Of a stretch of DNA of 55,410 nt, positions 1 through 55,410 are shown piece after piece. Under the pieces are notes generated by a model. The model was given only the letters and a program-made list of their open reading frames with translations. It did not search any database and was not told the origin of the DNA. Every line of letters starts with the position of its first letter. The stretch's first letter is position 1. The stretch is from contig NFUN01000057.1 in NCBI GenBank assembly GCA_002197525.1, positions 1 through 55,410 on the forward strand, written 5' to 3'. The position numbers were made by a program, and so were the translations under genes. This stretch comes from Acidobacteria subdivision 13 bacterium RH2 MAG17b. GTDB lineage: Bacteria; Acidobacteriota; Terriglobia; UBA7540.

Positions 1-9
1 AAGCTATTC

Positions 10-68
10 AAAAATAAAGACCGGCGGTCACAGACCGCCGCACCAGCCGCAGTTGTCACACAGACTCT
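10..68. repeat. Copy of a MITE-like palindromic element, cut by the window edge
   Basis: This stretch is nearly identical, in reverse orientation, to the left half of the complete element at 53574-53696. It holds the hairpin CCGGCGGTCACAGACCGCCG and ends in the same 20-base terminal sequence (GCAGTTGTCACACAGACTCT, 49-68). The other half would lie before base 1, so it is probably a complete copy truncated by the window. Confidence 0.75.
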
Positions 69-83
69 GAAGTTCGGCATTTT

Positions 84-118
84 GAAGGCTGTGCCGGGCT
101 GAAGCCCGGCGCTACAAA
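84..118. repeat. REP-like hairpin
   Basis: The stem GCCGGGCT-GAA-AGCCCGGC-like palindrome (93-110) is followed by GCTACA, the same edge found on other short palindromes in this window (16340-16403, 46376-46480). It lies between the element at 10-68 and the first gene. No function is evident beyond a possible transcript-end hairpin. Confidence 0.5.
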
Positions 119-201
119 ACCAAAATGAGCCACTACCCCCGGCCGCAAATCAAAACCGCCCGTTGCGTTCCTGCAGGAATTGAAAATCCGCCGCTCGCCT
201 G

Positions 202-936
202 TTATTCCGGCTGAGCAAGCTGGATCTGCATGCAGAGGTTCATGGCAGGGGTAACTTCTGCAAAGATGGCGAGCATCGCCTCGACCAAGTCTATGCCGGG
301 CGAGCCGCACACCTCTTCTTCTCGCATGGGGTAATAGAGCTGGAAAGCAGCCCATTGGCTTGGCGGAGCGGCGGCCAGCACCTTACGCAGCTTGAGCGGC
401 CCTGGCCAATTGGCGCGGGAAAAACTCGCGGGCGCATCCCACGCGCCGCCGTGAACCCTGAATCCCTCACGTCTTACGAGGCGATTCAACTCTCTGCCCA
501 TTGCGCTGCGCGGCTTGAGCGAGCCGAGGAGACGGTGCCAGTCCCAATCGGCCTTCAGTTCAAAGTCGCGGGAGCCGCGCCCAGCCTTCACGTAACCTCG
601 CTCCACTTGCAGTCCGCACTTGAAGAGCTTCTCCTCGGTATCGACCATCAGAAAATACTTCGAGCAGCCAAAGCTGACCCGCGAAGAAAGCGGCTTGGCA
701 GCGCGATTCGACCGGGACAGGTAGCCGATCCACTGCCAGTAAACGCCCCGGCCCCAGCGCTCCGTCACAAACGGCTCGCCGTAACGCGCCTCAAGCTCAA
801 GCTTCAAGATACGCGTGATGCGCGCGTTGTCATCGAGATTTCCCACATGGATGCCGCGCCGGAAGTCGAGGTACTCCGGCCGGAAGGCAATCGCCGCTTT
901 GGGTATTGGCTGACTGAGGCGCGCTTTGGAAGCCAT
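202..936 (-). CDS. Unrecognised conserved-type protein, 244 aa
   Basis: I do not recognise this family. The protein is soluble, with no signal peptide or membrane segment. It is rich in Arg and Trp, with a stretch around residues 55-75 containing ERWGRGVYWQW and a central acidic/basic mix. The chosen start is the ATG at 934-936 (MASKAR); a TTG at 972 would add 12 residues, and neither has a strong ribosome-binding site. The reading frame is open for its whole length, and codon use with many GC-ending third positions fits the neighbours. It is divergent from the cystathionine beta-synthase-type gene that begins 153 bases away, so the two share an upstream region. A plus-strand frame over the same bases is taken as its shadow. 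Confidence 0.6.
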   Translation of the reverse strand: MASKARLSQPIPKAAIAFRPEYLDFRRGIHVGNLDDNARITRILKLELEARYGEPFVTERWGRGVYWQWIGYLSRSNRAAKPLSSRVSFGCSKYFLMVDTEEKLFKCGLQVERGYVKAGRGSRDFELKADWDWHRLLGSLKPRSAMGRELNRLVRREGFRVHGGAWDAPASFSRANWPGPLKLRKVLAAAPPSQWAAFQLYYPMREEEVCGSPGIDLVEAMLAIFAEVTPAMNLCMQIQLAQPE

Positions 937-1088
937 GCGTGCAGAGTACCGCGCAAGAAGCCGGTCTGGCAATTGGACACGGGATGATTGGACGCGGGGT
1001 GATCAGCAAGTGCCGCCGCCGCGGTCTTAGCGCACACCCATTCGCTCCATATCAGCTATAATCGGAGCGTCACCCGGACTGGAGTTCC

Positions 1089-2480
1089 ATGCGATACGAC
1101 AACATTCTCGAGGCGATCGGCCACACGCCGCTCGTCAAGCTGCACCGCGTGGCGGCGGGCTGCTCCGCCGGAGTTTATGCCAAGTGCGACTATCTAAACC
1201 CGGGCGGCAGCGTGAAAGACCGCATCGGCGTCGCGATGGTGGATGAGGCGGAACAGAAGGGCTGGCTCAAACCCGGTGGAACAATCGTCGAAGGGACGTC
1301 AGGCAACACTGGCATGGGACTGGCGCTGGTGGCGTCGGTGCGTGGATACAAGGCCGTCTTCACAATGGCGGACAAACAATCCAAGGAAAAGGTGGACACT
1401 CTCAAAGCGCTGGGCGCCGAAGTGATCGTGTGCCCCACGGCGGTGCCGCCCGAGGATCCGCGCAGTTATCATTCCGTGGTCGACAGACTCTCTCACGATG
1501 TTCCGAACGCCTACCACCCCAACCAGTACCAGAACCTCTCGAACCCCGAAGCGCACTACCGCACCACCGGACCCGAGCTGTGGGAGGATAGCGAAGGGCG
1601 CATCACGCACTTCGTGGCCGGCATGGGCACCGGCGGTACTATCACAGGAGTAGGGCGGTTCCTGAAGGAAAAAAATCCGAACGTGCGAATCATCGGAGCG
1701 GACCCGGTGGGTTCAATCCTTTATGACTTTTTCCACAAAGGCTCCATGCCCAAGGCCGAGACTTACAAGGTGGAAGGCATCGGAGAGGACTTTCTCCCCG
1801 GCGCGCTCGATTTCAGCGTGATCGATGATGTGCGGCGGGTAACCGATAAGGAGTCCTTCCAGTGGGCGCGGCGGCTTGCGCGACTGGAAGGAATTTTCGC
1901 GGGCGGCTCAGCGGGCACAGCGATGGCTGCGGCCGCGCAGGTGCTGCCGGAGCTTTCCAAAAAGGACTTCTTGGTTGTCTTCATCCCGGACACCGGCATG
2001 CGTTACCTGAGCAAGGTCTACAGCAATGAATGGATGCGCGACAACCGTTATCTGGAATCTCCGATTTCTTGGACGGTCGAGGAAATTCTGGGAGTAACAG
2101 CCGGCGCGGGCGCATCGCGGCGGGAATTGGTGAAAGCAGGCGCGTCGGATTCCGTAGCGGCTGCACTGGCGCTTATGCAAGCGCACGACTTTTCTCAACT
2201 GCCGGTCTTTGAAGGAAGCCAGCCAGTAGGCGCGATTTACGAAGATGAAATTCTCACCCTAGCGCTCGACGGTAAGGATTTGAATAAGGTAATCGTACGT
2301 GAAGTGATGGGCGCGCCGTTTCCTGTGGTTCAGCCCTCGGCGACGGTTGAGCAGATCACTGGGTTGATCACGCGCGACTGCCCAGCCGTCTTCGTGAATC
2401 TCGGTGAAGACCGCTACGAAATCATTACCAAATACGATTTGCTTAACGCCATTTCGCGAATGGCGGAAGCGAGCCGCTGA
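1089..2480 (+). CDS. Cystathionine beta-synthase-type PLP enzyme with C-terminal CBS pair
   Basis: A fold-type II PLP enzyme that condenses serine or O-acetylserine with homocysteine or sulfide, so it belongs to transsulfuration or cysteine synthesis. At 463 aa it has the PLP lysine in GGSVKDRIG (about residue 43), the phosphate-binding loop GTGGT (about 180-184) and the substrate loop SGNTGMGLA. Residues about 330-460 form two CBS modules, which usually bind adenosyl ligands and regulate the enzyme. Length and layout match bacterial cystathionine beta-synthases rather than the short CysK/CysM. The ATG follows GGAG at 1081-1084. There is no partner gamma-lyase nearby, so the exact substrate (cystathionine or cysteine synthesis) cannot be fixed from context. 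Confidence 0.9.
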   Translation: MRYDNILEAIGHTPLVKLHRVAAGCSAGVYAKCDYLNPGGSVKDRIGVAMVDEAEQKGWLKPGGTIVEGTSGNTGMGLALVASVRGYKAVFTMADKQSKEKVDTLKALGAEVIVCPTAVPPEDPRSYHSVVDRLSHDVPNAYHPNQYQNLSNPEAHYRTTGPELWEDSEGRITHFVAGMGTGGTITGVGRFLKEKNPNVRIIGADPVGSILYDFFHKGSMPKAETYKVEGIGEDFLPGALDFSVIDDVRRVTDKESFQWARRLARLEGIFAGGSAGTAMAAAAQVLPELSKKDFLVVFIPDTGMRYLSKVYSNEWMRDNRYLESPISWTVEEILGVTAGAGASRRELVKAGASDSVAAALALMQAHDFSQLPVFEGSQPVGAIYEDEILTLALDGKDLNKVIVREVMGAPFPVVQPSATVEQITGLITRDCPAVFVNLGEDRYEIITKYDLLNAISRMAEASR

Positions 2481-2711
2481 AGCGCATCTCCCTCTCCGCA
2501 TAACAAGGCAACAGCCGGCGAAGAAATTGCCGACCCCGCCCTGGCTACGCCGATTTCCTAAGCTGTTCCCTCCGCCGGTCCGCACTGATGGCAGCCAGTT
2601 CAAAAACCACGACATCTGAAAAACTCTGAGGCGCAGGGGCATGTCTCCATCCATCTGATTTCTAAGGAGTAACGCAGTGGATCAGACCTCCGCCCAAGCC
2701 CCGAAAACGAT
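2481..2711. other. Spacer upstream of the rodZ-like gene
   Basis: This 5' part of the 308-base gap between the PLP enzyme and the RodZ-like gene holds no convincing gene. A 12-codon frame starting with GTG at 2677 has a good ribosome-binding sequence (AAGGAG, 2664-2669) and ends at 2715. It could be a leader peptide or chance. No strong terminator hairpin was found after the PLP-enzyme gene. Confidence 0.4.
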
Positions 2712-2741
2712 TTGACAGGGTAACCAGCAAGGCAATATCCT
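2712..2741 (+). promoter_or_regulatory. Predicted sigma70-type promoter of the rodZ-like gene
   Basis: TTGACA (2712-2717) and TATCCT (2736-2741) are separated by 18 bases. The expected transcript start near 2748 leaves about a 40-base leader before the ATG at 2789. The -35 box is a perfect match and the -10 matches four of six positions. Confidence 0.55.
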
Positions 2742-2788
2742 TAAAGAGGAGAATTTTAGGTTCTTTCATATCAGCCGGGGAATTCTTT

Positions 2789-3808
2789 ATGGCCGGGTTT
2801 GGCGAGAATCTGCGCCGCGAACGGGAAATGCGCGGCATCACGCTCGACGAGATTTCAAATACTACCAAGATCAGCGTGCGGTTGCTCGAAGCTTTGGAAA
2901 ACGAGAATTTCTCAAGACTCCCCGGCGGCATTTTCACTCGCAGCTTCATCCGGTCTTACGCGAACTACCTCGGCCTGGACGAAGAGCACGTGATGTCGGA
3001 ATATCAGATTGCCGCCCCAACGAACGGCGAACAGGATCTTTCAAGGTTTGGCGCGAGCAGCAACAAGAGTCGAAGCAAACCGGGTGTGCCTATTCTTACG
3101 TGGACCATCGCAATTCTGCTGCTGGCGGGAGGGTATGGAATTTTCCGTTACGGGCACCGCTCAACGGAAGTTCCGGTGAGTTTCGGTAATCCTTCGACCA
3201 GCACGTCTCTATCTCCCGCTGCTGCAATACCGCCATCGATCCCGGCCGGGCCTCCTCCTCAAGTTCTGGCGCCGGACGCAACGAATGCGCCGTCTTCCCC
3301 GTCAAGCGGTGCAAGTTCAGCCGTGCCTGCCCCGGCAGCAGGCGCCCAGAACGGCATAGCTCCCACCTCGACTGCGGTCGAAACGGACAACAACCAAAAG
3401 GCAACTCAAGCCGGTCCTCCCACGGCGGCTGTGGGTGATGCATCAACAAAGGTTGTGGACGCACCGCCTTCGACCAGCGCAGCTTCGCCATCCTCCGCGC
3501 CGCCTGCTGCGGCGAGCGTTGCATCCATCAAGGCGGCTGAGGCGGCAGGCAGTCTTGTGCTGCAGGTTGCGGCCACTCAGCGCGTCTGGGTTGCGGTGGG
3601 CGCGGATGGCAAGACCGTGTTTGAGCGCGTCCTCAATCCTGCCGAGCAGCACACTTTGATGGCCAAAAATTACTTCGACGTGACTACCGGAAACGCCCAG
3701 GGCACGGTTCTCACGTTGAACGGTGTCACGCTGAAGCCACTCGGCCGCCATGGAGAGGTCAAGACGCTCCACCTGACTCGTGATGACCTCCGAAACGCAA
3801 CCCCCTGA
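2789..3808 (+). CDS. rodZ: RodZ-like HTH membrane protein
   Basis: Bitopic inner-membrane protein that in other bacteria links MreB filaments to the cell-wall elongation machinery. Residues about 1-75 form the HTH_25 domain, starting GFGENLRREREMRG and including the GIFTRSFIRSYANYL segment. A basic stretch precedes one membrane helix (about 103-120, ILTWTIAILLLAGGYGIF). A long Pro/Ala/Ser linker (about 130-250) leads to a periplasmic DUF4115-like domain (about 255-325). The 339 aa size and domain order fit RodZ well. The start follows a GGGG-containing ribosome-binding region. The next gene overlaps its 3' end by 26 bases, which suggests translational coupling. A soluble transcription factor is excluded by the membrane helix. 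Confidence 0.85.
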   Translation: MAGFGENLRREREMRGITLDEISNTTKISVRLLEALENENFSRLPGGIFTRSFIRSYANYLGLDEEHVMSEYQIAAPTNGEQDLSRFGASSNKSRSKPGVPILTWTIAILLLAGGYGIFRYGHRSTEVPVSFGNPSTSTSLSPAAAIPPSIPAGPPPQVLAPDATNAPSSPSSGASSAVPAPAAGAQNGIAPTSTAVETDNNQKATQAGPPTAAVGDASTKVVDAPPSTSAASPSSAPPAAASVASIKAAEAAGSLVLQVAATQRVWVAVGADGKTVFERVLNPAEQHTLMAKNYFDVTTGNAQGTVLTLNGVTLKPLGRHGEVKTLHLTRDDLRNATP

Positions 3809-4694
3809 ATTTTACAAGCCTGTAAAGAGCCTTGCGGAAACAATGCGCCAAGGACTCGCCCCGCTCGCGGTGCGTCGCAAGGGGGCGCTGGGCGAGCTTG
3901 CGGCTCCGCCTGCCGGAAAGATCGAAATCCTTGTGGCGCTCTCTGCCGACCCGGAGGAAGAAATTCGCCAGCAGGCGCTTCAAACGCTTATGGGTTGGCC
4001 GTCTTCGGAACTATGCCAGGTTCTCGCATCGGCTGCGACGCCGCGCGAGATTCTGTTGTTCGCTGCACGCACGCTGGCGCGCGAGCGGGAGGACGCGCTT
4101 GAGGCGCTGCTGCAAAATCCCGCGCTCGACATCGACGTTCAAAACGCCCTGATTGCGGGTTTGGCGATAGAAACTGAGGGAAACACAAACGAATCTTCAG
4201 TAAAGAAGGAAGAAACCGCAGGTAAACCCGCGAGCGAGGCGGCTCTGCCTGAGCGTCAAACGACATTGCAGAAGATCAGCCGCATGACTCCAGCGCAAAA
4301 GATCAAGTGTGCGCTGACCGGCAGTCAGGAGGAACGTTTCATTCTGATACGCGATTCCAACAGGATGGTGGGCCGGGCAGTGCTCCAATCACCCAAACTG
4401 TCCGAGGCTGAAATTGAAGCCTACGCTTCGATGAAGAACGTCAGTGAAGAAGTGCTGCGATTGATCGTCATGAACCGCTCGTTTATGAAGAGCTATGCGG
4501 TGATGCGAGCCCTCGTCAATAATTCCCGCACTCCTATCGACGTCTCGTTGCCTCTCTTAAATCGCTTAAATGACCGGGACATGAGAGGACTTGCGGTCAA
4601 CAAAAACGTGCCCGATGCGCTGCGTACCACGGCAGCCAAAACGCTAATGGCTCGCCAGTCCAGCCGGGGACCGTCCTCTTTCCGCCGCCACTGA
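3783..4694 (+). CDS. Helical-repeat (HEAT-like) protein of unknown function
   Basis: A 303-aa soluble protein of mostly short alpha-helical pairs. Residues about 25-130 look like HEAT/ARM-type repeats (for example IRQQALQTLMGW). A charged linker follows (about 135-165), then a second helical block (about 170-290) in which phrases such as LSEAEIEAYASMKNVSEEVLR and TPIDVSLPLLNRLNDRDMRGL mark repeat units resembling DUF2336-like repeats. There is no catalytic motif or membrane segment. The gene overlaps the rodZ-like gene by 26 bases. A GTG at 3780 directly precedes the chosen ATG and lacks a clear ribosome-binding site, so coupled re-initiation is likely. The context suggests a scaffold or adaptor role with RodZ, but this is inference only. 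Confidence 0.7.
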   Translation: MTSETQPPEFYKPVKSLAETMRQGLAPLAVRRKGALGELAAPPAGKIEILVALSADPEEEIRQQALQTLMGWPSSELCQVLASAATPREILLFAARTLAREREDALEALLQNPALDIDVQNALIAGLAIETEGNTNESSVKKEETAGKPASEAALPERQTTLQKISRMTPAQKIKCALTGSQEERFILIRDSNRMVGRAVLQSPKLSEAEIEAYASMKNVSEEVLRLIVMNRSFMKSYAVMRALVNNSRTPIDVSLPLLNRLNDRDMRGLAVNKNVPDALRTTAAKTLMARQSSRGPSSFRRH

Positions 4695-4870
4695 GGTTAT
4701 ACAGCCAATGAGCTTCGTCTCAGACCGGCGAGGCGTGGCTCCTCACCCGCCCCGCTACGCGGGCTGCCCATTCCCCCGACCGGAGGTGAGAGGGCGCGGA
4801 AAAATTTGGCTGATTTATCTCGCGGGGATTTCGGAAGCGTGGATTATAAGGAAGTACCAAAATCCGCGGT
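4695..4870. other. Junction between host gene and phage locus
   Basis: This 176-base spacer separates two convergent genes. It contains an imperfect long inverted repeat (CTCCTCACC near 4739 against GGTGAGAGG near 4786) enclosing the shorter palindrome CCGC-TAC-GCGG. It may act as a transcript end for both directions. No attachment-site-like repeat could be matched to the far end of the phage locus by eye. Confidence 0.4.
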
Positions 4871-5497
4871 TCACCAAATCAGCGCCACGGCCGTCCCACT
4901 GCCAGATGAGCTTAAATAGAGGTTCGTCGCATCAAATAGCGTCGCCTGCCAGACGATCAGCGTGGTTGAAGTCAGCAATAATGAGACGCCAACCGGCTTG
5001 CGTCCAAGAAAATGCTGCACAGTAAAGTTGCCAGCCGCCGCTGGCGCGAGCGCGATCTGGCCCATGATCTTCGTCGCCTGCGTTACGGCCGTAACTGCCG
5101 TGGCGCTCGTCACTACCTGGCCGATCAGAGCATCGCCAGTGCTTGCGGCAACGGCGCTCGCTTGCCAATAAAAACCGCTCGATGAATTGTAGAACAGATA
5201 GCTTGTGGCGCTCGCCGGGGCCGCCGAAATTGCGGGCGCCGAAGCGGGGGCGTACCGCTGGCCCTGGGCGTACAGCACGCCGGTGGCGAGCCCAGGCGTG
5301 AGCGTCGATGAAGTCGAAAGCGCGAAGCCGCTCACTAGCCCATTGATGCCGAGATCGTTGAACATCAGGTCGCTGATGAATGCGACGTTCGAGTCCAGCA
5401 GCAGCGCGTTTGAGTCCTGGTCGGCTTCATAGCCTGTGAGGCCGTGCTGCGACTGAATCAGGCCTTTGCGCGGCAAAACAGTTCGAGTTACAGCCAT
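4871..5497 (-). CDS. Tail-fibre or tail-tip accessory protein, 208 aa
   Basis: Last gene of the phage transcript. The N-terminal part is charged and well structured (about 1-45, including YEADQDSNALLLDSN). The rest is rich in Ala, Ser, Thr and Val with alternating beta-type patterns, as in short virion fibre or receptor-binding proteins. Two motifs (GVLYAQGQRY, YLFYNSSSGFYWQ) resemble the repeated strands of phage tail-fibre shafts. There is no signal peptide or membrane helix. The start follows TGAGGAAATG. It lies 12 bases after the 160-aa gene and at the end of the tail module, so a role in host contact is likely. No enzyme motif is visible, and the family was not identified by name. Confidence 0.6.
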   Translation of the reverse strand: MAVTRTVLPRKGLIQSQHGLTGYEADQDSNALLLDSNVAFISDLMFNDLGINGLVSGFALSTSSTLTPGLATGVLYAQGQRYAPASAPAISAAPASATSYLFYNSSSGFYWQASAVAASTGDALIGQVVTSATAVTAVTQATKIMGQIALAPAAAGNFTVQHFLGRKPVGVSLLLTSTTLIVWQATLFDATNLYLSSSGSGTAVALIW

Positions 5498-5509
5498 GGG
5501 TTCATTTCC

Positions 5510-5992
5510 TCAATTATTCTGGCTCAGCGAGCTCCGCTGGCAGATCGCGTAAACCTTCACCGTACCCTGATTTTGCGCGCCGTTGCCGCCCCAATAGACT
5601 ACGCAGGTCAGCACGCCGGTTGCGTCGTTGATGTCCAGCTCGTAAGGCGAACAGATGAGAGCGCCTGTTCCCAAATCAGAGGGCGCGAGCGTCGGAAACG
5701 CCGCCTGCCCCACGATGAATCCCGCAGCGGGCTGGCGGCTGGAAACGAAAATCGGAACAAACATGCACTCAGAGCGCGAGTAGACGTAGCCATCCACCGG
5801 GCTCACTGGCGTCGGCACCGTGTTCGCGCTCGCATAAAACCCCATATAGATGATCTCGCAGCGCACCGCCGCGAACTTGGCGTTGTGCGACATTTTCTGC
5901 AAGCTATCGTCCGTCAGCGGCTGGTTGCCCGCGATCGCGGAATCCGCCAAGTCAAAGAAGCCCGGAATCGCGCTGAAAGTCAGTTGGCTCAT
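5510..5992 (-). CDS. Tail-associated protein, 160 aa
   Basis: A small protein between the giant tail-tip gene (7 bases upstream) and the last fibre-like gene. Residues about 1-45 are polar and helical, including LADSAIAGNQPLTDDSLQKMSHNAKF. The remainder is beta-rich with conserved-looking aromatic residues (EIIYMGFYAS, GYVYSRSECMFVPIFVSS), suggesting a virion beta-sandwich. There is no signal peptide, membrane helix or catalytic motif. The ATG follows TAGGTGAATT, a modest ribosome-binding site, so coupling with the gene ahead is plausible. Position alone points to a tail-tip or fibre-attachment role; I could not name a family. Confidence 0.6.
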   Translation of the reverse strand: MSQLTFSAIPGFFDLADSAIAGNQPLTDDSLQKMSHNAKFAAVRCEIIYMGFYASANTVPTPVSPVDGYVYSRSECMFVPIFVSSRQPAAGFIVGQAAFPTLAPSDLGTGALICSPYELDINDATGVLTCVVYWGGNGAQNQGTVKVYAICQRSSLSQNN

Positions 5993-5999
5993 AATTCAC

Positions 6000-8900
6000 C
6001 TAGAAGATCGTGTTTCCTGCCGTTCCATCGGCGTAAGTCCCGCCGCTGGCAGCGCTGGAAATGAACATATACTGCGCCTTTTGCGCAGCGCTCGCGCCCG
6101 TCCAGCCTGGCACGCCGGAAGCGGCAGGCGCGATGTAATAGGGCGTCGTCAAGTTGATGAATCGCGTATCGAGCAGATCAAACTCGACGCTGCCCTGCGC
6201 GTAATTCGGCGTCTTCCCGAGCACTTCGCAGACCACGCTTGTCAGTCCCAGCTTGCCGGTTTGGAAATCCGCCACCAGCGGATGCGTAAGCCACACAAAG
6301 TCGCCCAGCTCGACGCCGACAGTGGAAAGAAACGCTTTCACTTTGTAAACCGGAGGCGCAAAGGCATGGCGCCGGAAGATGCGGTCGGCGATCATCTGCG
6401 CCCGCCTGGTGCCGCCGTAAGGCAGCACCAGGCCGGTCGCCTCAATTTGCTGCTGGAAAATCTGGTTGTAGCGGATCAGCGATTCCTGCTGCTCAAACGT
6501 GACCTGATAATCATAGGCGCGCGCGGCCGTGGTGACGCCGGAGTTTTCCACATTCAGCTTCACCGTCACCACATTGACGATCCGCTGCCGGTTCGTCGCC
6601 GGAATGCCTACGATATTCTTCTGGTTCAGCGCCATCACCGGCGTCTGAGCCTCCGGAGACTTCATCGATTTCAGCGCCAGCCGGCCATCCGCGCGCACGA
6701 TCAGGTAAAGCCCCAGCACCTTCAAAATCTGGCTTTCGATGAATTGCTTGCCGTCGATTGGGCGCGTGATCTGGAACTCGAACCAATCGCCCGAAAATTC
6801 CGAATCGCGCAGCGCGAGCATTCCCGGCACGTCAATGTAAGCGTTCGGATTGATCAGCGTCGAATCGTCGCCGGGCGTGAAGATCACCCAGCCGGGCGCG
6901 GGGCCGAGCGGATCGTAATTCTGCTGGCTGGTGTAAGCCGAAACCGCTCGCTCGAGCACGTAATCCGAGCCGCGCAGCGACGGATCCTGCCCCACACCCA
7001 TCTCGTTCTGCAGCGTTGCCAGCAGCAAATCGATGGGATTGCCTTGCAGATATCGAGGATTCTTGTCGCTAGCCGGAAAGGCGTTCGCGCCTACGCTCGG
7101 ACCGATGGGCTGCGCGGCCCTGGCAGATTGCCCTGGCGTCCATTCGAGCGGGCCGCCGCGAATCCACACTTGCTGTCCCAGCAGAAACCGCTGCACGTCG
7201 TGAAGCGCAAACGTCACTTGGCCGTCTGCCGTCCAGCCGGTCTGGCTTACTTGCGCGGTGTGCAGCGTCACAAAATCGCCCAGGCTTTGACCGGGGAAGC
7301 CCATCTTGAGCTTCGCAACCTTGCCGATCAGCGCGTCCTGCGCGGTGAGACCCTTCAGCGTGCCGCTCGGGTCGATGCACTTGATCGTCGTAGCCCCCAA
7401 AGACGAAGCCCCGTCAAGTTCGTTCACCGTCTGGCTCATGCCTTGCGGAATCGAAAGATAGGGGAGCACCGTGGCGCTGGTCGAAATGGTCAGCAATAGG
7501 CCGGGATTCGTAGAAGTCAGCCACATCCACGCGCTGGGCGCAAACATCGGCCAGGCTTCGAACTCGTAGGGCAACCCGCGCGAGGCAAGCGAATAGCCGA
7601 GCAGCGAGCCATCCGCCGTCGCGCCTCGGATCGTACGTTGGCTGCTCACCAGAGTGGCGAGGAATGCATCCAGCCCGCTTTGTCCGCCAAAGAACGCCTG
7701 GATGTTCGCGTCGGTGTACATCAGCAGCAGCGCCAGCAGCATTCCCCAGCTTCCCTCCTGCCACACGGAATCGGGGACGCCCGAATAGCCGCCCGTGGAG
7801 TTCTGATAGGGCATAAAGCCATTAAATGGCGTGAGCTGTTGGTAGGCCTCGTTGTAGGAATTGGCGGCTGAAGACTTTACGACGGTCTGATTCTGAAGAT
7901 AAAAGTTGTCGTAAACGAATTCCAGCGCCTGTTCGGCCTGTGTGTTTGCCCCCACCGCGTAGGCCAGAATCGCCGCCCACGTTCCGCTCGCGTCCAGCGC
8001 CTCGCTCGTGTCAAGGCCAGCGCTCGAAGCGCCCTGCGCGAAATGACCTGGCGACGTGCCCGGAGCAATATAAAGATTCGCAAGCACTTGGCTGGTGACT
8101 GTTTCAGCCGCCGTCTGAATCTGCGCCGCCGTGGCTTGCAATGAAGTGGATTGCGCCTTCGTGATGTTGCCCGTCTTGAGCAGTTGAATCGAGGCCGTCT
8201 GCAGCGCGCCCGCGCAGCGCATGAAGGCGAAATAAATATCTACTTGATGTTCGGTCGAAACGCTGGTTTGTAGCCCAGGAACCCACTGATAGCCAGGGTC
8301 TTCGTATTTTCCCACCCCGAGATAGAAAAGGCCGTTCGTCAGGTCGCTCGCCGCCGATTGCAGCGTGAGGAGGTAGTTAATCATCCGCTGCAAATAGAGC
8401 GCCGGGGTGACATCGAGCGACAAGACCATGTAGACCGCATAGGCGTAGCAGACCCAGGCCATCGCGCCCGCGCGGATGTAGGCCTGGTCAATCTGGCCGT
8501 TGTAAACGTCATAGCTGAAAGCAAGCGAATTCGCGGGCTGCAAGCCGCCCACGCTGAGATTGTCGAAGTCGAGATCGCCCACGGCCGTGAGCGTGATCTT
8601 GAAGCTGCTAATCTGCGTGAGCGTGTCGCCCGCGAGCGAAGAGACAAGGCTGGCCACGTTCACCAGATTCGTGCGGTAAAACCCGCCGCCCGGCCCGATG
8701 GCAATCGTGACGATCTTCGTGCTCGAATTGTAAGCCGCAGGCGCGGTCGTCCCGCTCGTGATCTGGATGTCGGTCACTTTGCCGGAAGCCGTCACGACGC
8801 CGATATCGAAGATGAACGTCACCAGCGCCGCTTCCTTGTGCTGAAATTCAAGCTGGCCATCGGTGGAATCGGGTAAACCGGCTCCGGTAAAGGTGAAAGT

Positions 8901-9164
8901 GTCATTCGCGGCGGCCGCGTGGAAATCCACCACCAAGCCGGTTCCATAAGGCGGTTGCGTGGGATCGTTCACGTCCGCGATCGTGTCTGAGCTGTTCGAC
9001 TTCGACCAGCGGGAAGCGGAATTGTTGTCCTCACCGTTTTCCAGGATCGCGCTCGCCAGGTAACCCGGATTGTCGAGGAAATCATTGATCTGCTTGATGA
9101 TTTTCGAGGCGGCAATGAAGTTGTGCGGACGCCGAAAACGCGATGATCGCCAGCGCGCAATCAT
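6000..9164 (-). CDS. Giant tail-tip protein, downstream part after a frameshift (glycosidase-like barrel plus tail hub)
   Basis: This frame continues the protein begun at 10302. Its own first 13 residues are a shadow of the upstream frame, and meaningful sequence starts at HNFIAASKIIKQI near 9125. About residues 14-60 and 225-560 look like an (alpha/alpha)6 six-hairpin glycosidase domain (AMAWVCYAYAVYMVL, VSTEHQVDIYFAFMR, SVWQEGSWGMLLALLLMY), interrupted by a beta-sandwich insert at about 75-215 that could bind carbohydrate. Residues about 600-1054 resemble phage tail-hub proteins (GNPIDLLLATLQNEMGVG, QFIESQILKVLGLYLIVRADG, RADGRLALKS). The likely role is capsule or cell-wall polysaccharide attack during host contact. 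The full protein would be about 1,430 aa. It has no plausible ribosome-binding site of its own at 9164. Confidence 0.75.
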   Translation of the reverse strand: MIARWRSSRFRRPHNFIAASKIIKQINDFLDNPGYLASAILENGEDNNSASRWSKSNSSDTIADVNDPTQPPYGTGLVVDFHAAAANDTFTFTGAGLPDSTDGQLEFQHKEAALVTFIFDIGVVTASGKVTDIQITSGTTAPAAYNSSTKIVTIAIGPGGGFYRTNLVNVASLVSSLAGDTLTQISSFKITLTAVGDLDFDNLSVGGLQPANSLAFSYDVYNGQIDQAYIRAGAMAWVCYAYAVYMVLSLDVTPALYLQRMINYLLTLQSAASDLTNGLFYLGVGKYEDPGYQWVPGLQTSVSTEHQVDIYFAFMRCAGALQTASIQLLKTGNITKAQSTSLQATAAQIQTAAETVTSQVLANLYIAPGTSPGHFAQGASSAGLDTSEALDASGTWAAILAYAVGANTQAEQALEFVYDNFYLQNQTVVKSSAANSYNEAYQQLTPFNGFMPYQNSTGGYSGVPDSVWQEGSWGMLLALLLMYTDANIQAFFGGQSGLDAFLATLVSSQRTIRGATADGSLLGYSLASRGLPYEFEAWPMFAPSAWMWLTSTNPGLLLTISTSATVLPYLSIPQGMSQTVNELDGASSLGATTIKCIDPSGTLKGLTAQDALIGKVAKLKMGFPGQSLGDFVTLHTAQVSQTGWTADGQVTFALHDVQRFLLGQQVWIRGGPLEWTPGQSARAAQPIGPSVGANAFPASDKNPRYLQGNPIDLLLATLQNEMGVGQDPSLRGSDYVLERAVSAYTSQQNYDPLGPAPGWVIFTPGDDSTLINPNAYIDVPGMLALRDSEFSGDWFEFQITRPIDGKQFIESQILKVLGLYLIVRADGRLALKSMKSPEAQTPVMALNQKNIVGIPATNRQRIVNVVTVKLNVENSGVTTAARAYDYQVTFEQQESLIRYNQIFQQQIEATGLVLPYGGTRRAQMIADRIFRRHAFAPPVYKVKAFLSTVGVELGDFVWLTHPLVADFQTGKLGLTSVVCEVLGKTPNYAQGSVEFDLLDTRFINLTTPYYIAPAASGVPGWTGASAAQKAQYMFISSAASGGTYADGTAGNTIF

Positions 9165-10302
9165 AGATGAAGCTGCGGTTTTGCAGCGCTCCGGTATTCG
9201 ATTGCGTGGGGTCAGGCACGTAAAGCGGGTCGGACGTGGGCACAGTGAAGGACCGCACGAGGTCCTGATAGGCCGCCTGCGTTTGTAGCGACGTGTAGAC
9301 GAGCGTTGCGCCCTTGACCGGATCGTCGTAAAGAACGTGCACCGTCAGCTTGCCCGCAGCAGGGACCGCCTGCGAGCCGCAGCGCGCGTGGTAAGCATCC
9401 TGCACGATGATCGGAATGTTATCTTCCTGCAAGTATTCGATGTCGGTCTTCACGTAGATCCGCGCGAAGTAGCCGGAGAGCTTCTGGCCGATGCCCACGT
9501 TCGAGTGCGTGATCCAGCCTGCCGGAAGCGTGGGCGTATGCGATCCTGCCCCAGGCAGCGGTGCGGTGCTCGGATAAAGCGCCGCCACCACGACGCCCGC
9601 ATTCGTCACCTGCACCGCCCACCAGCCGTTCAAGCCTTGCTGGATGAGCAGCGACTGAAACTGTGATGGGCGCGGCGTGATTCCCTTGCACAGGCCGGTT
9701 GCTGGAGTTCCTACGCCAATCGCGCTCGACTGGTAGTAATACTGGTCGGTCAGCGTAAAAAGATCGACGCGATAGTCTTCAATCGTCGAAAGGCCAGGGG
9801 TGGCAAAAAGGTTGAAGATGGTCCCGTAGATCGTCATGCCCTGCAGCACGGGGTAAGTGTTGCCGTCGCAGAGCTTGATGCCGCTCGGCGAGGCGTTGTA
9901 ATTCGAGTTGTACTGCGCCGCGATCTGGCCGCTCGTCAGCGGAATGACGGGCGCAAACAGGTTGCCAGTGGGCAGCGTGACGGGCGAAAAGTCGATGGGA
10001 AAACCGTCCGGGCCAAGTGATTCGTCAAACAGCCAGCCCGCAGGCGGCAGCATGGCGATGTTTTCCACCGTCACCGCAGGAAGGCTGGAAAAATCGGCTT
10101 GCGAGAGAATCCCGCATTCGGCCAGCGCGGGCGAGGTGGGCTGCTGCGCCGCGCCGGGCGTCTGGGTGACCGGCAGCGACGTGAATAGCGCGTTCGCCTG
10201 CCAGTTGCCCACATCGACGTTCTGGCGCGAATAGAGCCACGCCAGCGTCTGCGCCATGTCGCCCAGGAAATCGCCGGGATAGTATTTCGCTATGTTCGGC
10301 AT
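9082..10302 (-). CDS. Giant tail-tip protein, upstream part before the frameshift
   Basis: The N-terminal part of the same tail-tip protein, 406 aa in this frame. It opens MPNIAKYYPGDFLGDMAQTL and has beta-rich segments up to about 330. The last authentic stretch is RSFIYDCALAIIAFSAS (about 376-392), the first helix of a six-hairpin barrel. The final 14 residues before the stop are out of frame. Resuming the +1 frame at about 9124-9133 gives a smooth helix-to-helix continuation into the downstream frame, so a one-base indel, assembly error or +1 frameshift separates the two. It follows a 59-aa tail gene in the same transcript. The N-terminal region carries no catalytic motif I can name. Confidence 0.7.
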   Translation of the reverse strand: MPNIAKYYPGDFLGDMAQTLAWLYSRQNVDVGNWQANALFTSLPVTQTPGAAQQPTSPALAECGILSQADFSSLPAVTVENIAMLPPAGWLFDESLGPDGFPIDFSPVTLPTGNLFAPVIPLTSGQIAAQYNSNYNASPSGIKLCDGNTYPVLQGMTIYGTIFNLFATPGLSTIEDYRVDLFTLTDQYYYQSSAIGVGTPATGLCKGITPRPSQFQSLLIQQGLNGWWAVQVTNAGVVVAALYPSTAPLPGAGSHTPTLPAGWITHSNVGIGQKLSGYFARIYVKTDIEYLQEDNIPIIVQDAYHARCGSQAVPAAGKLTVHVLYDDPVKGATLVYTSLQTQAAYQDLVRSFTVPTSDPLYVPDPTQSNTGALQNRSFIYDCALAIIAFSASAQLHCRLENHQADQ

Positions 10303-10307
10303 CGCTC

Positions 10308-10372
10308 GCTTCGCCCGATTGATTCATTTGCTCATCGGCTCATTGAATCAATGACTCAATGGGTCAATGCAG
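10308..10372. repeat. Array of 8-bp TCAATGNN-type repeats
   Basis: Degenerate 8-base units of the form TCAATGNN (or the reverse form TCATTGNN) stand in tandem between the 406-aa and 59-aa tail genes. The same units recur at 10561-10617, 11002-11062 and near 12480-12515 in the phage locus, and at 42511-42607 in the host accD-cobO spacer. Confidence 0.75.
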
Positions 10373-10378
10373 CAATCC

Positions 10379-10558
10379 CTAGATTCCGTATCCGCCGATC
10401 CCATAAAGGACCACGCCGTAGCCGCCCACCGTCACCCCCAGCGCCGAAGCCGAAAAGCTCGCGATCACCACGCCAAAATCGGGGATTTCCAGCACGTATA
10501 GCGGCTGCTTCTGAAGCTGCGCGAGCGCGGTCTGCCAATTCTGGTTGCCCTGAATCAT
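10379..10558 (-). CDS. Small tail protein, 59 aa
   Basis: A short frame, easily missed, beginning MIQGNQNWQTALAQLQ and containing LYVLEIPDFGVVIASFSASA. It ends with a Gly/Tyr-rich tail (GGYGVVLYGIGGYGI). Start ATG is at 10556-10558 and stop TAG at 10379-10381. It lies exactly between two arrays of TCAATG repeats and between the distal-tail-like and tail-tip genes, in the same direction. The Gly/Tyr-rich end resembles phage beta-strand or self-assembling segments, but no family was recognised. A second minus-strand frame over the same bases (10356-10538) is rejected because its Arg/Ala-rich composition looks like a shadow. Confidence 0.6.
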   Translation of the reverse strand: MIQGNQNWQTALAQLQKQPLYVLEIPDFGVVIASFSASALGVTVGGYGVVLYGIGGYGI

Positions 10559-10560
10559 TG

Positions 10561-10617
10561 AGTTATTTCTTCATTGATTCAATGGCTCAATGAACCAATG
10601 ATTCAATGGCTCAATCA
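10561..10617. repeat. Array of 8-bp TCAATGNN-type repeats
   Basis: At least five consecutive 8-base units (TCAATGGC, TCAATGAA, CCAATGAT, TCAATGGC, TCAATCAG) fill the spacer between the distal-tail-like gene and the 59-aa gene. They reach up to the stop codon of the upstream gene. Confidence 0.75.
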
Positions 10618-10998
10618 GCTCACCACTTGCCGGAACTTCATCTTGAAAGAGTAAAGCCCTGCCGCTTTGTAGGCGGCGCTCCATGTCGTGTCTTCCAGCC
10701 AGTAATTCGTGAAGCCGCTCTGCGAGCTGTCCGGATAGTAGGCAAACTGGCCGCCCGTGAGCGCGGTCTGCATGAAGGCGTTCCAGGCGATCACGTCCGC
10801 GCCCAGCAGCACGAATTGCATGTCAAATTCCAGGAAGTTGTCGATGCGTTGGAGAATTGATTCGCGCACGCCGGAGCTTGCCACGTTGTCGTGCCGCGCA
10901 GCGACGGAGTTGTACGCCGCCACGTTGCGCGGTGGATAAGTGAAGGCCAGCGTGACAGGCCCTGTACCGGGATCGTAGACAATCTGTGGATTCGCCAT
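10615..10998 (-). CDS. Distal-tail-like protein
   Basis: A 127-aa protein placed between the tape measure and the tail-tip genes, where siphoviruses encode the distal tail (Dit) protein joining tube and tip. Visible features are a beta-rich start (PQIVYDPGTGPVTLAFTYPP), the segment ESILQRIDNFLEFDMQFVLL, and a closing beta strand (GLYSFKMKFRQVVS) typical of tail-tube-fold proteins. It is shorter than most Dit proteins and so may be a minimal version or a tail completion protein. No signal peptide is present. It is flanked on both sides by TCAATG-repeat spacers, which are otherwise rare in the locus. The assignment rests on position and fold style. Confidence 0.6.
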   Translation of the reverse strand: MANPQIVYDPGTGPVTLAFTYPPRNVAAYNSVAARHDNVASSGVRESILQRIDNFLEFDMQFVLLGADVIAWNAFMQTALTGGQFAYYPDSSQSGFTNYWLEDTTWSAAYKAAGLYSFKMKFRQVVS

Positions 10999-11001
10999 AA
11001 G

Positions 11002-11062
11002 CCGATTGATTCATTTCTTCATTGATTCAATGACTCAATGAACCAATGATGCAATGGTTTCA
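11002..11062. repeat. Array of 8-bp TCAATGNN-type repeats
   Basis: A third array of the same units fills the gap between the tape-measure-like gene and the distal-tail-like gene. It shares long stretches with the array at 10561-10617, including a common block reading TTCTTCATTGATTCAATG, so one may have been copied from the other. Confidence 0.75.
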
Positions 11063-11815
11063 TCCTGCCGCATACGTTGGCCGGATCGCGCTGCTTGCCG
11101 TGAGCTGTACGCCGCGCTGCTGCACGGCCGTGTTCAGCGTGTCGGCAAGCCACTGGCCGGCCTGCTCGTCTCCCATGATTGAAACGGTCAATTGCCCCGA
11201 AGGCGGATGCGCCGCAGAGGCCGCGCCGGCTGCAAGCCCCGAAACTGGAACGCCCACGCCTCCACCTGGCCTGGAACCGAGGCTATGCGCATAGTGTTCC
11301 GAAAGCGAACGCGAGTGGCCGCTTCCTGCGTCTGCGGACGCGGCAATCTGCGCCCCCGCAATCGTGCCCCAGAGAGCGGCGGAAGTGAAATCTTGCGCGG
11401 CCGCCCAGAAATCCAGTTCTCCAAGTGCCCCGAAGCCCGCAGCCGTCGCAGCTATCGCTTTATAAACGGCTGTCTGTTTAAGTGCGCCGAGACTGGAGGC
11501 GCTCTTAGTCTGCTCCGCAAGGCGATGTGTCGCCACCGACTGAATCTCAACCAGATTCTGATGGGCGAGAAGCGAGATCACCTGCGTCGTCGCGCGCGTA
11601 GCCACTGTGCTCCAGTTTTGTGAGGAGCGGGACAACTCGCTATACGTCTGGACGCCCCGCTGCTCGAGCCGTTGAAGGTTCGATGCAAGCTCCTGCACCG
11701 CCTGCAAGTTAGCGGCGCTTGGCTCCGTGGAAGTTTCGGACGGACCGGTGGCGCCGCTCCCGCGATGCTGCATTTCAAAAATCGTTCTCAGCAAATTGGA
11801 CATGTTCCGCACCAT
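11060..11815 (-). CDS. Short tape-measure-like tail protein
   Basis: A 251-aa protein following the tail-chaperone pair, the fixed position of the tape measure protein that sets tail length. Residues about 30-115 are a helical, Gln/Ser/Thr-rich rod. Residues about 112-165 form a hydrophobic Ala-rich stretch (KAIAATAAGFGALGEL, FTSAALWGTIAGAQIAASA) like the C-terminal membrane-type region of tape measures. A Gly/Ser/Ala linker and a short beta-type end follow. Typical tape measures exceed 600 aa, so this one predicts a very short tail. The start may be ATG at 11815 or 11803. An alternative is that it is a C-terminal fragment, but no upstream half was found. Confidence 0.65.
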   Translation of the reverse strand: MVRNMSNLLRTIFEMQHRGSGATGPSETSTEPSAANLQAVQELASNLQRLEQRGVQTYSELSRSSQNWSTVATRATTQVISLLAHQNLVEIQSVATHRLAEQTKSASSLGALKQTAVYKAIAATAAGFGALGELDFWAAAQDFTSAALWGTIAGAQIAASADAGSGHSRSLSEHYAHSLGSRPGGGVGVPVSGLAAGAASAAHPPSGQLTVSIMGDEQAGQWLADTLNTAVQQRGVQLTASSAIRPTYAAG

Positions 11816-11842
11816 CAGCCCGGCTTCCAGTCGGTTTCGCGC

Positions 11843-12052
11843 TCACCACCACTCCTCGTGAGCAGTGCTTTCCGCCCTCATCGTGCGTTCTCTCGATCGC
11901 CAGAAAGCAACAGCGGCGGCGATATCGATCTGTAATGCCACCACATCCGTGCTCGCCTGCCTTCCGTTTCTACCGAGACCCAGGAGGGTGCTCGGACGGC
12001 AACTCCAGGTGTGAGCAACTTGACTCAGTAGCAGCAGATGATCGCTAGCCAC
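11843..12052 (-). CDS. Second tail-chaperone frame (gpT-like)
   Basis: A 69-aa frame that begins with GTG at 12052 inside the last codons of the tail chaperone gene (8-base overlap). The sequence (HTWSCRPSTLLGLG, then DVVALQIDIAAAVAFWRSRERTM) fits the short partner frame common after siphoviral tail chaperones. In many phages it is reached by ribosomal frameshifting. Here it lies in +1 relative to the upstream frame, and a CCC-T sequence sits four codons before the upstream stop, a context known to permit +1 slippage. Independent initiation at the GTG is the alternative, although no clear ribosome-binding site precedes it. It is the last gene before the tape measure. Confidence 0.6.
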   Translation of the reverse strand: MASDHLLLLSQVAHTWSCRPSTLLGLGRNGRQASTDVVALQIDIAAAVAFWRSRERTMRAESTAHEEWW

Positions 12053-12473
12053 GAAAGGGCGCGAGGTCGGCCACGGAGGAAGAATTGCCAGCCTCCGTTA
12101 CGACCTCGCCCATTGCCCACCGTACAATGAAGTTCAGATCTGAGTCATCTAGGAGGTCCGGAGAAATCTCTTCTGGCCCGGGAGGCAAAGAAACTCGCGG
12201 TCGCACCATAACCTCTGAAAGGAGCGCCAATATCCAATCCGCCAGCTTTCCCACATCGTCCGGCGTTCGAGGTGCCTTTTGAGACGAACTCTCCATACTC
12301 GCCGCCAGGGTTTGAGGGAGACACTGATGAAAGACAAACCACAACGGCGACGGCCGCCGCATCAGCACGGCTTTGCCAAGCTTCGGTAGAGTCACACGCT
12401 CGACTCTCGCCTCAGAATTCCGTGAAGCCACAAAATCCTGAGGGCTCGCGAGATCAGTTTCAGATTGACTCAT
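12045..12473 (-). CDS. Tail assembly chaperone-like protein
   Basis: A 142-aa acidic, helical protein between the tail tube and the tape measure, the standard place of the chaperone that coats the tape measure during tail assembly. The central part carries helices (LADWILALLSEVMVRP), and the C-terminal part has the family-like phrase DDSDLNFIVRWAMGEV. There is no signal peptide or membrane segment. The start ATG (12471-12473) follows GGAGAAACAGAAG. The stop codon overlaps the GTG start of the 69-aa second frame, giving a gpG/gpT-like arrangement. Confidence 0.7.
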   Translation of the reverse strand: MSQSETDLASPQDFVASRNSEARVERVTLPKLGKAVLMRRPSPLWFVFHQCLPQTLAASMESSSQKAPRTPDDVGKLADWILALLSEVMVRPRVSLPPGPEEISPDLLDDSDLNFIVRWAMGEVVTEAGNSSSVADLAPFRG

Positions 12474-12524
12474 TCTTCTGTTTCTCCACTAGCTCAATGT
12501 TTCAATGACTCGATGAATCTGGGT

Positions 12525-13460
12525 TCAGGGCTGCCGGTACACCTTTCCCACCTGATCTCCCACCGGCCGTGACGGGTCAGCCAAGCCGTTGAACTTCACC
12601 TTCACCGTAGTGGCTTTTTCTCTACTGAACGGCATGCTGAGGGCCTGGGCCTGATAAGCGCAATAGAGTTGACTCACCACATACTTGCCCGGAGCATTTA
12701 CCCGCGGAGAAACGACCGCGACGGAAAGTTTAGGCACGGGCATAAGACCACCAAAGGAAAGCTCTTCGTAGCGCTGAAGCCCAGGCGATAAACTTGTGTC
12801 TGTGCCCGCAGCATAAATGCAGTTCGTAAGATAAGCGCGGAATCTGCTGTAATCGGTCTCCATAATTTCCGCTTCGATCGATTGCTCCTCTGCCGTCATC
12901 CGCGCATCTATCGGTGCGGTCACCTGGTCGGCGCTCAACGTCTCGAGTTTCGGAGTCCAAGCCATCGTGGTCGCGCCGGAAACGGCTCCTGCAAAGACAG
13001 GACCCGCCCCGCTCATAGCGGGAGGCGTGGAACCCGTGGCTACCAGGCCCGTGGACGGCTCAATCCAGTTCTGACTTAAAGGTATGGGAGATGCGTTCTG
13101 AAGTTTTTCCGCTCCCGGCGCGCTCCCCGCATACACGTTATACGCGGTGGCATTGCCCGCGGCGGGCGGCGACGCTACAACCAGAAGACTGCCCGCCGCC
13201 ACAGCCAGGCTGGACTCAGCGGAAGGCAAGGTTTCTCCGAACAAGTTCACGTATGTGAGCGCTACGTAGCTGGTTGCGGCGCCAAGCGATCCGCCTACAA
13301 TCGATGAAAGGCCGGCCGCGGCTGGAGGATTCAGGCCCGGCGCGATTGGATTGCCGTTGGAGTCGATCACCAAGCGCGAGCCGGTGGCCGGGACGGCGCA
13401 GCCCAGCCAGAGACTTCCTGGCCCTTGATGAATCTTGCTTTGGTCAACCGTTGCAGCCAT
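12525..13460 (-). CDS. Major tail tube protein with an inserted Ig/FnIII-like domain
   Basis: A 311-aa protein in the tail-tube position, between the connector genes and the tail chaperone. The N- and C-terminal parts form the tube fold: MAATVDQSKIHQGPGSLWLG at the start, MTAEEQSIEAEIMETDYSRF and the KATTVKVKFNGLADPSRPVG closing strands. Residues about 55-140 form an inserted beta domain (SYVALTYVNLFGETLPS, AGNATAYNVYAG) like the Ig/FnIII modules many phages display on their tails. No sheath gene follows, so the tail is predicted to be non-contractile. The start follows GGGGG. A major structural protein of the particle is the best call. Confidence 0.7.
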   Translation of the reverse strand: MAATVDQSKIHQGPGSLWLGCAVPATGSRLVIDSNGNPIAPGLNPPAAAGLSSIVGGSLGAATSYVALTYVNLFGETLPSAESSLAVAAGSLLVVASPPAAGNATAYNVYAGSAPGAEKLQNASPIPLSQNWIEPSTGLVATGSTPPAMSGAGPVFAGAVSGATTMAWTPKLETLSADQVTAPIDARMTAEEQSIEAEIMETDYSRFRAYLTNCIYAAGTDTSLSPGLQRYEELSFGGLMPVPKLSVAVVSPRVNAPGKYVVSQLYCAYQAQALSMPFSREKATTVKVKFNGLADPSRPVGDQVGKVYRQP

Positions 13461-13516
13461 GTTACCCCCATCAATTCATTCGGGTATCGACCGGTTCAGT
13501 CAATAACTCAATCAGT

Positions 13517-14050
13517 TTATGTTTCTTGAAGCTCAAACAAAACGCTCAGCGCCACACGCAAAATGGGAGCCTGAATACCCGTCTGCGTAGTCAAGCTGTA
13601 GCGATGCGACTCAACGAAAACTTCCTTTACACTGCCAGGCGCGGGCGGCGAAGTCACTCCGCCCGGCACAGTTTCGTGCTGAATGGGGAACGGTGTGATC
13701 CAGTCTGCGCCACTCGCAGTGGTCACAATCATGTCCAGCACGCGAGCGTAATCTTGGGCGTTGTCTTGCGCTATCTCCTGGTCAAATTGCCCCACGTCGA
13801 GAGCCAGAGTCAGCGCGGAATGCCAGGATCGGGTTAGCGGCGATCCTGGATCAAACTCTGTCTTATCCGCCAAAATTGTGAGCCACGGTAGCGCCGTGCG
13901 CGGCCCGGAGCCTTTATGAAATTCACTGATCGCCACAAGTCCTGGGTTAACGAGCGTGATGGCTGCGGACTGGTCTCGTTGCACCAAAGCGATGGTTTGG
14001 TTCACCAGCGGTTTTGAAAACGTCGCGTCCCACGCGGGTATATAAGCCAT
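13517..14050 (-). CDS. Tail terminator or head-tail joining protein
   Basis: A 177-aa protein between the head completion protein and the tail tube, where siphoviruses encode the tail terminator. The N-terminal segment MAYIPAWDATFSKPLVNQ is followed by SAAITLVNPGLVAISEFHKG and a beta-alpha pattern. The C-terminal strands (ESHRYSLTTQTGIQ, LRVALSVLFELQET) resemble terminator folds. It has no membrane segment. Start ATG is at 14048-14050. The 111 bases separating it from the previous gene contain two short open frames of about 30-46 codons without convincing starts, possibly a decayed small gene. Position is the main evidence. Confidence 0.55.
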   Translation of the reverse strand: MAYIPAWDATFSKPLVNQTIALVQRDQSAAITLVNPGLVAISEFHKGSGPRTALPWLTILADKTEFDPGSPLTRSWHSALTLALDVGQFDQEIAQDNAQDYARVLDMIVTTASGADWITPFPIQHETVPGGVTSPPAPGSVKEVFVESHRYSLTTQTGIQAPILRVALSVLFELQET

Positions 14051-14161
14051 GGTTAATCGCAGCAGGTCCAGTTCAATCTGTAGCTGGCTGCCGCAGAGGC
14101 GTTGCTACAGTTGGGAATGCCGCTGGGGCAGTGAACCAGAAATCCTGCGGAGTTCGCAGCC

Positions 14162-14701
14162 TCAAAGTTTCTGGAACTTGCCGAAGAAGTTGCTCATTCC
14201 AACGTCCCCAGGCGTTTGGCCCTTAGGTTGATCCCCGCCGGCGATACCTTCAAGCGCCGGACGCGGCGACGGAGTGGCGGATTGGGGATCAAATAAGTGG
14301 TCGTAAAGACCCCCTGGCGCCGGGTCTCCCTTGTCTGTGGTTGCGTTCAGCTCAGCGATGAGCCTGTTGTACTCGTCTTTGAAGTCCTGAGCCAGACGCT
14401 CTGCGGCCGCCACTCCGTAGGTGGCCAAAGTCTGACCTAACTGCGCCGCCGCGCCGTAGCGGTTGATCCTCTCAAGCACATTAAGCGCATCTGTACTAAA
14501 CACTGCCTGAAACCCCGTAAAGCTTCCGGCATAGCTCTCATTAATGATTTCTCCGAAGCGCCTTCGGAGTATTGCGTCCAGATCTCCAGCGGCGTCGTCG
14601 ATATAAGTCTGAATCAACAAGTCGGCAGGCTTCTGCTGAGGCGTGCCGCGCACAAAGGCTGGAAACATTCCAGCGACGTTGGTAATGGTCGTGTAGCTCA
14701 C
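14162..14701 (-). CDS. Head completion protein (Mu gp36 / DUF1320-like)
   Basis: A 179-aa helical protein following the capsid group. The N-terminal part reads SYTTITNVAGMFPAFVRG and then LIQTYIDDAAGDLDAILRRRF, the pattern of DUF1320/gp6-type connectors, where a short helix bundle attaches to the portal ring. A Pro/Gly-rich, flexible C-terminus follows (about 125-179). The start is taken as GTG at 14699-14701 because GAGGAG stands six bases before it; an ATG at 14731 would add ten residues without a ribosome-binding site. Likely role: ring between portal and tail. Confidence 0.6.
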   Translation of the reverse strand: MSYTTITNVAGMFPAFVRGTPQQKPADLLIQTYIDDAAGDLDAILRRRFGEIINESYAGSFTGFQAVFSTDALNVLERINRYGAAAQLGQTLATYGVAAAERLAQDFKDEYNRLIAELNATTDKGDPAPGGLYDHLFDPQSATPSPRPALEGIAGGDQPKGQTPGDVGMSNFFGKFQKL

Positions 14702-14777
14702 TACGTTCTCCTCACTCGTAGATAGGCGCATAGCGCATCAGGCTTTCCCGTTATGCGCTACACGTCCTATCCGTTTG

Positions 14778-15044
14778 TCAGTACTCCACGATCAGGTTGC
14801 AGGCCGTCCCCGCGCCATCCGCCGTGATATAAACGTTGGTAGCGTCTGCGGGCTGGGTCTCGTGAAAGCCTCCCGCCGAGGTTGGTTCAATCAGCACGCT
14901 CATGGGAACGGCCGGCAGACCATGAGGAACGATATTTGCGGCATTGGGGGCCAACCCCGTCACCGCCAGTTTCGCCTTGCGAATGTAGGCGCCTTCCAAT
15001 GTCTGGCTCAGGTATTCGTAATTCGGAACTACATTAATTGCCAT
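14778..15044 (-). CDS. Small head-associated protein, 88 aa
   Basis: A short phage protein in the capsid-to-connector interval, starting MAINVVPNYEYLSQTLEG after the ribosome-binding site GGAGG. It is largely beta-rich (AKLAVTGLAPNAANIVPHGL, TNVYITADGAGTACNLIVEY) with no membrane segment or catalytic motif. It could be a decoration or minor tail protein. It is similar in style to small proteins that follow the capsid gene in transposable phages, but I cannot name a family. It shares transcription direction and tight spacing with its neighbours. Confidence 0.55.
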   Translation of the reverse strand: MAINVVPNYEYLSQTLEGAYIRKAKLAVTGLAPNAANIVPHGLPAVPMSVLIEPTSAGGFHETQPADATNVYITADGAGTACNLIVEY

Positions 15045-15076
15045 ACTGCCTCCGCGCGCAAGGTAGTTTTCAGGAT

Positions 15077-15319
15077 TCAGGATTTCTTCTTGCCAGTTCC
15101 CTGGTCCCGTTCACTTGCAACCTTTGCTTTGATTGGCTCGATCTGCCCAAGCGTCAACTCGGCCGCTTGGCTCTCGCTTAGTTCGATTACTCCGCCTGCA
15201 TCGACAGGAATATCCTGGCCATTCCCTGCGCTCTTTGAGAACGTAGGTGCGCTGGCCGCTTCCGGCAAATACACCTTGCCGCTATGCTCAATCGGACGAA
15301 GCACTTTGAATTTCGCCAT
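15077..15319 (-). CDS. Small capsid-region protein, 80 aa
   Basis: A compact protein starting MAKFKVLRPIEHSGKVYLPE after the strong ribosome-binding site GGAGG. The pattern of a short beta-hairpin start, an acidic middle with IELSESQAAELTLGQI and a Lys-rich tail matches the small proteins (DUF7210-like) found next to capsid genes in many phages. These are usually of unknown function. No membrane segment is present. It lies between the major capsid gene and the 88-aa gene. Confidence 0.6.
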   Translation of the reverse strand: MAKFKVLRPIEHSGKVYLPEAASAPTFSKSAGNGQDIPVDAGGVIELSESQAAELTLGQIEPIKAKVASERDQGTGKKKS

Positions 15320-15389
15320 AATTCCTCCAGGAATCGAGTGTCAACCTGCAACCTCGTGACATGCGGCAATGGAAGCTCGCAGCCTGCGG

Positions 15390-16328
15390 CTAAGCAACCG
15401 CCGAAAGAAATGCGAATCCGGCTTGCGGCGCCACCAGTTGAATATCATCGTACCGGTGGACCTCGATCACGTCGCAGGTCTTTGGCTCCACCCGGTAGCG
15501 TTTGGTGAGCGTCCCACCGAGATCTGGCGCCCCAAATAACCAGCGGAACGAATAACCGAGAGAGGGTTGAAGCCTCTGCGGTGAAGCAGGGATGTAAGCA
15601 AGGAGCGCAGTCTTACCCCAAACGAAGTCTAAAGCAGGTAGTTGACCTTCGGTCGCCGTATCGTATTCGGCGCCCATCACCCAAAAATTATCCACGTCGA
15701 ACACGCTTTTGAGGTGATCTGCTTGAAGGATGCCAACCTGTGTGTACTTGAAGCGGTCGATGATCTTTGGATGCTGCCGGAGAACCGAATAGACTGGATA
15801 GGAAACTGCCAGGGTGTTTGGAGTCTTAGCGATCAACTTCTTGGTTGCTGTCTTCTGCGCTTCCACCGCCGCAATCGGATCTGAATTGACGTAATCCGAC
15901 CATTGTGATGTTCCTGCGAGTGTAATGTTCGGCACCGAGCTTCCAGAACCCATAATCAGATTCATGGCTCGAATTTCAAGGTCCAAAAGAATGGCGTCGG
16001 TCAAGTTCTGAACCGTGGTGATCTCCAGGTCGGGGTTTTCGGAGCCAGCCCGCTCTTCGTCCGAGATCGAATCCTTCAACGAGTGGTCGTTGCAGAAGTA
16101 CGGGCTGTTTGAAAGAGACCAGGGCGCGATTTCCCGCGATTCTGATTTGGGCTCGCGAATGGTCTCATAACGCTGAAACTTCTCCCTGCCAAACACCCAA
16201 TAGCGTCCGCTGCGCTGCTTGACGGGCACGATGGGAAGAAGCTTCTCCGCAAAATAGTCGTCGTTGACATAACCGACGCTCACGTTGTTGAGCGGCTGAT
16301 CAAGATACTGAAGTGAAATATCCGCCAT
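15390..16328 (-). CDS. Major capsid protein
   Basis: A 312-aa shell protein in the place of the Mu T gene. Family-like features are an N-terminal YVNDDYFAEKLLPIVPVK segment, a GRYWVFGREKFQRYE stretch, an acidic DEERAGSENPDLEI turn, a helix with TDAILLDLEIRAMNLI, the phrase TSQWSDYVNSDPIAAVE, and VYSVLRQHPKIIDRFKYT in the centre. The C-terminal part holds VWGKTALLAYIPASPQ, a common signature of this capsid group. These are consistent with an HK97-fold capsid. The ATG follows TGGAGGAACAAC. It follows the decoration protein gene with a repeat-bearing 249-base spacer between them, and should be the most abundant product of the locus. Confidence 0.85.
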   Translation of the reverse strand: MADISLQYLDQPLNNVSVGYVNDDYFAEKLLPIVPVKQRSGRYWVFGREKFQRYETIREPKSESREIAPWSLSNSPYFCNDHSLKDSISDEERAGSENPDLEITTVQNLTDAILLDLEIRAMNLIMGSGSSVPNITLAGTSQWSDYVNSDPIAAVEAQKTATKKLIAKTPNTLAVSYPVYSVLRQHPKIIDRFKYTQVGILQADHLKSVFDVDNFWVMGAEYDTATEGQLPALDFVWGKTALLAYIPASPQRLQPSLGYSFRWLFGAPDLGGTLTKRYRVEPKTCDVIEVHRYDDIQLVAPQAGFAFLSAVA

Positions 16329-16339
16329 GTTGTTCCTCC

Positions 16340-16403
16340 ATTTGTAGCGGCGATGTCCCCATCGCCGTTTGAATTCCGGCGGCGAGGCGCCGCCGCTACA
16401 GTG
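16340..16403. repeat. Composite REP-like palindrome in the capsid gene leader
   Basis: Two hairpins (GGCGATG-TCC-CCATCGCC and GGCGGCG-AGG-CGCCGCC) are enclosed by inverted edges TGTAGCGGCG and CGCCGCTACA. It lies in the spacer between the decoration and capsid genes. The same composite structure is seen in host spacers at 46376-46480 and 53574-53696. In the transcript it would fold just upstream of the capsid ribosome-binding site, so it could affect capsid expression. Confidence 0.65.
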
Positions 16404-16577
16404 GAGCGATCCCCTGGGCGCGCCAGAGGAGCTGAAGCCCTCAGCTGGTAGCCGCTCGCTCGGCGGCCATCCAGCCTACGCCCGGATCCATTGGATCACC
16501 CGGGCCGCGTTTATTTGACTAACCACCCGATGCCTTGCGGCTCCCCTCCTGAATCAGGAGGGGATTCAGGGGTGGTT

Positions 16578-17066
16578 CTAAGCGTGCGCCGGAGCAAAGT
16601 TCAGCAATACTTCGACGATGTCATTCACGTTCTGTGTAGTGTTCTGCGCGATGCCGACGGGGTACACCTTGGTGCCCGCGGCAATGCTTAGATTGGCCAG
16701 ATTGTTGACTCGCCCGTACGCGTCCGCGATTACTAGCTGATCCCCCTGGTTCACCGCTCCCGCAGCAATGCAGCGAGCGATTCCGTTCACTTGCAAAGTA
16801 ATCCCCCGCCCCTTTAGGTTGTAGAGCACGGGAGTCGTGCCGGTTACTGTGGTCGGATCCGTGGCTTGCGGCACAAAGTAGTTGGGCTCGACGAAGTGTT
16901 CGACCAAAACTCCCAATACTCCTGCTGCATTCGCGCCTGCGGGCAGCCCGGCATACTGCTGATTTTGCGTAGTATCGGTGGCGTCCTTAACGAGCGCCGT
17001 GAATTTGTAAATGCGCTGATTTTGTTGCGCCCGAAAAGCAACCGTAAGTCCATTGATTCCTGCCAT
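16578..17066 (-). CDS. Capsid decoration protein (DUF2190-like)
   Basis: A 162-aa beta-rich protein between the scaffold and the capsid genes, where decoration or cement proteins are encoded. The sequence has AGINGLTVAFRAQQNQRIYKF at its start (start ATG 17064-17066 after GGAGG) and phrases of the family such as GAVNQGDQLVIADAYGRVNN and YPVGIAQNTTQNVNDIVEVLL, which resemble DUF2190 trimeric capsid-stabilising proteins. It has no membrane helix. An upstream extension of 23 Arg-rich residues in the same frame is rejected as non-coding. Confidence 0.7.
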   Translation of the reverse strand: MAGINGLTVAFRAQQNQRIYKFTALVKDATDTTQNQQYAGLPAGANAAGVLGVLVEHFVEPNYFVPQATDPTTVTGTTPVLYNLKGRGITLQVNGIARCIAAGAVNQGDQLVIADAYGRVNNLANLSIAAGTKVYPVGIAQNTTQNVNDIVEVLLNFAPAHA

Positions 17067-17152
17067 TGTGTTCCTCCAATGATGATTCCCTTGCCTCCGG
17101 CGTCGAGGTTCACGCCTCCGTCCTGCGCCGGTCACCTCAATTCCGGCGTTGG

Positions 17153-17839
17153 TTATTGCGCCGGTGTCTCAGCCGGCGTGGGATGAGTATGTTTGCGCCG
17201 GTATTGCTCTCCGAGCTCCGGATGCGCGGCCAGAAACTGTTTTAGCGCCTTGGCGTAGTCGAGATTTCTTTCGCTCATCAGCCTCTTCACTCCCAGGTCA
17301 ATCTCCTCGTCGACAGGCAGAAGCTCTGCGGAGCCGATGCCTTTCGCTCCCCATCGCACAACCGGAGAGGCGTTCCTGATGAACTCGATGAATTCTTTCG
17401 GACGATCGAGCGCATCACGAAAGAAAAACGCGCGATCCCGGGGCAAAATCTTCCCAGCCGCAATAGCCGATTCAATCAGTCTTTCAGCCTCCTGAGCCCG
17501 GATGTAGTCAGCAAGCGTGATCTTTCCAGACTCGGCAAGAGCGCTAGCCCGCTGGTTGTCAATCTTTCCATTTCGCACGGCCTCGCTCAAGAAAAAGGCG
17601 CGGCGTCTCGCTTCATGAGCCTCCACGCTCAGAGCGTGAGCTTCACTCCGGCCAGCGCTGGCGCTTTCTTTCTCATCCTGCTCCACGTCTGGATTCAGTC
17701 CGAGGTGATTCGCGGCATATTCCGTGAGGGCGTCGTGGGGAATCAGCCCAACGGGTTCGCCTGTCTCTTCGTCTACGACGGCGTGGTGACCGGCGTTTTC
17801 TTCACCCTTGGGTATAGGCCGCAATGTGAGTTTTTTCAT
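17153..17839 (-). CDS. Nested scaffold protein from an internal start (Mu Z-like)
   Basis: Inside the protease gene and in the same frame there is an ATG at 17837-17839 preceded by AAGGAG with eight bases between. It would give a 228-aa protein starting MKKLTLRPIPKGEE, equal to the scaffold half of the longer product. Mu and lambda-type phages use this arrangement to make an excess of free scaffold. The sequence is helical and charged (HEARRRAFFLSEAVRNG, AERLIESAIAAGKILPRDRA), as expected of scaffolds. It ends at the same stop as the full gene. Confidence is moderate because expression from the internal site is inferred. Confidence 0.65.
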   Translation of the reverse strand: MKKLTLRPIPKGEENAGHHAVVDEETGEPVGLIPHDALTEYAANHLGLNPDVEQDEKESASAGRSEAHALSVEAHEARRRAFFLSEAVRNGKIDNQRASALAESGKITLADYIRAQEAERLIESAIAAGKILPRDRAFFFRDALDRPKEFIEFIRNASPVVRWGAKGIGSAELLPVDEEIDLGVKRLMSERNLDYAKALKQFLAAHPELGEQYRRKHTHPTPAETPAQ

Positions 17840-18466
17840 GCCTGTTTCTCCTTCGCGTAACTGTAGCGGCGCTCCTTGAGCGCCGTTCGTCAGGCGGTCG
17901 TAGGCCGCCTCGACCACCACACCGTCGCTCAGCATGATCGGCGGCAATTCTTCCAAAAATGGATGATTCGTGAGCGCACCGGAAGTGAGCGTCGCTCCCT
18001 GCGGTTCACCGGTTTCCTTGTCCTGCGCTCCCCAATCAATTGCGGGTGAGAAGAACCGGTATTGACCGGTCTTGATCATCTGCTCAGCCTGCGGCGTCCA
18101 CTCCACCAGGGCGATCAGCTTCTCGTTGCCATTCGCATGGGAGTGCAGGTTGTGGATCCACCCGGCCGCCGGGATCGGACCACCCTTTGCCACTTCCGGC
18201 ATTTCGCTCGCGTGCTCGTAGTCAATCACCACCTGATCGTTCTTGCGCTTGGCGAAGTTCTCAGACATCGCGCTCATGTCTTCCGGCGTGATCGAAAAGC
18301 TGTAATTACCCTTCACCCAGGAACCGGTTAGGGCAACCGGAATCTCATAAAGCTGCGCGCCAGCCGTGTGCAGCCCGGCGCCATCCGGCGTCGCCGCCGG
18401 CGTCCCGGGATCCTGCAACAGCACCGGAATGCCGTGCGCCGCTTGTTCGCTAACAGCAACCGCCAT
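17153..18466 (-). CDS. Head maturation protease / scaffold (Mu I-like)
   Basis: A 437-aa protein of the Mu gp32 (I) type, which cleaves the scaffold during head assembly. Residues about 30-190 are the protease domain: YEIPVALTGSWVKGNYSFSI, then QVVIDYEHASE and the strand block YRFFSPAIDWGAQDKETGEP followed by TSGALTNHPFLEELPP. These hold the His and Ser typical of the family (catalytic roles inferred). Residues about 210-437 are a charged, helical scaffold. The start follows AAAGGAG at the ATG 18464-18466. A REP-like palindrome (17862-17886) is translated between the two domains. An upstream extension to 18523 is Arg-rich and lacks a ribosome-binding site. Confidence 0.85.
   Translation of the reverse strand: MAVAVSEQAAHGIPVLLQDPGTPAATPDGAGLHTAGAQLYEIPVALTGSWVKGNYSFSITPEDMSAMSENFAKRKNDQVVIDYEHASEMPEVAKGGPIPAAGWIHNLHSHANGNEKLIALVEWTPQAEQMIKTGQYRFFSPAIDWGAQDKETGEPQGATLTSGALTNHPFLEELPPIMLSDGVVVEAAYDRLTNGAQGAPLQLREGETGMKKLTLRPIPKGEENAGHHAVVDEETGEPVGLIPHDALTEYAANHLGLNPDVEQDEKESASAGRSEAHALSVEAHEARRRAFFLSEAVRNGKIDNQRASALAESGKITLADYIRAQEAERLIESAIAAGKILPRDRAFFFRDALDRPKEFIEFIRNASPVVRWGAKGIGSAELLPVDEEIDLGVKRLMSERNLDYAKALKQFLAAHPELGEQYRRKHTHPTPAETPAQ
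17862..17886. repeat. REP-like palindrome inside the protease/scaffold gene
   Basis: The hairpin CTGTAGCGGCGCTCC-TTGAG-like sequence (stem GGCGCTC against GAGCGCC) belongs to the same short palindrome family as at 16340 and 47785. It is read in frame as the linker NGAQGAPLQ between protease and scaffold domains, 20-30 bases before the internal start at 17839. Confidence 0.6.
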
Positions 18467-18541
18467 CGTTACTCTCCTTTGCGTAACTGCACGACGAACA
18501 CGTCGTGATACATACTGCTTCACTGTTGAACCGCCCCGGCA

Positions 18542-20860
18542 TCATCTTAGTTCAGCTACGAATACATCCCAGCGGCAAGCGGCTGCTGTCGGGCAACCAA
18601 GGCTCATCTTCCAGTGGCCGTCAGGCGTCAAGCTGCCAACGGTAGTTGACCAAACTGGAATCGTCATGCCGGAAGTGAATGCGCTTTGCGCGGTTTCGAG
18701 GTTCCCGTTCGAGTCGTTGACGATCGCGCCACTCGAATAAGTCATGTTAGGTTGCCAGCCCGCATGGCCGTGCGTTCCGAGATTCCAATCCCACGACGAG
18801 CTGAAGATCATGAACTTCCCATCGCGCGTCATGGTGGCAAGCCCGTACTGCGGATAGAAGTAAGTTCCGTAGACGGCGGAAGACGAATTGTATGGCCAAC
18901 CCGAAGTGCGCGTATGGACAAACCGCCATATCTTGTTGGAGCCATCCATCGCCCAGCAGTAAATCTCTCCGTTTAGCGGTTCCATCGTCGACCAGTCCGG
19001 GTTGTATCCAGTCTGCGGAAACCGGACTGTGGTGCCATTTGGCTTGATGCTGGTGATGGAGTTGGATTTTTGCACGCTCCAATTGAGTACGTTCACGCCA
19101 AACGGGGCGCTTGAACCGCACGCTGGAAGTCTGTCGTTTGCCGCCGCCGTGTCATCAGCTATCGAAGGATGCGTATCACCCAGCGCCGTGTAATTGCTAG
19201 CAATGCCGGAGCAATTTGGGCTGCTAATGGTCACCGGGGTTGACTTGAAATTGAGCGCTTGCATACAGCTCATGTTCGCTCTCGCAGCTCCATAGCCGTT
19301 GCTCCCTCCGCCGTTTTGGTAGGTGGCAAAATTATTTGCAGCTACCGTGTGGGCCTCTACGGCAGCGAAATAATAAATCGCCGTTGACGGAACCCCGTTC
19401 GGTATCTGCCAAGCGATTTCAAGACTCCCATTCGGTGCATTCTGGTTAACGATAAACTCATAGCTGCCATTCGGAGCTAGCCGTGCCTGGTGAATCGTAA
19501 AACCGGAAGAATTCGTTGCCGGCGGCGCTGCGCCGGAAGCAAGCGAGCTTACCGTTACCGTGGTCGTGGCCCACGCCGTGATGCTCGCATTTTGCAGCGA
19601 GTTGGGCGTGCATTGCGTCGGCGGCGAAGGCTCAAGGCATCCGTAGGCGTTCCATCCGTAGGGGCTGCTCCCATTCATATAAGCGTTGCTCGATCCGTCC
19701 GTGGGCAACGGCGGTCGTGGCACTGAAAACTCACCAGTCGCCGAAAGCGCTACGCAGGAAATCGGACCTGGCTCGGTTTCTGCGCCTGTCACGTTAACCC
19801 CGATCAGGGTTTCACTGAAGCAGTAAGTTCCAGCCGCAAGGCTCCCGGTTCCCGTCGTTGGTGTGAGTGCGGTTATGCTTGGAGGTTGCGCAAGTCCAAT
19901 CCAGGTTGTCCCTTTTTGCACCCCGGAAAAATCCGTGCCTCCCATATTGTTCGTGACGGTGTCGTACCAGTCGCAAGCCCCATCCGGGTACTGCACGGTG
20001 GGGCGAGCTTTATTGAAGTAGATGATGTATCGCCCATTGGCGTAGCCGGAAAACTGCGTGTCCGTAGAATCCGCCTGTAGCTCGCTCAGGGCGCCGCTCG
20101 CACCAGAAGGCAAATTTGGGCAAGTCGATGAGCTTGCCGTAAACAAGACCACGCCGGAGCCAACCGTGTTGCCCACAAAAGGATCATTGGCCGGAGTTCC
20201 TGGAAATCCCGTCTGCGCCGGGAAGCCGTATGCTTTTATTTGCAGTGATGGCCCGTCAATGAAGGTGACCCACGGGTCAGTCCAGCTTGTGCTCGGCTCG
20301 CCAAGCGACAGAATGCTTCCGCCACTCCACCCCGATGGCGTCAGTTGCTGAATCTGCATCGTGGTAGCATCCAGCGTGAACGCTCCCCATCCGCCGCCGC
20401 CCGTATAAAACCAGCAAATATATCCGCCCTTGATCCCAAGAGCGGCATTGAAGCGAGAGCAACTATAAGCTTCCGCCGATGAGTTGGTGCCTGATACCGT
20501 ATTGGCAACGCCGACCGAAGTGCCGTAATAATCGGCCTCATCGGTGGCGCGCACGATTCGAGTTCCGAAATCGGGGCCAATGAAAGGTACACCAACCGCC
20601 GGGCCTCCGTCGTTTGGATCGAGCGCTGGATAATTGATCGCGCTTCGCATGATGATCCTGGTTGTACTCGTCTCAGCGCAGTAATGCGGGGGACCTCCCG
20701 CGCAGGCAATGGTCTGCCCCGAACCGCCGCCGGTCGATTGGGCGAACGCCCCAGACCCGAAAACGCAAACGCACAACCACGAAGACACAAAGACACAAAG
20801 AAAGTTTTTTATAAATCTGTCGTTTTGTGTCTTGGTGTCTTTGTGGTTCATCTTTTTCAT
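18542..20860 (-). CDS. Exported beta-propeller-like protein with a carbohydrate-binding-like C-terminal module
   Basis: A 772-aa protein with a signal peptide: charged MKKMNHKDTKTQ, hydrophobic core NFLCVFVSSWLCVCVFGSG and a cleavage-like AFA-Q. It is rich in Cys, Gly, Ser and Thr with repeated Trp/Tyr beta patterns. The segment GLATMTRDGKFMIFSSSWDW resembles propeller blades. Near the end, WQPNMTYSSGAIVNDSNG with TIPVWSTTVG and a final W matches the pattern of CBM5/12-like modules found in chitin-binding proteins and phage fibres. It lies between the fibre-like giant gene and the protease gene, where Mu-like phages encode the F head protein. The ATG at 20858-20860 follows AGGATC. The signal peptide is encoded by a dispersed palindrome (20775-20848). 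Confidence 0.7.
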   Translation of the reverse strand: MKKMNHKDTKTQNDRFIKNFLCVFVSSWLCVCVFGSGAFAQSTGGGSGQTIACAGGPPHYCAETSTTRIIMRSAINYPALDPNDGGPAVGVPFIGPDFGTRIVRATDEADYYGTSVGVANTVSGTNSSAEAYSCSRFNAALGIKGGYICWFYTGGGGWGAFTLDATTMQIQQLTPSGWSGGSILSLGEPSTSWTDPWVTFIDGPSLQIKAYGFPAQTGFPGTPANDPFVGNTVGSGVVLFTASSSTCPNLPSGASGALSELQADSTDTQFSGYANGRYIIYFNKARPTVQYPDGACDWYDTVTNNMGGTDFSGVQKGTTWIGLAQPPSITALTPTTGTGSLAAGTYCFSETLIGVNVTGAETEPGPISCVALSATGEFSVPRPPLPTDGSSNAYMNGSSPYGWNAYGCLEPSPPTQCTPNSLQNASITAWATTTVTVSSLASGAAPPATNSSGFTIHQARLAPNGSYEFIVNQNAPNGSLEIAWQIPNGVPSTAIYYFAAVEAHTVAANNFATYQNGGGSNGYGAARANMSCMQALNFKSTPVTISSPNCSGIASNYTALGDTHPSIADDTAAANDRLPACGSSAPFGVNVLNWSVQKSNSITSIKPNGTTVRFPQTGYNPDWSTMEPLNGEIYCWAMDGSNKIWRFVHTRTSGWPYNSSSAVYGTYFYPQYGLATMTRDGKFMIFSSSWDWNLGTHGHAGWQPNMTYSSGAIVNDSNGNLETAQSAFTSGMTIPVWSTTVGSLTPDGHWKMSLGCPTAAACRWDVFVAELR
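20775..20848. repeat. Dispersed 26-bp inverted repeat, translated as signal peptide
   Basis: Two arms, 20775-20800 and 20823-20848, are inverted copies matching at 23 of 26 bases, with a 22-base loop. The arms are built of GACACAAAG units (GTGTCTTTG on the other strand), a type that occurs widely between genes of soil bacteria. On the minus strand the right arm is translated NHKDTKTQ and the left arm LCVFVSSWL, giving the charged and hydrophobic parts of the signal peptide of the 772-aa protein. Confidence 0.8.
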
Positions 20861-20864
20861 GATC

Positions 20865-23800
20865 CTAGTTCGGATTCCCCACGCAGTGGTAGCCAACCGT
20901 ATACGTTCCAGACGCAGACGCATAGACGGTCAGCGTCGTAGTTGTGACGCCAACGCCAAAGAAAACGGTGGGCGATGCGCTCAATCCTTGCTGCGACACC
21001 ACGCAAACCGGAGCCGATGTCCAAGGGGTCGTAAATGAATAAGCGCCGCTTGTGGAGGCTGCAATGGGAATCGCCCCCGCCGTGTCACTGTTTGTTCCGG
21101 TCAGCTCAATATGCTGTCCCTTGCCGCCATTCAAGATTAAATTGGCCGAGGCCGCGTTCAAAATGACGTTGCCGCTGAAATTCGTTGTGCTGCCGTTTTG
21201 AACGTTGAGTCCCCCGCTGTCCGTTAGCGACGTGACCGTGGTTGCGGCCGCACCGAAGGCCCCCACCGCAAATTTGGCCGCGCCCGTCGTGCCCGTGTGG
21301 GCCAGCGTCAAAGTCGAAGTCCCGTTCAGCCCGGTTCCAACCACGTCTTGCAGCGTCCACGAATCCTGTGTATACGTCGGCGTGCTCGCGTTCTCGTAGC
21401 TGCCCGCGATGGTAAGCGTCGGGGAATTGGTGGTCGCCGCCGTATAGCTTAAAAGCCCGATAGTTGGATTGCCGCTCCCGTCCCATGTCATTTTGTTGGT
21501 TGCCCAATTCCAGGTTGTCGAGTCGGCTCCCATGCTGAGTGTCTGGTTGCCCGTTGGATTCGTGATGCCATTCCAAGTCGATGCTCCGCCGCTACCGCAC
21601 GCCTGCCATCCAAGTGTGGTAGAGGTTGCAACGCCAAGACATTGTCCGACGGTTCCAATGGGTAATCGCACAGGCGGCGCGAATCCATCTGAATTAACAG
21701 CGCCGCCATAAAAAATATCCCCCGGCGCGGTCATCGGATTGGTCATGAGCCAGGTTCCCGCCGCGCAATTCTGGCCCGGTGCAGTCGCCATCACGCAAGC
21801 GTCGCCACCTTCCTCGTTTCCGGCGCTCAAATAGGTAGGATAGAGGCCGCCCGTATCATTCACGGTTGGCAACGTGCCGGTGGGCGAATTGGACCAAGAG
21901 GATAAGGTCACCGGCGTAGTGAAATCTGTTTTCAGTCCGAGGTCAACTAGCACGCCCATGGCCTGAAGCTCGCCATAAAGGTGCCAAGTCTGAGCGCCGG
22001 CAATCTGGGTGGGCGGTGTAATCGTAAGAGCATTGGTGCTGCCCGAAATCGTTAATTGCTTGAGGATACTTGGTGTTGTAGTGTAGACGTTGCCTGGACC
22101 GTTTTGATAGTCCGCCCAAAAGGAGTATGTACCCGCGCCGACCGTCCCGCCGGAGATCGAATCACTGACCTGCAATTGCGCCGGTGGCGGAAGCGCCGGA
22201 CTTAAAAGCTCAACATAAGCGCTGTTTCCCATGCCGCCATAGAGTTCAAGATAGGAAGCCGTGGACTGGTTGTTGGAACCGAGCTTAAGTGTGTTCCCAA
22301 GCCAGTTGATGTTCCCCGAAGCGTCAACCCAGAAGGCCTTCGTGGTTAGCCCCGAATCCTTGTACACATCGAACAAGTCTGCGGTCGGAGACGCCACATT
22401 CGGAGCCACTGTGAGTGGCACAGCATCCTGACCGCTTATGGGTTGCGCGGTGACAGCATTTGTGGTGGCATTCAGCGTCCAGCTTGATGGGAGACCTCCG
22501 CTTCCACCGGAGCAGCCGAGCCACGCCAGCGTAGAGCCGTTGTAGCCCATGCAGTCATTCGTAACCGGCGACGCAGCCAAGTCGGCCGCCGTAACAGCTC
22601 TGAAAGCCGGGGCGGCGCTGCCACTCGCCGGCCCCATGAAGAACGTATTTGCGCTCTGGTTTGCAAGTGTTCCTGTCAGCGTTCCGGCGCTAGTCACCGG
22701 GGACCCGCTGACGGTGAAGATCGCGCTGGGTAGCGACAGCCCTACGCTCGTCACTGTTCCGGAACCCGAGCCGCAGGACTGCCACTGCATTGCTGAACCG
22801 TTAGTCCCCAAGCATTGCCCGTTCGTGCCCAAGCTCGTGAGACCCGTGCCCCCATTTCCAAACGGCAGCGTACCGGAAAAAGAGATCGTATTATTCGGCC
22901 AGATTCCGCTGATCGATATGTTCGACCCCGCCACGAGCGCCGGGCTTGAAGTCCCTGTACCCCCACCGGCGACACTGAGTGTTCCGCTCAAACCGAGCTG
23001 AACATTGCCTGCTGAGGGATTCGAGAAACTCAGAGTGAGACCATTTGCGGCCGCGCCATTTTCAAAATTAACGGTCGAGCTAGACGACAATCCCGTCCCG
23101 TTGACTTGAAATGCTGAACTGGCGCTACCGCACGAGGACCAAGCCATCAACGCGCCGGTGGAAGTTAGGCACTGCCCGCTCGTTCCGACTGCCGTTAATC
23201 CCGTTCCGCCGTTCGCCACTGGCAGAGTCCCGGAAAATGCAATGGTGTTGTTAGGCCAACTTCCTGTTACGGAGATGTTGGCGCCGCCAACGAGAGATGG
23301 CGAAGCGGTTCCCGTGCCTCCGTTTGCAAGCGAAAGTAAGCCTGTCACGCCGCCATTCCCGGAAACTCCCAAGTTTATGGTGGGTATGTCTGCTCCGGCC
23401 AAAGGGCGAAATCCAGGCGTTGCAGCCGCGCCAGTAGACGGGCCAGCAAAGACTGTGTTCGCGCTCTCATTGGCTAGTGTTCCAGCCAAAGTCCCTGCAC
23501 CAGTCACGGGCGTACCAGTTACGTTGAATATCGCCGGTAAAGAGAGTCCTACGCTTGTAACCGTTCCAAGACCTGCGAGCGTTGTGGGCGTCCAGGCCGT
23601 TCCATTCCATTCAAGCATCTGGCCTGAGCTGGGCGCCAACGAGGAAAGCGGATGCCCTTCGAGACCGATCACAGTCTGGCTTGTCGAAGTTCCGCTCAAG
23701 TCTCCGGCCGCAGTAAACGAAGATGCCGGCCCGCAAGAACCCCAGGCCATGGCGGATCCCGTTGACGTTAAGCATTGACCGCTGCTGCCAACGCCAGTGA

Positions 23801-24569
23801 GTCCAGTTCCCCCGTTTACCACCGGCACAGTACCCGAAAGCAAGATCGTGTTATTCGGCCATGTTCCCGTTATTGAAATGTTTGAGCCTGCCGTCAGCGC
23901 CGGACTTGATGTCCCTGTTCCCCCGCCAGCGACGCTGAGTGTCCCGGCCAAGCCCAACTGCACGTTTCCCGCCGAGGGATTCGCGAAAGTCAGGGTGAGC
24001 CCGTTCATCGCGGCGCTATTCTCAAAATTGACCGTTGTGCTGGAAAACAAACCTGTCCCGTTTACTTGAAATATGCCCGAACTCCCGGTTCCGCAAGAAC
24101 CCCACACCAAGGTTGTGCCGCTGGACTGCAAGCACTGGCCACTGCTTCCCAACAAAAGATTGCCGTAAGTATTGGCGCCCGTGCCGTAAATCAGACCGCC
24201 GGAGGAAGTCGGAGGGGCCAATGCATTGAAGGCTCCGGCAGCGGTCGATTGTCCAGTCCCTCCATCTGCAATGCTTAAGGGCTGCGCCCACAAAACCGAG
24301 AGTGTTCCGCCGGTCGTGATGGGGCTTCCGGTGACGCTGAACTCATTCGGCATGGAAAGGCCGACGCTGGTCACAGTACCGCCGCCGGTTGCAGATGACA
24401 CTCGAATGGTATTGGTCGATTTGTCGTAAATCGCGCTTAAGATCTGGTCGGCTCCTGACGGACCTGCTTGACCCTGCGCTCTGAAAGTCATCGCAAAGAA
24501 CAAGACGAAAAACAGCGAGGCAACTTTACTCCAATGCTCGCATCGAACTCGACGTCTTTCACCGTTCAT
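20865..24569 (-). CDS. Giant exported fibre-like repeat protein, 1,234 aa
   Basis: Starts MNGERRRVRCEHWSKVAS with hydrophobic core LFFVLFFAMTF and a cleavage-like AQGQA, a clear signal peptide. The start ATG (24567-24569) follows GAAGGGA. The body is repeats known from phage tail fibres: TVTSVGLSLPAIFNVTG, ANTVFAGPSTGAAA and GGTGTSSPALTAGSNIS-type modules, with three copies of a roughly 70-residue unit. Six copies of a GQCL-x(6-8)-W-x-SCG-like motif pair two cysteines, which suits disulphide formation outside the cytoplasm. The C-terminus is a separate beta domain ending CVGNPN. Genes for normal fibres have no signal peptide, so this looks like an exported adhesin carried by the phage locus. 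The 3' end is seven bases from the next start. Confidence 0.75.
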   Translation of the reverse strand: MNGERRRVRCEHWSKVASLFFVLFFAMTFRAQGQAGPSGADQILSAIYDKSTNTIRVSSATGGGTVTSVGLSMPNEFSVTGSPITTGGTLSVLWAQPLSIADGGTGQSTAAGAFNALAPPTSSGGLIYGTGANTYGNLLLGSSGQCLQSSGTTLVWGSCGTGSSGIFQVNGTGLFSSTTVNFENSAAMNGLTLTFANPSAGNVQLGLAGTLSVAGGGTGTSSPALTAGSNISITGTWPNNTILLSGTVPVVNGGTGLTGVGSSGQCLTSTGSAMAWGSCGPASSFTAAGDLSGTSTSQTVIGLEGHPLSSLAPSSGQMLEWNGTAWTPTTLAGLGTVTSVGLSLPAIFNVTGTPVTGAGTLAGTLANESANTVFAGPSTGAAATPGFRPLAGADIPTINLGVSGNGGVTGLLSLANGGTGTASPSLVGGANISVTGSWPNNTIAFSGTLPVANGGTGLTAVGTSGQCLTSTGALMAWSSCGSASSAFQVNGTGLSSSSTVNFENGAAANGLTLSFSNPSAGNVQLGLSGTLSVAGGGTGTSSPALVAGSNISISGIWPNNTISFSGTLPFGNGGTGLTSLGTNGQCLGTNGSAMQWQSCGSGSGTVTSVGLSLPSAIFTVSGSPVTSAGTLTGTLANQSANTFFMGPASGSAAPAFRAVTAADLAASPVTNDCMGYNGSTLAWLGCSGGSGGLPSSWTLNATTNAVTAQPISGQDAVPLTVAPNVASPTADLFDVYKDSGLTTKAFWVDASGNINWLGNTLKLGSNNQSTASYLELYGGMGNSAYVELLSPALPPPAQLQVSDSISGGTVGAGTYSFWADYQNGPGNVYTTTPSILKQLTISGSTNALTITPPTQIAGAQTWHLYGELQAMGVLVDLGLKTDFTTPVTLSSWSNSPTGTLPTVNDTGGLYPTYLSAGNEEGGDACVMATAPGQNCAAGTWLMTNPMTAPGDIFYGGAVNSDGFAPPVRLPIGTVGQCLGVATSTTLGWQACGSGGASTWNGITNPTGNQTLSMGADSTTWNWATNKMTWDGSGNPTIGLLSYTAATTNSPTLTIAGSYENASTPTYTQDSWTLQDVVGTGLNGTSTLTLAHTGTTGAAKFAVGAFGAAATTVTSLTDSGGLNVQNGSTTNFSGNVILNAASANLILNGGKGQHIELTGTNSDTAGAIPIAASTSGAYSFTTPWTSAPVCVVSQQGLSASPTVFFGVGVTTTTLTVYASASGTYTVGYHCVGNPN

Positions 24570-24649
24570 ATTCGTTCCCTTCACAAGTTTGTTGGCGAAC
24601 AGCCGCGAATGGGATGAAGACATTCCGCGCCTTCGTGCCCCGAGCCGGA

Positions 24650-26179
24650 TCATTCCGGGGGATTCCAACCCTTTCCGACAGCCTCAGTCTGGCCTTGAGT
24701 CACGGTTTCCCCGCGCACCACCACGACGCCTTCACTGCCTTCCTCAGGCAGCGCGAACCGCTCGCGAATGGCCTTGCGGATGTTCCTTTCGCTAACGACC
24801 AGACCTTGCTGCGCCAGCGCTACCAGGTCCGCGGTGATTTCGCCGATGCTTCGCGCCTGCACGTTGGCTGCAATAAGTCGCGGGCAAGGCGCATGGTCGC
24901 CAAAGTTCAGCGCCACTAGCCGGCGGATCGTAGAGTAAGTAAGGTCGAGGGCTATCTGGTTTGCCACGCTTTGCAGCCCGAGCATAAAGAAGTCCGCTGC
25001 CGTTGCGCCCAAGGCGCGTGAACCATGCGCCGCCTGGCCGAGATCCATGAACGTGTTCAGCGCCGCACGGGAAATCATTTCGTTGTGGTGCTGAATGGAC
25101 GGCATCACGTCACGGAGATTCCCCTCATAACCCGCAATTCGCAGCCCGGTGTGGGGATCACCGGGCGGTTCAACCAACCCTGCCGCTTCATGGGCCGCGA
25201 GCTGGGTGACGAAACTATAGGCCGCCGCCTTGTCTTCTGCAGCGAACCCCGGCGAGAGACGAAATACCGGAATGCCAAGCGCGTTCCGTTCATTGGCAAT
25301 GGCGTCAATGCGGTAAAGCTTGCTCTTCACGTACCAGTGCGGATACATTGCTCTCTGCAGCGCGATACCCCAAAAGTTGGCTCCCTCCTGCTGGTACGTG
25401 AATCGGGCGATTTTGTCAGCAGGCAGAAGCACGTTCAAGAACCGGTCTCCGCGGTACCCGTATTGCTCGAGAGCCAGAAGTGTTTCTCCGTCGGACTCCG
25501 TGTGCCACCGGTAAAACGTCACTGGCAATCTCGAAGGCAGGGATCGAAGCCGGATTTTGTCGCCGTCCACCATCCAGACGTCCTCGTGGATGGCGCACCC
25601 GAAATCGAGCATCAGCAGGGCGTTCGAGATCACGCTCTGCCAGGACTGGGAAGTCCAACCTCCACTCGAGTTCTTGAATTCCAGGCCTCCGAACAGATTG
25701 TCCTCGATGAACCGGGTGATTTCTTTCGCCCGCGCAAATCCAGGATTGCTCTCTTCAGCGCCGGGGACGATCTGCCACTTCGCCGATAAAATGGGCAACT
25801 TGCACGCAGCCAGCGTCGCCCGGACTTGCGCATCCGACCGCCGCATTTTTTCGTAAGTCGGAATTGCATTGCGCCCCATCAACTCGGGGTTGTATTCGCC
25901 GAGGTCTACCAGGAATCCGCTCGTGATCGGTGTGCCGGAGACGCCGAAGGTCTTGTCTAGCTCACCTTTTGCCGCGCCGACGCGAAGGGATCCGGGGTCT
26001 GGCGCAGGAGCGGGCTTGACGCTCGCCCAATTGCCTGTTTGCAGCGGTGGCGTCTGATGTCCAAATCCGGTCTCCACGTCGGCGAGCGCAACGGCGCGGT
26101 CAATGCGTTCTTGCAAAGACTGCGCCTCACGCATCAACGCCCGCATTTGATGACCGTTATGTTTGCTTGTACCCGCCAT
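24650..26179 (-). CDS. Portal protein (DUF935, Mu gp29-like)
   Basis: A 509-aa protein that forms the head vertex through which DNA is packaged. Family-like phrases are YEKMRRSDAQVRATLAACKLPI, AKWQIVPG, FGCAIHEDVWMVDGDKIRLR, GIALQRAMYPHWYVKSKLYR and FMLGLQSVANQIALDLTYST. Residues before 100 are a more variable start with a coiled, charged helix. No membrane helix. The ATG follows AGGGAAACAGAAGC. It follows the papain-like gene and precedes two giant exported proteins that occupy the place of the Mu F (gp30) gene, which was not found. The start of the next gene lies after its stop. Confidence 0.85.
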   Translation of the reverse strand: MAGTSKHNGHQMRALMREAQSLQERIDRAVALADVETGFGHQTPPLQTGNWASVKPAPAPDPGSLRVGAAKGELDKTFGVSGTPITSGFLVDLGEYNPELMGRNAIPTYEKMRRSDAQVRATLAACKLPILSAKWQIVPGAEESNPGFARAKEITRFIEDNLFGGLEFKNSSGGWTSQSWQSVISNALLMLDFGCAIHEDVWMVDGDKIRLRSLPSRLPVTFYRWHTESDGETLLALEQYGYRGDRFLNVLLPADKIARFTYQQEGANFWGIALQRAMYPHWYVKSKLYRIDAIANERNALGIPVFRLSPGFAAEDKAAAYSFVTQLAAHEAAGLVEPPGDPHTGLRIAGYEGNLRDVMPSIQHHNEMISRAALNTFMDLGQAAHGSRALGATAADFFMLGLQSVANQIALDLTYSTIRRLVALNFGDHAPCPRLIAANVQARSIGEITADLVALAQQGLVVSERNIRKAIRERFALPEEGSEGVVVVRGETVTQGQTEAVGKGWNPPE

Positions 26180-26238
26180 TTGCTTCTGTTTCCCTTAGCT
26201 AATCGTTACGCATGCCGAGGAGCTTTTCTGCCCAGCGT

Positions 26239-27057
26239 TTACTGACGGCTACCTTCTCCCCACGGTTTTCCCATATGCCCCATCCACAGGTCGGGTTGCG
26301 ATAACTCTGCCCGCTCGATGTACTCATACGGCATCCAGAACAGACCGTCTGATCCCCACCCCGCGCCCCAGGAATTCTGGCAACAGAAGCTCGATCGGTC
26401 ATCGTCGTAGCCTCGAATGACCACGGCGTGCCCCCCTAAAATTGGCTCGCCGGACCTTGGCATGCGCAGGGTGCCGTCGCCGCCGATGGCCTCAAAAGAT
26501 TCATAAACAATAAAGCCCAAAGCAATCGCGTATCCTGATGCCAAAACCGACTTAGCCGTGGCCGCGTCGGGTATCCGGTGATAAGCTCCGATTCTATAGA
26601 GCCGCGCGTCGTCCAGGCTCTTCGGGCTGTCATTGGCTCCTGTCGAAGCGAAGTCTGCCGGAACGTAGGGATCGTCCGATTCCGAACACACGCCCGTATG
26701 CGCTAGCACAGTGAAAATGTCCCGAATCGCAGCGCCACTGTCGGTCCCCGGATCGTTATTCCATGGCAATAACCGCTCCTGGTAATAGAGGAACAGGCGG
26801 CTCAGATCTTCGTCAGGGCTGGAATATTTGGAAAATCTCTGGGCTAGGAATCGCCGGTATAAGACCCCTGCATTCGCGGTGCACGATCCGAGTTCACCCT
26901 GGTCGTAAACCGGTAGGTGCAACCCAGCGAAGACATCCGCACTCGATGGCAGCGGGGCTCCGATTCCGAGGTGAGGCGCCGGAGCAAGTTTGAAGTCGCG
27001 TGCGTCTGGAGCATCGACCTTTCTTCCCAATCCCTTTCGAAACCTTGGTGTCGGCAT
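26239..27057 (-). CDS. Papain-family (C1A-type) cysteine protease
   Basis: A 272-aa papain-like peptidase. The catalytic triad is complete: DQGELGSC with Gln53 (oxyanion) and Cys59, GGHAVVIRGYDD with His210, and NSWGAGWG with Asn228. There is no signal peptide or classical inhibitor prodomain; the first 45 residues are a short N-terminal extension (RFRKGLGRKVDAPDARDF). It lies between the lipoprotein gene and the portal gene, in the same direction as the phage genes, with the ribosome-binding site AGAGG. C1-type peptidases of this form are found in bacteria and occasional phages; a role in maturation, lysis or host attack is possible. It is unlike the I-type head protease, so the particle locus would encode two proteases. 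Confidence 0.85.
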   Translation of the reverse strand: MPTPRFRKGLGRKVDAPDARDFKLAPAPHLGIGAPLPSSADVFAGLHLPVYDQGELGSCTANAGVLYRRFLAQRFSKYSSPDEDLSRLFLYYQERLLPWNNDPGTDSGAAIRDIFTVLAHTGVCSESDDPYVPADFASTGANDSPKSLDDARLYRIGAYHRIPDAATAKSVLASGYAIALGFIVYESFEAIGGDGTLRMPRSGEPILGGHAVVIRGYDDDRSSFCCQNSWGAGWGSDGLFWMPYEYIERAELSQPDLWMGHMGKPWGEGSRQ

Positions 27058-27109
27058 ATAAAACCTCTTGGATCTCAGATGGGGTGCGCGACCCCGCGTG
27101 TCTACAGTG

Positions 27110-27691
27110 TTATTTCAAAACTATCTTCGCGAACGCCTGATTGACCTCGGCGTTAGCCGTAGGCTGAGTCACGACGGCATTGAACTCCTGCTTAAGCTGG
27201 CTAGGACCCAAGGGGACCGCAATGGGTCCTTTCCGGGCCTGGAGTTTCCCCGACGAAATTACCGGTAGAAGCTGAGCGAGTGAGTCAACCTCAGTACCAA
27301 TCAGCGTCACAACGGCGCTAATCTTCTGGACGGTGGCCGGATCGCTGATGTGCAAGGCCGGCAGAAGGCCATTCAAATTGGAATGAACATCCCCTAGCGC
27401 AGTTTGAATCTTCTGTACCGTTGTCACATTCGGCGAGGCGTCATACTCGTTGATCAACTGTCCGACCAGATTCAAATCATTGGATACTTGATTGGCCACT
27501 TGAGTGATCGTGGTCAGGTCCGGGCTGGAAATTGTTTTGCCCTGGAGAAGGCTGACGGCGGTGACCAAACTGGTCACCATGGGCAGCACCACGGGCAGAA
27601 TTTGCTCGGCCACCTTAACCCATTGCGCTGCACCGCAGCCTGCAAGCGCTATAACCAGAATGGGAATTAGTAAAATCTTTGTTCTTCGCAT
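27110..27691 (-). CDS. Phage-locus lipoprotein, 193 aa
   Basis: The N-terminus MRRTKILLIPILVIALAGC is a lipoprotein signal with the lipobox LAGC, so the protein should be attached to a membrane after cleavage at Cys19. The rest is helical and hydrophobic at intervals (VVLPMVTSLVTAVSLLQG, NQVSNDLNLVGQLINEY, KISAVVTLIGTEVDSLAQLL). No catalytic motif is visible. The start follows GGAGAG. It lies after the small holin-like gene, a position used by outer-membrane spanin lipoproteins in many phages, but it is longer than typical ones and lacks their proline-rich part. An alternative is a host-surface protein that blocks superinfection. Confidence 0.65.
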   Translation of the reverse strand: MRRTKILLIPILVIALAGCGAAQWVKVAEQILPVVLPMVTSLVTAVSLLQGKTISSPDLTTITQVANQVSNDLNLVGQLINEYDASPNVTTVQKIQTALGDVHSNLNGLLPALHISDPATVQKISAVVTLIGTEVDSLAQLLPVISSGKLQARKGPIAVPLGPSQLKQEFNAVVTQPTANAEVNQAFAKIVLK

Positions 27692-27757
27692 CGAATCTCT
27701 CCATTTCCTTAAGTGCCGGATTCCAAAAGCGGCAAGCGGTTCAGCATTGCTTGTTGC

Positions 27758-27958
27758 TTATTTCGGAACCGGCGACTGCTTCAGATACAGCGCCGCGCCG
27801 ACAATCGCGCTGACCAAGGCTACAAGGCCAAGATTTCTAAAGCCGCCAACTGTGCCGGGATTGAAATGATGAGGATCGGCAATCAATACCGAAATCGAGT
27901 TTGCAGCGCTTGAAATCCCCGCAGCGATCAACCCTTTAAGCCACACGCGCCAGTTCAT
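27758..27958 (-). CDS. Holin-like membrane protein
   Basis: A 66-aa protein with two hydrophobic helices: residues about 6-25 (WLKGLIAAGISSAANSISVL) and about 44-60 (LGLVALVSAIVGAALYL). A short polar turn joins them and the C-terminus is basic (KQSPVPK). This fits class II or III holins, which open the inner membrane for the endolysin. Its ATG overlaps the stop of the 52-aa gene by four bases (ATGA), so the two are probably translated together. It lies next to a lipoprotein gene, while the lysozyme-like gene is upstream at the operon start, so the lysis genes are scattered. Confidence 0.6.
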   Translation of the reverse strand: MNWRVWLKGLIAAGISSAANSISVLIADPHHFNPGTVGGFRNLGLVALVSAIVGAALYLKQSPVPK

Positions 27959-28113
27959 TGCTCTTTCTGCTCCCCAGTCTTTTTTTCAAAATCTTTCTTA
28001 ATTCCCCCTTCAATTCCACCCGCACCTTTTTTGATCTCCTGGGTCACATCCTCTGCTCCGTGTTCGATCTTTTCCAATACGTTCTTGAGCTTATCTTTCA
28101 TCGATTCAGTCAT
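27955..28113 (-). CDS. Small charged helical protein, 52 aa
   Basis: A short frame not obvious from length alone, with start ATG at 28111-28113 after GGGAG and stop at 27955-27957. The protein is MTESMKDKLKNVLEKIEHGA at its start, strongly charged and amphipathic, with Gly/Lys-rich middle (KKGAGGIEGGIKKDF). It resembles CsbD-like or regulatory peptides but no family can be named. The stop overlaps the start of the holin-like gene (ATGA), which suggests a coupled pair; it could be an antiholin or holin regulator. The gene follows the large terminase by about 90 bases. Confidence 0.65.
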   Translation of the reverse strand: MTESMKDKLKNVLEKIEHGAEDVTQEIKKGAGGIEGGIKKDFEKKTGEQKEQ

Positions 28114-28200
28114 GTTTTTCTCCCTTGTCTAAGAAGCCGCCCATTCGAGCCGATTGCGTCGAACCCGTAGGACATTGCCGCCTGTGACCGCTGTCCTGGA

Positions 28201-29697
28201 TCACAATACCGTTTGCTGAAAGCCGGAGAGCGCAGGTTTTCCAACCAACCCTCCGACATCCGCCAAGTGATAAACCGGTTGCTGTGCAGCCGTTTCAGCC
28301 AGGCAAAACGCCCACCAGTGGTCTGCGTGACCGTACTTTGCGTCGTGCTCCGTATCGAAACGAAATTGGCCGATGGCGTTCTGGGTCTTTTTGATCGAAC
28401 TGAAGGAGGCGCGAACCATGTCGTCATCCGGAACTCTCACCTTCATTTCTTCCATGCGGCGCTTGCCATAAACGGCCAAACCTTCTTTGGTCTGCTGGGT
28501 AAATTGAACGCCCTCGACCTTTCCCGGGAATTCTTGTTCCAATTGCTCGGCAATCACAAGGCCCATGCCTGATTGGTCGATGTTCATCCGCCGGATCAAA
28601 GGCATCAGTGCGCGAGCGCGGCGAAGCTGATCAGGCGTCGGCAGGTCTTTCATTTCGACCACTCCCCGAGTCCACGTTACGTCACCAACAAGTTCGTTAA
28701 GCCAGATGACGCTGAGGTCACGGTTGCGCGCGATGTCCCATCCCGCATACAAGCTGCCATGTGCGAGGTGTCGTCCAGACGGCACACCTGACTGCACGGC
28801 TAGCGGCAGCTCGGTAGTCGCCTCCGAAGAGACACACGACTGAAATAGCTCTGGAGTAATCCACTGCGCCCCTTCCGAAACAAACTCGCAGCAGAATTCT
28901 TGCCTCCACGCTTCGTCATCTACTCCAGCGCGCAAAAGGTCAATGTCAACTTTCAGGCCGTCGCTAACGGCCTTGTAGATATCACACCAATGCCCGGACC
29001 ATACACCAGCTTTTCGAACGCCGCTTTGCTCGCCAGCACGGTTGAGCGTGGCGACGGCGGAAGCCGGATCCGATAGTCCGGCTGTTTTCGCAAGCTCGTA
29101 AAACTTCCCTTGTTGGCCGTTTGGCGTGGAGATCACTTCGAGCCGGTAGCCGCGCGTAATGATGGGATAGAGCGCGGTGTAGATCTTTTCAGCATCAACA
29201 TGGAAGGCAAACTCGTCCAGCGAGACGTTGCCCGAATAGCCTCGTGCTGTGTCCGGATTTGCCGGCAATCCGTAAATGACCGAACCGTTCGGGAAGCGCA
29301 CCTCCAACTGTTTGGTCATAGTACCTTCGAAAAAATTCGATTCCAGACAGTTGGCTACTATTCCACAAGACTGAATGTGTTCCTGAACCTTCTCCATAAG
29401 TAGTCGTGACTGCCGTTCACCTTTGGAAAGAAATATCCACGTGGTCCGCCGCTCCAGGCACCGCAAGACCGCACGTAAGGTCGCCGAAAAGGAGAAGCCC
29501 GTCTGCCGGCCTTTCACAACGATCTTCAGTGTGGAATCATCTTCCACCCATCTCCGCTGATATGGCAGGAGTTGTACTGCCGGCTTCACGGGCCCAGGCG
29601 CGGGCACGTCGATTTGCGAACGCTGACCCTGCACAGCGGAAAGCTGTTCTAGCCGGTTTTTGGACGGTGCGCGCCTCTTGCCCGATGACGGTTTCAT
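28201..29697 (-). CDS. Large terminase subunit (Mu gp28-like)
   Basis: A 498-aa ATP-driven DNA packaging motor. The nucleotide-binding loop is KGRQTGFS at about residues 62-69 (a deviant Walker A) and Walker B is VSLDEF (about 158-163). The nuclease domain begins near residue 320 with YAGWDIARNRDLSV, in which Asp321 is the expected metal ligand. A phrase GYSGNVSLDEFAFH matches Mu gp28-type enzymes. The start is taken as ATG 29695-29697 because AAGGGTG precedes it, with the stop codon of the small terminase just upstream (29699-29701). Upstream in-frame ATG codons lie inside the neighbouring gene. Loss of this gene would abolish DNA packaging. Confidence 0.9.
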   Translation of the reverse strand: MKPSSGKRRAPSKNRLEQLSAVQGQRSQIDVPAPGPVKPAVQLLPYQRRWVEDDSTLKIVVKGRQTGFSFSATLRAVLRCLERRTTWIFLSKGERQSRLLMEKVQEHIQSCGIVANCLESNFFEGTMTKQLEVRFPNGSVIYGLPANPDTARGYSGNVSLDEFAFHVDAEKIYTALYPIITRGYRLEVISTPNGQQGKFYELAKTAGLSDPASAVATLNRAGEQSGVRKAGVWSGHWCDIYKAVSDGLKVDIDLLRAGVDDEAWRQEFCCEFVSEGAQWITPELFQSCVSSEATTELPLAVQSGVPSGRHLAHGSLYAGWDIARNRDLSVIWLNELVGDVTWTRGVVEMKDLPTPDQLRRARALMPLIRRMNIDQSGMGLVIAEQLEQEFPGKVEGVQFTQQTKEGLAVYGKRRMEEMKVRVPDDDMVRASFSSIKKTQNAIGQFRFDTEHDAKYGHADHWWAFCLAETAAQQPVYHLADVGGLVGKPALSGFQQTVL

Positions 29698-29698
29698 C

Positions 29699-30406
29699 TC
29701 ACCCTTGTGCATTAGATTTGTTCTGAGCGGCTTCGCCCGGCCCGCTATTTGAGATGAGTCCGTAGATTTCCTGAATTCGCTGGATGGTTTCGGGGCCAAG
29801 TGCGTGATCGTGACTCTCACGATCCACAGCTTGCTTGAGTTGGAGCACCTTTGCTCGTAACAACTCGAGCTTTGCTATCTCGCTTCTCAAACGCGCATCG
29901 AGCACTTTCTTGTCCAGATCGAACTTCTTCACTCTCAAGCGGTAGGTATCTTTCTTGAGCCGCTGATTCTCCTGCTGATCTTTCACCCGGATGGCTCGCT
30001 GCAGCCCGGAAGCTTCGTCACGTTTTCTCAGGCCCATGAGTCCTGTAATTAACACCGCTTCGGCGAGTTCCGCCTGCCCCGAATCAGGATCCCTCAGCGC
30101 TTGCTTCAATGTTCGTGCCGTCTCGAGCTGCCGCCGGATACGATCTGTCTGTAAGTTGAGATCCGACCGGAAGTGTTTCTCAACTGCACGCACCGTGATC
30201 ATGTCTTCCCCAAGGTCGTCCACGGCTTCCACCACGTCTTCAAATGTGGAGCCACCCACCAACATGTCACGGACGGCATGCTGAGCCTCGGGGGATAATT
30301 CATCTACTTTTGTAACGATCTTCCTGGCTGATGATGGCTGTTGCCGCTCGGGAGACACGGCGTTCTTTGCTGGGATAGATCGTTTAGGAGGTTGTTGTTG
30401 TGCCAT
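29699..30406 (-). CDS. Small terminase subunit (DUF3486, Mu gp27-like)
   Basis: A 235-aa protein that recognises DNA for packaging. Residues about 26-60 (ARKIVTKVDELSPEAQHAVRDM, then TFEDVVEAVDDLG) match the helix-turn-helix of the DUF3486/Mu gp27 family. Residues about 85-190 are a long coiled-coil-like stretch rich in Lys, Glu and Leu. The N-terminal 20 residues are Pro/Gln/Ser-rich. The ATG overlaps the previous stop by one base (TAATG), which suggests coupling, and it stops two bases before the large terminase start. The combination with gp28- and gp29-like neighbours supports the call. Confidence 0.85.
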   Translation of the reverse strand: MAQQQPPKRSIPAKNAVSPERQQPSSARKIVTKVDELSPEAQHAVRDMLVGGSTFEDVVEAVDDLGEDMITVRAVEKHFRSDLNLQTDRIRRQLETARTLKQALRDPDSGQAELAEAVLITGLMGLRKRDEASGLQRAIRVKDQQENQRLKKDTYRLRVKKFDLDKKVLDARLRSEIAKLELLRAKVLQLKQAVDRESHDHALGPETIQRIQEIYGLISNSGPGEAAQNKSNAQG

Positions 30407-30720
30407 TACTTTCCAGGCTCCAAGTAGATGCCATCGTCTGCCGGGAGTCGCCCGTCGCGGTAGTCGATGCCTTTTGCTGTGATCTTCACGAGTGAAACAT
30501 TGCGATGAGTATGTGGACCGCGGACCCCTTCCACGCTCACTAGCCCCTTTTCGGAGAGATAGGCGACGTGAAAGTTAAGTTCCTCGAGCGGAATCGGATA
30601 ACCGAAAAAATCGAGTTCGCCCTGAAGAAGGGGCAAGGTTGCAGACTGCGGATAGATCAGACCAAGGTAATAGAGAATTTTCCCTCGGATGATCTCTTTG
30701 TGCCGAAGCGACGTGGTCAT
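30406..30720 (-). CDS. Winged-helix protein next to the terminase
   Basis: A 104-aa protein with a winged helix-turn-helix layout: HKEIIRGKILYYLGLIYP is the first helix pair, LEELNFHVAYLSEKGLVSVEG the recognition helix and wing. The C-terminal part reads KITAKGIDYRDGRLPADDG. The start ATG (30718-30720) follows GAGGAA. Such proteins precede the terminase in several transposable phages and may act as packaging or late-gene regulators. It overlaps the small terminase start by one base. No transcription-activator family name can be given. Confidence 0.7.
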   Translation of the reverse strand: MTTSLRHKEIIRGKILYYLGLIYPQSATLPLLQGELDFFGYPIPLEELNFHVAYLSEKGLVSVEGVRGPHTHRNVSLVKITAKGIDYRDGRLPADDGIYLEPGK

Positions 30721-31069
30721 ACTCGCATTCCTCGAATCGTTGAAATAGGGTCCGGCCAGCCTAACTCAATGACCGCTGCGCTTAACCCTTTCTTACTGCG
30801 CGAAGGAGAAGTTGAAAATCGGGCCAGGCAACCTCCTGCTGGTCACCGGCGCTCACAAGGGCTGCCTGCCCGACCTTTGCGTGCTCCCCCTCGCAGAGCG
30901 ACGCAAGCCCAAAACTTGTTCCGAAAGTTGTGCTCCGAAATGGATGCCCCATACTGGCGCCGCGATCTTGGCAAAGACCTAACATCCGCCGCCTTAACTC
31001 TTTCGTTCCCGTCTATTGGATAAAACTGCCGGAAAGGCGCTCAACTTCACAGACTGCAAACTTCATTAA
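30721..31069. other. Spacer between lysozyme-like gene and winged-helix gene, no convincing gene
   Basis: A 349-base gap within an otherwise tight cluster. A minus-strand frame of about 67 codons (30782-30985) and a longer plus-strand frame are open, but both have shadow-like composition and no ribosome-binding site. This could be the remnant of a deleted gene or a regulatory region. I see no clear promoter or hairpin. Confidence 0.4.
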
Positions 31070-31870
31070 CTAAGCATCGCCCGCCGGTTTCTTCGGAGTC
31101 GTGGCCTGACCAATTTGCTGGTAGAAATTCATCCTTTGCAGTGCCTTACTCACATACTCGGAGTCAAAGGTTCTCCCGTCCGGCCGTCCGGTATTCCAGC
31201 AACGGAACAGAGCTGACCAATCGCGGTTCAGTTTCAAGCCAAAGTGCTGCGCGAAATCACCCAATATCTGCACCGCTAAGCGATAGTGAACATCCGGATC
31301 GAGCAATTCGCGGATCTCGATCTTGCGGCCTACTACGTGGTACCCCATGATTTGAGTCAGGCCCCAGGAGGTAGCGAGAGCGCGCAAGTCTGCGTCTTCA
31401 TACTGCGTAATGACGCGCAGCGCTTCAGAATCGAGATACAAAGCTGTCAGCCATGTCTGGAGGTTTTCGTTTTTTGTGTCGAAGTTTTGCTCAAATGCAG
31501 ATACCAGGCCTTTCGGCCCAATGCTTCCAAACGCGGCAGATTCACCGCTGGCAACGGCTCTCAGGTGTTTGTATACTCCTGGCTCGAAGAATGACGCGTC
31601 CGGCCTGCCTCCTGATTCATTCGCCGTCAGCGCAGCCAAAAATGCTTCCGGCAGATTTGTTCCTGCGACAGCCGCGCGAATGGAATGGTTGAATCTTTCA
31701 TACACCTGTTGCATCAGCCTGAGTTCGATATCCCGTGCCGTTGTACCCGATCGCTCCAATGTCTGGCACCTCTCCGCCTTAATGCCGTCTTGCGTGCAAC
31801 CCAACCCGCCGGAAGCAGACTCGCCTGAATTGGGGCGGCCGCTCTGTGAATCATGGAGGTGATTACTCAC
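31070..31870 (-). CDS. Lysozyme-like muramidase or lytic transglycosylase
   Basis: A 266-aa protein with features of the lysozyme superfamily: FLAALTANESGGRPD holds the likely catalytic Glu85, and ATSWGLTQIMGYHVV (about 166-180) matches the S-x-G-L-x-Q motif of transglycosylase folds. A C-terminal stretch LFRCWNTGRPDGRTFDSEYV resembles the closing part of these enzymes. There is no signal peptide, so release by a holin or action within the particle is expected. The first 50 residues are polar and variable. The start is GTG at 31868-31870, 24 bases from a cluster of four 9-bp repeats. As the first gene of the phage transcript, it may be expressed earliest. It could be a virion-associated lysin or an endolysin. 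Confidence 0.7.
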   Translation of the reverse strand: MSNHLHDSQSGRPNSGESASGGLGCTQDGIKAERCQTLERSGTTARDIELRLMQQVYERFNHSIRAAVAGTNLPEAFLAALTANESGGRPDASFFEPGVYKHLRAVASGESAAFGSIGPKGLVSAFEQNFDTKNENLQTWLTALYLDSEALRVITQYEDADLRALATSWGLTQIMGYHVVGRKIEIRELLDPDVHYRLAVQILGDFAQHFGLKLNRDWSALFRCWNTGRPDGRTFDSEYVSKALQRMNFYQQIGQATTPKKPAGDA

Positions 31871-31893
31871 AAACCAACACTAGCAGCTTGGCC

Positions 31894-31929
31894 TGAGACA
31901 ATGGGGACAGCTGAGACGAATGAGACAGT
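31894..31929. promoter_or_regulatory. Four 9-bp direct repeats upstream of the phage operon
   Basis: Consecutive 9-base units with consensus TGAGACANN start at 31894, 31903, 31912 and 31921; the second unit is degenerate (GGGGACAGC). The array ends 24 bases from the GTG start of the lysozyme-like gene. The same array, with the same period and the same weak second unit, occurs at 33700-33735. It looks like an operator or activator-binding site. No -10/-35 pair was convincingly placed. Confidence 0.7.
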
Positions 31930-32194
31930 TTTTTTCAATTGGTGCTTGAGCCGGAGATATAGCGAACGTAAAGCGGGATTAATTCAGAGGCTAACCGTAC
32001 AAGGCACTTTGACAAAAGCAACCCATCCGAATTCAAAGCGGCGATTTGGCTGGACAACATAGAAATCTTGTTCCGAAAACGCGATTACCATGACGCAAGC
32101 GCCCAGGCTAGAAGTAAAACAACATCTCATTGCGTGTGAGCGAAGCGAGCGCAGGGCGCGAAATGATCTGAAGAAGCCGAATGGAAACCGGAAT
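31930..32194. other. Spacer between phage operon and metallophosphoesterase
   Basis: Together with the repeat array this forms a 324-base gap. It contains a T-run (about 31928-31935) beside the repeats and no supported gene. The short palindrome GCGAAGCGAGCGC-like sequence near 32140-32155 is common in GC-rich genomes. Part of the upstream promoter of the phage transcript should lie here. Confidence 0.4.
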
Positions 32195-33616
32195 CTACTT
32201 TACCGAATTGTAGCTGACGCACTTGGAACTGGAAAGGCTCCCGGACCAGCACTCAAACGTACGGCCGCCTCTCTCGTCGTCCTTAAAAAAGACTAGGTAG
32301 GTCATGCTGTGATAACCGGCGAACGTTTCGCGGCTCGGTTGAAGCCGGGTTAGTTCGTGTACAGGCCGCCATGTACCGGAGTTCAGATAAATCTGCGGTG
32401 ACGCATACTCTCCCGAATAGGACACATCGAGGGGTATCATCTCGTGGTGGTGCGTGTGACCGTATACAATGAACTTGCTAGTTTTATTTTTGAAGTGCTC
32501 TTCCTGAAGAGCATAATCCGAGTAAGACCTTTTTTGCCGGCCAACTATTTGGCCTGCCCAACAGATCAAGCGGCTGCTCTCTGGGCTCAGAAGCCTTTTT
32601 GAGAGTCGAAGCGCCCACTTCAATTTCTCGACCTCGACCGGGAAACGGGATTTTTTGAAATGCTCCCGAACGAACGGATTGTGCATGAACCGGTCAACCA
32701 AACCATTCCAGATTTCTTGCACCTCCCGGTGAAGCCGCAGGTCAGGACAAGTCCTACGAAGGAGTCCACCCACCCATACTGGAATCATGAGAAGCGGCCG
32801 GACGTTGTCAATTTCCCTCATCGCGAGCAGGCATTCCGCCGGGAGAGCGTCTCCAAGACTGGTTTTCACCTCTGCGGCGAAGCTTGTCACGAGGTCGATA
32901 ACAATCGCATCACCCAGTGAAGCTTGGTCGCGATGGCCTTCAAAGTTGAAGGGATCGTAAATGTCACCGTGCCGGGCGAAGACGCGATGATCCGCGAATA
33001 TTCGCCGGATTTGTTCCGCTCCAAGTTCGGCCGGATCGTGCGGAAACGGAGCATAGGGGTTATTTTCAAGCCCGAGCGCTTGCACCACCGCGTTGCGGAT
33101 ACTGTGGTACGCCGGATGTTGGAGATGAAAGGGCCAGTCGTGATTTCCAACCATATAGTGAATAGACACCCGCACCGGGAGACGGCGAGATCCATCCCGA
33201 TTGGCGTCAACCAGCAGCGGGCGGCTATCTCCGGCCGCTGCTGGAACGCTCGCGATAGCTGTGTCGCGCAACTCTCGCATCATGGTAAAGAAGACCGCGT
33301 TTTTTTCGAGAATGGCGCCGGTGATTGCGCGAATCTTGCCGGTGAACTCCGGACTTTCCGGATCATCCCAAGGTCTCAGGCGTGCAGGAACTCCGGGTCG
33401 ATCTTCCAGCCAGCGAGAAGATCGCAGGACGTCCAGAATATCTCCTAGCAAAACGATGTCTAATCGCTCAATCGGCCGGTATTTGCCATCCGCCCTCCAA
33501 GATGCGGAGTAGGCTAGACCACGCAGTCTTTCTCTAAAGACGCGAAGCGTACCCTGGTGAACAGTCTCTCCAGAAGTTCCGTCGGTAAGATGAATGTCGC
33601 TGACAATCACCAGCAT
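32195..33616 (-). CDS. Metallophosphoesterase
   Basis: A 473-aa calcineurin-type phosphoesterase with the complete set of metal motifs: SDIHL (Asp7, His9), LLGDILD (Asp59), VGNHD (Asn158, His159), HGDIYDP in the middle and GHTHHHE near residue 410. The substrate may be a nucleotide, phosphoprotein or nucleic acid. It is longer than simple UDP-sugar or cyclic-nucleotide enzymes, with a large helical insert between residues about 240 and 390. No signal peptide. The start ATG (33614-33616) follows GGAGGAG; the longer frame to 33697 is rejected. It has the same four-copy 9-bp repeat upstream as the phage operon, which suggests co-regulation, possibly as an accessory gene of the locus. Confidence 0.8.
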   Translation of the reverse strand: MLVIVSDIHLTDGTSGETVHQGTLRVFRERLRGLAYSASWRADGKYRPIERLDIVLLGDILDVLRSSRWLEDRPGVPARLRPWDDPESPEFTGKIRAITGAILEKNAVFFTMMRELRDTAIASVPAAAGDSRPLLVDANRDGSRRLPVRVSIHYMVGNHDWPFHLQHPAYHSIRNAVVQALGLENNPYAPFPHDPAELGAEQIRRIFADHRVFARHGDIYDPFNFEGHRDQASLGDAIVIDLVTSFAAEVKTSLGDALPAECLLAMREIDNVRPLLMIPVWVGGLLRRTCPDLRLHREVQEIWNGLVDRFMHNPFVREHFKKSRFPVEVEKLKWALRLSKRLLSPESSRLICWAGQIVGRQKRSYSDYALQEEHFKNKTSKFIVYGHTHHHEMIPLDVSYSGEYASPQIYLNSGTWRPVHELTRLQPSRETFAGYHSMTYLVFFKDDERGGRTFECWSGSLSSSKCVSYNSVK

Positions 33617-33699
33617 CGGTATACTCCTCCTACAAGGTTCGCGGGAAGTGGACAAATTGAATTCAACGAATCGTCCAGCGGAATTGTACGGCCCCACCC

Positions 33700-33735
33700 T
33701 GAGACAATGGAGAGAAATGAGACAAATAAGACAAT
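33700..33735. promoter_or_regulatory. Four 9-bp direct repeats upstream of the metallophosphoesterase gene
   Basis: Units of consensus TGAGACANN start at 33700, 33709, 33718 and 33727, with the second degenerate (GGAGAGAAA). The array lies 84 bases before the ATG at 33616. It matches the array at 31894-31929 in period, number, order and orientation, so a common regulator is likely. Confidence 0.7.
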
Positions 33736-33857
33736 ATTCTTTGAGGGAATAGCCTGAATCTGGATTTCACCAGCGTGGGTTTTGGATTCACTCAGATGAT
33801 GAGCCGCGACGGGGTACAGTGCGGAAACACCGAAGCACAACAACTGTCACAGCGGTT

Positions 33858-34793
33858 CTATGAAGGGGACGAGTAAGAGGCTGGACGGCTATGGCTATGC
33901 GCCGCCGGAGCAGGCCTGGAAGCAAACCGCCCCCGAGGACTGCCTAGCGGCGCAGTCCTCACCGGTCGTGGTTGGCAACGAGGGCAAAAATGGCTGCTTC
34001 TTCCACAAACGATGATTCGCCGGATTGGTTTGCCACATCGGGGACACGGCTGGTTTGTTCTGCGGTAGGCGCTCAGCCGAGGCTCGAAATTGCCGGGATT
34101 GCCGTCGATATCGACGTAATCGCGAAAGGTCGTGCCCTGCAGCGTCACCGCCCGATGCAAAACTTTCTGAACGGCGCGATGAAGCGCACGGCTGGCAGGA
34201 TGAGAGAGCGCTCCAGCCGGAGTCTGAGGATGAATCCGGGAATCAAAGAGCGCCTCATCCGCGTATATGTTGCCGAGACCCGCAAGCATCTGCTGGTTTA
34301 GCAGCCAGCCTTTGATGGCGCCGCTGTGACCGTGCAAAGCTTCTTTGAATTGCTGCAGAGTGATTTTCAGCGCATCCGGACCGAGCCGGTCAAAAGCCTC
34401 ATCGAGTTCCGCAGTAGTACAGCATCTAAGCATGCCGAATCGGCGCGGATCCCGGTAGCGCAATTCTTCCCGGCCTTCGTCCAAGGCGATTCGCACGTGA
34501 GTGTGAAGTAAAAGAGGAGCCTGCCGGGGTGAGACGGTGAGCTGGCCAGTCATACCAAGCCGCACCAGGAGATACGTGGGCGGTTCTCCGTTCTGCGAAA
34601 GCAACTCCAGCGCCAGCGACTTCCCCTTCCGGCGGACTGATGAGATCCATCGTCCTTCCAGCCGCCGGCGAAAGACTGGCGAATCGCCCTGAATAATCCA
34701 AGAGTTCAAAATCTCAACCGCGCGGATCGTCCGTCCCACGGCGCGGCGCTCAAGTCCCCGGCGGACGGTTTCGACTTCTGGAAGCTCAGGCAT
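33858..34793 (-). CDS. mutM: Formamidopyrimidine-DNA glycosylase
   Basis: Base-excision repair enzyme that removes 8-oxoguanine and formamidopyrimidines and cuts the abasic site. At 311 aa it starts MPELPEVETVRRGLE, giving the N-terminal Pro2 nucleophile and Glu3 after Met removal. RRKGKSLAL holds the conserved lysine. The helix-two-turn-helix stretch (LLNQQMLAGLGNIYADEALF) is about residues 160-180. The C-terminal zinc finger has four Cys (CPRCGKPIRR and CPRC). The last 35 residues are a Pro/Ser/Arg-rich extension without an obvious role. The longer frame to 34811 adds six residues. It ends the long minus-strand host cluster and is followed by the Rieske gene upstream. Confidence 0.9.
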   Translation of the reverse strand: MPELPEVETVRRGLERRAVGRTIRAVEILNSWIIQGDSPVFRRRLEGRWISSVRRKGKSLALELLSQNGEPPTYLLVRLGMTGQLTVSPRQAPLLLHTHVRIALDEGREELRYRDPRRFGMLRCCTTAELDEAFDRLGPDALKITLQQFKEALHGHSGAIKGWLLNQQMLAGLGNIYADEALFDSRIHPQTPAGALSHPASRALHRAVQKVLHRAVTLQGTTFRDYVDIDGNPGNFEPRLSAYRRTNQPCPRCGKPIRRIIVCGRSSHFCPRCQPRPVRTAPLGSPRGRFASRPAPAAHSHSRPASYSSPS

Positions 34794-34844
34794 ACGAATG
34801 AAAAACCCCAAAGGTCACGGCGTTTCGCTTCTTTTCATACCCGA

Positions 34845-35150
34845 TCACAATGCCACCATAACTCCGTCGCCCTCCACCTTCACCAGGTAAGTCGCGATCT
34901 TCTTCGATCTGTCACCGCACTTTTCGCCAGTCCGCACATCGTACTGCCATCCGTGCCACGGGCATGTTACAACATCGCCGGCGATCTCTCCCTCGCTCAA
35001 AGGCCCCCCACGATGAATGCAGGCGTTATCGAATGCATATAATGCGCCGTCCACGTTACATAAGACGATGGTCTTGCCACCTGCCTCAACGGCCGTGCAG
35101 CTTCCGGGTTTTAGATCGGATAATTCAGCAACTTTCAAAAACTCAGCCAT
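34845..35150 (-). CDS. Rieske-type [2Fe-2S] protein
   Basis: A 101-aa small ferredoxin of the Rieske type. The two cluster ligands pairs are CIHRGG and CPWHGW, about 17 residues apart, and the layout matches NirD/BphF-type soluble Rieske proteins used in electron transfer to oxygenases or as nitrite reductase subunits. There is no partner enzyme in the window, so the partner is unknown. The start ATG (35148-35150) follows GGAGG with three bases between. The longer frame adds seven residues from an unlikely start. It lies between the fibronectin-III lipoprotein gene and mutM. Confidence 0.9.
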   Translation of the reverse strand: MAEFLKVAELSDLKPGSCTAVEAGGKTIVLCNVDGALYAFDNACIHRGGPLSEGEIAGDVVTCPWHGWQYDVRTGEKCGDRSKKIATYLVKVEGDGVMVAL

Positions 35151-35289
35151 AGGCCTCCAATTTACCAACATTTCTTTCCCGAATCCCCCAATGAATCGCA
35201 GCGGCCACTCAAAACTATGACGGACGCTTCAACCAAGACTGCGTTATACCGCCGGTCAACGTCACAAAGTCCATGCCGTCCGAACACCC

Positions 35290-36363
35290 TCAGCGGGTTT
35301 CAACCATCGCCTGAACTGAGGGCAAGCTTTCGTTTCCGGCCGTGTCCACCGCCGTCACCCAATAAATATAACGTGAACCGTGCTTCATTGGCCGGTCCTC
35401 AAAGACCGGCGTACGAAGCAAACTCTTGTTCAGCCGTTCGGACGAACTACGAGAACCTTCTCTGTAAACATTGTATCCCTCGACGTTCGGCGCCGAAGTT
35501 GGCTTCCAGATCAACTCTACCGCTCTTTCGGTGTAAACAGCTTCCAGGCCAACCGGCGATGGTGGCGGAAAGATCTCGCGCGGTGTGACAGCCGCGACCT
35601 TCGAATCGTCTGTCTCAGCGGTATATCCATCCTGCGCGAAGATAGCCCGCACCCTGTAGAAGTATGTGCGATTGAATTCGAATGTGCGGGCACAATAAAA
35701 AGACCGCTTCGTGGTCGCGCACGGAGCGGACGGCGTCTGCACCACGCCGCCACGATAGACGCGGTATCCCACGAGCGCCGGAATCGGCCCTCCGCCCAGT
35801 CCATGCTTAGGCGGTGACCACTCCAGTTGCAAACACTCTGGCTTCTGCACCACCCGCAGATTTTCAACTGGCGGCGGCACATTCAAGAGCTGCGTGCGAG
35901 CTAGATTCGAGAGATCACTTTCGCGCGGGCGGCCTCTAAAGCCTCTCGTGAGCGTGAGCACCGCAAACGAAAACAGATCACCGATTGAGGCGTTGAATTG
36001 CTGCGGAGAAAGACGGTCTTCGTAGATGATCTCCTGTCCGTGCCTGAATCGAGGCAGCTCGCTTGGCGCGATCTCTACCCACGGTTTGACAGCGAGAAAA
36101 GACCTTGGTAAAGGGTGTGCGGAAGGTGCAATCTGCCGGAAGATTTCAACCTCAATCGGCTTGGTCAGCCGCCGTCCATCCGTGGCGAGTTGCGGAGCTT
36201 TAAACCTGAGGCGTAGCGCCCGTCCGACCTGAAACACCGCAAGGCCGGTGACCCTTACTGGCCGCTGTATTCGCGGCGGTCTTGGCGGACCTTCCGCCGC
36301 GCACGCCGCGAGCCAGCAAACGTACGCAAGCAGGAATGTCAGCAGGGAACGGCGCGCTGGCAT
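35290..36363 (-). CDS. Fibronectin type III domain lipoprotein
   Basis: A 357-aa protein with the lipoprotein signal MPARRSLLTFLLAYVCWLAAC, lipobox LAAC, followed by a Pro/Arg-rich stretch. Two fibronectin type III-like domains follow: residues about 165-265 (LQLEWSPPKHGLGGGPIP, YRVYRGG, YFYRVRAIF) and about 270-350 (VELIWKPTSAPNVEGYNVYRE, SRYIYWVTAVDTAGNESLPS). Both have the Trp and Tyr pattern of this fold. A first beta-rich part (about 35-150) is of unknown type. It should be displayed on the outer membrane, and its function is unknown. It lies downstream of hslU, with about 100 bases between. Confidence 0.75.
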   Translation of the reverse strand: MPARRSLLTFLLAYVCWLAACAAEGPPRPPRIQRPVRVTGLAVFQVGRALRLRFKAPQLATDGRRLTKPIEVEIFRQIAPSAHPLPRSFLAVKPWVEIAPSELPRFRHGQEIIYEDRLSPQQFNASIGDLFSFAVLTLTRGFRGRPRESDLSNLARTQLLNVPPPVENLRVVQKPECLQLEWSPPKHGLGGGPIPALVGYRVYRGGVVQTPSAPCATTKRSFYCARTFEFNRTYFYRVRAIFAQDGYTAETDDSKVAAVTPREIFPPPSPVGLEAVYTERAVELIWKPTSAPNVEGYNVYREGSRSSSERLNKSLLRTPVFEDRPMKHGSRYIYWVTAVDTAGNESLPSVQAMVETR

Positions 36364-36465
36364 GAGGAATCACAACTCGGTTTCGCAGGTTGCGGGATCA
36401 AGGCAGGAGCGGTTCACGGCGCCGGAGAGTGGAACAGGCAGGGTTTTCTTCATATCCGTGCAGCG

Positions 36466-37863
36466 TCACAGAATATAACGGCTCAAGTCCTGGTTTTTGA
36501 CGATGTCGGCCAACTGTTTCTGAACGTACGTCACGTCGATCCGGACGGTTTTCTTCTTCAAGTCCGGACCCTCAAAGGAAATCTCGTCCAGTAGTTTCTC
36601 CATGATCGTATGCAAGCGGCGGGCGCCAATGTTTTCTGTCTGCTCGTTTACCAGCGCCGCGTAACGGGCGATCTCCTCAAGCGCTTCATCCGTGAAGCTC
36701 AGCTTGATGCTCTCCGTTTCGAGCAGCGCCGTATACTGCTTCACCAAGGCGCTCTTCGGTTCCTTGAGAATACGAATAAAGTCGTCCACCGTCAGAGAAT
36801 GCAACTCGACTCGAATCGGGAAACGCCCCTGAAGCTCCGGGATAAGGTCCGAAGGTTTACTCACGTGAAAAGCGCCGGCTGCGATGAAAAGGATATGATC
36901 GGTTCGCACCATGCCGTAACGCGTGTTCACCGTAGTTCCTTCCACAATAGGCAGGATGTCCCTCTGCACGCCTTCACGGCTCACGTCTGGCCCATGTCCG
37001 TGCTCCCGGCCGGCGATCTTGTCAATCTCGTCGAGGAAAATGATGCCAGACTGCTCCACCCGCTCCACCGCAATGCGAGTGACCTGATCCATGTCGATCA
37101 GCCTGTTCTCCTCTTCCTGGATCAGGTAGTCCATGGCTTCTGCTACTCGCATGCGGCGCTTCTTGGACCGTTGCCCGAAAAGGCCCGGGAGAATATCCTT
37201 GATGTTGATGTCCATCTCCTCGATCCCTTGGGAGGAGATAATCTCAAAAGCTGGAAAGCTGCGCTCGCGCACGTCCACTTCGACCTGCCGTTCGTCGAGC
37301 TTGCCTTCGCGCAACTGCACTCGCAATTTTTCCCGGGTTCGCTGATGCTGTTCCTTTTGCCTTTCAACTTCGCCGGTGGCAGCCGGGTCTGGGCGGGCTG
37401 CAGGCAGCGGTGGGAGCAGCAGGTCGAGCAACCGCTCCTCAGCGTTTTGTTCCGCTTTTTCCGCCACCTCGTTCACTTTTTCCTCGCGCACCATGTCAAT
37501 CGATATTTCCACGAGGTCGCGGATCATGGACTCAACATCACGGCCGACATATCCGACTTCGGTGAATCGCGAAGCTTCCACCTTCATAAAAGGCGAGTTC
37601 GTAAGGCGCGCTAAGCGCCGGGCAATTTCAGTCTTCCCCACGCCGGTCGGGCCGATCATGATGATGTTTTTGGGCAGGATCTCTTCCGCCAAGTCCTCGG
37701 GCAGCTTTTGCCGCCGCGTACGGTTGCGCAGGGCGATCGCGACGGAGCGCTTCGCTTCCGGCTGGCCCACCACGTATTTATCCAGTTCGGCCACGATCTG
37801 GCGCGGAGACATCTCCTCCAGCGCCGCGACCGTTTCGACGCTCTCAGGCAAATAGAAGACCAT
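36466..37863 (-). CDS. hslU: HslU ATPase of the HslUV protease
   Basis: AAA+ ATPase that unfolds substrates and feeds them to HslV. Residues about 71-78 are the Walker A GPTGVGKT, and [10 protein letters not shown] is Walker B. The N-terminal segment [21 protein letters not shown] is family typical, as is [14 protein letters not shown]. An inserted I domain (about 115-250) separates Walker A and B. The C-terminal end NQDLSRYIL matches the HslU tail that docks HslV. The 465-aa length is slightly above the E. coli enzyme. It lies downstream of hslV with 151 bases between, in the same direction. Confidence 0.95.
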
Positions 37864-38014
37864 TGATAACCAACCGCCTATTCTCGCCCGTTAGGCGCTG
37901 AGGTTCCCGTACTCTCGGGAATGTGCCGGAAAACATCGCGCCATGACTTTGGCCATGCCGAAACGAGCCATCCATAAGTTCGGGGGCCTTAGCGCTAACG
38001 CTCGCAGAGCGCCG

Positions 38015-38557
38015 CTATAACTCCTCAATCATAAGATGATCGTTAGTAAAGATACAGATCTTAGCTGTAATTCCGAGAGCTTCTTCCACGATGGCTCTTG
38101 AGCCGAGCGGGGTGTGCTTGGCGAGCGCGCGTGCAGCCGCAAGCGCGTATGGGCCGCCGGAACCGATCGCAACGATGCCGTCGTCGGGTTCAATCACGTC
38201 GCCGTTGCCGCTCACTACGTAGGTGTTCTTCTGATCCGCAACCAGGAGCAGGGCTTCCAAGTGGCGCAAGGCCCGGTCGGTGCGCCAGTCCTTGGCCAGC
38301 TCCACCACCGCGCGGCTTAAGTTTCCGTGGTATTCCTCGAGCTTCTGCTCGAAGCGGGTGAAGAGGGAAAGCGCATCCGCCGTGCTGCCCGCGAACCCAG
38401 CCAGAATCTTATCATCATAAAGGCGGCGAATCTTGCGGGCGTTCTGCTTCATCACGCTTTCGCCCATAGTAACTTGGCCATCGCCACCCATGGCGAGATG
38501 GCCATCGCGACGCACGCTGAGAATCGTGGTCGCCCGCACCCGTTGTTGTTGGATCAA
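38015..38557 (-). CDS. hslV: HslV peptidase subunit
   Basis: Threonine protease of the HslUV complex. The catalytic Thr lies in the segment [19 protein letters not shown] after a short propeptide (MIQQQRVRA), which must be removed. In the E. coli enzyme the propeptide is just Met. Other family segments are [37 protein letters not shown] and [15 protein letters not shown]. Length 180 aa is normal. The start codon is TTG at 38555-38557, supported by GGAGG four bases away; a GTG at 38539 is the alternative. It is upstream of hslU in the same transcript. Confidence 0.95.
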
Positions 38558-38595
38558 GAGGCCTCCAGCAAGCCATTATAACAGATGGAAGGCGC

Positions 38596-39426
38596 TTACC
38601 CTGGGGGTTGGAACGTTCCGGGAGGATAAGTTTCGCCGTACTGCGCGTGAAAGCGAAATGTTTCCGCCGCGCGCTCTCCGTTGACGTAGCGGACCAGGTG
38701 CATGGGAGTATCAATGTCCTGAATCTGCTGGTAATCCGCATACACCTCCACATAGTCGTCCCATTCGTGCGTCCTCGGATTCAGGAGACGATAAGCGATA
38801 CGGATGGGAAGGTGTGTCCCGGTGTCCAGGTATAGCTTCACGTCCGCTTGCCGCGCATCCAAAATATCGACAATCGCGGCAGCCTGATTATTCACAAAGT
38901 CTTGCCCGCCGTTCTGAACCAGCGTGCCTGGCTCATGGATAACCCGTCGGAGCACGTTAGCCAGCTCGTACCGGTTCGCCAGCCTCCAGGCTCGAATCTG
39001 CTTGTCTGTTTGTTCAATCAGGCCGTAGCGGTCTATTTCCCAACCGTGGCTGCCGTTGTTGATTAATGTGATCTCTTTCCTTTTACCTAATCCGTAGGCC
39101 AGGCGGCGCTTGTCTGGAAATTCCTCTTCGCTCTCGTAATGTACAAAGCCCGCGGTCACTCCGTCAGTAATGGAAAATGCGCGGCCCACCGTATTCATCG
39201 TTTTGAAATTCAGGAACGCCGGTCCGCCGAGGGCTTGGATTGCCTCGTTGAGCAGCGCTTGCGCCGCCGGGTCGATTTGCGAGGCAGTGGCGAAAGGTTT
39301 CTGTGCAGACGCCAAGTGCAGCGAGGACGCCGCCCACAGGGCCATACCGCACGAACAAAGCGCCAGCCGCCAAGCCGGTCGCGGAAGTTGAGAACGCAAA
39401 AGGAAACGCATAAACCGCAATTCCAT
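38596..39426 (-). CDS. Exported LolA-like protein of unknown function
   Basis: A 276-aa protein with a signal peptide (RLALCSCGMALWAASSLHLASA, cleavage at about residue 41). The mature part has a half-barrel pattern of beta strands with phrases such as GGPAFLNFKTMNTVGRAF and LKLYLDTGTHLPIRIAYRL. It resembles the LolA/LolB or outer-membrane lipoprotein-sorting fold used in lipid or lipoprotein handling, but the exact substrate is unknown. The start may be ATG at 39424-39426 or at 39411; neither has a strong ribosome-binding site. It lies between plsC and hslV. An exported solute-binding role is the alternative. Confidence 0.6.
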   Translation of the reverse strand: MELRFMRFLLRSQLPRPAWRLALCSCGMALWAASSLHLASAQKPFATASQIDPAAQALLNEAIQALGGPAFLNFKTMNTVGRAFSITDGVTAGFVHYESEEEFPDKRRLAYGLGKRKEITLINNGSHGWEIDRYGLIEQTDKQIRAWRLANRYELANVLRRVIHEPGTLVQNGGQDFVNNQAAAIVDILDARQADVKLYLDTGTHLPIRIAYRLLNPRTHEWDDYVEVYADYQQIQDIDTPMHLVRYVNGERAAETFRFHAQYGETYPPGTFQPPG

Positions 39427-39472
39427 TTCCAGTATCGCACAGAGAGAGAACCTGCTGGCTATTTCAACTGGC

Positions 39473-40258
39473 TTACGGCCGGAAGCGGGAAATAATCACG
39501 CTTCGAACCCGCTCGGAAAGCGGCGCCACGTCGTTCAGCGTCATTCCGGCAGTCGGAATCGGCGGGTGTATCGTAATGTCCACTGTGCCGGGGCGGACGT
39601 GCAACGAGTCCGGTTTCAAAACAGCCCGGCTGCCGCTGATCGTGATGGGCACCACCGGCGCTCCGGATTTAATAGCCAGGTAGAAAGAGCCCGACCTGAA
39701 CTGACCCATGCCACCGTCGCGGCTGCGATGACCTTCGGGAAACAATACCACCGGCCAGCCGTCCCGGATGCGCTCCGCGGCCTGATCCAGACTCTTCAAC
39801 GCCTTGTGCGGCCGCTCGCGTTCCACCGGAATGTGTCCGGAACGCCACAGGTGCCAGCCGAGAAAGGGGATGCTGAATAGCGACCGCTTGGCGACAAAGC
39901 GAAATTGTACCGGGAGGCATACCAAAAGGATGGGAATATCCATCGCGCTCGGGTGATTAACGCAGAAGATGGATGTCCCCTGGCGCGGGATATTTTCAAG
40001 GCCTTCTACCCGCAGCCGGATTCTGGCGGTCGCCAAGATCAGGCGGGACCACACCCGCGCGCACCCGTGTTGCCAGCGGCCTTGCGAATCAAAAAAAGAT
40101 CCCGCCAGCGAAGCGGCGCCGCAGACACCCGTGTAAAGGTAAATGAGCGGGTCGATGATCAACCACGCCCGAAGCAGGCTTGCGAACTCTGTCAGCCGGG
40201 CCCGCACGGGGCGGGGCTCATCAGAGGCGTTATTAGGTTTTGGGCCTTCAAGCTTCAT
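39473..40258 (-). CDS. plsC: 1-acyl-sn-glycerol-3-phosphate acyltransferase
   Basis: Enzyme adding the second acyl chain in phosphatidic acid synthesis, attached to the inner membrane. The acyltransferase motif I is NHPSAMD (HX4D), motif III is FPEGHRS, and GAPVVPITISGSR is the binding block. The 261-aa size is typical. The N-terminal part (LIDPLIYLYTGVCGAASLAG) provides a hydrophobic segment. Its ATG starts directly after the folC stop (TGAATG), so it is translated with folC. The specificity between PlsC and related lysophospholipid acyltransferases cannot be decided from sequence. Confidence 0.9.
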   Translation of the reverse strand: MKLEGPKPNNASDEPRPVRARLTEFASLLRAWLIIDPLIYLYTGVCGAASLAGSFFDSQGRWQHGCARVWSRLILATARIRLRVEGLENIPRQGTSIFCVNHPSAMDIPILLVCLPVQFRFVAKRSLFSIPFLGWHLWRSGHIPVERERPHKALKSLDQAAERIRDGWPVVLFPEGHRSRDGGMGQFRSGSFYLAIKSGAPVVPITISGSRAVLKPDSLHVRPGTVDITIHPPIPTAGMTLNDVAPLSERVRSVIISRFRP

Positions 40259-41617
40259 TCAGGACAGCCGCGGCGCCAGGGAGGGCTCAAGGGTTCGCGA
40301 GAAGGAAAGCCTTCCTTCTCGCCGCGCTTCCTCGATGGCGCCGACCAAAAAGAGTGAACCTGCGACTAATACCACATCGTCTTCGGCGCTCGCCCGGCAG
40401 GCAGACTCCACGGCAAGGACTGGATCAGGCTGAATCACAACTTTTTCCGGCGCGCAGGCCGATCGCTGAATAATTTCCTCGGGCGAAGCCGACCTAGCCA
40501 TCGCCGTCCGCGTCAGATATACCTTTGTAGCCAGCGGGAAAAGCGCCTGCGAAATCTCCCCGATCTCCTTGTCCCGCATCGAGGCAAACACCAGCCGCAC
40601 GCGCCGGCCCGCGAGCTGTTCCATGATAAACCGCGCCAATTCGCGCGCCGCGGCAGGATTATGCGCCCCATCCAACAGTACCTGCGGCCGGTCATGAAGT
40701 GTTTCCAGGCGGCCGGGCCATCGCGCCGTGCGCAATCCTTCCCGCACGGCCGCGAGAGGAATGCTCATTCCTTCGCGCTTGAGAACCTGCGCTGCCGCTA
40801 CCGCCGCCGTAGCGTTCTTGATCTGAACCTTACCCGCGAGCGATGGGGAGAGACCAGTGAAGTGGCCTCCATCCAACTCCAGATCGAAGGTGAAAAAACC
40901 GTCGCGGTCGCGCGCGTTTGTGACGAGCGAGCGGCGCGGCAAGTCGATCCATTCCGCTCCCAGCTCTTCAGCGCGCCGCCGGACCACCTGCGCCGTCTCC
41001 TCATCTTCGCACCCTGAGATTACGGGCCGCCCCGCCTGGATCACTCCGGCCTTTTCCGCAGCAATTGCCGCCCGCGTGGTTCCCAAAAACTGCTCATGGT
41101 CCAGCTCAACGTTCGTGATTACGGCCACGCGAGGCTCGGTGATGACGTTGGTAGCGTCCAGCCGCCCGCCCATCCCAACCTCGAGTACTGCGAAGTCCAC
41201 CGCCTGCTTCGCAAAGTGGAGGAAAGCGGTAGCGGTGAGAAACTCGAAAAAGCTTAGGCGGCTCCTGAGCAAACCACGCTCGAACAGCGTGTCCGCTTGC
41301 TCTCGCACCGTGGTGGCCGCAGCCGCAAAATCCGCGTCGGATATCTCATCGCCCGCCACTCGGATTCTTTCGTTTACCCGGACCAGATGCGGGGAAGTGT
41401 AAAGCCCGGTCCGGAATCCGGCGCAGTAAAGGATCTGCGAGAGCATCGCGCAGGTTGAGCCCTTGCCGTTAGTCCCCGCCACAATCGCTGTTGGGTAGCG
41501 CAGTTGCGGGTCGCCGAGATCGGCCAGAATGCGCCGGATCGCTTCCAGGTCGAACTTAACCCGCCCTAGCTCGTGCCCGAGGTCTGCGAGATAGCTCACG
41601 CATTCGGAATAAGTCAT
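40259..41617 (-). CDS. folC: Folylpolyglutamate / dihydrofolate synthase
   Basis: Mur-ligase family enzyme that adds glutamate to dihydropteroate and tetrahydrofolates in the cytoplasm. The ATP site is GTNGKGSTCAM (about residue 50), and VLEVGMGGRLDATNVI and ITNVELDHEQFLGTT are family segments. The C-terminal domain has LLDGAHNPAAARELARF. The 452-aa size is normal. Start ATG (41615-41617) lies 15 bases from the accD stop, so accD and folC are probably co-transcribed. This pairing of accD and folC is common in bacteria. The stop adjoins the plsC start. Confidence 0.95.
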   Translation of the reverse strand: MTYSECVSYLADLGHELGRVKFDLEAIRRILADLGDPQLRYPTAIVAGTNGKGSTCAMLSQILYCAGFRTGLYTSPHLVRVNERIRVAGDEISDADFAAAATTVREQADTLFERGLLRSRLSFFEFLTATAFLHFAKQAVDFAVLEVGMGGRLDATNVITEPRVAVITNVELDHEQFLGTTRAAIAAEKAGVIQAGRPVISGCEDEETAQVVRRRAEELGAEWIDLPRRSLVTNARDRDGFFTFDLELDGGHFTGLSPSLAGKVQIKNATAAVAAAQVLKREGMSIPLAAVREGLRTARWPGRLETLHDRPQVLLDGAHNPAAARELARFIMEQLAGRRVRLVFASMRDKEIGEISQALFPLATKVYLTRTAMARSASPEEIIQRSACAPEKVVIQPDPVLAVESACRASAEDDVVLVAGSLFLVGAIEEARREGRLSFSRTLEPSLAPRLS

Positions 41618-41632
41618 CAGCGTCGCGGCCGC

Positions 41633-42508
41633 CTATCCGGCGCTCTTTTCAATCGGCTTCTCCGCGGTCCCCGCAAGCAATCCCAGAACTCTGCTCAGAT
41701 AAGACTTCAGCTCCTGGCGTGGAACGATGGCGTCCAACATGCCGTGCTCGATCAAAAATTCGGAGCGCTGGAAACCCTCGGGAAGTTTCTGCCGGATCGT
41801 CTGCTCGATCACGCGCGGGCCTGCAAAACCGATCAGCGCTTTAGGTTCGGCGATGTTCAAGTCGCCGAGCATAGCGAAGCTGGCGGTGACGCCGCCGGTG
41901 GTCGGATCAGTGAGGAGGGAGATGTAGGGCTGCCTCGCTTCCTCCAATCGGGCCAGCGCGGCGCTGATCTTCGCCATTTGCATCAGGCTGATGACGCCTT
42001 CCATCATTCGCGCCCCGCCCGAACACGAAACCACGATCAGCGGCATCCGCCCGGCGATACAGCGGTCGATGGCGCGCGTGATCTTCTCGCCTACGACCGC
42101 TCCCATGCTCCCGCCGATAAACTGAAACTCCATGGCGCAAACGCTCACGCGGCGTTCATCGAGCAGTCCCTCGCCGGCTATGAGAGCGTCTTTCAGGCCG
42201 GTTTCCTGTTCCGCTTTTTTCAAGCGATCGCGGTAAGCCTTCGTGTCTTTGAAGTTCAGCGGGTCAGACGAGCGAAGATTCGCATCGTATTCCGTGTACC
42301 GGCCCTCGTCAAACAGCATCGCCAGCCGGTCGCGGGCGGACATGCGGAAGTGGTGATTGCACTTTGGGCAGCAAAAGAGGTTCGCCTCAAGATCCTTCTT
42401 CCACAAAGTCTGCTTGCAGTCTTCACACTTTGTCCACAGTCCTTCCGTTTGCACCCGCTTCACCTTGGAAGCTTCCAGCGGCTTTTTTTCGTGGCGAAAC
42501 CAACTCAT
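41633..42508 (-). CDS. accD: Acetyl-CoA carboxylase carboxyltransferase beta subunit
   Basis: Carboxyltransferase beta subunit that with AccA makes malonyl-CoA, the first step of fatty acid synthesis. A zinc ribbon at about 27-49 has four Cys (CEDCKQ and CCPKC). The crotonase-like domain carries GSMGAVVGEKITRA, VVSCSGGARMMEG and LTDPTTGGVTASFAMLGD, all typical. The length of 291 aa is normal. It is followed by folC 15 bases downstream. The spacer upstream is an array of TCAATG-type repeats. The start is ATG at 42506-42508. Confidence 0.95.
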   Translation of the reverse strand: MSWFRHEKKPLEASKVKRVQTEGLWTKCEDCKQTLWKKDLEANLFCCPKCNHHFRMSARDRLAMLFDEGRYTEYDANLRSSDPLNFKDTKAYRDRLKKAEQETGLKDALIAGEGLLDERRVSVCAMEFQFIGGSMGAVVGEKITRAIDRCIAGRMPLIVVSCSGGARMMEGVISLMQMAKISAALARLEEARQPYISLLTDPTTGGVTASFAMLGDLNIAEPKALIGFAGPRVIEQTIRQKLPEGFQRSEFLIEHGMLDAIVPRQELKSYLSRVLGLLAGTAEKPIEKSAG

Positions 42509-42510
42509 AG

Positions 42511-42607
42511 AAAAATTGGATCATTGGGTCATCGGTTCATTGAACCATTGACCTGCCCCCAATTCAGATGCTCCCAATGATTCAATGCCACAATGAGTCA
42601 ATGAATA
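42511..42607. repeat. Array of 8-bp TCATTGNN/TCAATGNN repeats in the host accD-cobO spacer
   Basis: Three or four TCATTGNN units (42511-42550) are followed after a short gap by four or five TCAATGNN units (about 42575-42600), which makes an imperfect inverted array. The same units fill phage spacers at 10308-11062. This shows the repeat family is not confined to the phage locus. Confidence 0.75.
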
Positions 42608-42610
42608 AAT

Positions 42611-43150
42611 TCAGTATTCGATTCCTCGTTGCGCCATGATCCCTTTTTGATAAGGGTGCTTCACTTCGCGCATCTCGGTGACGAGATCAGCCAACTCAAT
42701 GATCGCCGGGTGAGCGTTTCTCCCCGTCAGGATCACGTGCACCATTTCCGGCTTTTGGCGCAGCGTTTCCACAACTTGCTCAGGCGAAAGCATTTTGTAA
42801 CTGATCGCGTAGTTAATCTCGTCCAGGATCACCAGGTCGTACTCGCCGCTCGCGATCTTTTCGCTGGCGAATTTCCAGGCATCCTCCACCAGCCGCACGT
42901 CCTCGGGATCAGGTTTTTCGACTCCTACTTTCACGAAGCCTCGGCCCATAGGGAGAATCTGGAAATGGTCCTTGCCCAACATCTGCGCGGCATCCAACTC
43001 TCCGTAATGCCATGAGCCCTTGATGAACTGAACCATGAGCGCCTTCATGCCCTGGCCCACGGCGCGCATGGCTACTCCCAGCGCCGCGGTGGTTTTCCCC
43101 TTACCCGGCCCGGTGTGGACCATGATCAAACCCTTCCAGACTTCCGGCAA
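42611..43150 (-). CDS. cobO: Cob(I)yrinic acid a,c-diamide adenosyltransferase
   Basis: Corrinoid adenosyltransferase of the CobA/CobO/BtuR type, which attaches the adenosyl group in coenzyme B12 synthesis or scavenging. The ATP loop is HTGPGKGKTTAALG (about 12-25) and typical segments are MVQFIKGSWHYGE, YDLVILDEINYAISYKML and MVHVILTGRNAHPAIIELAD. Length 179 aa. The start is TTG at 43148-43150 after AAGGAGG, six bases away. It stands alone here, without other cobalamin genes, so scavenging is more likely than full synthesis. It lies between rsfS and accD. Confidence 0.95.
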   Translation of the reverse strand: MPEVWKGLIMVHTGPGKGKTTAALGVAMRAVGQGMKALMVQFIKGSWHYGELDAAQMLGKDHFQILPMGRGFVKVGVEKPDPEDVRLVEDAWKFASEKIASGEYDLVILDEINYAISYKMLSPEQVVETLRQKPEMVHVILTGRNAHPAIIELADLVTEMREVKHPYQKGIMAQRGIEY

Positions 43151-43161
43151 AACTTGCCTCC

Positions 43162-43500
43162 TTAACCCGGCGGCTCAACCCGCCGCGCGTTTCGCCACAA
43201 TCGCTCGAGATCGTAAAACAACCGGGCGCGCTCCAGGAAAATGTGCACCACGAAACCGAGGTAATCCACCAGGATCCATTCCGCCTGCGAATAGCCTTCC
43301 ACGTGGGCCGGGGTCAATCCTGATTTTTTCAACTGCTCGACGACTGCGTCACAAATCGCCTGAGTGTGGCGCGTGGAGGCCCCTGTACATATCAGAAAGA
43401 AATCGGTGAAGGACGAGACTTCGTGCAGGTCCAGCAGGCTAAGTTCGAGCGCCTTCCGGTCCTGGGCGGCGCGGACCGCGTCCCGGAGACCGGCCGTCAT
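43162..43500 (-). CDS. rsfS: Ribosome silencing factor
   Basis: Binds ribosomal protein L14 and blocks subunit joining when nutrients are scarce. The 112-aa protein has the family core: SLLDLHEVSSFTDFFLICTGAS, STRHTQAICDAVVEQL, HVEGYSQAEWILVDYLGFVVHIF and ERARLFYDLERLWRNA. The start ATG overlaps the nadD stop by four bases (ATGA), as in many bacteria where the two are paired. It lies in the order obgE-nadD-rsfS. Confidence 0.95.
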   Translation of the reverse strand: MTAGLRDAVRAAQDRKALELSLLDLHEVSSFTDFFLICTGASTRHTQAICDAVVEQLKKSGLTPAHVEGYSQAEWILVDYLGFVVHIFLERARLFYDLERLWRNARRVEPPG

Positions 43501-44171
43501 AGTTGGGATCCTTTACGAACTGAGGGCTTATAGAACTTCGTCTTCAAAATGTATTCTTCCACAAGCGGAGAAATAAGGCCAGTCACGGAGCGCCCGCTGC
43601 GGAGCGCCCGCCGGAGATCGCTCGACGCTACCGGAACGCGCACCCCGCCGAGCACGTGCAACCGGTTCCGGCCAAACGTGACCGTGCCGGCGCTCTTATC
43701 CCAGCGCGGCTTCGGCGCGAGGTTCGGCGGCAGGGCGGCAAGCAGGTGATCGATCCGGAAGCCCGGCCGCGAAACCACGATGAATTCCACCAGCGCCAGC
43801 AGCCGCTCCGGCTCCTTCCACTGCTGCAGATCGAAAAACGCGTCCAGGCCGATCAGGAAAAACAGCCGGTCGCGGGCGCCCAATGTCCGCCGGACGGCGC
43901 GCGCCGTATCGACCGAGTATTGCAGCTTGCCGTCGGCGCGGGGAGCTTCCAGCAGCGAAGGGATGAACTTCTTCTCACCACCACAGGCGAGCGAGACCAT
44001 GGCGAAGCGATGCGCGTAAGGCGTAAGGCGTTGATGGCGTTTGTGCGGAGGGTTGCCGGACGGAACGAACAAAACGCGATCCAGCCGGAACCTGCGGGCC
44101 GCTGCTTTGGCAGCCTGCAAGTGGCCGTTGTGAATAGGATCGAAGGTTCCGCCGAAAAGAGCGATATTCAC
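43497..44171 (-). CDS. nadD: Nicotinate-nucleotide adenylyltransferase
   Basis: Transfers AMP to nicotinate mononucleotide in NAD synthesis. The nucleotidyl-transferase motifs are [12 protein letters not shown] (residues about 7-18, HxGH) and, near the end, [16 protein letters not shown] (ISSTxxR-like). Phrase [10 protein letters not shown] is a substrate loop. The 224-aa length is normal. The start is GTG at 44169-44171, overlapping the obgE stop by four bases (GTGA). It is followed by rsfS with the same overlap. Confidence 0.95.
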
Positions 44172-45232
44172 TCTGGAGTAAGTTCCACTGAATTGTGCGG
44201 AAACTCAGCGTCTTCCGCGACCGCCGCCGCGCGAGGCGTGGCTTCGAGCGCCGCCCAGACCGCGCGCTTCAACGCTTCCAAACCCTCGCCGGTGACGGCT
44301 GAGATTTCATGCAAGGTCATGCCTTGCCCTTGGCAGAAGCGCCGCAGGGCCTCTAGTTTTTCGCCTTCTCCCACGGCGTCGATGCGCGAGGCGGCAAGCA
44401 ACATTGGCTTGCGAGCCAGTTCCGGGCTGAAATTCCCAAGTTCCGACACGATCACGCGGTAATCCTCCACCGGGTCGCGCTCGGCCTGCTCCGCCACGTC
44501 AATCAGGTGCAGGAGCACCCGCGTGCGCTCGATGTGCCTCAAGAAGCGTACGCCCAGCCCGCGTCCGAGATGAGCGCCTTCGATGAGACCGGGAATATCC
44601 GCCATCACGAAGGATCGCTCGCCATCCAAACCCACCACTCCCAGGTAAGGCTCGAGCGTGGTGAAGGGATAGTCTGCAATGCGAGGCCGCGCCGCGCTCA
44701 ATCGCGAGAGCAGAGTGGATTTTCCGACGTTGGGAAACCCAACCAGCCCCACGTCGGCCAGCAGCTTCAATTCCAACCGGAGCGTGGCTTCCTGGCCCAA
44801 CTCGCCCGGATCGGCCCGCCGTGGCGCCTGGTGGACTGAGGTCGCAAACCGCGTGTTGCCCCGCCCGCCGCGTCCGCCGCGAGCGGCAAGGTACCGCTGC
44901 CCGGCGGCATCAAAATCCCAAAGCCGTTCGCCCGTCGCAGCATCATAGACGATGGTGCCCACCGGGACCAGGATCACCAGATCTTCACCGCTCCTGCCGT
45001 GCCGGTTGGAGCCTTCACCATGGCGGCCACGGTCAGCCGTGAACTCGCGGTTGTAACGGAACTTCAGCAGCGTGTTGAGGTGCGCTCCACTCTCCAGGTA
45101 CACGTCGCCCCCATTCCCTCCGTCGCCTCCGCTCGGGCCGCCGCGTGGCACGAACTTTTCGCGACGAAACGCCATGCAACCGTTGCCGCCGTTGCCACCC
45201 GTCACCCGGATTTTCGCTTCATCAATGAGCAT
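44168..45232 (-). CDS. obgE: Obg-type GTPase
   Basis: Essential ribosome-associated GTPase. The glycine-rich Obg domain is about 1-155 ([36 protein letters not shown]), and the G domain contains [17 protein letters not shown] (about 165-180), [16 protein letters not shown] and a base-recognition loop where the usual NKxD is replaced by ASRID. The 354-aa size is normal. The stop overlaps the nadD start. It is separated from rpmA by 282 bases with hairpins. The start is ATG at 45230-45232. Confidence 0.95.
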
Positions 45233-45514
45233 AGTGCAACTCTAGCGGCGTCTTTCAAGTTTAACTCAGATAGATGGGTTTCCGGTCAGTTCGTGCCGGT
45301 GTTCTACGAGCGTCAATTCCGGCGCCGGACCCATGCGAATAGCAGACAACGCCCCCCACCTGAAGGGTGTTGGCAGCACACCTATGCATTAGGATGAGGC
45401 ATAGGGCGTCGAGTCTTTTCGGAGGGGGTTGGGAAGCGGGCGCTGAACCTTGGCCAGCATCCTTAGCTGGGGTGGCGGCTTCTGGCCGCCAGCGCTAGTA
45501 AAGACTCGTATAGC
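45233..45514. other. Spacer between rpmA and obgE
   Basis: 282 bases without a supported gene. It contains the palindrome GGCGGC-TTCTG-GCCGCC-like stem near 45474-45490, on the rpmA side. This might reduce read-through from rpmA into obgE, but a T-run is absent. No promoter was identified. Confidence 0.35.
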
Positions 45515-45784
45515 CTACTGTGAATCCAGGGTGGGAACGATGATGCTCACGAAGCGGCCGCTGCGGCCTTTGTCCTGGAATTGAACCACGCCAGTCACCT
45601 TGGCATAAAGCGTATCGTCTGATCCGAGTCCAACGTTCAACCCAGGCTTCAGCCGCGTCCCTCGCTGGCGGACCAGGATCGAGCCGCCCGTCACCAACTG
45701 GCCGGCGAAGCGCTTCACGCCCAGACGCTGAGCGTTTGAATCCCGTCCGTTTCGCGAACTGCCAAGTCCTTTTTTATGCGCCAT
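45515..45784 (-). CDS. rpmA: Ribosomal protein L27
   Basis: Large-subunit protein at the peptidyl-transferase centre. The 89-aa protein starts [20 protein letters not shown], the usual start without the extra leader found in Firmicutes. The stretch [21 protein letters not shown] is conserved. It lies downstream of rplU with 178 bases between, with the usual order L21 then L27 then Obg. Confidence 0.97.
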
Positions 45785-45844
45785 GCTGCTGTTCCCTTTC
45801 CTGATTCACCACGCCGCGAACCCCTTGCGCTGACGTTGCGGTTT

Positions 45845-45897
45845 TAGAGACTGTATGAAAACCGGCGGTCACAGACCGCTGCGCCAGCCGCGGTTTG
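45845..45897. repeat. Degenerate copy of the palindromic element
   Basis: The stretch contains AACCGGCGGTCACAGACCGC followed by GCGCCAGCCGCGG, similar to 10-50 of this window but with the outer parts changed. It lies between rplU and rpmA. It is a REP-like hairpin that might work as a transcript barrier. Confidence 0.6.
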
Positions 45898-45945
45898 CAC
45901 TCTTTAAGCCTTTGCGTGCGGCCTTTATTTCAGAAACTTACAAGG

Positions 45946-45962
45946 CGCCCCTTCGTGGGGCG
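45946..45962 (-). terminator. Stem-loop directly after the rplU stop
   Basis: The perfect 6-base stem CGCCCC-TTCGT-GGGGCG begins one base after the rplU stop codon. No T-run follows on the minus strand, so it is not a classical intrinsic terminator; partial attenuation or RNA stability between rplU and rpmA is possible. Confidence 0.35.
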
Positions 45963-46274
45963 TTACGCGCCCGCCACTTCTTTGATCAGCACTTCGCTGA
46001 AATCCTGCCGGTGACCGATCGTGCGCCGGTACTGCTTCTTGCGCTTGAACTTCAGCACGCGGACCTTCTTCGCCCTGGCGTTGCGAACGATAACGCCGGT
46101 CACCTTCGCGCCATCCACCAGCGGCCTGCCTACCCGCAAGCTTTCCTTGCGCACCGCAAAAACGTGATTGAACTCCACGATGGAGCCTTCATCGCCCGCC
46201 AATTTCTCAACTCGAATCACATCTCCCGGAGAAACTTTATACTGCTTTCCACCCGTCCGGATGATCGCATACAT
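45963..46274 (-). CDS. rplU: Ribosomal protein L21
   Basis: Large-subunit protein. The chosen start is the ATG at 46272-46274, giving [20 protein letters not shown] with 103 aa. A TTG six bases upstream is less likely. AAAGGG lies upstream. Conserved segments are VRVEKL-like and [42 protein letters not shown]. It is the first gene of the ribosomal-to-accD cluster, next to a strong promoter. Confidence 0.97.
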
Positions 46275-46307
46275 AGGCAAACCCTTTCTCTAGACCGCAA
46301 AATCTAT

Positions 46308-46336
46308 ATTTTACGGACGATCATGCGCCCTGTCAA
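46308..46336 (-). promoter_or_regulatory. Strong sigma70-type promoter of the rplU cluster
   Basis: On the minus strand TTGACA (46331-46336) and TAAAAT (46308-46313) are separated by exactly 17 bases. The -35 box is perfect and the -10 box matches five of six. The transcript start near 46301 leaves a leader of about 25 bases before the rplU ATG. Confidence 0.8.
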
Positions 46337-46375
46337 TTCGTTGTACTCTATTCGTTGTACCCGAAAGCAAAGCAT

Positions 46376-46480
46376 TTTGGTGGTAGGTCAGTTTGGCTGC
46401 TGTAGCGCCGGTATAAACCTGCGGCCTTGACATTTCGCCGCTCACAGAGCGGCGCTACAGCGAACTGACCCGCTACCAAA
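46376..46480. repeat. MITE/REPIN-like element with inverted ends before pyrC
   Basis: The ends are inverted copies (left TTTTGGTGGTAGGTCAGTT at 46375, right arm AACTGACCCGCTACCAAA to 46480). They enclose two hairpins with edges TGTAGCGCCG and CGGCGCTACA. The element is about 105 bases and lies 15 bases before the pyrC start. It has the same design as the element at 53574-53696 but a different terminal sequence. Confidence 0.65.
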
Positions 46481-46495
46481 TCATCGAGCTTAAAG

Positions 46496-47788
46496 ATGGC
46501 CACTCTGCTGATTCATGGCGGGCGCGTGATTTCGCCCGAAGACGGGCTGGACGGTGCGCTCGACGTTTGGGTCGAAGACGGCAAAATTCGCGCCGTTGCG
46601 CCCGGCATCGCCGCGCCTGCCGGAGAAGTTTTCAACGCCCGCGGACTGGTCGTGTGTCCGGGCTTCATCGATCTTCACGTTCATCTGCGCGAGCCGGGCG
46701 GCGAGGAGTCCGAAACGCTCGAAACGGGTCTGGCTGCCGCCGCTGCTGGTGGCTTCACTGCCGTCTGCCCGATGCCGAACACTCGCCCGGTCAACGACCG
46801 GCCCGAACTGACTCAAGCGATGATCGCTAAATCCCGAAATTTTGGCCTGGCCCGCGTGTTTCCCATCGCCGCCGTTTCGCTGGCGAGCGAGGGCGAGACG
46901 CTCACGGATTTTGCGGCCCTCCTCGCCGCGGGCGCCGTTGCGTTTTCTGACGACGGGCGGCCAGTGAAAACCGCGGGATTGATGAAGCGCGCGCTCGAAC
47001 AGGCCGGGAATCTCGGCGCACCGGTCATAGACCATTGTGAGGATTTGAGCGTCACCGCGGGCGGCGTAATCAACGCAGGCGAGGTCGCGCGGCGCCTGGG
47101 TGTGAAAGGCGTTCCAAATGCCTCTGAGGATGTGTGCGTAGCGCGCGACCTGGTATTGGCAGGGGCGACTGGCGCGCACGTGCATCTGGCGCATCTGTCG
47201 ACGGCCTGCGCCGTGGAGATGGTTCGCGCCGCCAAGCGCCACGGCATCCGCGTGACTTGCGAAGTGACGCCACACCATTTCACGCTCACCGAAGAGGAAG
47301 TGGCGCGGCAGGGAGCGAACGCCAAGATGAATCCTCCCTTGCGTAGCGCGCGAGACCGTGACGCGGTCCTCGAAGGTCTCGCGGACGGCACGATCGACGT
47401 GATCGCCACGGACCACGCTCCCCACGCGGCGGCGCTCAAATCCCGGCCGATTGAGGAAGCAGCTTTCGGCGTGACCGGTCTTGAGACGGCCCTCGGCCTC
47501 GGGATCGCGCAACTGGTCGAGCCGGGGCGGATTTCCCTGCCGCGCCTGGTGGAATTGTTTACCTCGCGGCCCGCCCGCATCATCGGGCAGCCGCACGGCC
47601 GCCTGCGCGTGGGCGATGCTGCCGACATTACTGTGTTCGATCCTCAACGCGAGTGGACTTATCGAGTTGCCGAGGGAAGGTCCAAGAGCCGCAACTCGCC
47701 GTTCGATGGATGGAAGTTGCGCGGAGCCGTAGCGGCCACCATTGTGGGCGGAAAAATCGTCTACCGCAGACCGGCCGAACGGCTGTAG
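46496..47788 (+). CDS. pyrC: Dihydroorotase
   Basis: Zinc amidohydrolase that closes the ring of carbamoyl aspartate in pyrimidine synthesis. The metal ligand motif is DLHVHLREPG (about 60-69), followed by FTAVCPMPNTRPVND, DHCEDLS, VTCEVTPHHFTLTEEE and IDVIATDHAPH with the last Asp. The protein, 430 aa, is of the class I type without the carboxylated lysine of the E. coli form. The start ATG follows AGCTTAAAG with a weak ribosome-binding site. It is convergent with pyrE. The REPIN-like element lies just upstream. Confidence 0.92.
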   Translation: MATLLIHGGRVISPEDGLDGALDVWVEDGKIRAVAPGIAAPAGEVFNARGLVVCPGFIDLHVHLREPGGEESETLETGLAAAAAGGFTAVCPMPNTRPVNDRPELTQAMIAKSRNFGLARVFPIAAVSLASEGETLTDFAALLAAGAVAFSDDGRPVKTAGLMKRALEQAGNLGAPVIDHCEDLSVTAGGVINAGEVARRLGVKGVPNASEDVCVARDLVLAGATGAHVHLAHLSTACAVEMVRAAKRHGIRVTCEVTPHHFTLTEEEVARQGANAKMNPPLRSARDRDAVLEGLADGTIDVIATDHAPHAAALKSRPIEEAAFGVTGLETALGLGIAQLVEPGRISLPRLVELFTSRPARIIGQPHGRLRVGDAADITVFDPQREWTYRVAEGRSKSRNSPFDGWKLRGAVAATIVGGKIVYRRPAERL

Positions 47789-47815
47789 CGGCGGCGTCCC
47801 CGCCGCTGGACCGTC
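47785..47815. repeat. REP-like hairpin between pyrC and pyrE
   Basis: The palindrome GCGGCGG-CGTCC-CCGCCGC-like stem with the TGTAGCGGCG edge overlaps the pyrC stop. It could act as a bidirectional transcript end for the convergent genes pyrC and pyrE. The same TGTAGCGGCG edge recurs at 17862 and 16340. Confidence 0.55.
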
Positions 47816-47834
47816 GTCCGGATGCCGCCGCAGA

Positions 47835-48410
47835 TTATGGCCGCGGCCGGCTCCCCGGCTTGGCAGCAGGAATACCGGACTTGCAGAGGGGACACGCAGC
47901 AGGATCATAATTTTGAACGCTCAGCGTTACCAGCGCCGCGCGCGGCAGACCCAGGTCCACAGCGCCGCCGCTGCGGTCGATCAGAGAGCCAGCGCCGGTC
48001 ACAACCCCGCCCGCCTGCTCCACGCATTTGATGGTTTCGCGCGTCGAACCGCCGGTTGTCATGACGTCTTCCACCACCAAGGCTCGTTCACCGGGCGAGA
48101 GCGTAAAGCCGCGGCGCAGCGTCATGAGCCCGTCCTGCCGCTCGGTGAATAACGCGCGCGCGCCCAGCGCGCGCCCCACTTCGTGCGCCACCAAAATGCC
48201 GCCGAGCGCCGGGGCCACCACCACCGAAGCCTCAAGCCGCCGCAGCTTTTCCGCCAGCGCTGCCCCAAGCTGTTCAGCAACGCGCGGGTGCTGCAGCACG
48301 AGAGCGCACTGGATGTAACGGTCGCTATGCAGGCCGGAGGTGAGGATGAAGTGGCCCTCGAGCACAGCGCCGTGTTCGCGAAAGATTTGCAGGAACTGTT
48401 CTTCAGACAT
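47835..48410 (-). CDS. pyrE: Orotate phosphoribosyltransferase
   Basis: Makes orotidine monophosphate from orotate and PRPP. The 191-aa protein starts [20 protein letters not shown] (ATG 48408-48410), and the PRPP-binding motif is [35 protein letters not shown] is the orotate region. A Cys pair at the C-terminus (CPLCKSG) is characteristic of a longer group of PyrE. The gene overlaps the pyrF end by eight bases. A longer frame upstream is Arg-rich and is rejected. Confidence 0.93.
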
Positions 48411-49176
48411 GGTGAACTTTTTCTGCTCCGGGCGCTGAAATCGCTTCTTGAATTTCCGCCGCAACCGCGTCCGCCGCCGCCGCCGGATCAGCAGCGCCGG
48501 TGATGGGGCGGCCCACCACCAAATAGTCCGCTCCGGCTCGAATCGCATCCGCGGGAGTTGAAACGCGAGCCTGATCCTGCGCTGCTGAGGCGGCCGGCCG
48601 GATGCCGGGCGTGACGATGATGAATTTTTGACCACATGCCGCCCGGATGGCCGCCGCTTCCTTTGCCGAGGCCACCACGCCGTCCATGCCTGCCCTCTGC
48701 GCAAGCTGCGCCAGGCGAATGACCGCCTCCTCGGGGGTTCCGGCGAGGCCAATTTCCTGAAGGTCTTCCGGCGTCAAGCTGGTGAGCGCCGTGACTGCAA
48801 GAATCAAAGGCCGGCTCGCGCCGGAGCTGACGCTTTCCACACCCTCGCGCGCCGCAGCCATCATCTTGCGGCCGCCGGAGGCGTGGACGTTGATCATGCG
48901 AACGCCCAGTTGCGCCGCTTCGCGCGCTGCGGCCCGCACCGTGTTTGGAATGTCGTGAAACTTCAGATCCAGGAACACTCCTTCGCCGCGCGCCGCCAGC
49001 CCGCGCGGAAGCGCCGGACCTTCGGCGCCAAAAAGCTCCATGCCCACTTTGAACATTCCCACGTGGCCGTGCAACTTTCCGGCCATTCGCGAGGCCGCGT
49101 CAGAGCTGGGAAGATCGAGGGCGACGATCAAGCGCTCACGTGCCGCAGAAGCTGAAGCGTTTTCCATGGTTGCCAT
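48403..49176 (-). CDS. pyrF: Orotidine 5'-phosphate decarboxylase
   Basis: Final enzyme of UMP synthesis. LIVALDLPS is the first strand, and [13 protein letters not shown] carries the catalytic D-x-K-x-x-D set. [16 protein letters not shown] and [19 protein letters not shown] are phosphate-binding segments. At 257 aa the size is right for the type I family. The start is ATG 49174-49176 (MATMEN); the ATG at 49167 is an alternative. It precedes pyrE with an eight-base overlap. Confidence 0.93.
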
Positions 49177-49321
49177 TTTATGGGATGCTCGCGGAAAGTT
49201 AAACCAAAAGTTCGTGCTCCTTCGGTGATTCGCCGCTGTTTGAGGAGCGCGCGCTTGCGACAGCCGGAGCCGAAAGCGGTTGCGCGAAACGGGCGAAGCC
49301 GCTATTCTGGCGATTAACCGA

Positions 49322-49708
49322 ATGCCAGCACCTTGCCGCAAATGCGGCGCGACCAAAACCGAACCTATCCGCCGCGGCTTGACTTATCAGTTGTCCCGCG
49401 CCCTCGGCTATCGCTTGCGAAAGTGCGCGCGATGCCGGCGCTGGCGGCTTCTGCCGGGAAGTGTATTTAAGCGGCCGGGCAGCGTACCGCTGCCTAGTTA
49501 CGCGACGGCGGCGCGCCCCGGCCAAGATCAACCGGCCGCGCCCTGGGCTGCAAGCGATTTCGATCCGGACGGATTCGACGGCTGCCCGCGCTGCGGCGGG
49601 CGCAACTTTGACCAGACGCCGCGCAATGGGTTGGAGCGCATCCTCGGGCGCGCGCCGATGGCGCGCTGCCGGGACTGCCACCGACGGTTCACCTACCCTA
49701 AACCGTGA
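49322..49708 (+). CDS. Double zinc-ribbon protein of unknown function
   Basis: A 128-aa basic protein with two zinc ribbons: CRKCG with CARC at residues about 5-44 and CPRCGG with CRDC at about 86-122, both followed by similar aromatic/basic ends ([16 protein letters not shown]). No other domain is evident. The two ribbons look like a duplication with a variable linker. The start is ATG 49322 (MPAPCRKCG); an earlier in-frame ATG at 49280 would add 14 residues. It is divergent from pyrF and upstream of murJ. It could bind nucleic acid, but no family name is known to me. Confidence 0.65.
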
Positions 49709-49798
49709 AAAACTCGTGAGACGGGTAGATCTCCCCATCTGGCCTTCGTCCGCTGCCGGAGCCACGACCCAGAGTGAGCGCGCGCCCAGCCGCAACCT

Positions 49799-51367
49799 AT
49801 GCCTGCTGAATCCACTCCGTCCGTCCGCCGCCTTATCGTTCAATCCGCAGGCATTGTAATGGCCAGTGTGTTGCTCAGCCGGGTGCTGGGATTTCTGCGC
49901 GACTGGACGGTGGCTCACCAGATCGGTTCGAACGCCGTCACCGACGCCTACTACGCGGCCTTCACACTGCCCGATTTCCTGAACTACCTCGTCGCCGGCG
50001 GCTCCTTGAGCCTCACCTTCATTCCGATTCTGACGCGCTGCATGGCCGAGCAGCGCGAGGAGGAAGGATGGCGCGTCTTTTCCACCGTCATCACCGTTAT
50101 GGATATTCTGGTGGTCGCCGGGATTGTGCTCGGAGAGATTTTCGCGCCCGCGCTCGTGCGCGTGATCGCGCCCGGTTTTCGCGGCGCGGAACAGGACAGA
50201 GTAATATCTCTCACGCGGCTGATGCTCCCGGCGCAGTTCTGCTTTTATCAGGGCGGCATCCTGAGCGCCGTGCAGTACGCCAAGGGGCAATTCGTGCTGC
50301 CGTCGCTTGCGCCGATCGTTTACAACGTCGGAATCATCCTGGGCGGGGTGTTGCTTTCCGCGCGGTTCGGGATCACCGGCTTTGCGATCGGCGTGCTCGC
50401 GGGGGCTTTCGCCGGCAACTTCTTGCTGCAAGTCTATGGCGCGCGCCGCGCCGGAGCGCGTTTTCATCCCTGCCTCGATCTGAGAAATCCGGACTTCAAA
50501 CTGTTCGTCAAGCTGACGCTTCCGATTATGCTGGCATTTTCCATCATCTACACCGATGACTGGATCATCCGCTGGTTCGGCTCCTACCTTGCGCCGGCTT
50601 CCATCACCTGGCTCAGTTACGGCAAGACGCTGATGCGGGTGCCGCTGGGGATTCTGGGGCAGGCGGTGGGCGTGGCCTCCTTCCCGTTCCTCGCGCAGCT
50701 TTATTCCGAGGGCAAATTCGAGGAGCTCAGCCGCACGCTGAACGCCACGCTGAAGGGCGTGATCCTGCTGCTGGTTCCCATCTCGCTCCTGACCATCGCG
50801 CAGCGCGAGCCGCTTGTCACCCTTGTGTTTTTGCACACCCGCATGAAAGCTCCGGACCTCGCCGCCACCGCCGCGACGCTCGGAATGTTTTCCATCGGAA
50901 TGTTCGCCTGGGGCGCCCAGAACATCCTGGCGCGCGGATTTTATTCGATGCGGGATACGCTCACTCCCGCGCTCACCGGCACGCTGATGACTTTCCTCAA
51001 CCTGCCGGTTTACTGGTTTCTTTCGCATCGTCTCGCGCACGTGGGCCTGGCGCTGGCAAGCTCGGTTGGAGTGATTGTGTATGCCACGATCCTTTTCTTC
51101 CTGCTCAACCGGCGCATTCGCAATCTGCGAGCCGGAGAGGTGCTGGGGTTCTTCGCCCGGGTGTGCGTGACGGCGGCGGTGGCCGCCCTGGCGTGCCATC
51201 AAGTGATGCATTGGCTTGAAGCGCGCGTCAACTGGCGGAGCAGTCACGGGGCGCTGCTGGTGCTCGCCGGGGCGAGCGCGGCAGGATTCATCGCGGCCGT
51301 GGCGATGGCGAAGGTTCTCCGCATCCGCGAACTCGATCCTTATCTCGCGCGGCTTGGCTTGCGGTGA
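49799..51367 (+). CDS. murJ: Lipid II flippase
   Basis: Polytopic membrane protein that moves lipid II across the inner membrane for cell-wall synthesis. The 522-aa sequence has about 14 hydrophobic segments and family phrases such as SRVLGFLRDWTVAHQIGSNAVTD, YYAAFTLPDFLNYLVAGGSLS and GQAVGVASFPFLAQLYSEG. It fits MurJ/MviN well. A minus-strand frame over this gene is a shadow. It stands downstream of the zinc-ribbon gene and is convergent with mnmE, with about 100 bases between. Confidence 0.92.
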   Translation: MPAESTPSVRRLIVQSAGIVMASVLLSRVLGFLRDWTVAHQIGSNAVTDAYYAAFTLPDFLNYLVAGGSLSLTFIPILTRCMAEQREEEGWRVFSTVITVMDILVVAGIVLGEIFAPALVRVIAPGFRGAEQDRVISLTRLMLPAQFCFYQGGILSAVQYAKGQFVLPSLAPIVYNVGIILGGVLLSARFGITGFAIGVLAGAFAGNFLLQVYGARRAGARFHPCLDLRNPDFKLFVKLTLPIMLAFSIIYTDDWIIRWFGSYLAPASITWLSYGKTLMRVPLGILGQAVGVASFPFLAQLYSEGKFEELSRTLNATLKGVILLLVPISLLTIAQREPLVTLVFLHTRMKAPDLAATAATLGMFSIGMFAWGAQNILARGFYSMRDTLTPALTGTLMTFLNLPVYWFLSHRLAHVGLALASSVGVIVYATILFFLLNRRIRNLRAGEVLGFFARVCVTAAVAALACHQVMHWLEARVNWRSSHGALLVLAGASAAGFIAAVAMAKVLRIRELDPYLARLGLR

Positions 51368-51473
51368 CGCGGCGCCGCCCTTGATTTCGCGCGCCTTCAA
51401 GAGAGCAAGCAGCGCGGCAAGTTCAACCGCAACCTTATGCCAAGGCGCGAAGCCGCCAAGAAGGACTCCTGCG

Positions 51474-52967
51474 CTACTTCCCCACGCAAAATGTCGAAAA
51501 AATCTTTCCCAGCACATCATCCACCGTGGTCGCGCCGGTGAGGGCGTCGAGCGCGTGTAAAGCGTCGTAAAGGTCCAATAGAAGCATTTCGTGAGGGACG
51601 CGGCGGCCCGCGGCTTCGCGGGCTTTGGCGAGAGAGCCGACCGCCGCCTCAATCGCTTGCTGGTGGCGGAGGTTGGTGATGAATTCGCCTTCAGGCGCAA
51701 GCTCGCGCACCGGCGCGGCCAGAGCGAGGATTTTTTCCCTAAGCTCAGGCACGCCGCCGCCCGTGAGCGCGGACACCCACGCCGTCTCGACCGCTATGGC
51801 GGGAGCCGCCTGCGCGGTGGAGCGCACCGGCGCGGCGCCGCGAGGTGCGAACCCATCGCACCTCTGATCCCGGCTGCGCTCTTCGTCATGGGCTGACACC
51901 TTCTGCGCAAGCTCCTCGGGCGCGAGCCGCGGTGGCAGGTCCGCCTTGTTGCACGCCACGACCGTTGGGCCGAGCGGATAAATTTTCGCAAACAGGCGGC
52001 TGTCTTCTTCCGTCCAGCCTTCCGAAGCGTCGATGACAAGCACTCTGAGATCGGAATCCGCCACCGCTTGCAGGGATTTTTCCACGCCGATCTTTTCGAC
52101 CCGGTCTGAAGTCTGGCGGATGCCTGCCGTATCCACCAGCCGCAGCGGAACGCCGCCCAGGCTGGCCGTTTCGCTGACCAGGTCGCGAGTAGTTCCGGGA
52201 ACTTCCGTCACGATGGCCCTGTCTTCGTTCAGCAGCCGGTTGAAGAGGCTGGATTTCCCCACGTTCGGGCGTCCGGCGAGGGCCAGACTGAAGCCTTCGC
52301 GAACGATGCGGCCGTATTCATAGGTTTTGGCGAAGGTGGCGAGGCCAGCCTGTACGCTTTCGATCCGCGCGGCAATTTCTTCCCACACTGAAACGGGCAC
52401 GTCGTCTTCGGCAAAGTCGATTCCTGCTTCAAGGCGGGCGATCAGATCGACCAGGATTTCCTTCGTGGGGCGCACCCGCGCAGACATCGAGCCCTCCATC
52501 TGCTGCGCGGCGACGCGCGCCTGAAAGAGGGTGCGAGAATCAATCAGATCGCGCACTGCCTCCGCCTGGGTCAGGTCCAGCCGTCCGTTCAAGAAAGCTC
52601 GCAACGTGAACTCGCCCGGCTCAGCGGCGCGCGCGCCCCGCGCAACGCAGCATTCCACCAAGTAATTCAGAATCACCGGCGCGCCGTGGCATGAGATTTC
52701 CACCACATCTTCACCCGTGTAAGAGCGCGGCTTGCGGAAGCAGGTGACCAGCACCTGATCCAGAACCCGGCCGGTTTGCGTGTCCAAAAACTCGCCGCGC
52801 GTGGCGCGGCGGTCTTCAGGCGAGGGCTGAGGGAGACGGACGAGGGTTGCAGCCAATTCAAGCGCCCGGCTGCCCGAGAGCCGCACCACGCCAATGCCGC
52901 CGCGTCCTGGAGGCGTGGCGATGGCGACGATGGTTTCGTCGTCGAACGTGGACGGCCAGTTAAACAT
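51474..52967 (-). CDS. mnmE: tRNA modification GTPase
   Basis: With MnmG it makes the 5-carboxymethylaminomethyl group on wobble uridine of tRNA. The N-terminal domain (about 1-120) has GGIGVVRLSGSRALEL and the folate-binding portion. The G domain contains GRPNVGKSSLFNRLL (about 225-240), DTAGIRQTSD and NKADLPP. The C-terminal FCVGK is the conserved Cys-x-Gly-Lys end. The length of 497 aa is slightly above average because of an insert of about 40 residues between NKADLPP and WVSALTG, which includes a perfect nine-base palindrome in DNA (51842-51864). It follows jag and yidC in a common arrangement. Confidence 0.93.
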   Translation of the reverse strand: MFNWPSTFDDETIVAIATPPGRGGIGVVRLSGSRALELAATLVRLPQPSPEDRRATRGEFLDTQTGRVLDQVLVTCFRKPRSYTGEDVVEISCHGAPVILNYLVECCVARGARAAEPGEFTLRAFLNGRLDLTQAEAVRDLIDSRTLFQARVAAQQMEGSMSARVRPTKEILVDLIARLEAGIDFAEDDVPVSVWEEIAARIESVQAGLATFAKTYEYGRIVREGFSLALAGRPNVGKSSLFNRLLNEDRAIVTEVPGTTRDLVSETASLGGVPLRLVDTAGIRQTSDRVEKIGVEKSLQAVADSDLRVLVIDASEGWTEEDSRLFAKIYPLGPTVVACNKADLPPRLAPEELAQKVSAHDEERSRDQRCDGFAPRGAAPVRSTAQAAPAIAVETAWVSALTGGGVPELREKILALAAPVRELAPEGEFITNLRHQQAIEAAVGSLAKAREAAGRRVPHEMLLLDLYDALHALDALTGATTVDDVLGKIFSTFCVGK

Positions 52968-52994
52968 CGAATGCAGCGCGCCCTCGGAGCGCGA

Positions 52995-53531
52995 TCAGCG
53001 CCGGCGTCCGGGGGGAGGGGAAGAGGGCAGAATCACAACGTGGCGCGCTGAGCCGAATCCCTGGCTCTCCGTGCGCACGTCCGGCCGGTCTTTTAACGCC
53101 AGGTGCACCGCCCAGCGGTCTGCCGCGTTCATCGGATTCAGGGCGAACGGCTCGCCGGAATCCAAGGCCCGCCCGGCGGCCAGTTGCGCCATCAGCTTCA
53201 ATTCTTCAGCCCGCATTTTGCGGGCGCCCCGGCAGTCAAAGCTGATTTTGGTGAAAAGCTCATCCTCCACGCGAGCGGCTTTCGCAGCAATGTGGGCGAA
53301 GGCGTCGAGAAGCTCGGCGTGCGCTGCGAGCAGCAAATCCGCGTCAGGACCAGAAAAATCCACGATCCATTCGGGGGCGTCCGGATCACCGGTCGAAGGC
53401 TTGCGAACCACGACGCTCAACGCAAATCCGCCCGCTTGGATGATTTTGCCGAGCAGAATCTCAATCGAGCGCAAGGCGCTCTCAGGAGTCCGGGCGCTGG
53501 GCGGAACGGGTTGGGCGATTTGTCCGGTCAT
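52995..53531 (-). CDS. jag: Jag/KhpB-like R3H RNA-binding protein
   Basis: Binds RNA and is usually encoded beside yidC. The 178-aa protein contains a KH-like part (about 20-110, with ALSVVVRKPSTGD and EWIVDFSGPDADLLL) and an R3H domain at about 115-170 (DSGEPFALNPMNAADRWAVHLALK, SQGFGSARHVVILP). The N-terminal Jag_N domain of longer homologues is absent. The short Arg-rich end is PPPGRRR. It lies between yidC (upstream, after the repeat element) and mnmE. Confidence 0.8.
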   Translation of the reverse strand: MTGQIAQPVPPSARTPESALRSIEILLGKIIQAGGFALSVVVRKPSTGDPDAPEWIVDFSGPDADLLLAAHAELLDAFAHIAAKAARVEDELFTKISFDCRGARKMRAEELKLMAQLAAGRALDSGEPFALNPMNAADRWAVHLALKDRPDVRTESQGFGSARHVVILPSSPPPGRRR

Positions 53532-53573
53532 CGTTTGCAGGATCGAATTTCTTTGAACATCGAGGCCGAGTCC

Positions 53574-53696
53574 AGAGTCTGTGTGACAACTGCGGCTGTA
53601 GCGGCGGTCTGTGACCGCCGGTCTTTATTTTTCAAGTGCTTCGGCGATCATAGATCGCCGCACCAACGCAAAAACGGCAGTTGTCACACAGACTCT
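53574..53696. repeat. Complete MITE/REPIN-like element
   Basis: A 123-base element with perfect 20-base inverted ends: AGAGTCTGTGTGACAACTGC at 53574-53593 and its reverse complement at 53677-53696. Between them are two hairpins (GGCGGTCTGTGACCGCC and CGGCGATCATAGATCGCCG). It lies between yidC and jag. A copy of the left part appears at 10-68. It looks like a non-autonomous mobile repeat; no coding frame is seen. Confidence 0.8.
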
Positions 53697-53705
53697 CCAG
53701 CCCGA

Positions 53706-55406
53706 TCAACCTTTCACCGCGACCGGCTTGCGCGCGCCGGGCGCCTGGGTGCGCCCCGAAGCCGCGGCGGCTGGCCCTGACGGCTGCGGCGGAGACATCC
53801 GGTTGATGATCACCTGCTGCGCGATGGCGACCACATTGTAGGTGAGGTAATAGAGCACAACTCCGGAGGCGAGCCGGAAAAAGATGATGCCCACCATCAG
53901 CGGCATAAACATCATCATGCGTTGCTGCGCAGGGTCTGCGGTGGGCATGGGCGTCATTCTCTGCATGATGAAGGACGCGACGATCATGATCGAAGGCAGA
54001 ATGTAAAGGTGATCGGGGGCAGCAAGGTCTTTGACCCAAAGTATCCAGGGAGCGTGCCTGATGGCGATGCTGGACTCCAGCACCTCGTAAAATCCGTAAA
54101 TGATGGGAAGCTGCGCCACCATCGGCAGGCAGCCGCCGAGCGGATTTACCCCGTGATCCTGGTACAGCTTCATGATTTCCTGATTCATGCGCTGCCGGCG
54201 CGGATCATTCATCTTGTATTGCTTATAGCGGTTCTGAATATCCTTCATCATCGGCGCGATCTTCTGCATGGCCTGAGCCGAGCGGAGGCTCTTTAGCTTG
54301 AGCGGAAAGAAAGCCGTATTGATGAGCACCGTCAGAAGGACGATCGCCCAGCCCCAGTTGTGCACCCAATGGTGGTTGAGCCATCGCATCCCCAGGAACA
54401 GCGGTTTCGCGAAGAAGCTGAACCAGCCGAAGTTCACCAGTCCGCCCAGCGCCGGATTTTCCGCGTCCAGCACGTCCATATCCTTGGGCGCGACGAAAAG
54501 GCTAAAGGCCAGCGGTTCCGGCAGCGGCGTTCCCAGGACGGCCACGAGCGGTTGGGGCGGCTGTTTTTCTTTCCAGCCCGGCGGGTTCCAGGCGCGGCGC
54601 GCAAAGCGGAAAATTGCCTGCGGCGAAGCGGGCAAGAAAATGCCGGCGAAGTAGAGATCCTCAAGGCCGGCGAATTGGAGCGGTCCCGGAATCATCGTCT
54701 CGTTCTTGACCTTCTTCTCCGCCACGGTCTTGATGCCGCCGCCTTGATCGTAAAACGCCTGGCTGGTGTTATCCTTCACGGCTTGAGGCAAGGCCTGATC
54801 GCCGAAGCCGCCAGGCCACTGGACCGAGACGGGAAGATAGCGCCGGCCGTCGAAGACGCTGACGGCTACTTTCACCGCGTAGCCGGGACCGAATGACAAC
54901 TGCTTGCGGACTTGGATCGCGCCGTCACTGTAAGTGAAGGTAATGGTTTGCGGCGCCTGAAGGGAGGCAGCGGAAGGGCTGGCAACAAACACCGCGGAGT
55001 TCAGCTTGGAGGCAAGGTTCGCATCGGCAAGCTCAAGGCTGAGAGGGTACCCAACCGTGGCGCAGGCGTTGCCGTTCACCACGTCCAGCGGCTTGTCATT
55101 CGCGTCCTGATACTTCTTCAAAACCCAGCTTTTAACGACCGCGCCCAAGGTGGAAAACGTGACGCGGTACAGCTTGCTGTCAATGACGATTTCTTCGGGA
55201 AGCTGGCCCTGAACCACTGGGAGGGCGACCCGCTGCGGGGCTTGCGTGGCCGCTGGAGCAGCCAATTTTACGCTCACAGGAGCAGGCTTGTTTGCCCCAA
55301 GCGGAGACGGAGGCGGCGCGGGCATGAAGAACATCCGCCACACGATCAGGAAAGCGAACGACAGGCCGAACGCCACCAGGAGACGCTTTTCGTTATCCAT
55401 TTCCAT
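53706..55406 (-). CDS. yidC: Membrane protein insertase
   Basis: Inserts and folds inner-membrane proteins. The N-terminal signal anchor (KRLLVAFGLSFAFLIVWRMF) is followed by a large periplasmic beta domain (about 45-340) and the conserved C-terminal helices (WAIVLLTVLINTAFFPLKLK, NPLGGCLPMVAQLPIIYGFY). The protein is 566 aa, as is usual in Gram-negative bacteria. The frame can start at 55406 or, more likely, at ATG 55398-55400 (MDNEKRLL). The window ends just upstream, so the rpmH/rnpA genes that commonly precede it are not visible. The C-terminus is basic and Pro/Ala rich. Confidence 0.95.
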   Translation of the reverse strand: MEMDNEKRLLVAFGLSFAFLIVWRMFFMPAPPPSPLGANKPAPVSVKLAAPAATQAPQRVALPVVQGQLPEEIVIDSKLYRVTFSTLGAVVKSWVLKKYQDANDKPLDVVNGNACATVGYPLSLELADANLASKLNSAVFVASPSAASLQAPQTITFTYSDGAIQVRKQLSFGPGYAVKVAVSVFDGRRYLPVSVQWPGGFGDQALPQAVKDNTSQAFYDQGGGIKTVAEKKVKNETMIPGPLQFAGLEDLYFAGIFLPASPQAIFRFARRAWNPPGWKEKQPPQPLVAVLGTPLPEPLAFSLFVAPKDMDVLDAENPALGGLVNFGWFSFFAKPLFLGMRWLNHHWVHNWGWAIVLLTVLINTAFFPLKLKSLRSAQAMQKIAPMMKDIQNRYKQYKMNDPRRQRMNQEIMKLYQDHGVNPLGGCLPMVAQLPIIYGFYEVLESSIAIRHAPWILWVKDLAAPDHLYILPSIMIVASFIMQRMTPMPTADPAQQRMMMFMPLMVGIIFFRLASGVVLYYLTYNVVAIAQQVIINRMSPPQPSGPAAAASGRTQAPGARKPVAVKG

Positions 55407-55410
55407 TTAA

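Follow-up and report, generated by a model that had tools for sequence, protein, structure and literature searches.

A cluster of phage packaging, head, tail and lysis genes set between bacterial genes raises the question of whether it is a prophage in decay or a particle that the host has kept for its own use. Such a cluster lies at 4871-31870 (minus strand) in the window analyzed here, a 55,410-nt stretch that corresponds to contig C123 in a draft genome of 2.8 Mb, where a first-pass annotation had proposed a domesticated gene transfer agent (GTA) candidate. The gene set, the missing mobility genes, inheritance at the same site, congruent trees, purifying selection and a short tape measure can all be read in the sequences. 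We think it probable that the locus descends from a Mu-like (B3-type) siphophage and survives as a domesticated remnant, a particle factory kept by the host and most likely acting as a GTA. On this evidence domestication is strongly supported, with same-site inheritance, purifying selection and the lack of adjoining mobility genes all in its favor, and gene transfer by the candidate GTA is likely.

The cluster, all on the minus strand, encodes Mu/B3-type packaging and head proteins, a non-contractile tail and an endolysin in the order of transcription p24, p23, p22 (TerS), p21 (TerL), p20, p19, p18 (portal), p17, p16, p15, p14 and p13, then the p12-p9 connectors, p8, p7, p6, p5, p4+p3, p2 and p1. 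The terminase small subunit p22 (29699-30406) is Mu gp27-like, the large subunit p21 (28201-29820; Terminase_6N/6C) Mu gp28-like, and p18 (24650-26179; Portal_Mu, 139.9 bits) is the counterpart of Mu gp29. Head proteins comprise the maturation protease/scaffold p15 (17153-18523; Mu I; Mu-like_Pro, 113.5 bits), the scaffold/decoration-like p14 (16578-17135), with a weak match to phrog_673 that was clearer for the same-position gene of G026, and the major capsid protein p13 (15390-16328; phrog_1005, 246.5 bits; Phage_cap_E). TerL and capsid are each present in one copy in the window genome. The major tail (tube) protein p8 (12525-13460), which has an Ig-like part, matched phrog_2175 and occupies the position of B3ORF43. 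Assignments were made by position for the head-tail connection genes p9-p12 (13517-15319; collinear in relatives and with the B3 order), the tail assembly chaperone p7 (12045-12473; flanked, like its B3 counterpart, by tail tube and tape measure) and the distal tail protein p5 (10615-10998; 46-78% identity in relatives). The tail-end genes p1 and p2 (4871-5992; 42-84% identity) are the last conserved pair before the flank and mark the distal limit of the locus. Profile searches found no tail sheath, in keeping with the non-contractile tail proposed earlier.

The closest match in organization is Pseudomonas phage B3, along with other Mu-like siphophages (Beetrevirus), which share the order endolysin, gp26, gp27, gp28, gp29, protease, scaffold and capsid and, past the capsid, gp36, Ig tail protein, chaperone and tape measure; TerL is 32% identical. 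Together with the profile matches (Portal_Mu, Mu-like_Pro and the gp27-like TerS), this order bears out the assignment of the locus to caudoviricete-derived head, tail and packaging genes of Mu/B3 type within a host genome. Unlike B3, the locus has no recognizable MuA/MuB, repressor or Mor, nor gp30/F, the Mu F-type head gene that the first-pass annotation had found missing from an order that otherwise matches. Its tape measure is 251 aa long against 1099 aa in B3.

The nearest TerLs outside the Acidobacteriota are those of Bacillota and Meiothermus (45-46%). The Aneurinibacillus TerL has MuA, a MuB-like ATPase and a gp27 TerS in its neighborhood, which makes a transposable phage of the Mu kind the probable ancestor. 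MuA and MuB are present in the outgroup prophage L142. Within the family, the genome G031 carries a GTA-like locus on contig C75 and, separately on C47, a related Mu-like prophage. The C47 prophage has homologues of p2, p3, p5, p6, p8, p9, p13, p15, p18, p21 and p23, but differs in that it also encodes a MuA-like protein, a repressor, a MuB-like ATPase and a phage lysozyme, and in that its tape measure is 710 aa long. Its MuA-like gene reached 17 bits for Mu-transpos_C, below the cut-off, and is 28% identical to the Aneurinibacillus MuA over ~200 residues (E 9e-16). MuA relatives are sporadic, detected in 7 of the 25 family genomes searched and in no case on a locus contig.

Host genes adjoin both ends of the cluster, as the first reading of the window had it. 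To the left (1089-4694, plus strand) are a CBS-PALP enzyme and RodZ, identified by Pfam, and an ORF at 3780-4694, with the same arrangement in G002 and G003. To the right (32195-34811, minus strand) are a calcineurin-type ORF and MutM (Pfam), both also found in G001 and the former in G003, with Rieske and AAA (ClpX-like) genes on the same side. The limits first given for the element, 4871-33735, hold at the left end; the right end moves inward to ~31870, the end of the lysozyme-like p24, and the calcineurin-type ORF (32195-33697), seen next to the locus in this genus alone, appears to belong to the flank. No integrase, MuA/MuB, repressor or replication gene was recognized within or beside the locus, where some ORFs are of unassigned function, and none of the transposases or integrases that could have marked a mobile element was recognized just outside its limits. 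All six integrase matches of the window's own genome are on other contigs, and a related MuA used as query gave no match in that genome. Scans for Rfam families and tRNAs returned nothing in the window.

Relatives found by their terminase are Acidobacteriota of the class Terriglobia, assembled from soil and peat; some carry the label gp13. TerL was detected in 34 of 61 genomes searched, nearly all within the same family. Of the 39 family genomes sampled, with the window's own among them, 32 had the capsid gene, compared to 1 of ~160 other Terriglobia (30% identity). One or both of these genes were found in all but 3 of the ~38 other family genomes; among the sampled family genomes, only G005 (95% complete), G028 (75%) and G035 (58%) had neither. 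The sample held one genome per species and consisted of draft MAGs with short contigs. This near-universal presence in one family and near-absence outside it is not the scattered occurrence expected of a mobile element.

Several sequences beyond this core set were also noted. IMG/VR contigs L021-L028 and L031, listed as viral, share a large part of this gene set, with p24, c27, c23 and p23 included in some of them, and may be misfiled chromosomal loci. The 6-kb contig VBOG01000063.1 (L123), labelled Nitrospirae, has a TerL that is 66% identical and falls inside the acidobacterial clade; the contig is probably mis-binned, or else reflects a transfer. In another Terriglobia family, a collinear block of ~12 gene families surrounds a distant TerL (36-49% identity) in G042:C182 (L257, L258) and G050:C77 (L259, L260), possibly a second, independent particle-only locus.

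Among relatives the locus is collinear from p24 to p1, and it keeps its place in the chromosome. One site is shared by all four members of the genus (g1), with the left flank common to G000, G002 and G003 and the right flank to G000, G001 and G003. A second shared site, different from that of g1, was seen in at least five other genera. On its p1 side, within the fetched stretches, ornithine cyclodeaminase, creatininase, c43, SH3 and abhydrolase genes are found in g7, g11 and g14, and the series is partly present in g12 and g15. On its p24 side, c41 is found in g7, g8, g11, g13, g14 and g16; c41 was considered as a locus gene and rejected, being a host gene that occurs across the class. In G016:C291 (L255), both flanks and both locus ends are kept and the middle is deleted, which is decay in place.

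To compare the histories of locus and host, a phage tree (TerL, portal, protease and capsid) was set against a host tree built from two genes, RpoB and MutM, for 27 genomes, with the window genome represented by MutM only. The trees were made from trimmed sequences by a quick search; they took the place of a Mantel test on simple distances between untrimmed ORFs, which had given a noisy signal. The trees share 11 of 24 splits, compared to a mean of 0.25 and a maximum of 3 in 2000 shuffles, and the patristic correlation is 0.39 (0.54 without g3 and g5; permutation p 0.0005). The common splits include g1+g6 and a group in which 11 genomes represent six genera (g1, g2, g6, g12, g15 and g16). Same-site flanks and shared splits thus agree with co-diversification with the hosts, with g3 and g5, which are misplaced, as exceptions. 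The g3 genomes G032, G036 and G184 have two to four capsid gene copies, and the g3 loci form a separate divergent clade. Given the misplacement of g3 and g5 and the extra g3 copies, exchange or replacement has probably taken place in the loci of these two genera.

These exceptions, the related prophages with MuA and MuB in the family and the similar contigs listed as viral in IMG/VR are what one would expect if the locus were a live temperate phage or helper-dependent element with preferred insertion sites and frequent re-acquisition, its g3 and g5 copies looking exchanged or duplicated. We regard this as very improbable, as mobility genes were not recognized, the phage tree recovers deep host splits and flanks are common across genera. 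Mu-like phages also transpose near-randomly, which counts against a live element at preferred sites. Inheritance at one site and in step with the host tree, as seen for most genera, goes against it as well.

The copy in the window is not intact in every gene. The tail-tip/hub gene (6000-10302) is split into p4 (9082-10302; 406 aa) and p3 (6000-9164; 1054 aa), which overlap in different frames; near 9123 the window has one base more than its nearest relative, G002. The frameshift reported earlier is therefore present in this assembly: in G002, G004, G009, G013, G017, G026 and G027 the tail tip is one ORF of 1325-1557 aa, and p4/p3 as an ordinary gene pair was rejected on that ground. The extra base may reflect recent decay, in which case the window copy could be impaired, or an assembly error. 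The tape measure p6 (11060-11815) is very short, at 251 aa compared to 248-311 aa across the family loci; no profile matched p6, and the call was made by position and the N-terminal ISADPSQA-type tape-measure motif with which its homologues begin. Tail length usually amounts to ~0.15 nm per tape-measure residue, which for 251 aa predicts a tail of ~40 nm.

Selection was estimated with the G013/G026 pair, in which dS is unsaturated. The conserved particle and lysis genes had dN/dS of 0.056-0.36, the purifying selection that had been suggested as a check for domestication: capsid 0.066, portal 0.096, tail tube 0.056, tail tip 0.11, TerL 0.19 and TerS 0.34. The dS of conserved locus genes (0.38-0.69) was close to that of flanking host genes (0.43-0.80). 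Between the window and G002, where dS is near saturation, pN/pS was 0.08-0.51. Purifying selection is seen in phages too, and it carries weight here because it is found jointly with same-site inheritance. These values bear most directly on the idea that the locus is an ancient defective Mu-like prophage in slow decay, its genes no more than a recombination source for incoming phages. The split tail gene, the internal deletion in G016, the missing F gene and the absence from G005 would all fit such decay. However, dN/dS lies far below 1 at a dS near that of the host flanks, long ORFs are intact across many genera, and neutral decay over such divergence would put stops everywhere. The selection data largely refute slow decay, and we consider it a quite unlikely account of the locus.

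Selection for a particle does not by itself say what the particle does, and here the accessory ORFs are of interest. Between portal and protease are p17 (20865-24668), a 1267-aa repeat-rich exported fibre-like protein, and p16 (18542-20923), a 793-aa secreted protein, both without a family match; between TerL and portal are the lipoprotein p20 (27110-27691) and the papain-type cysteine protease p19 (26239-27057; Peptidase_C1). Both regions, p16/p17 (18542-24668) and p19/p20 (26239-27691), are missing in several relatives. p16 has homologues at the same position only in G003, G008 and G024, p17 is present or absent and varies in position, and p19 was seen only in g1 and g6 loci. The papain-type protease/lipoprotein pair as a whole sits between TerL and portal in genera g1 and g6 only. 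Fibre-like homologues of the long repeat-rich ORFs lie elsewhere in the G026 and G034 loci, as if part of a swappable module. The variable p16, p17, p19 and p20 could be effectors or receptor-binding parts of a domesticated particle that packages host DNA and does not deliver it. Such a particle might kill, like PBSX or a bacteriocin, or serve the host in some other way, and its trace in the sequence would be identical to that of a GTA. Against this, no toxin-immunity pair was recognized in support of killing, and an intact set of portal, terminase, connector and tail-tip genes under selection fits DNA delivery at least equally well. We judge a non-delivering particle rather unlikely, though the most serious of the alternatives.

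At the start of the cluster, the lysozyme-like endolysin p24 (31070-31870) has an NES...SWGxTQIMGY motif that is invariant across 11 aligned loci, and its AlphaFold model gave a weak match to goose-type lysozyme (probability 0.87-0.94, E about 0.5-1). The small protein p23 (30406-30720; VpaChn25_0724-like, phrog_436) is 92-94% identical within the genus, with a weak NCBIfam match below the cut-off. This conservation had suggested a new host regulator, a reading that was rejected because p23 can be placed, if weakly, in a Mu-phage family and occupies the gp26 position. TerS matched Mu gp27 of a Bacillota Mu-like prophage over its whole length (hhalign E 2.9e-6) and is predicted, with high model confidence, to have N-terminal helix-turn-helix (HTH) helices at 39-81; a fold search with TerS gave no match. 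TerS is the fastest-evolving packaging gene, and the HTH has nonetheless been kept, so that some sequence preference in packaging may remain. A TerS without a specific DNA-binding domain, described for several GTAs (PMC11841831), is a frequent though not defining GTA trait that p22 does not share.

For the GTA that we favor, we infer that some host signal would induce expression of the cluster and that TerS/TerL would then fill heads with random chromosomal DNA by a headful mechanism, from weak or non-specific starts. Short non-contractile tails would be joined to the filled heads, the lysozyme-like endolysin would release the small particles, and these would carry host DNA to kin. Points against a GTA are the split tail tip in the window, the loss of the middle in G016, the absence from G005, the incongruence of g3 and g5, the TerS HTH and the differing g1 site. 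On balance, the evidence tilts toward a family-wide Acidobacteriota GTA that had its own, independent origin in a transposable phage of the Mu kind, is older than the genera of the family and has a shortened tail.

Formal proposals exist for three GTA families, two from Alphaproteobacteria and one from Brachyspira (PMC9662315), and a 2026 paper counts very few GTA-like elements known outside Alphaproteobacteria (PMC12946183). Acidobacterial prophages have been reported without a GTA reading (PMC5900883). Our literature search, which covered a minority of subscription papers and preprints, returned no GTA from Acidobacteriota and no GTA of Mu-like phage descent. If the locus is a GTA, it would represent a further independent origin, in an abundant and mostly uncultured soil group, and a route of gene exchange in peat and soil Acidobacteria; it would also permit direct comparison with autonomous Mu-like relatives, for which the G031 C47 prophage is a useful contrast to the domesticated loci. 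The data also suggest that some "viral" IMG/VR contigs are such bacterial loci.

Of the characterized systems, PBSX of Bacillus subtilis is similarly a phage-derived element retained by a host lineage and packages dispersed host fragments of 13.4 kb (PMC12946183). It derives from a different type of phage, and the present candidate particle might act by killing or by transfer. The GTA of Rhodobacter capsulatus (RcGTA; Rhodogtaviriformidae) differs from the candidate locus in that the latter has Mu/B3-type ancestry, an Acidobacteriota host and a TerS that keeps its HTH. The likeness is nevertheless extensive: both are particle-only clusters inherited vertically with their hosts under purifying selection, and both have a non-contractile tail, one giant tail-tip protein and a very short tape measure, which in RcGTA has ~216 residues for a 49-nm tail (PMC7296036).
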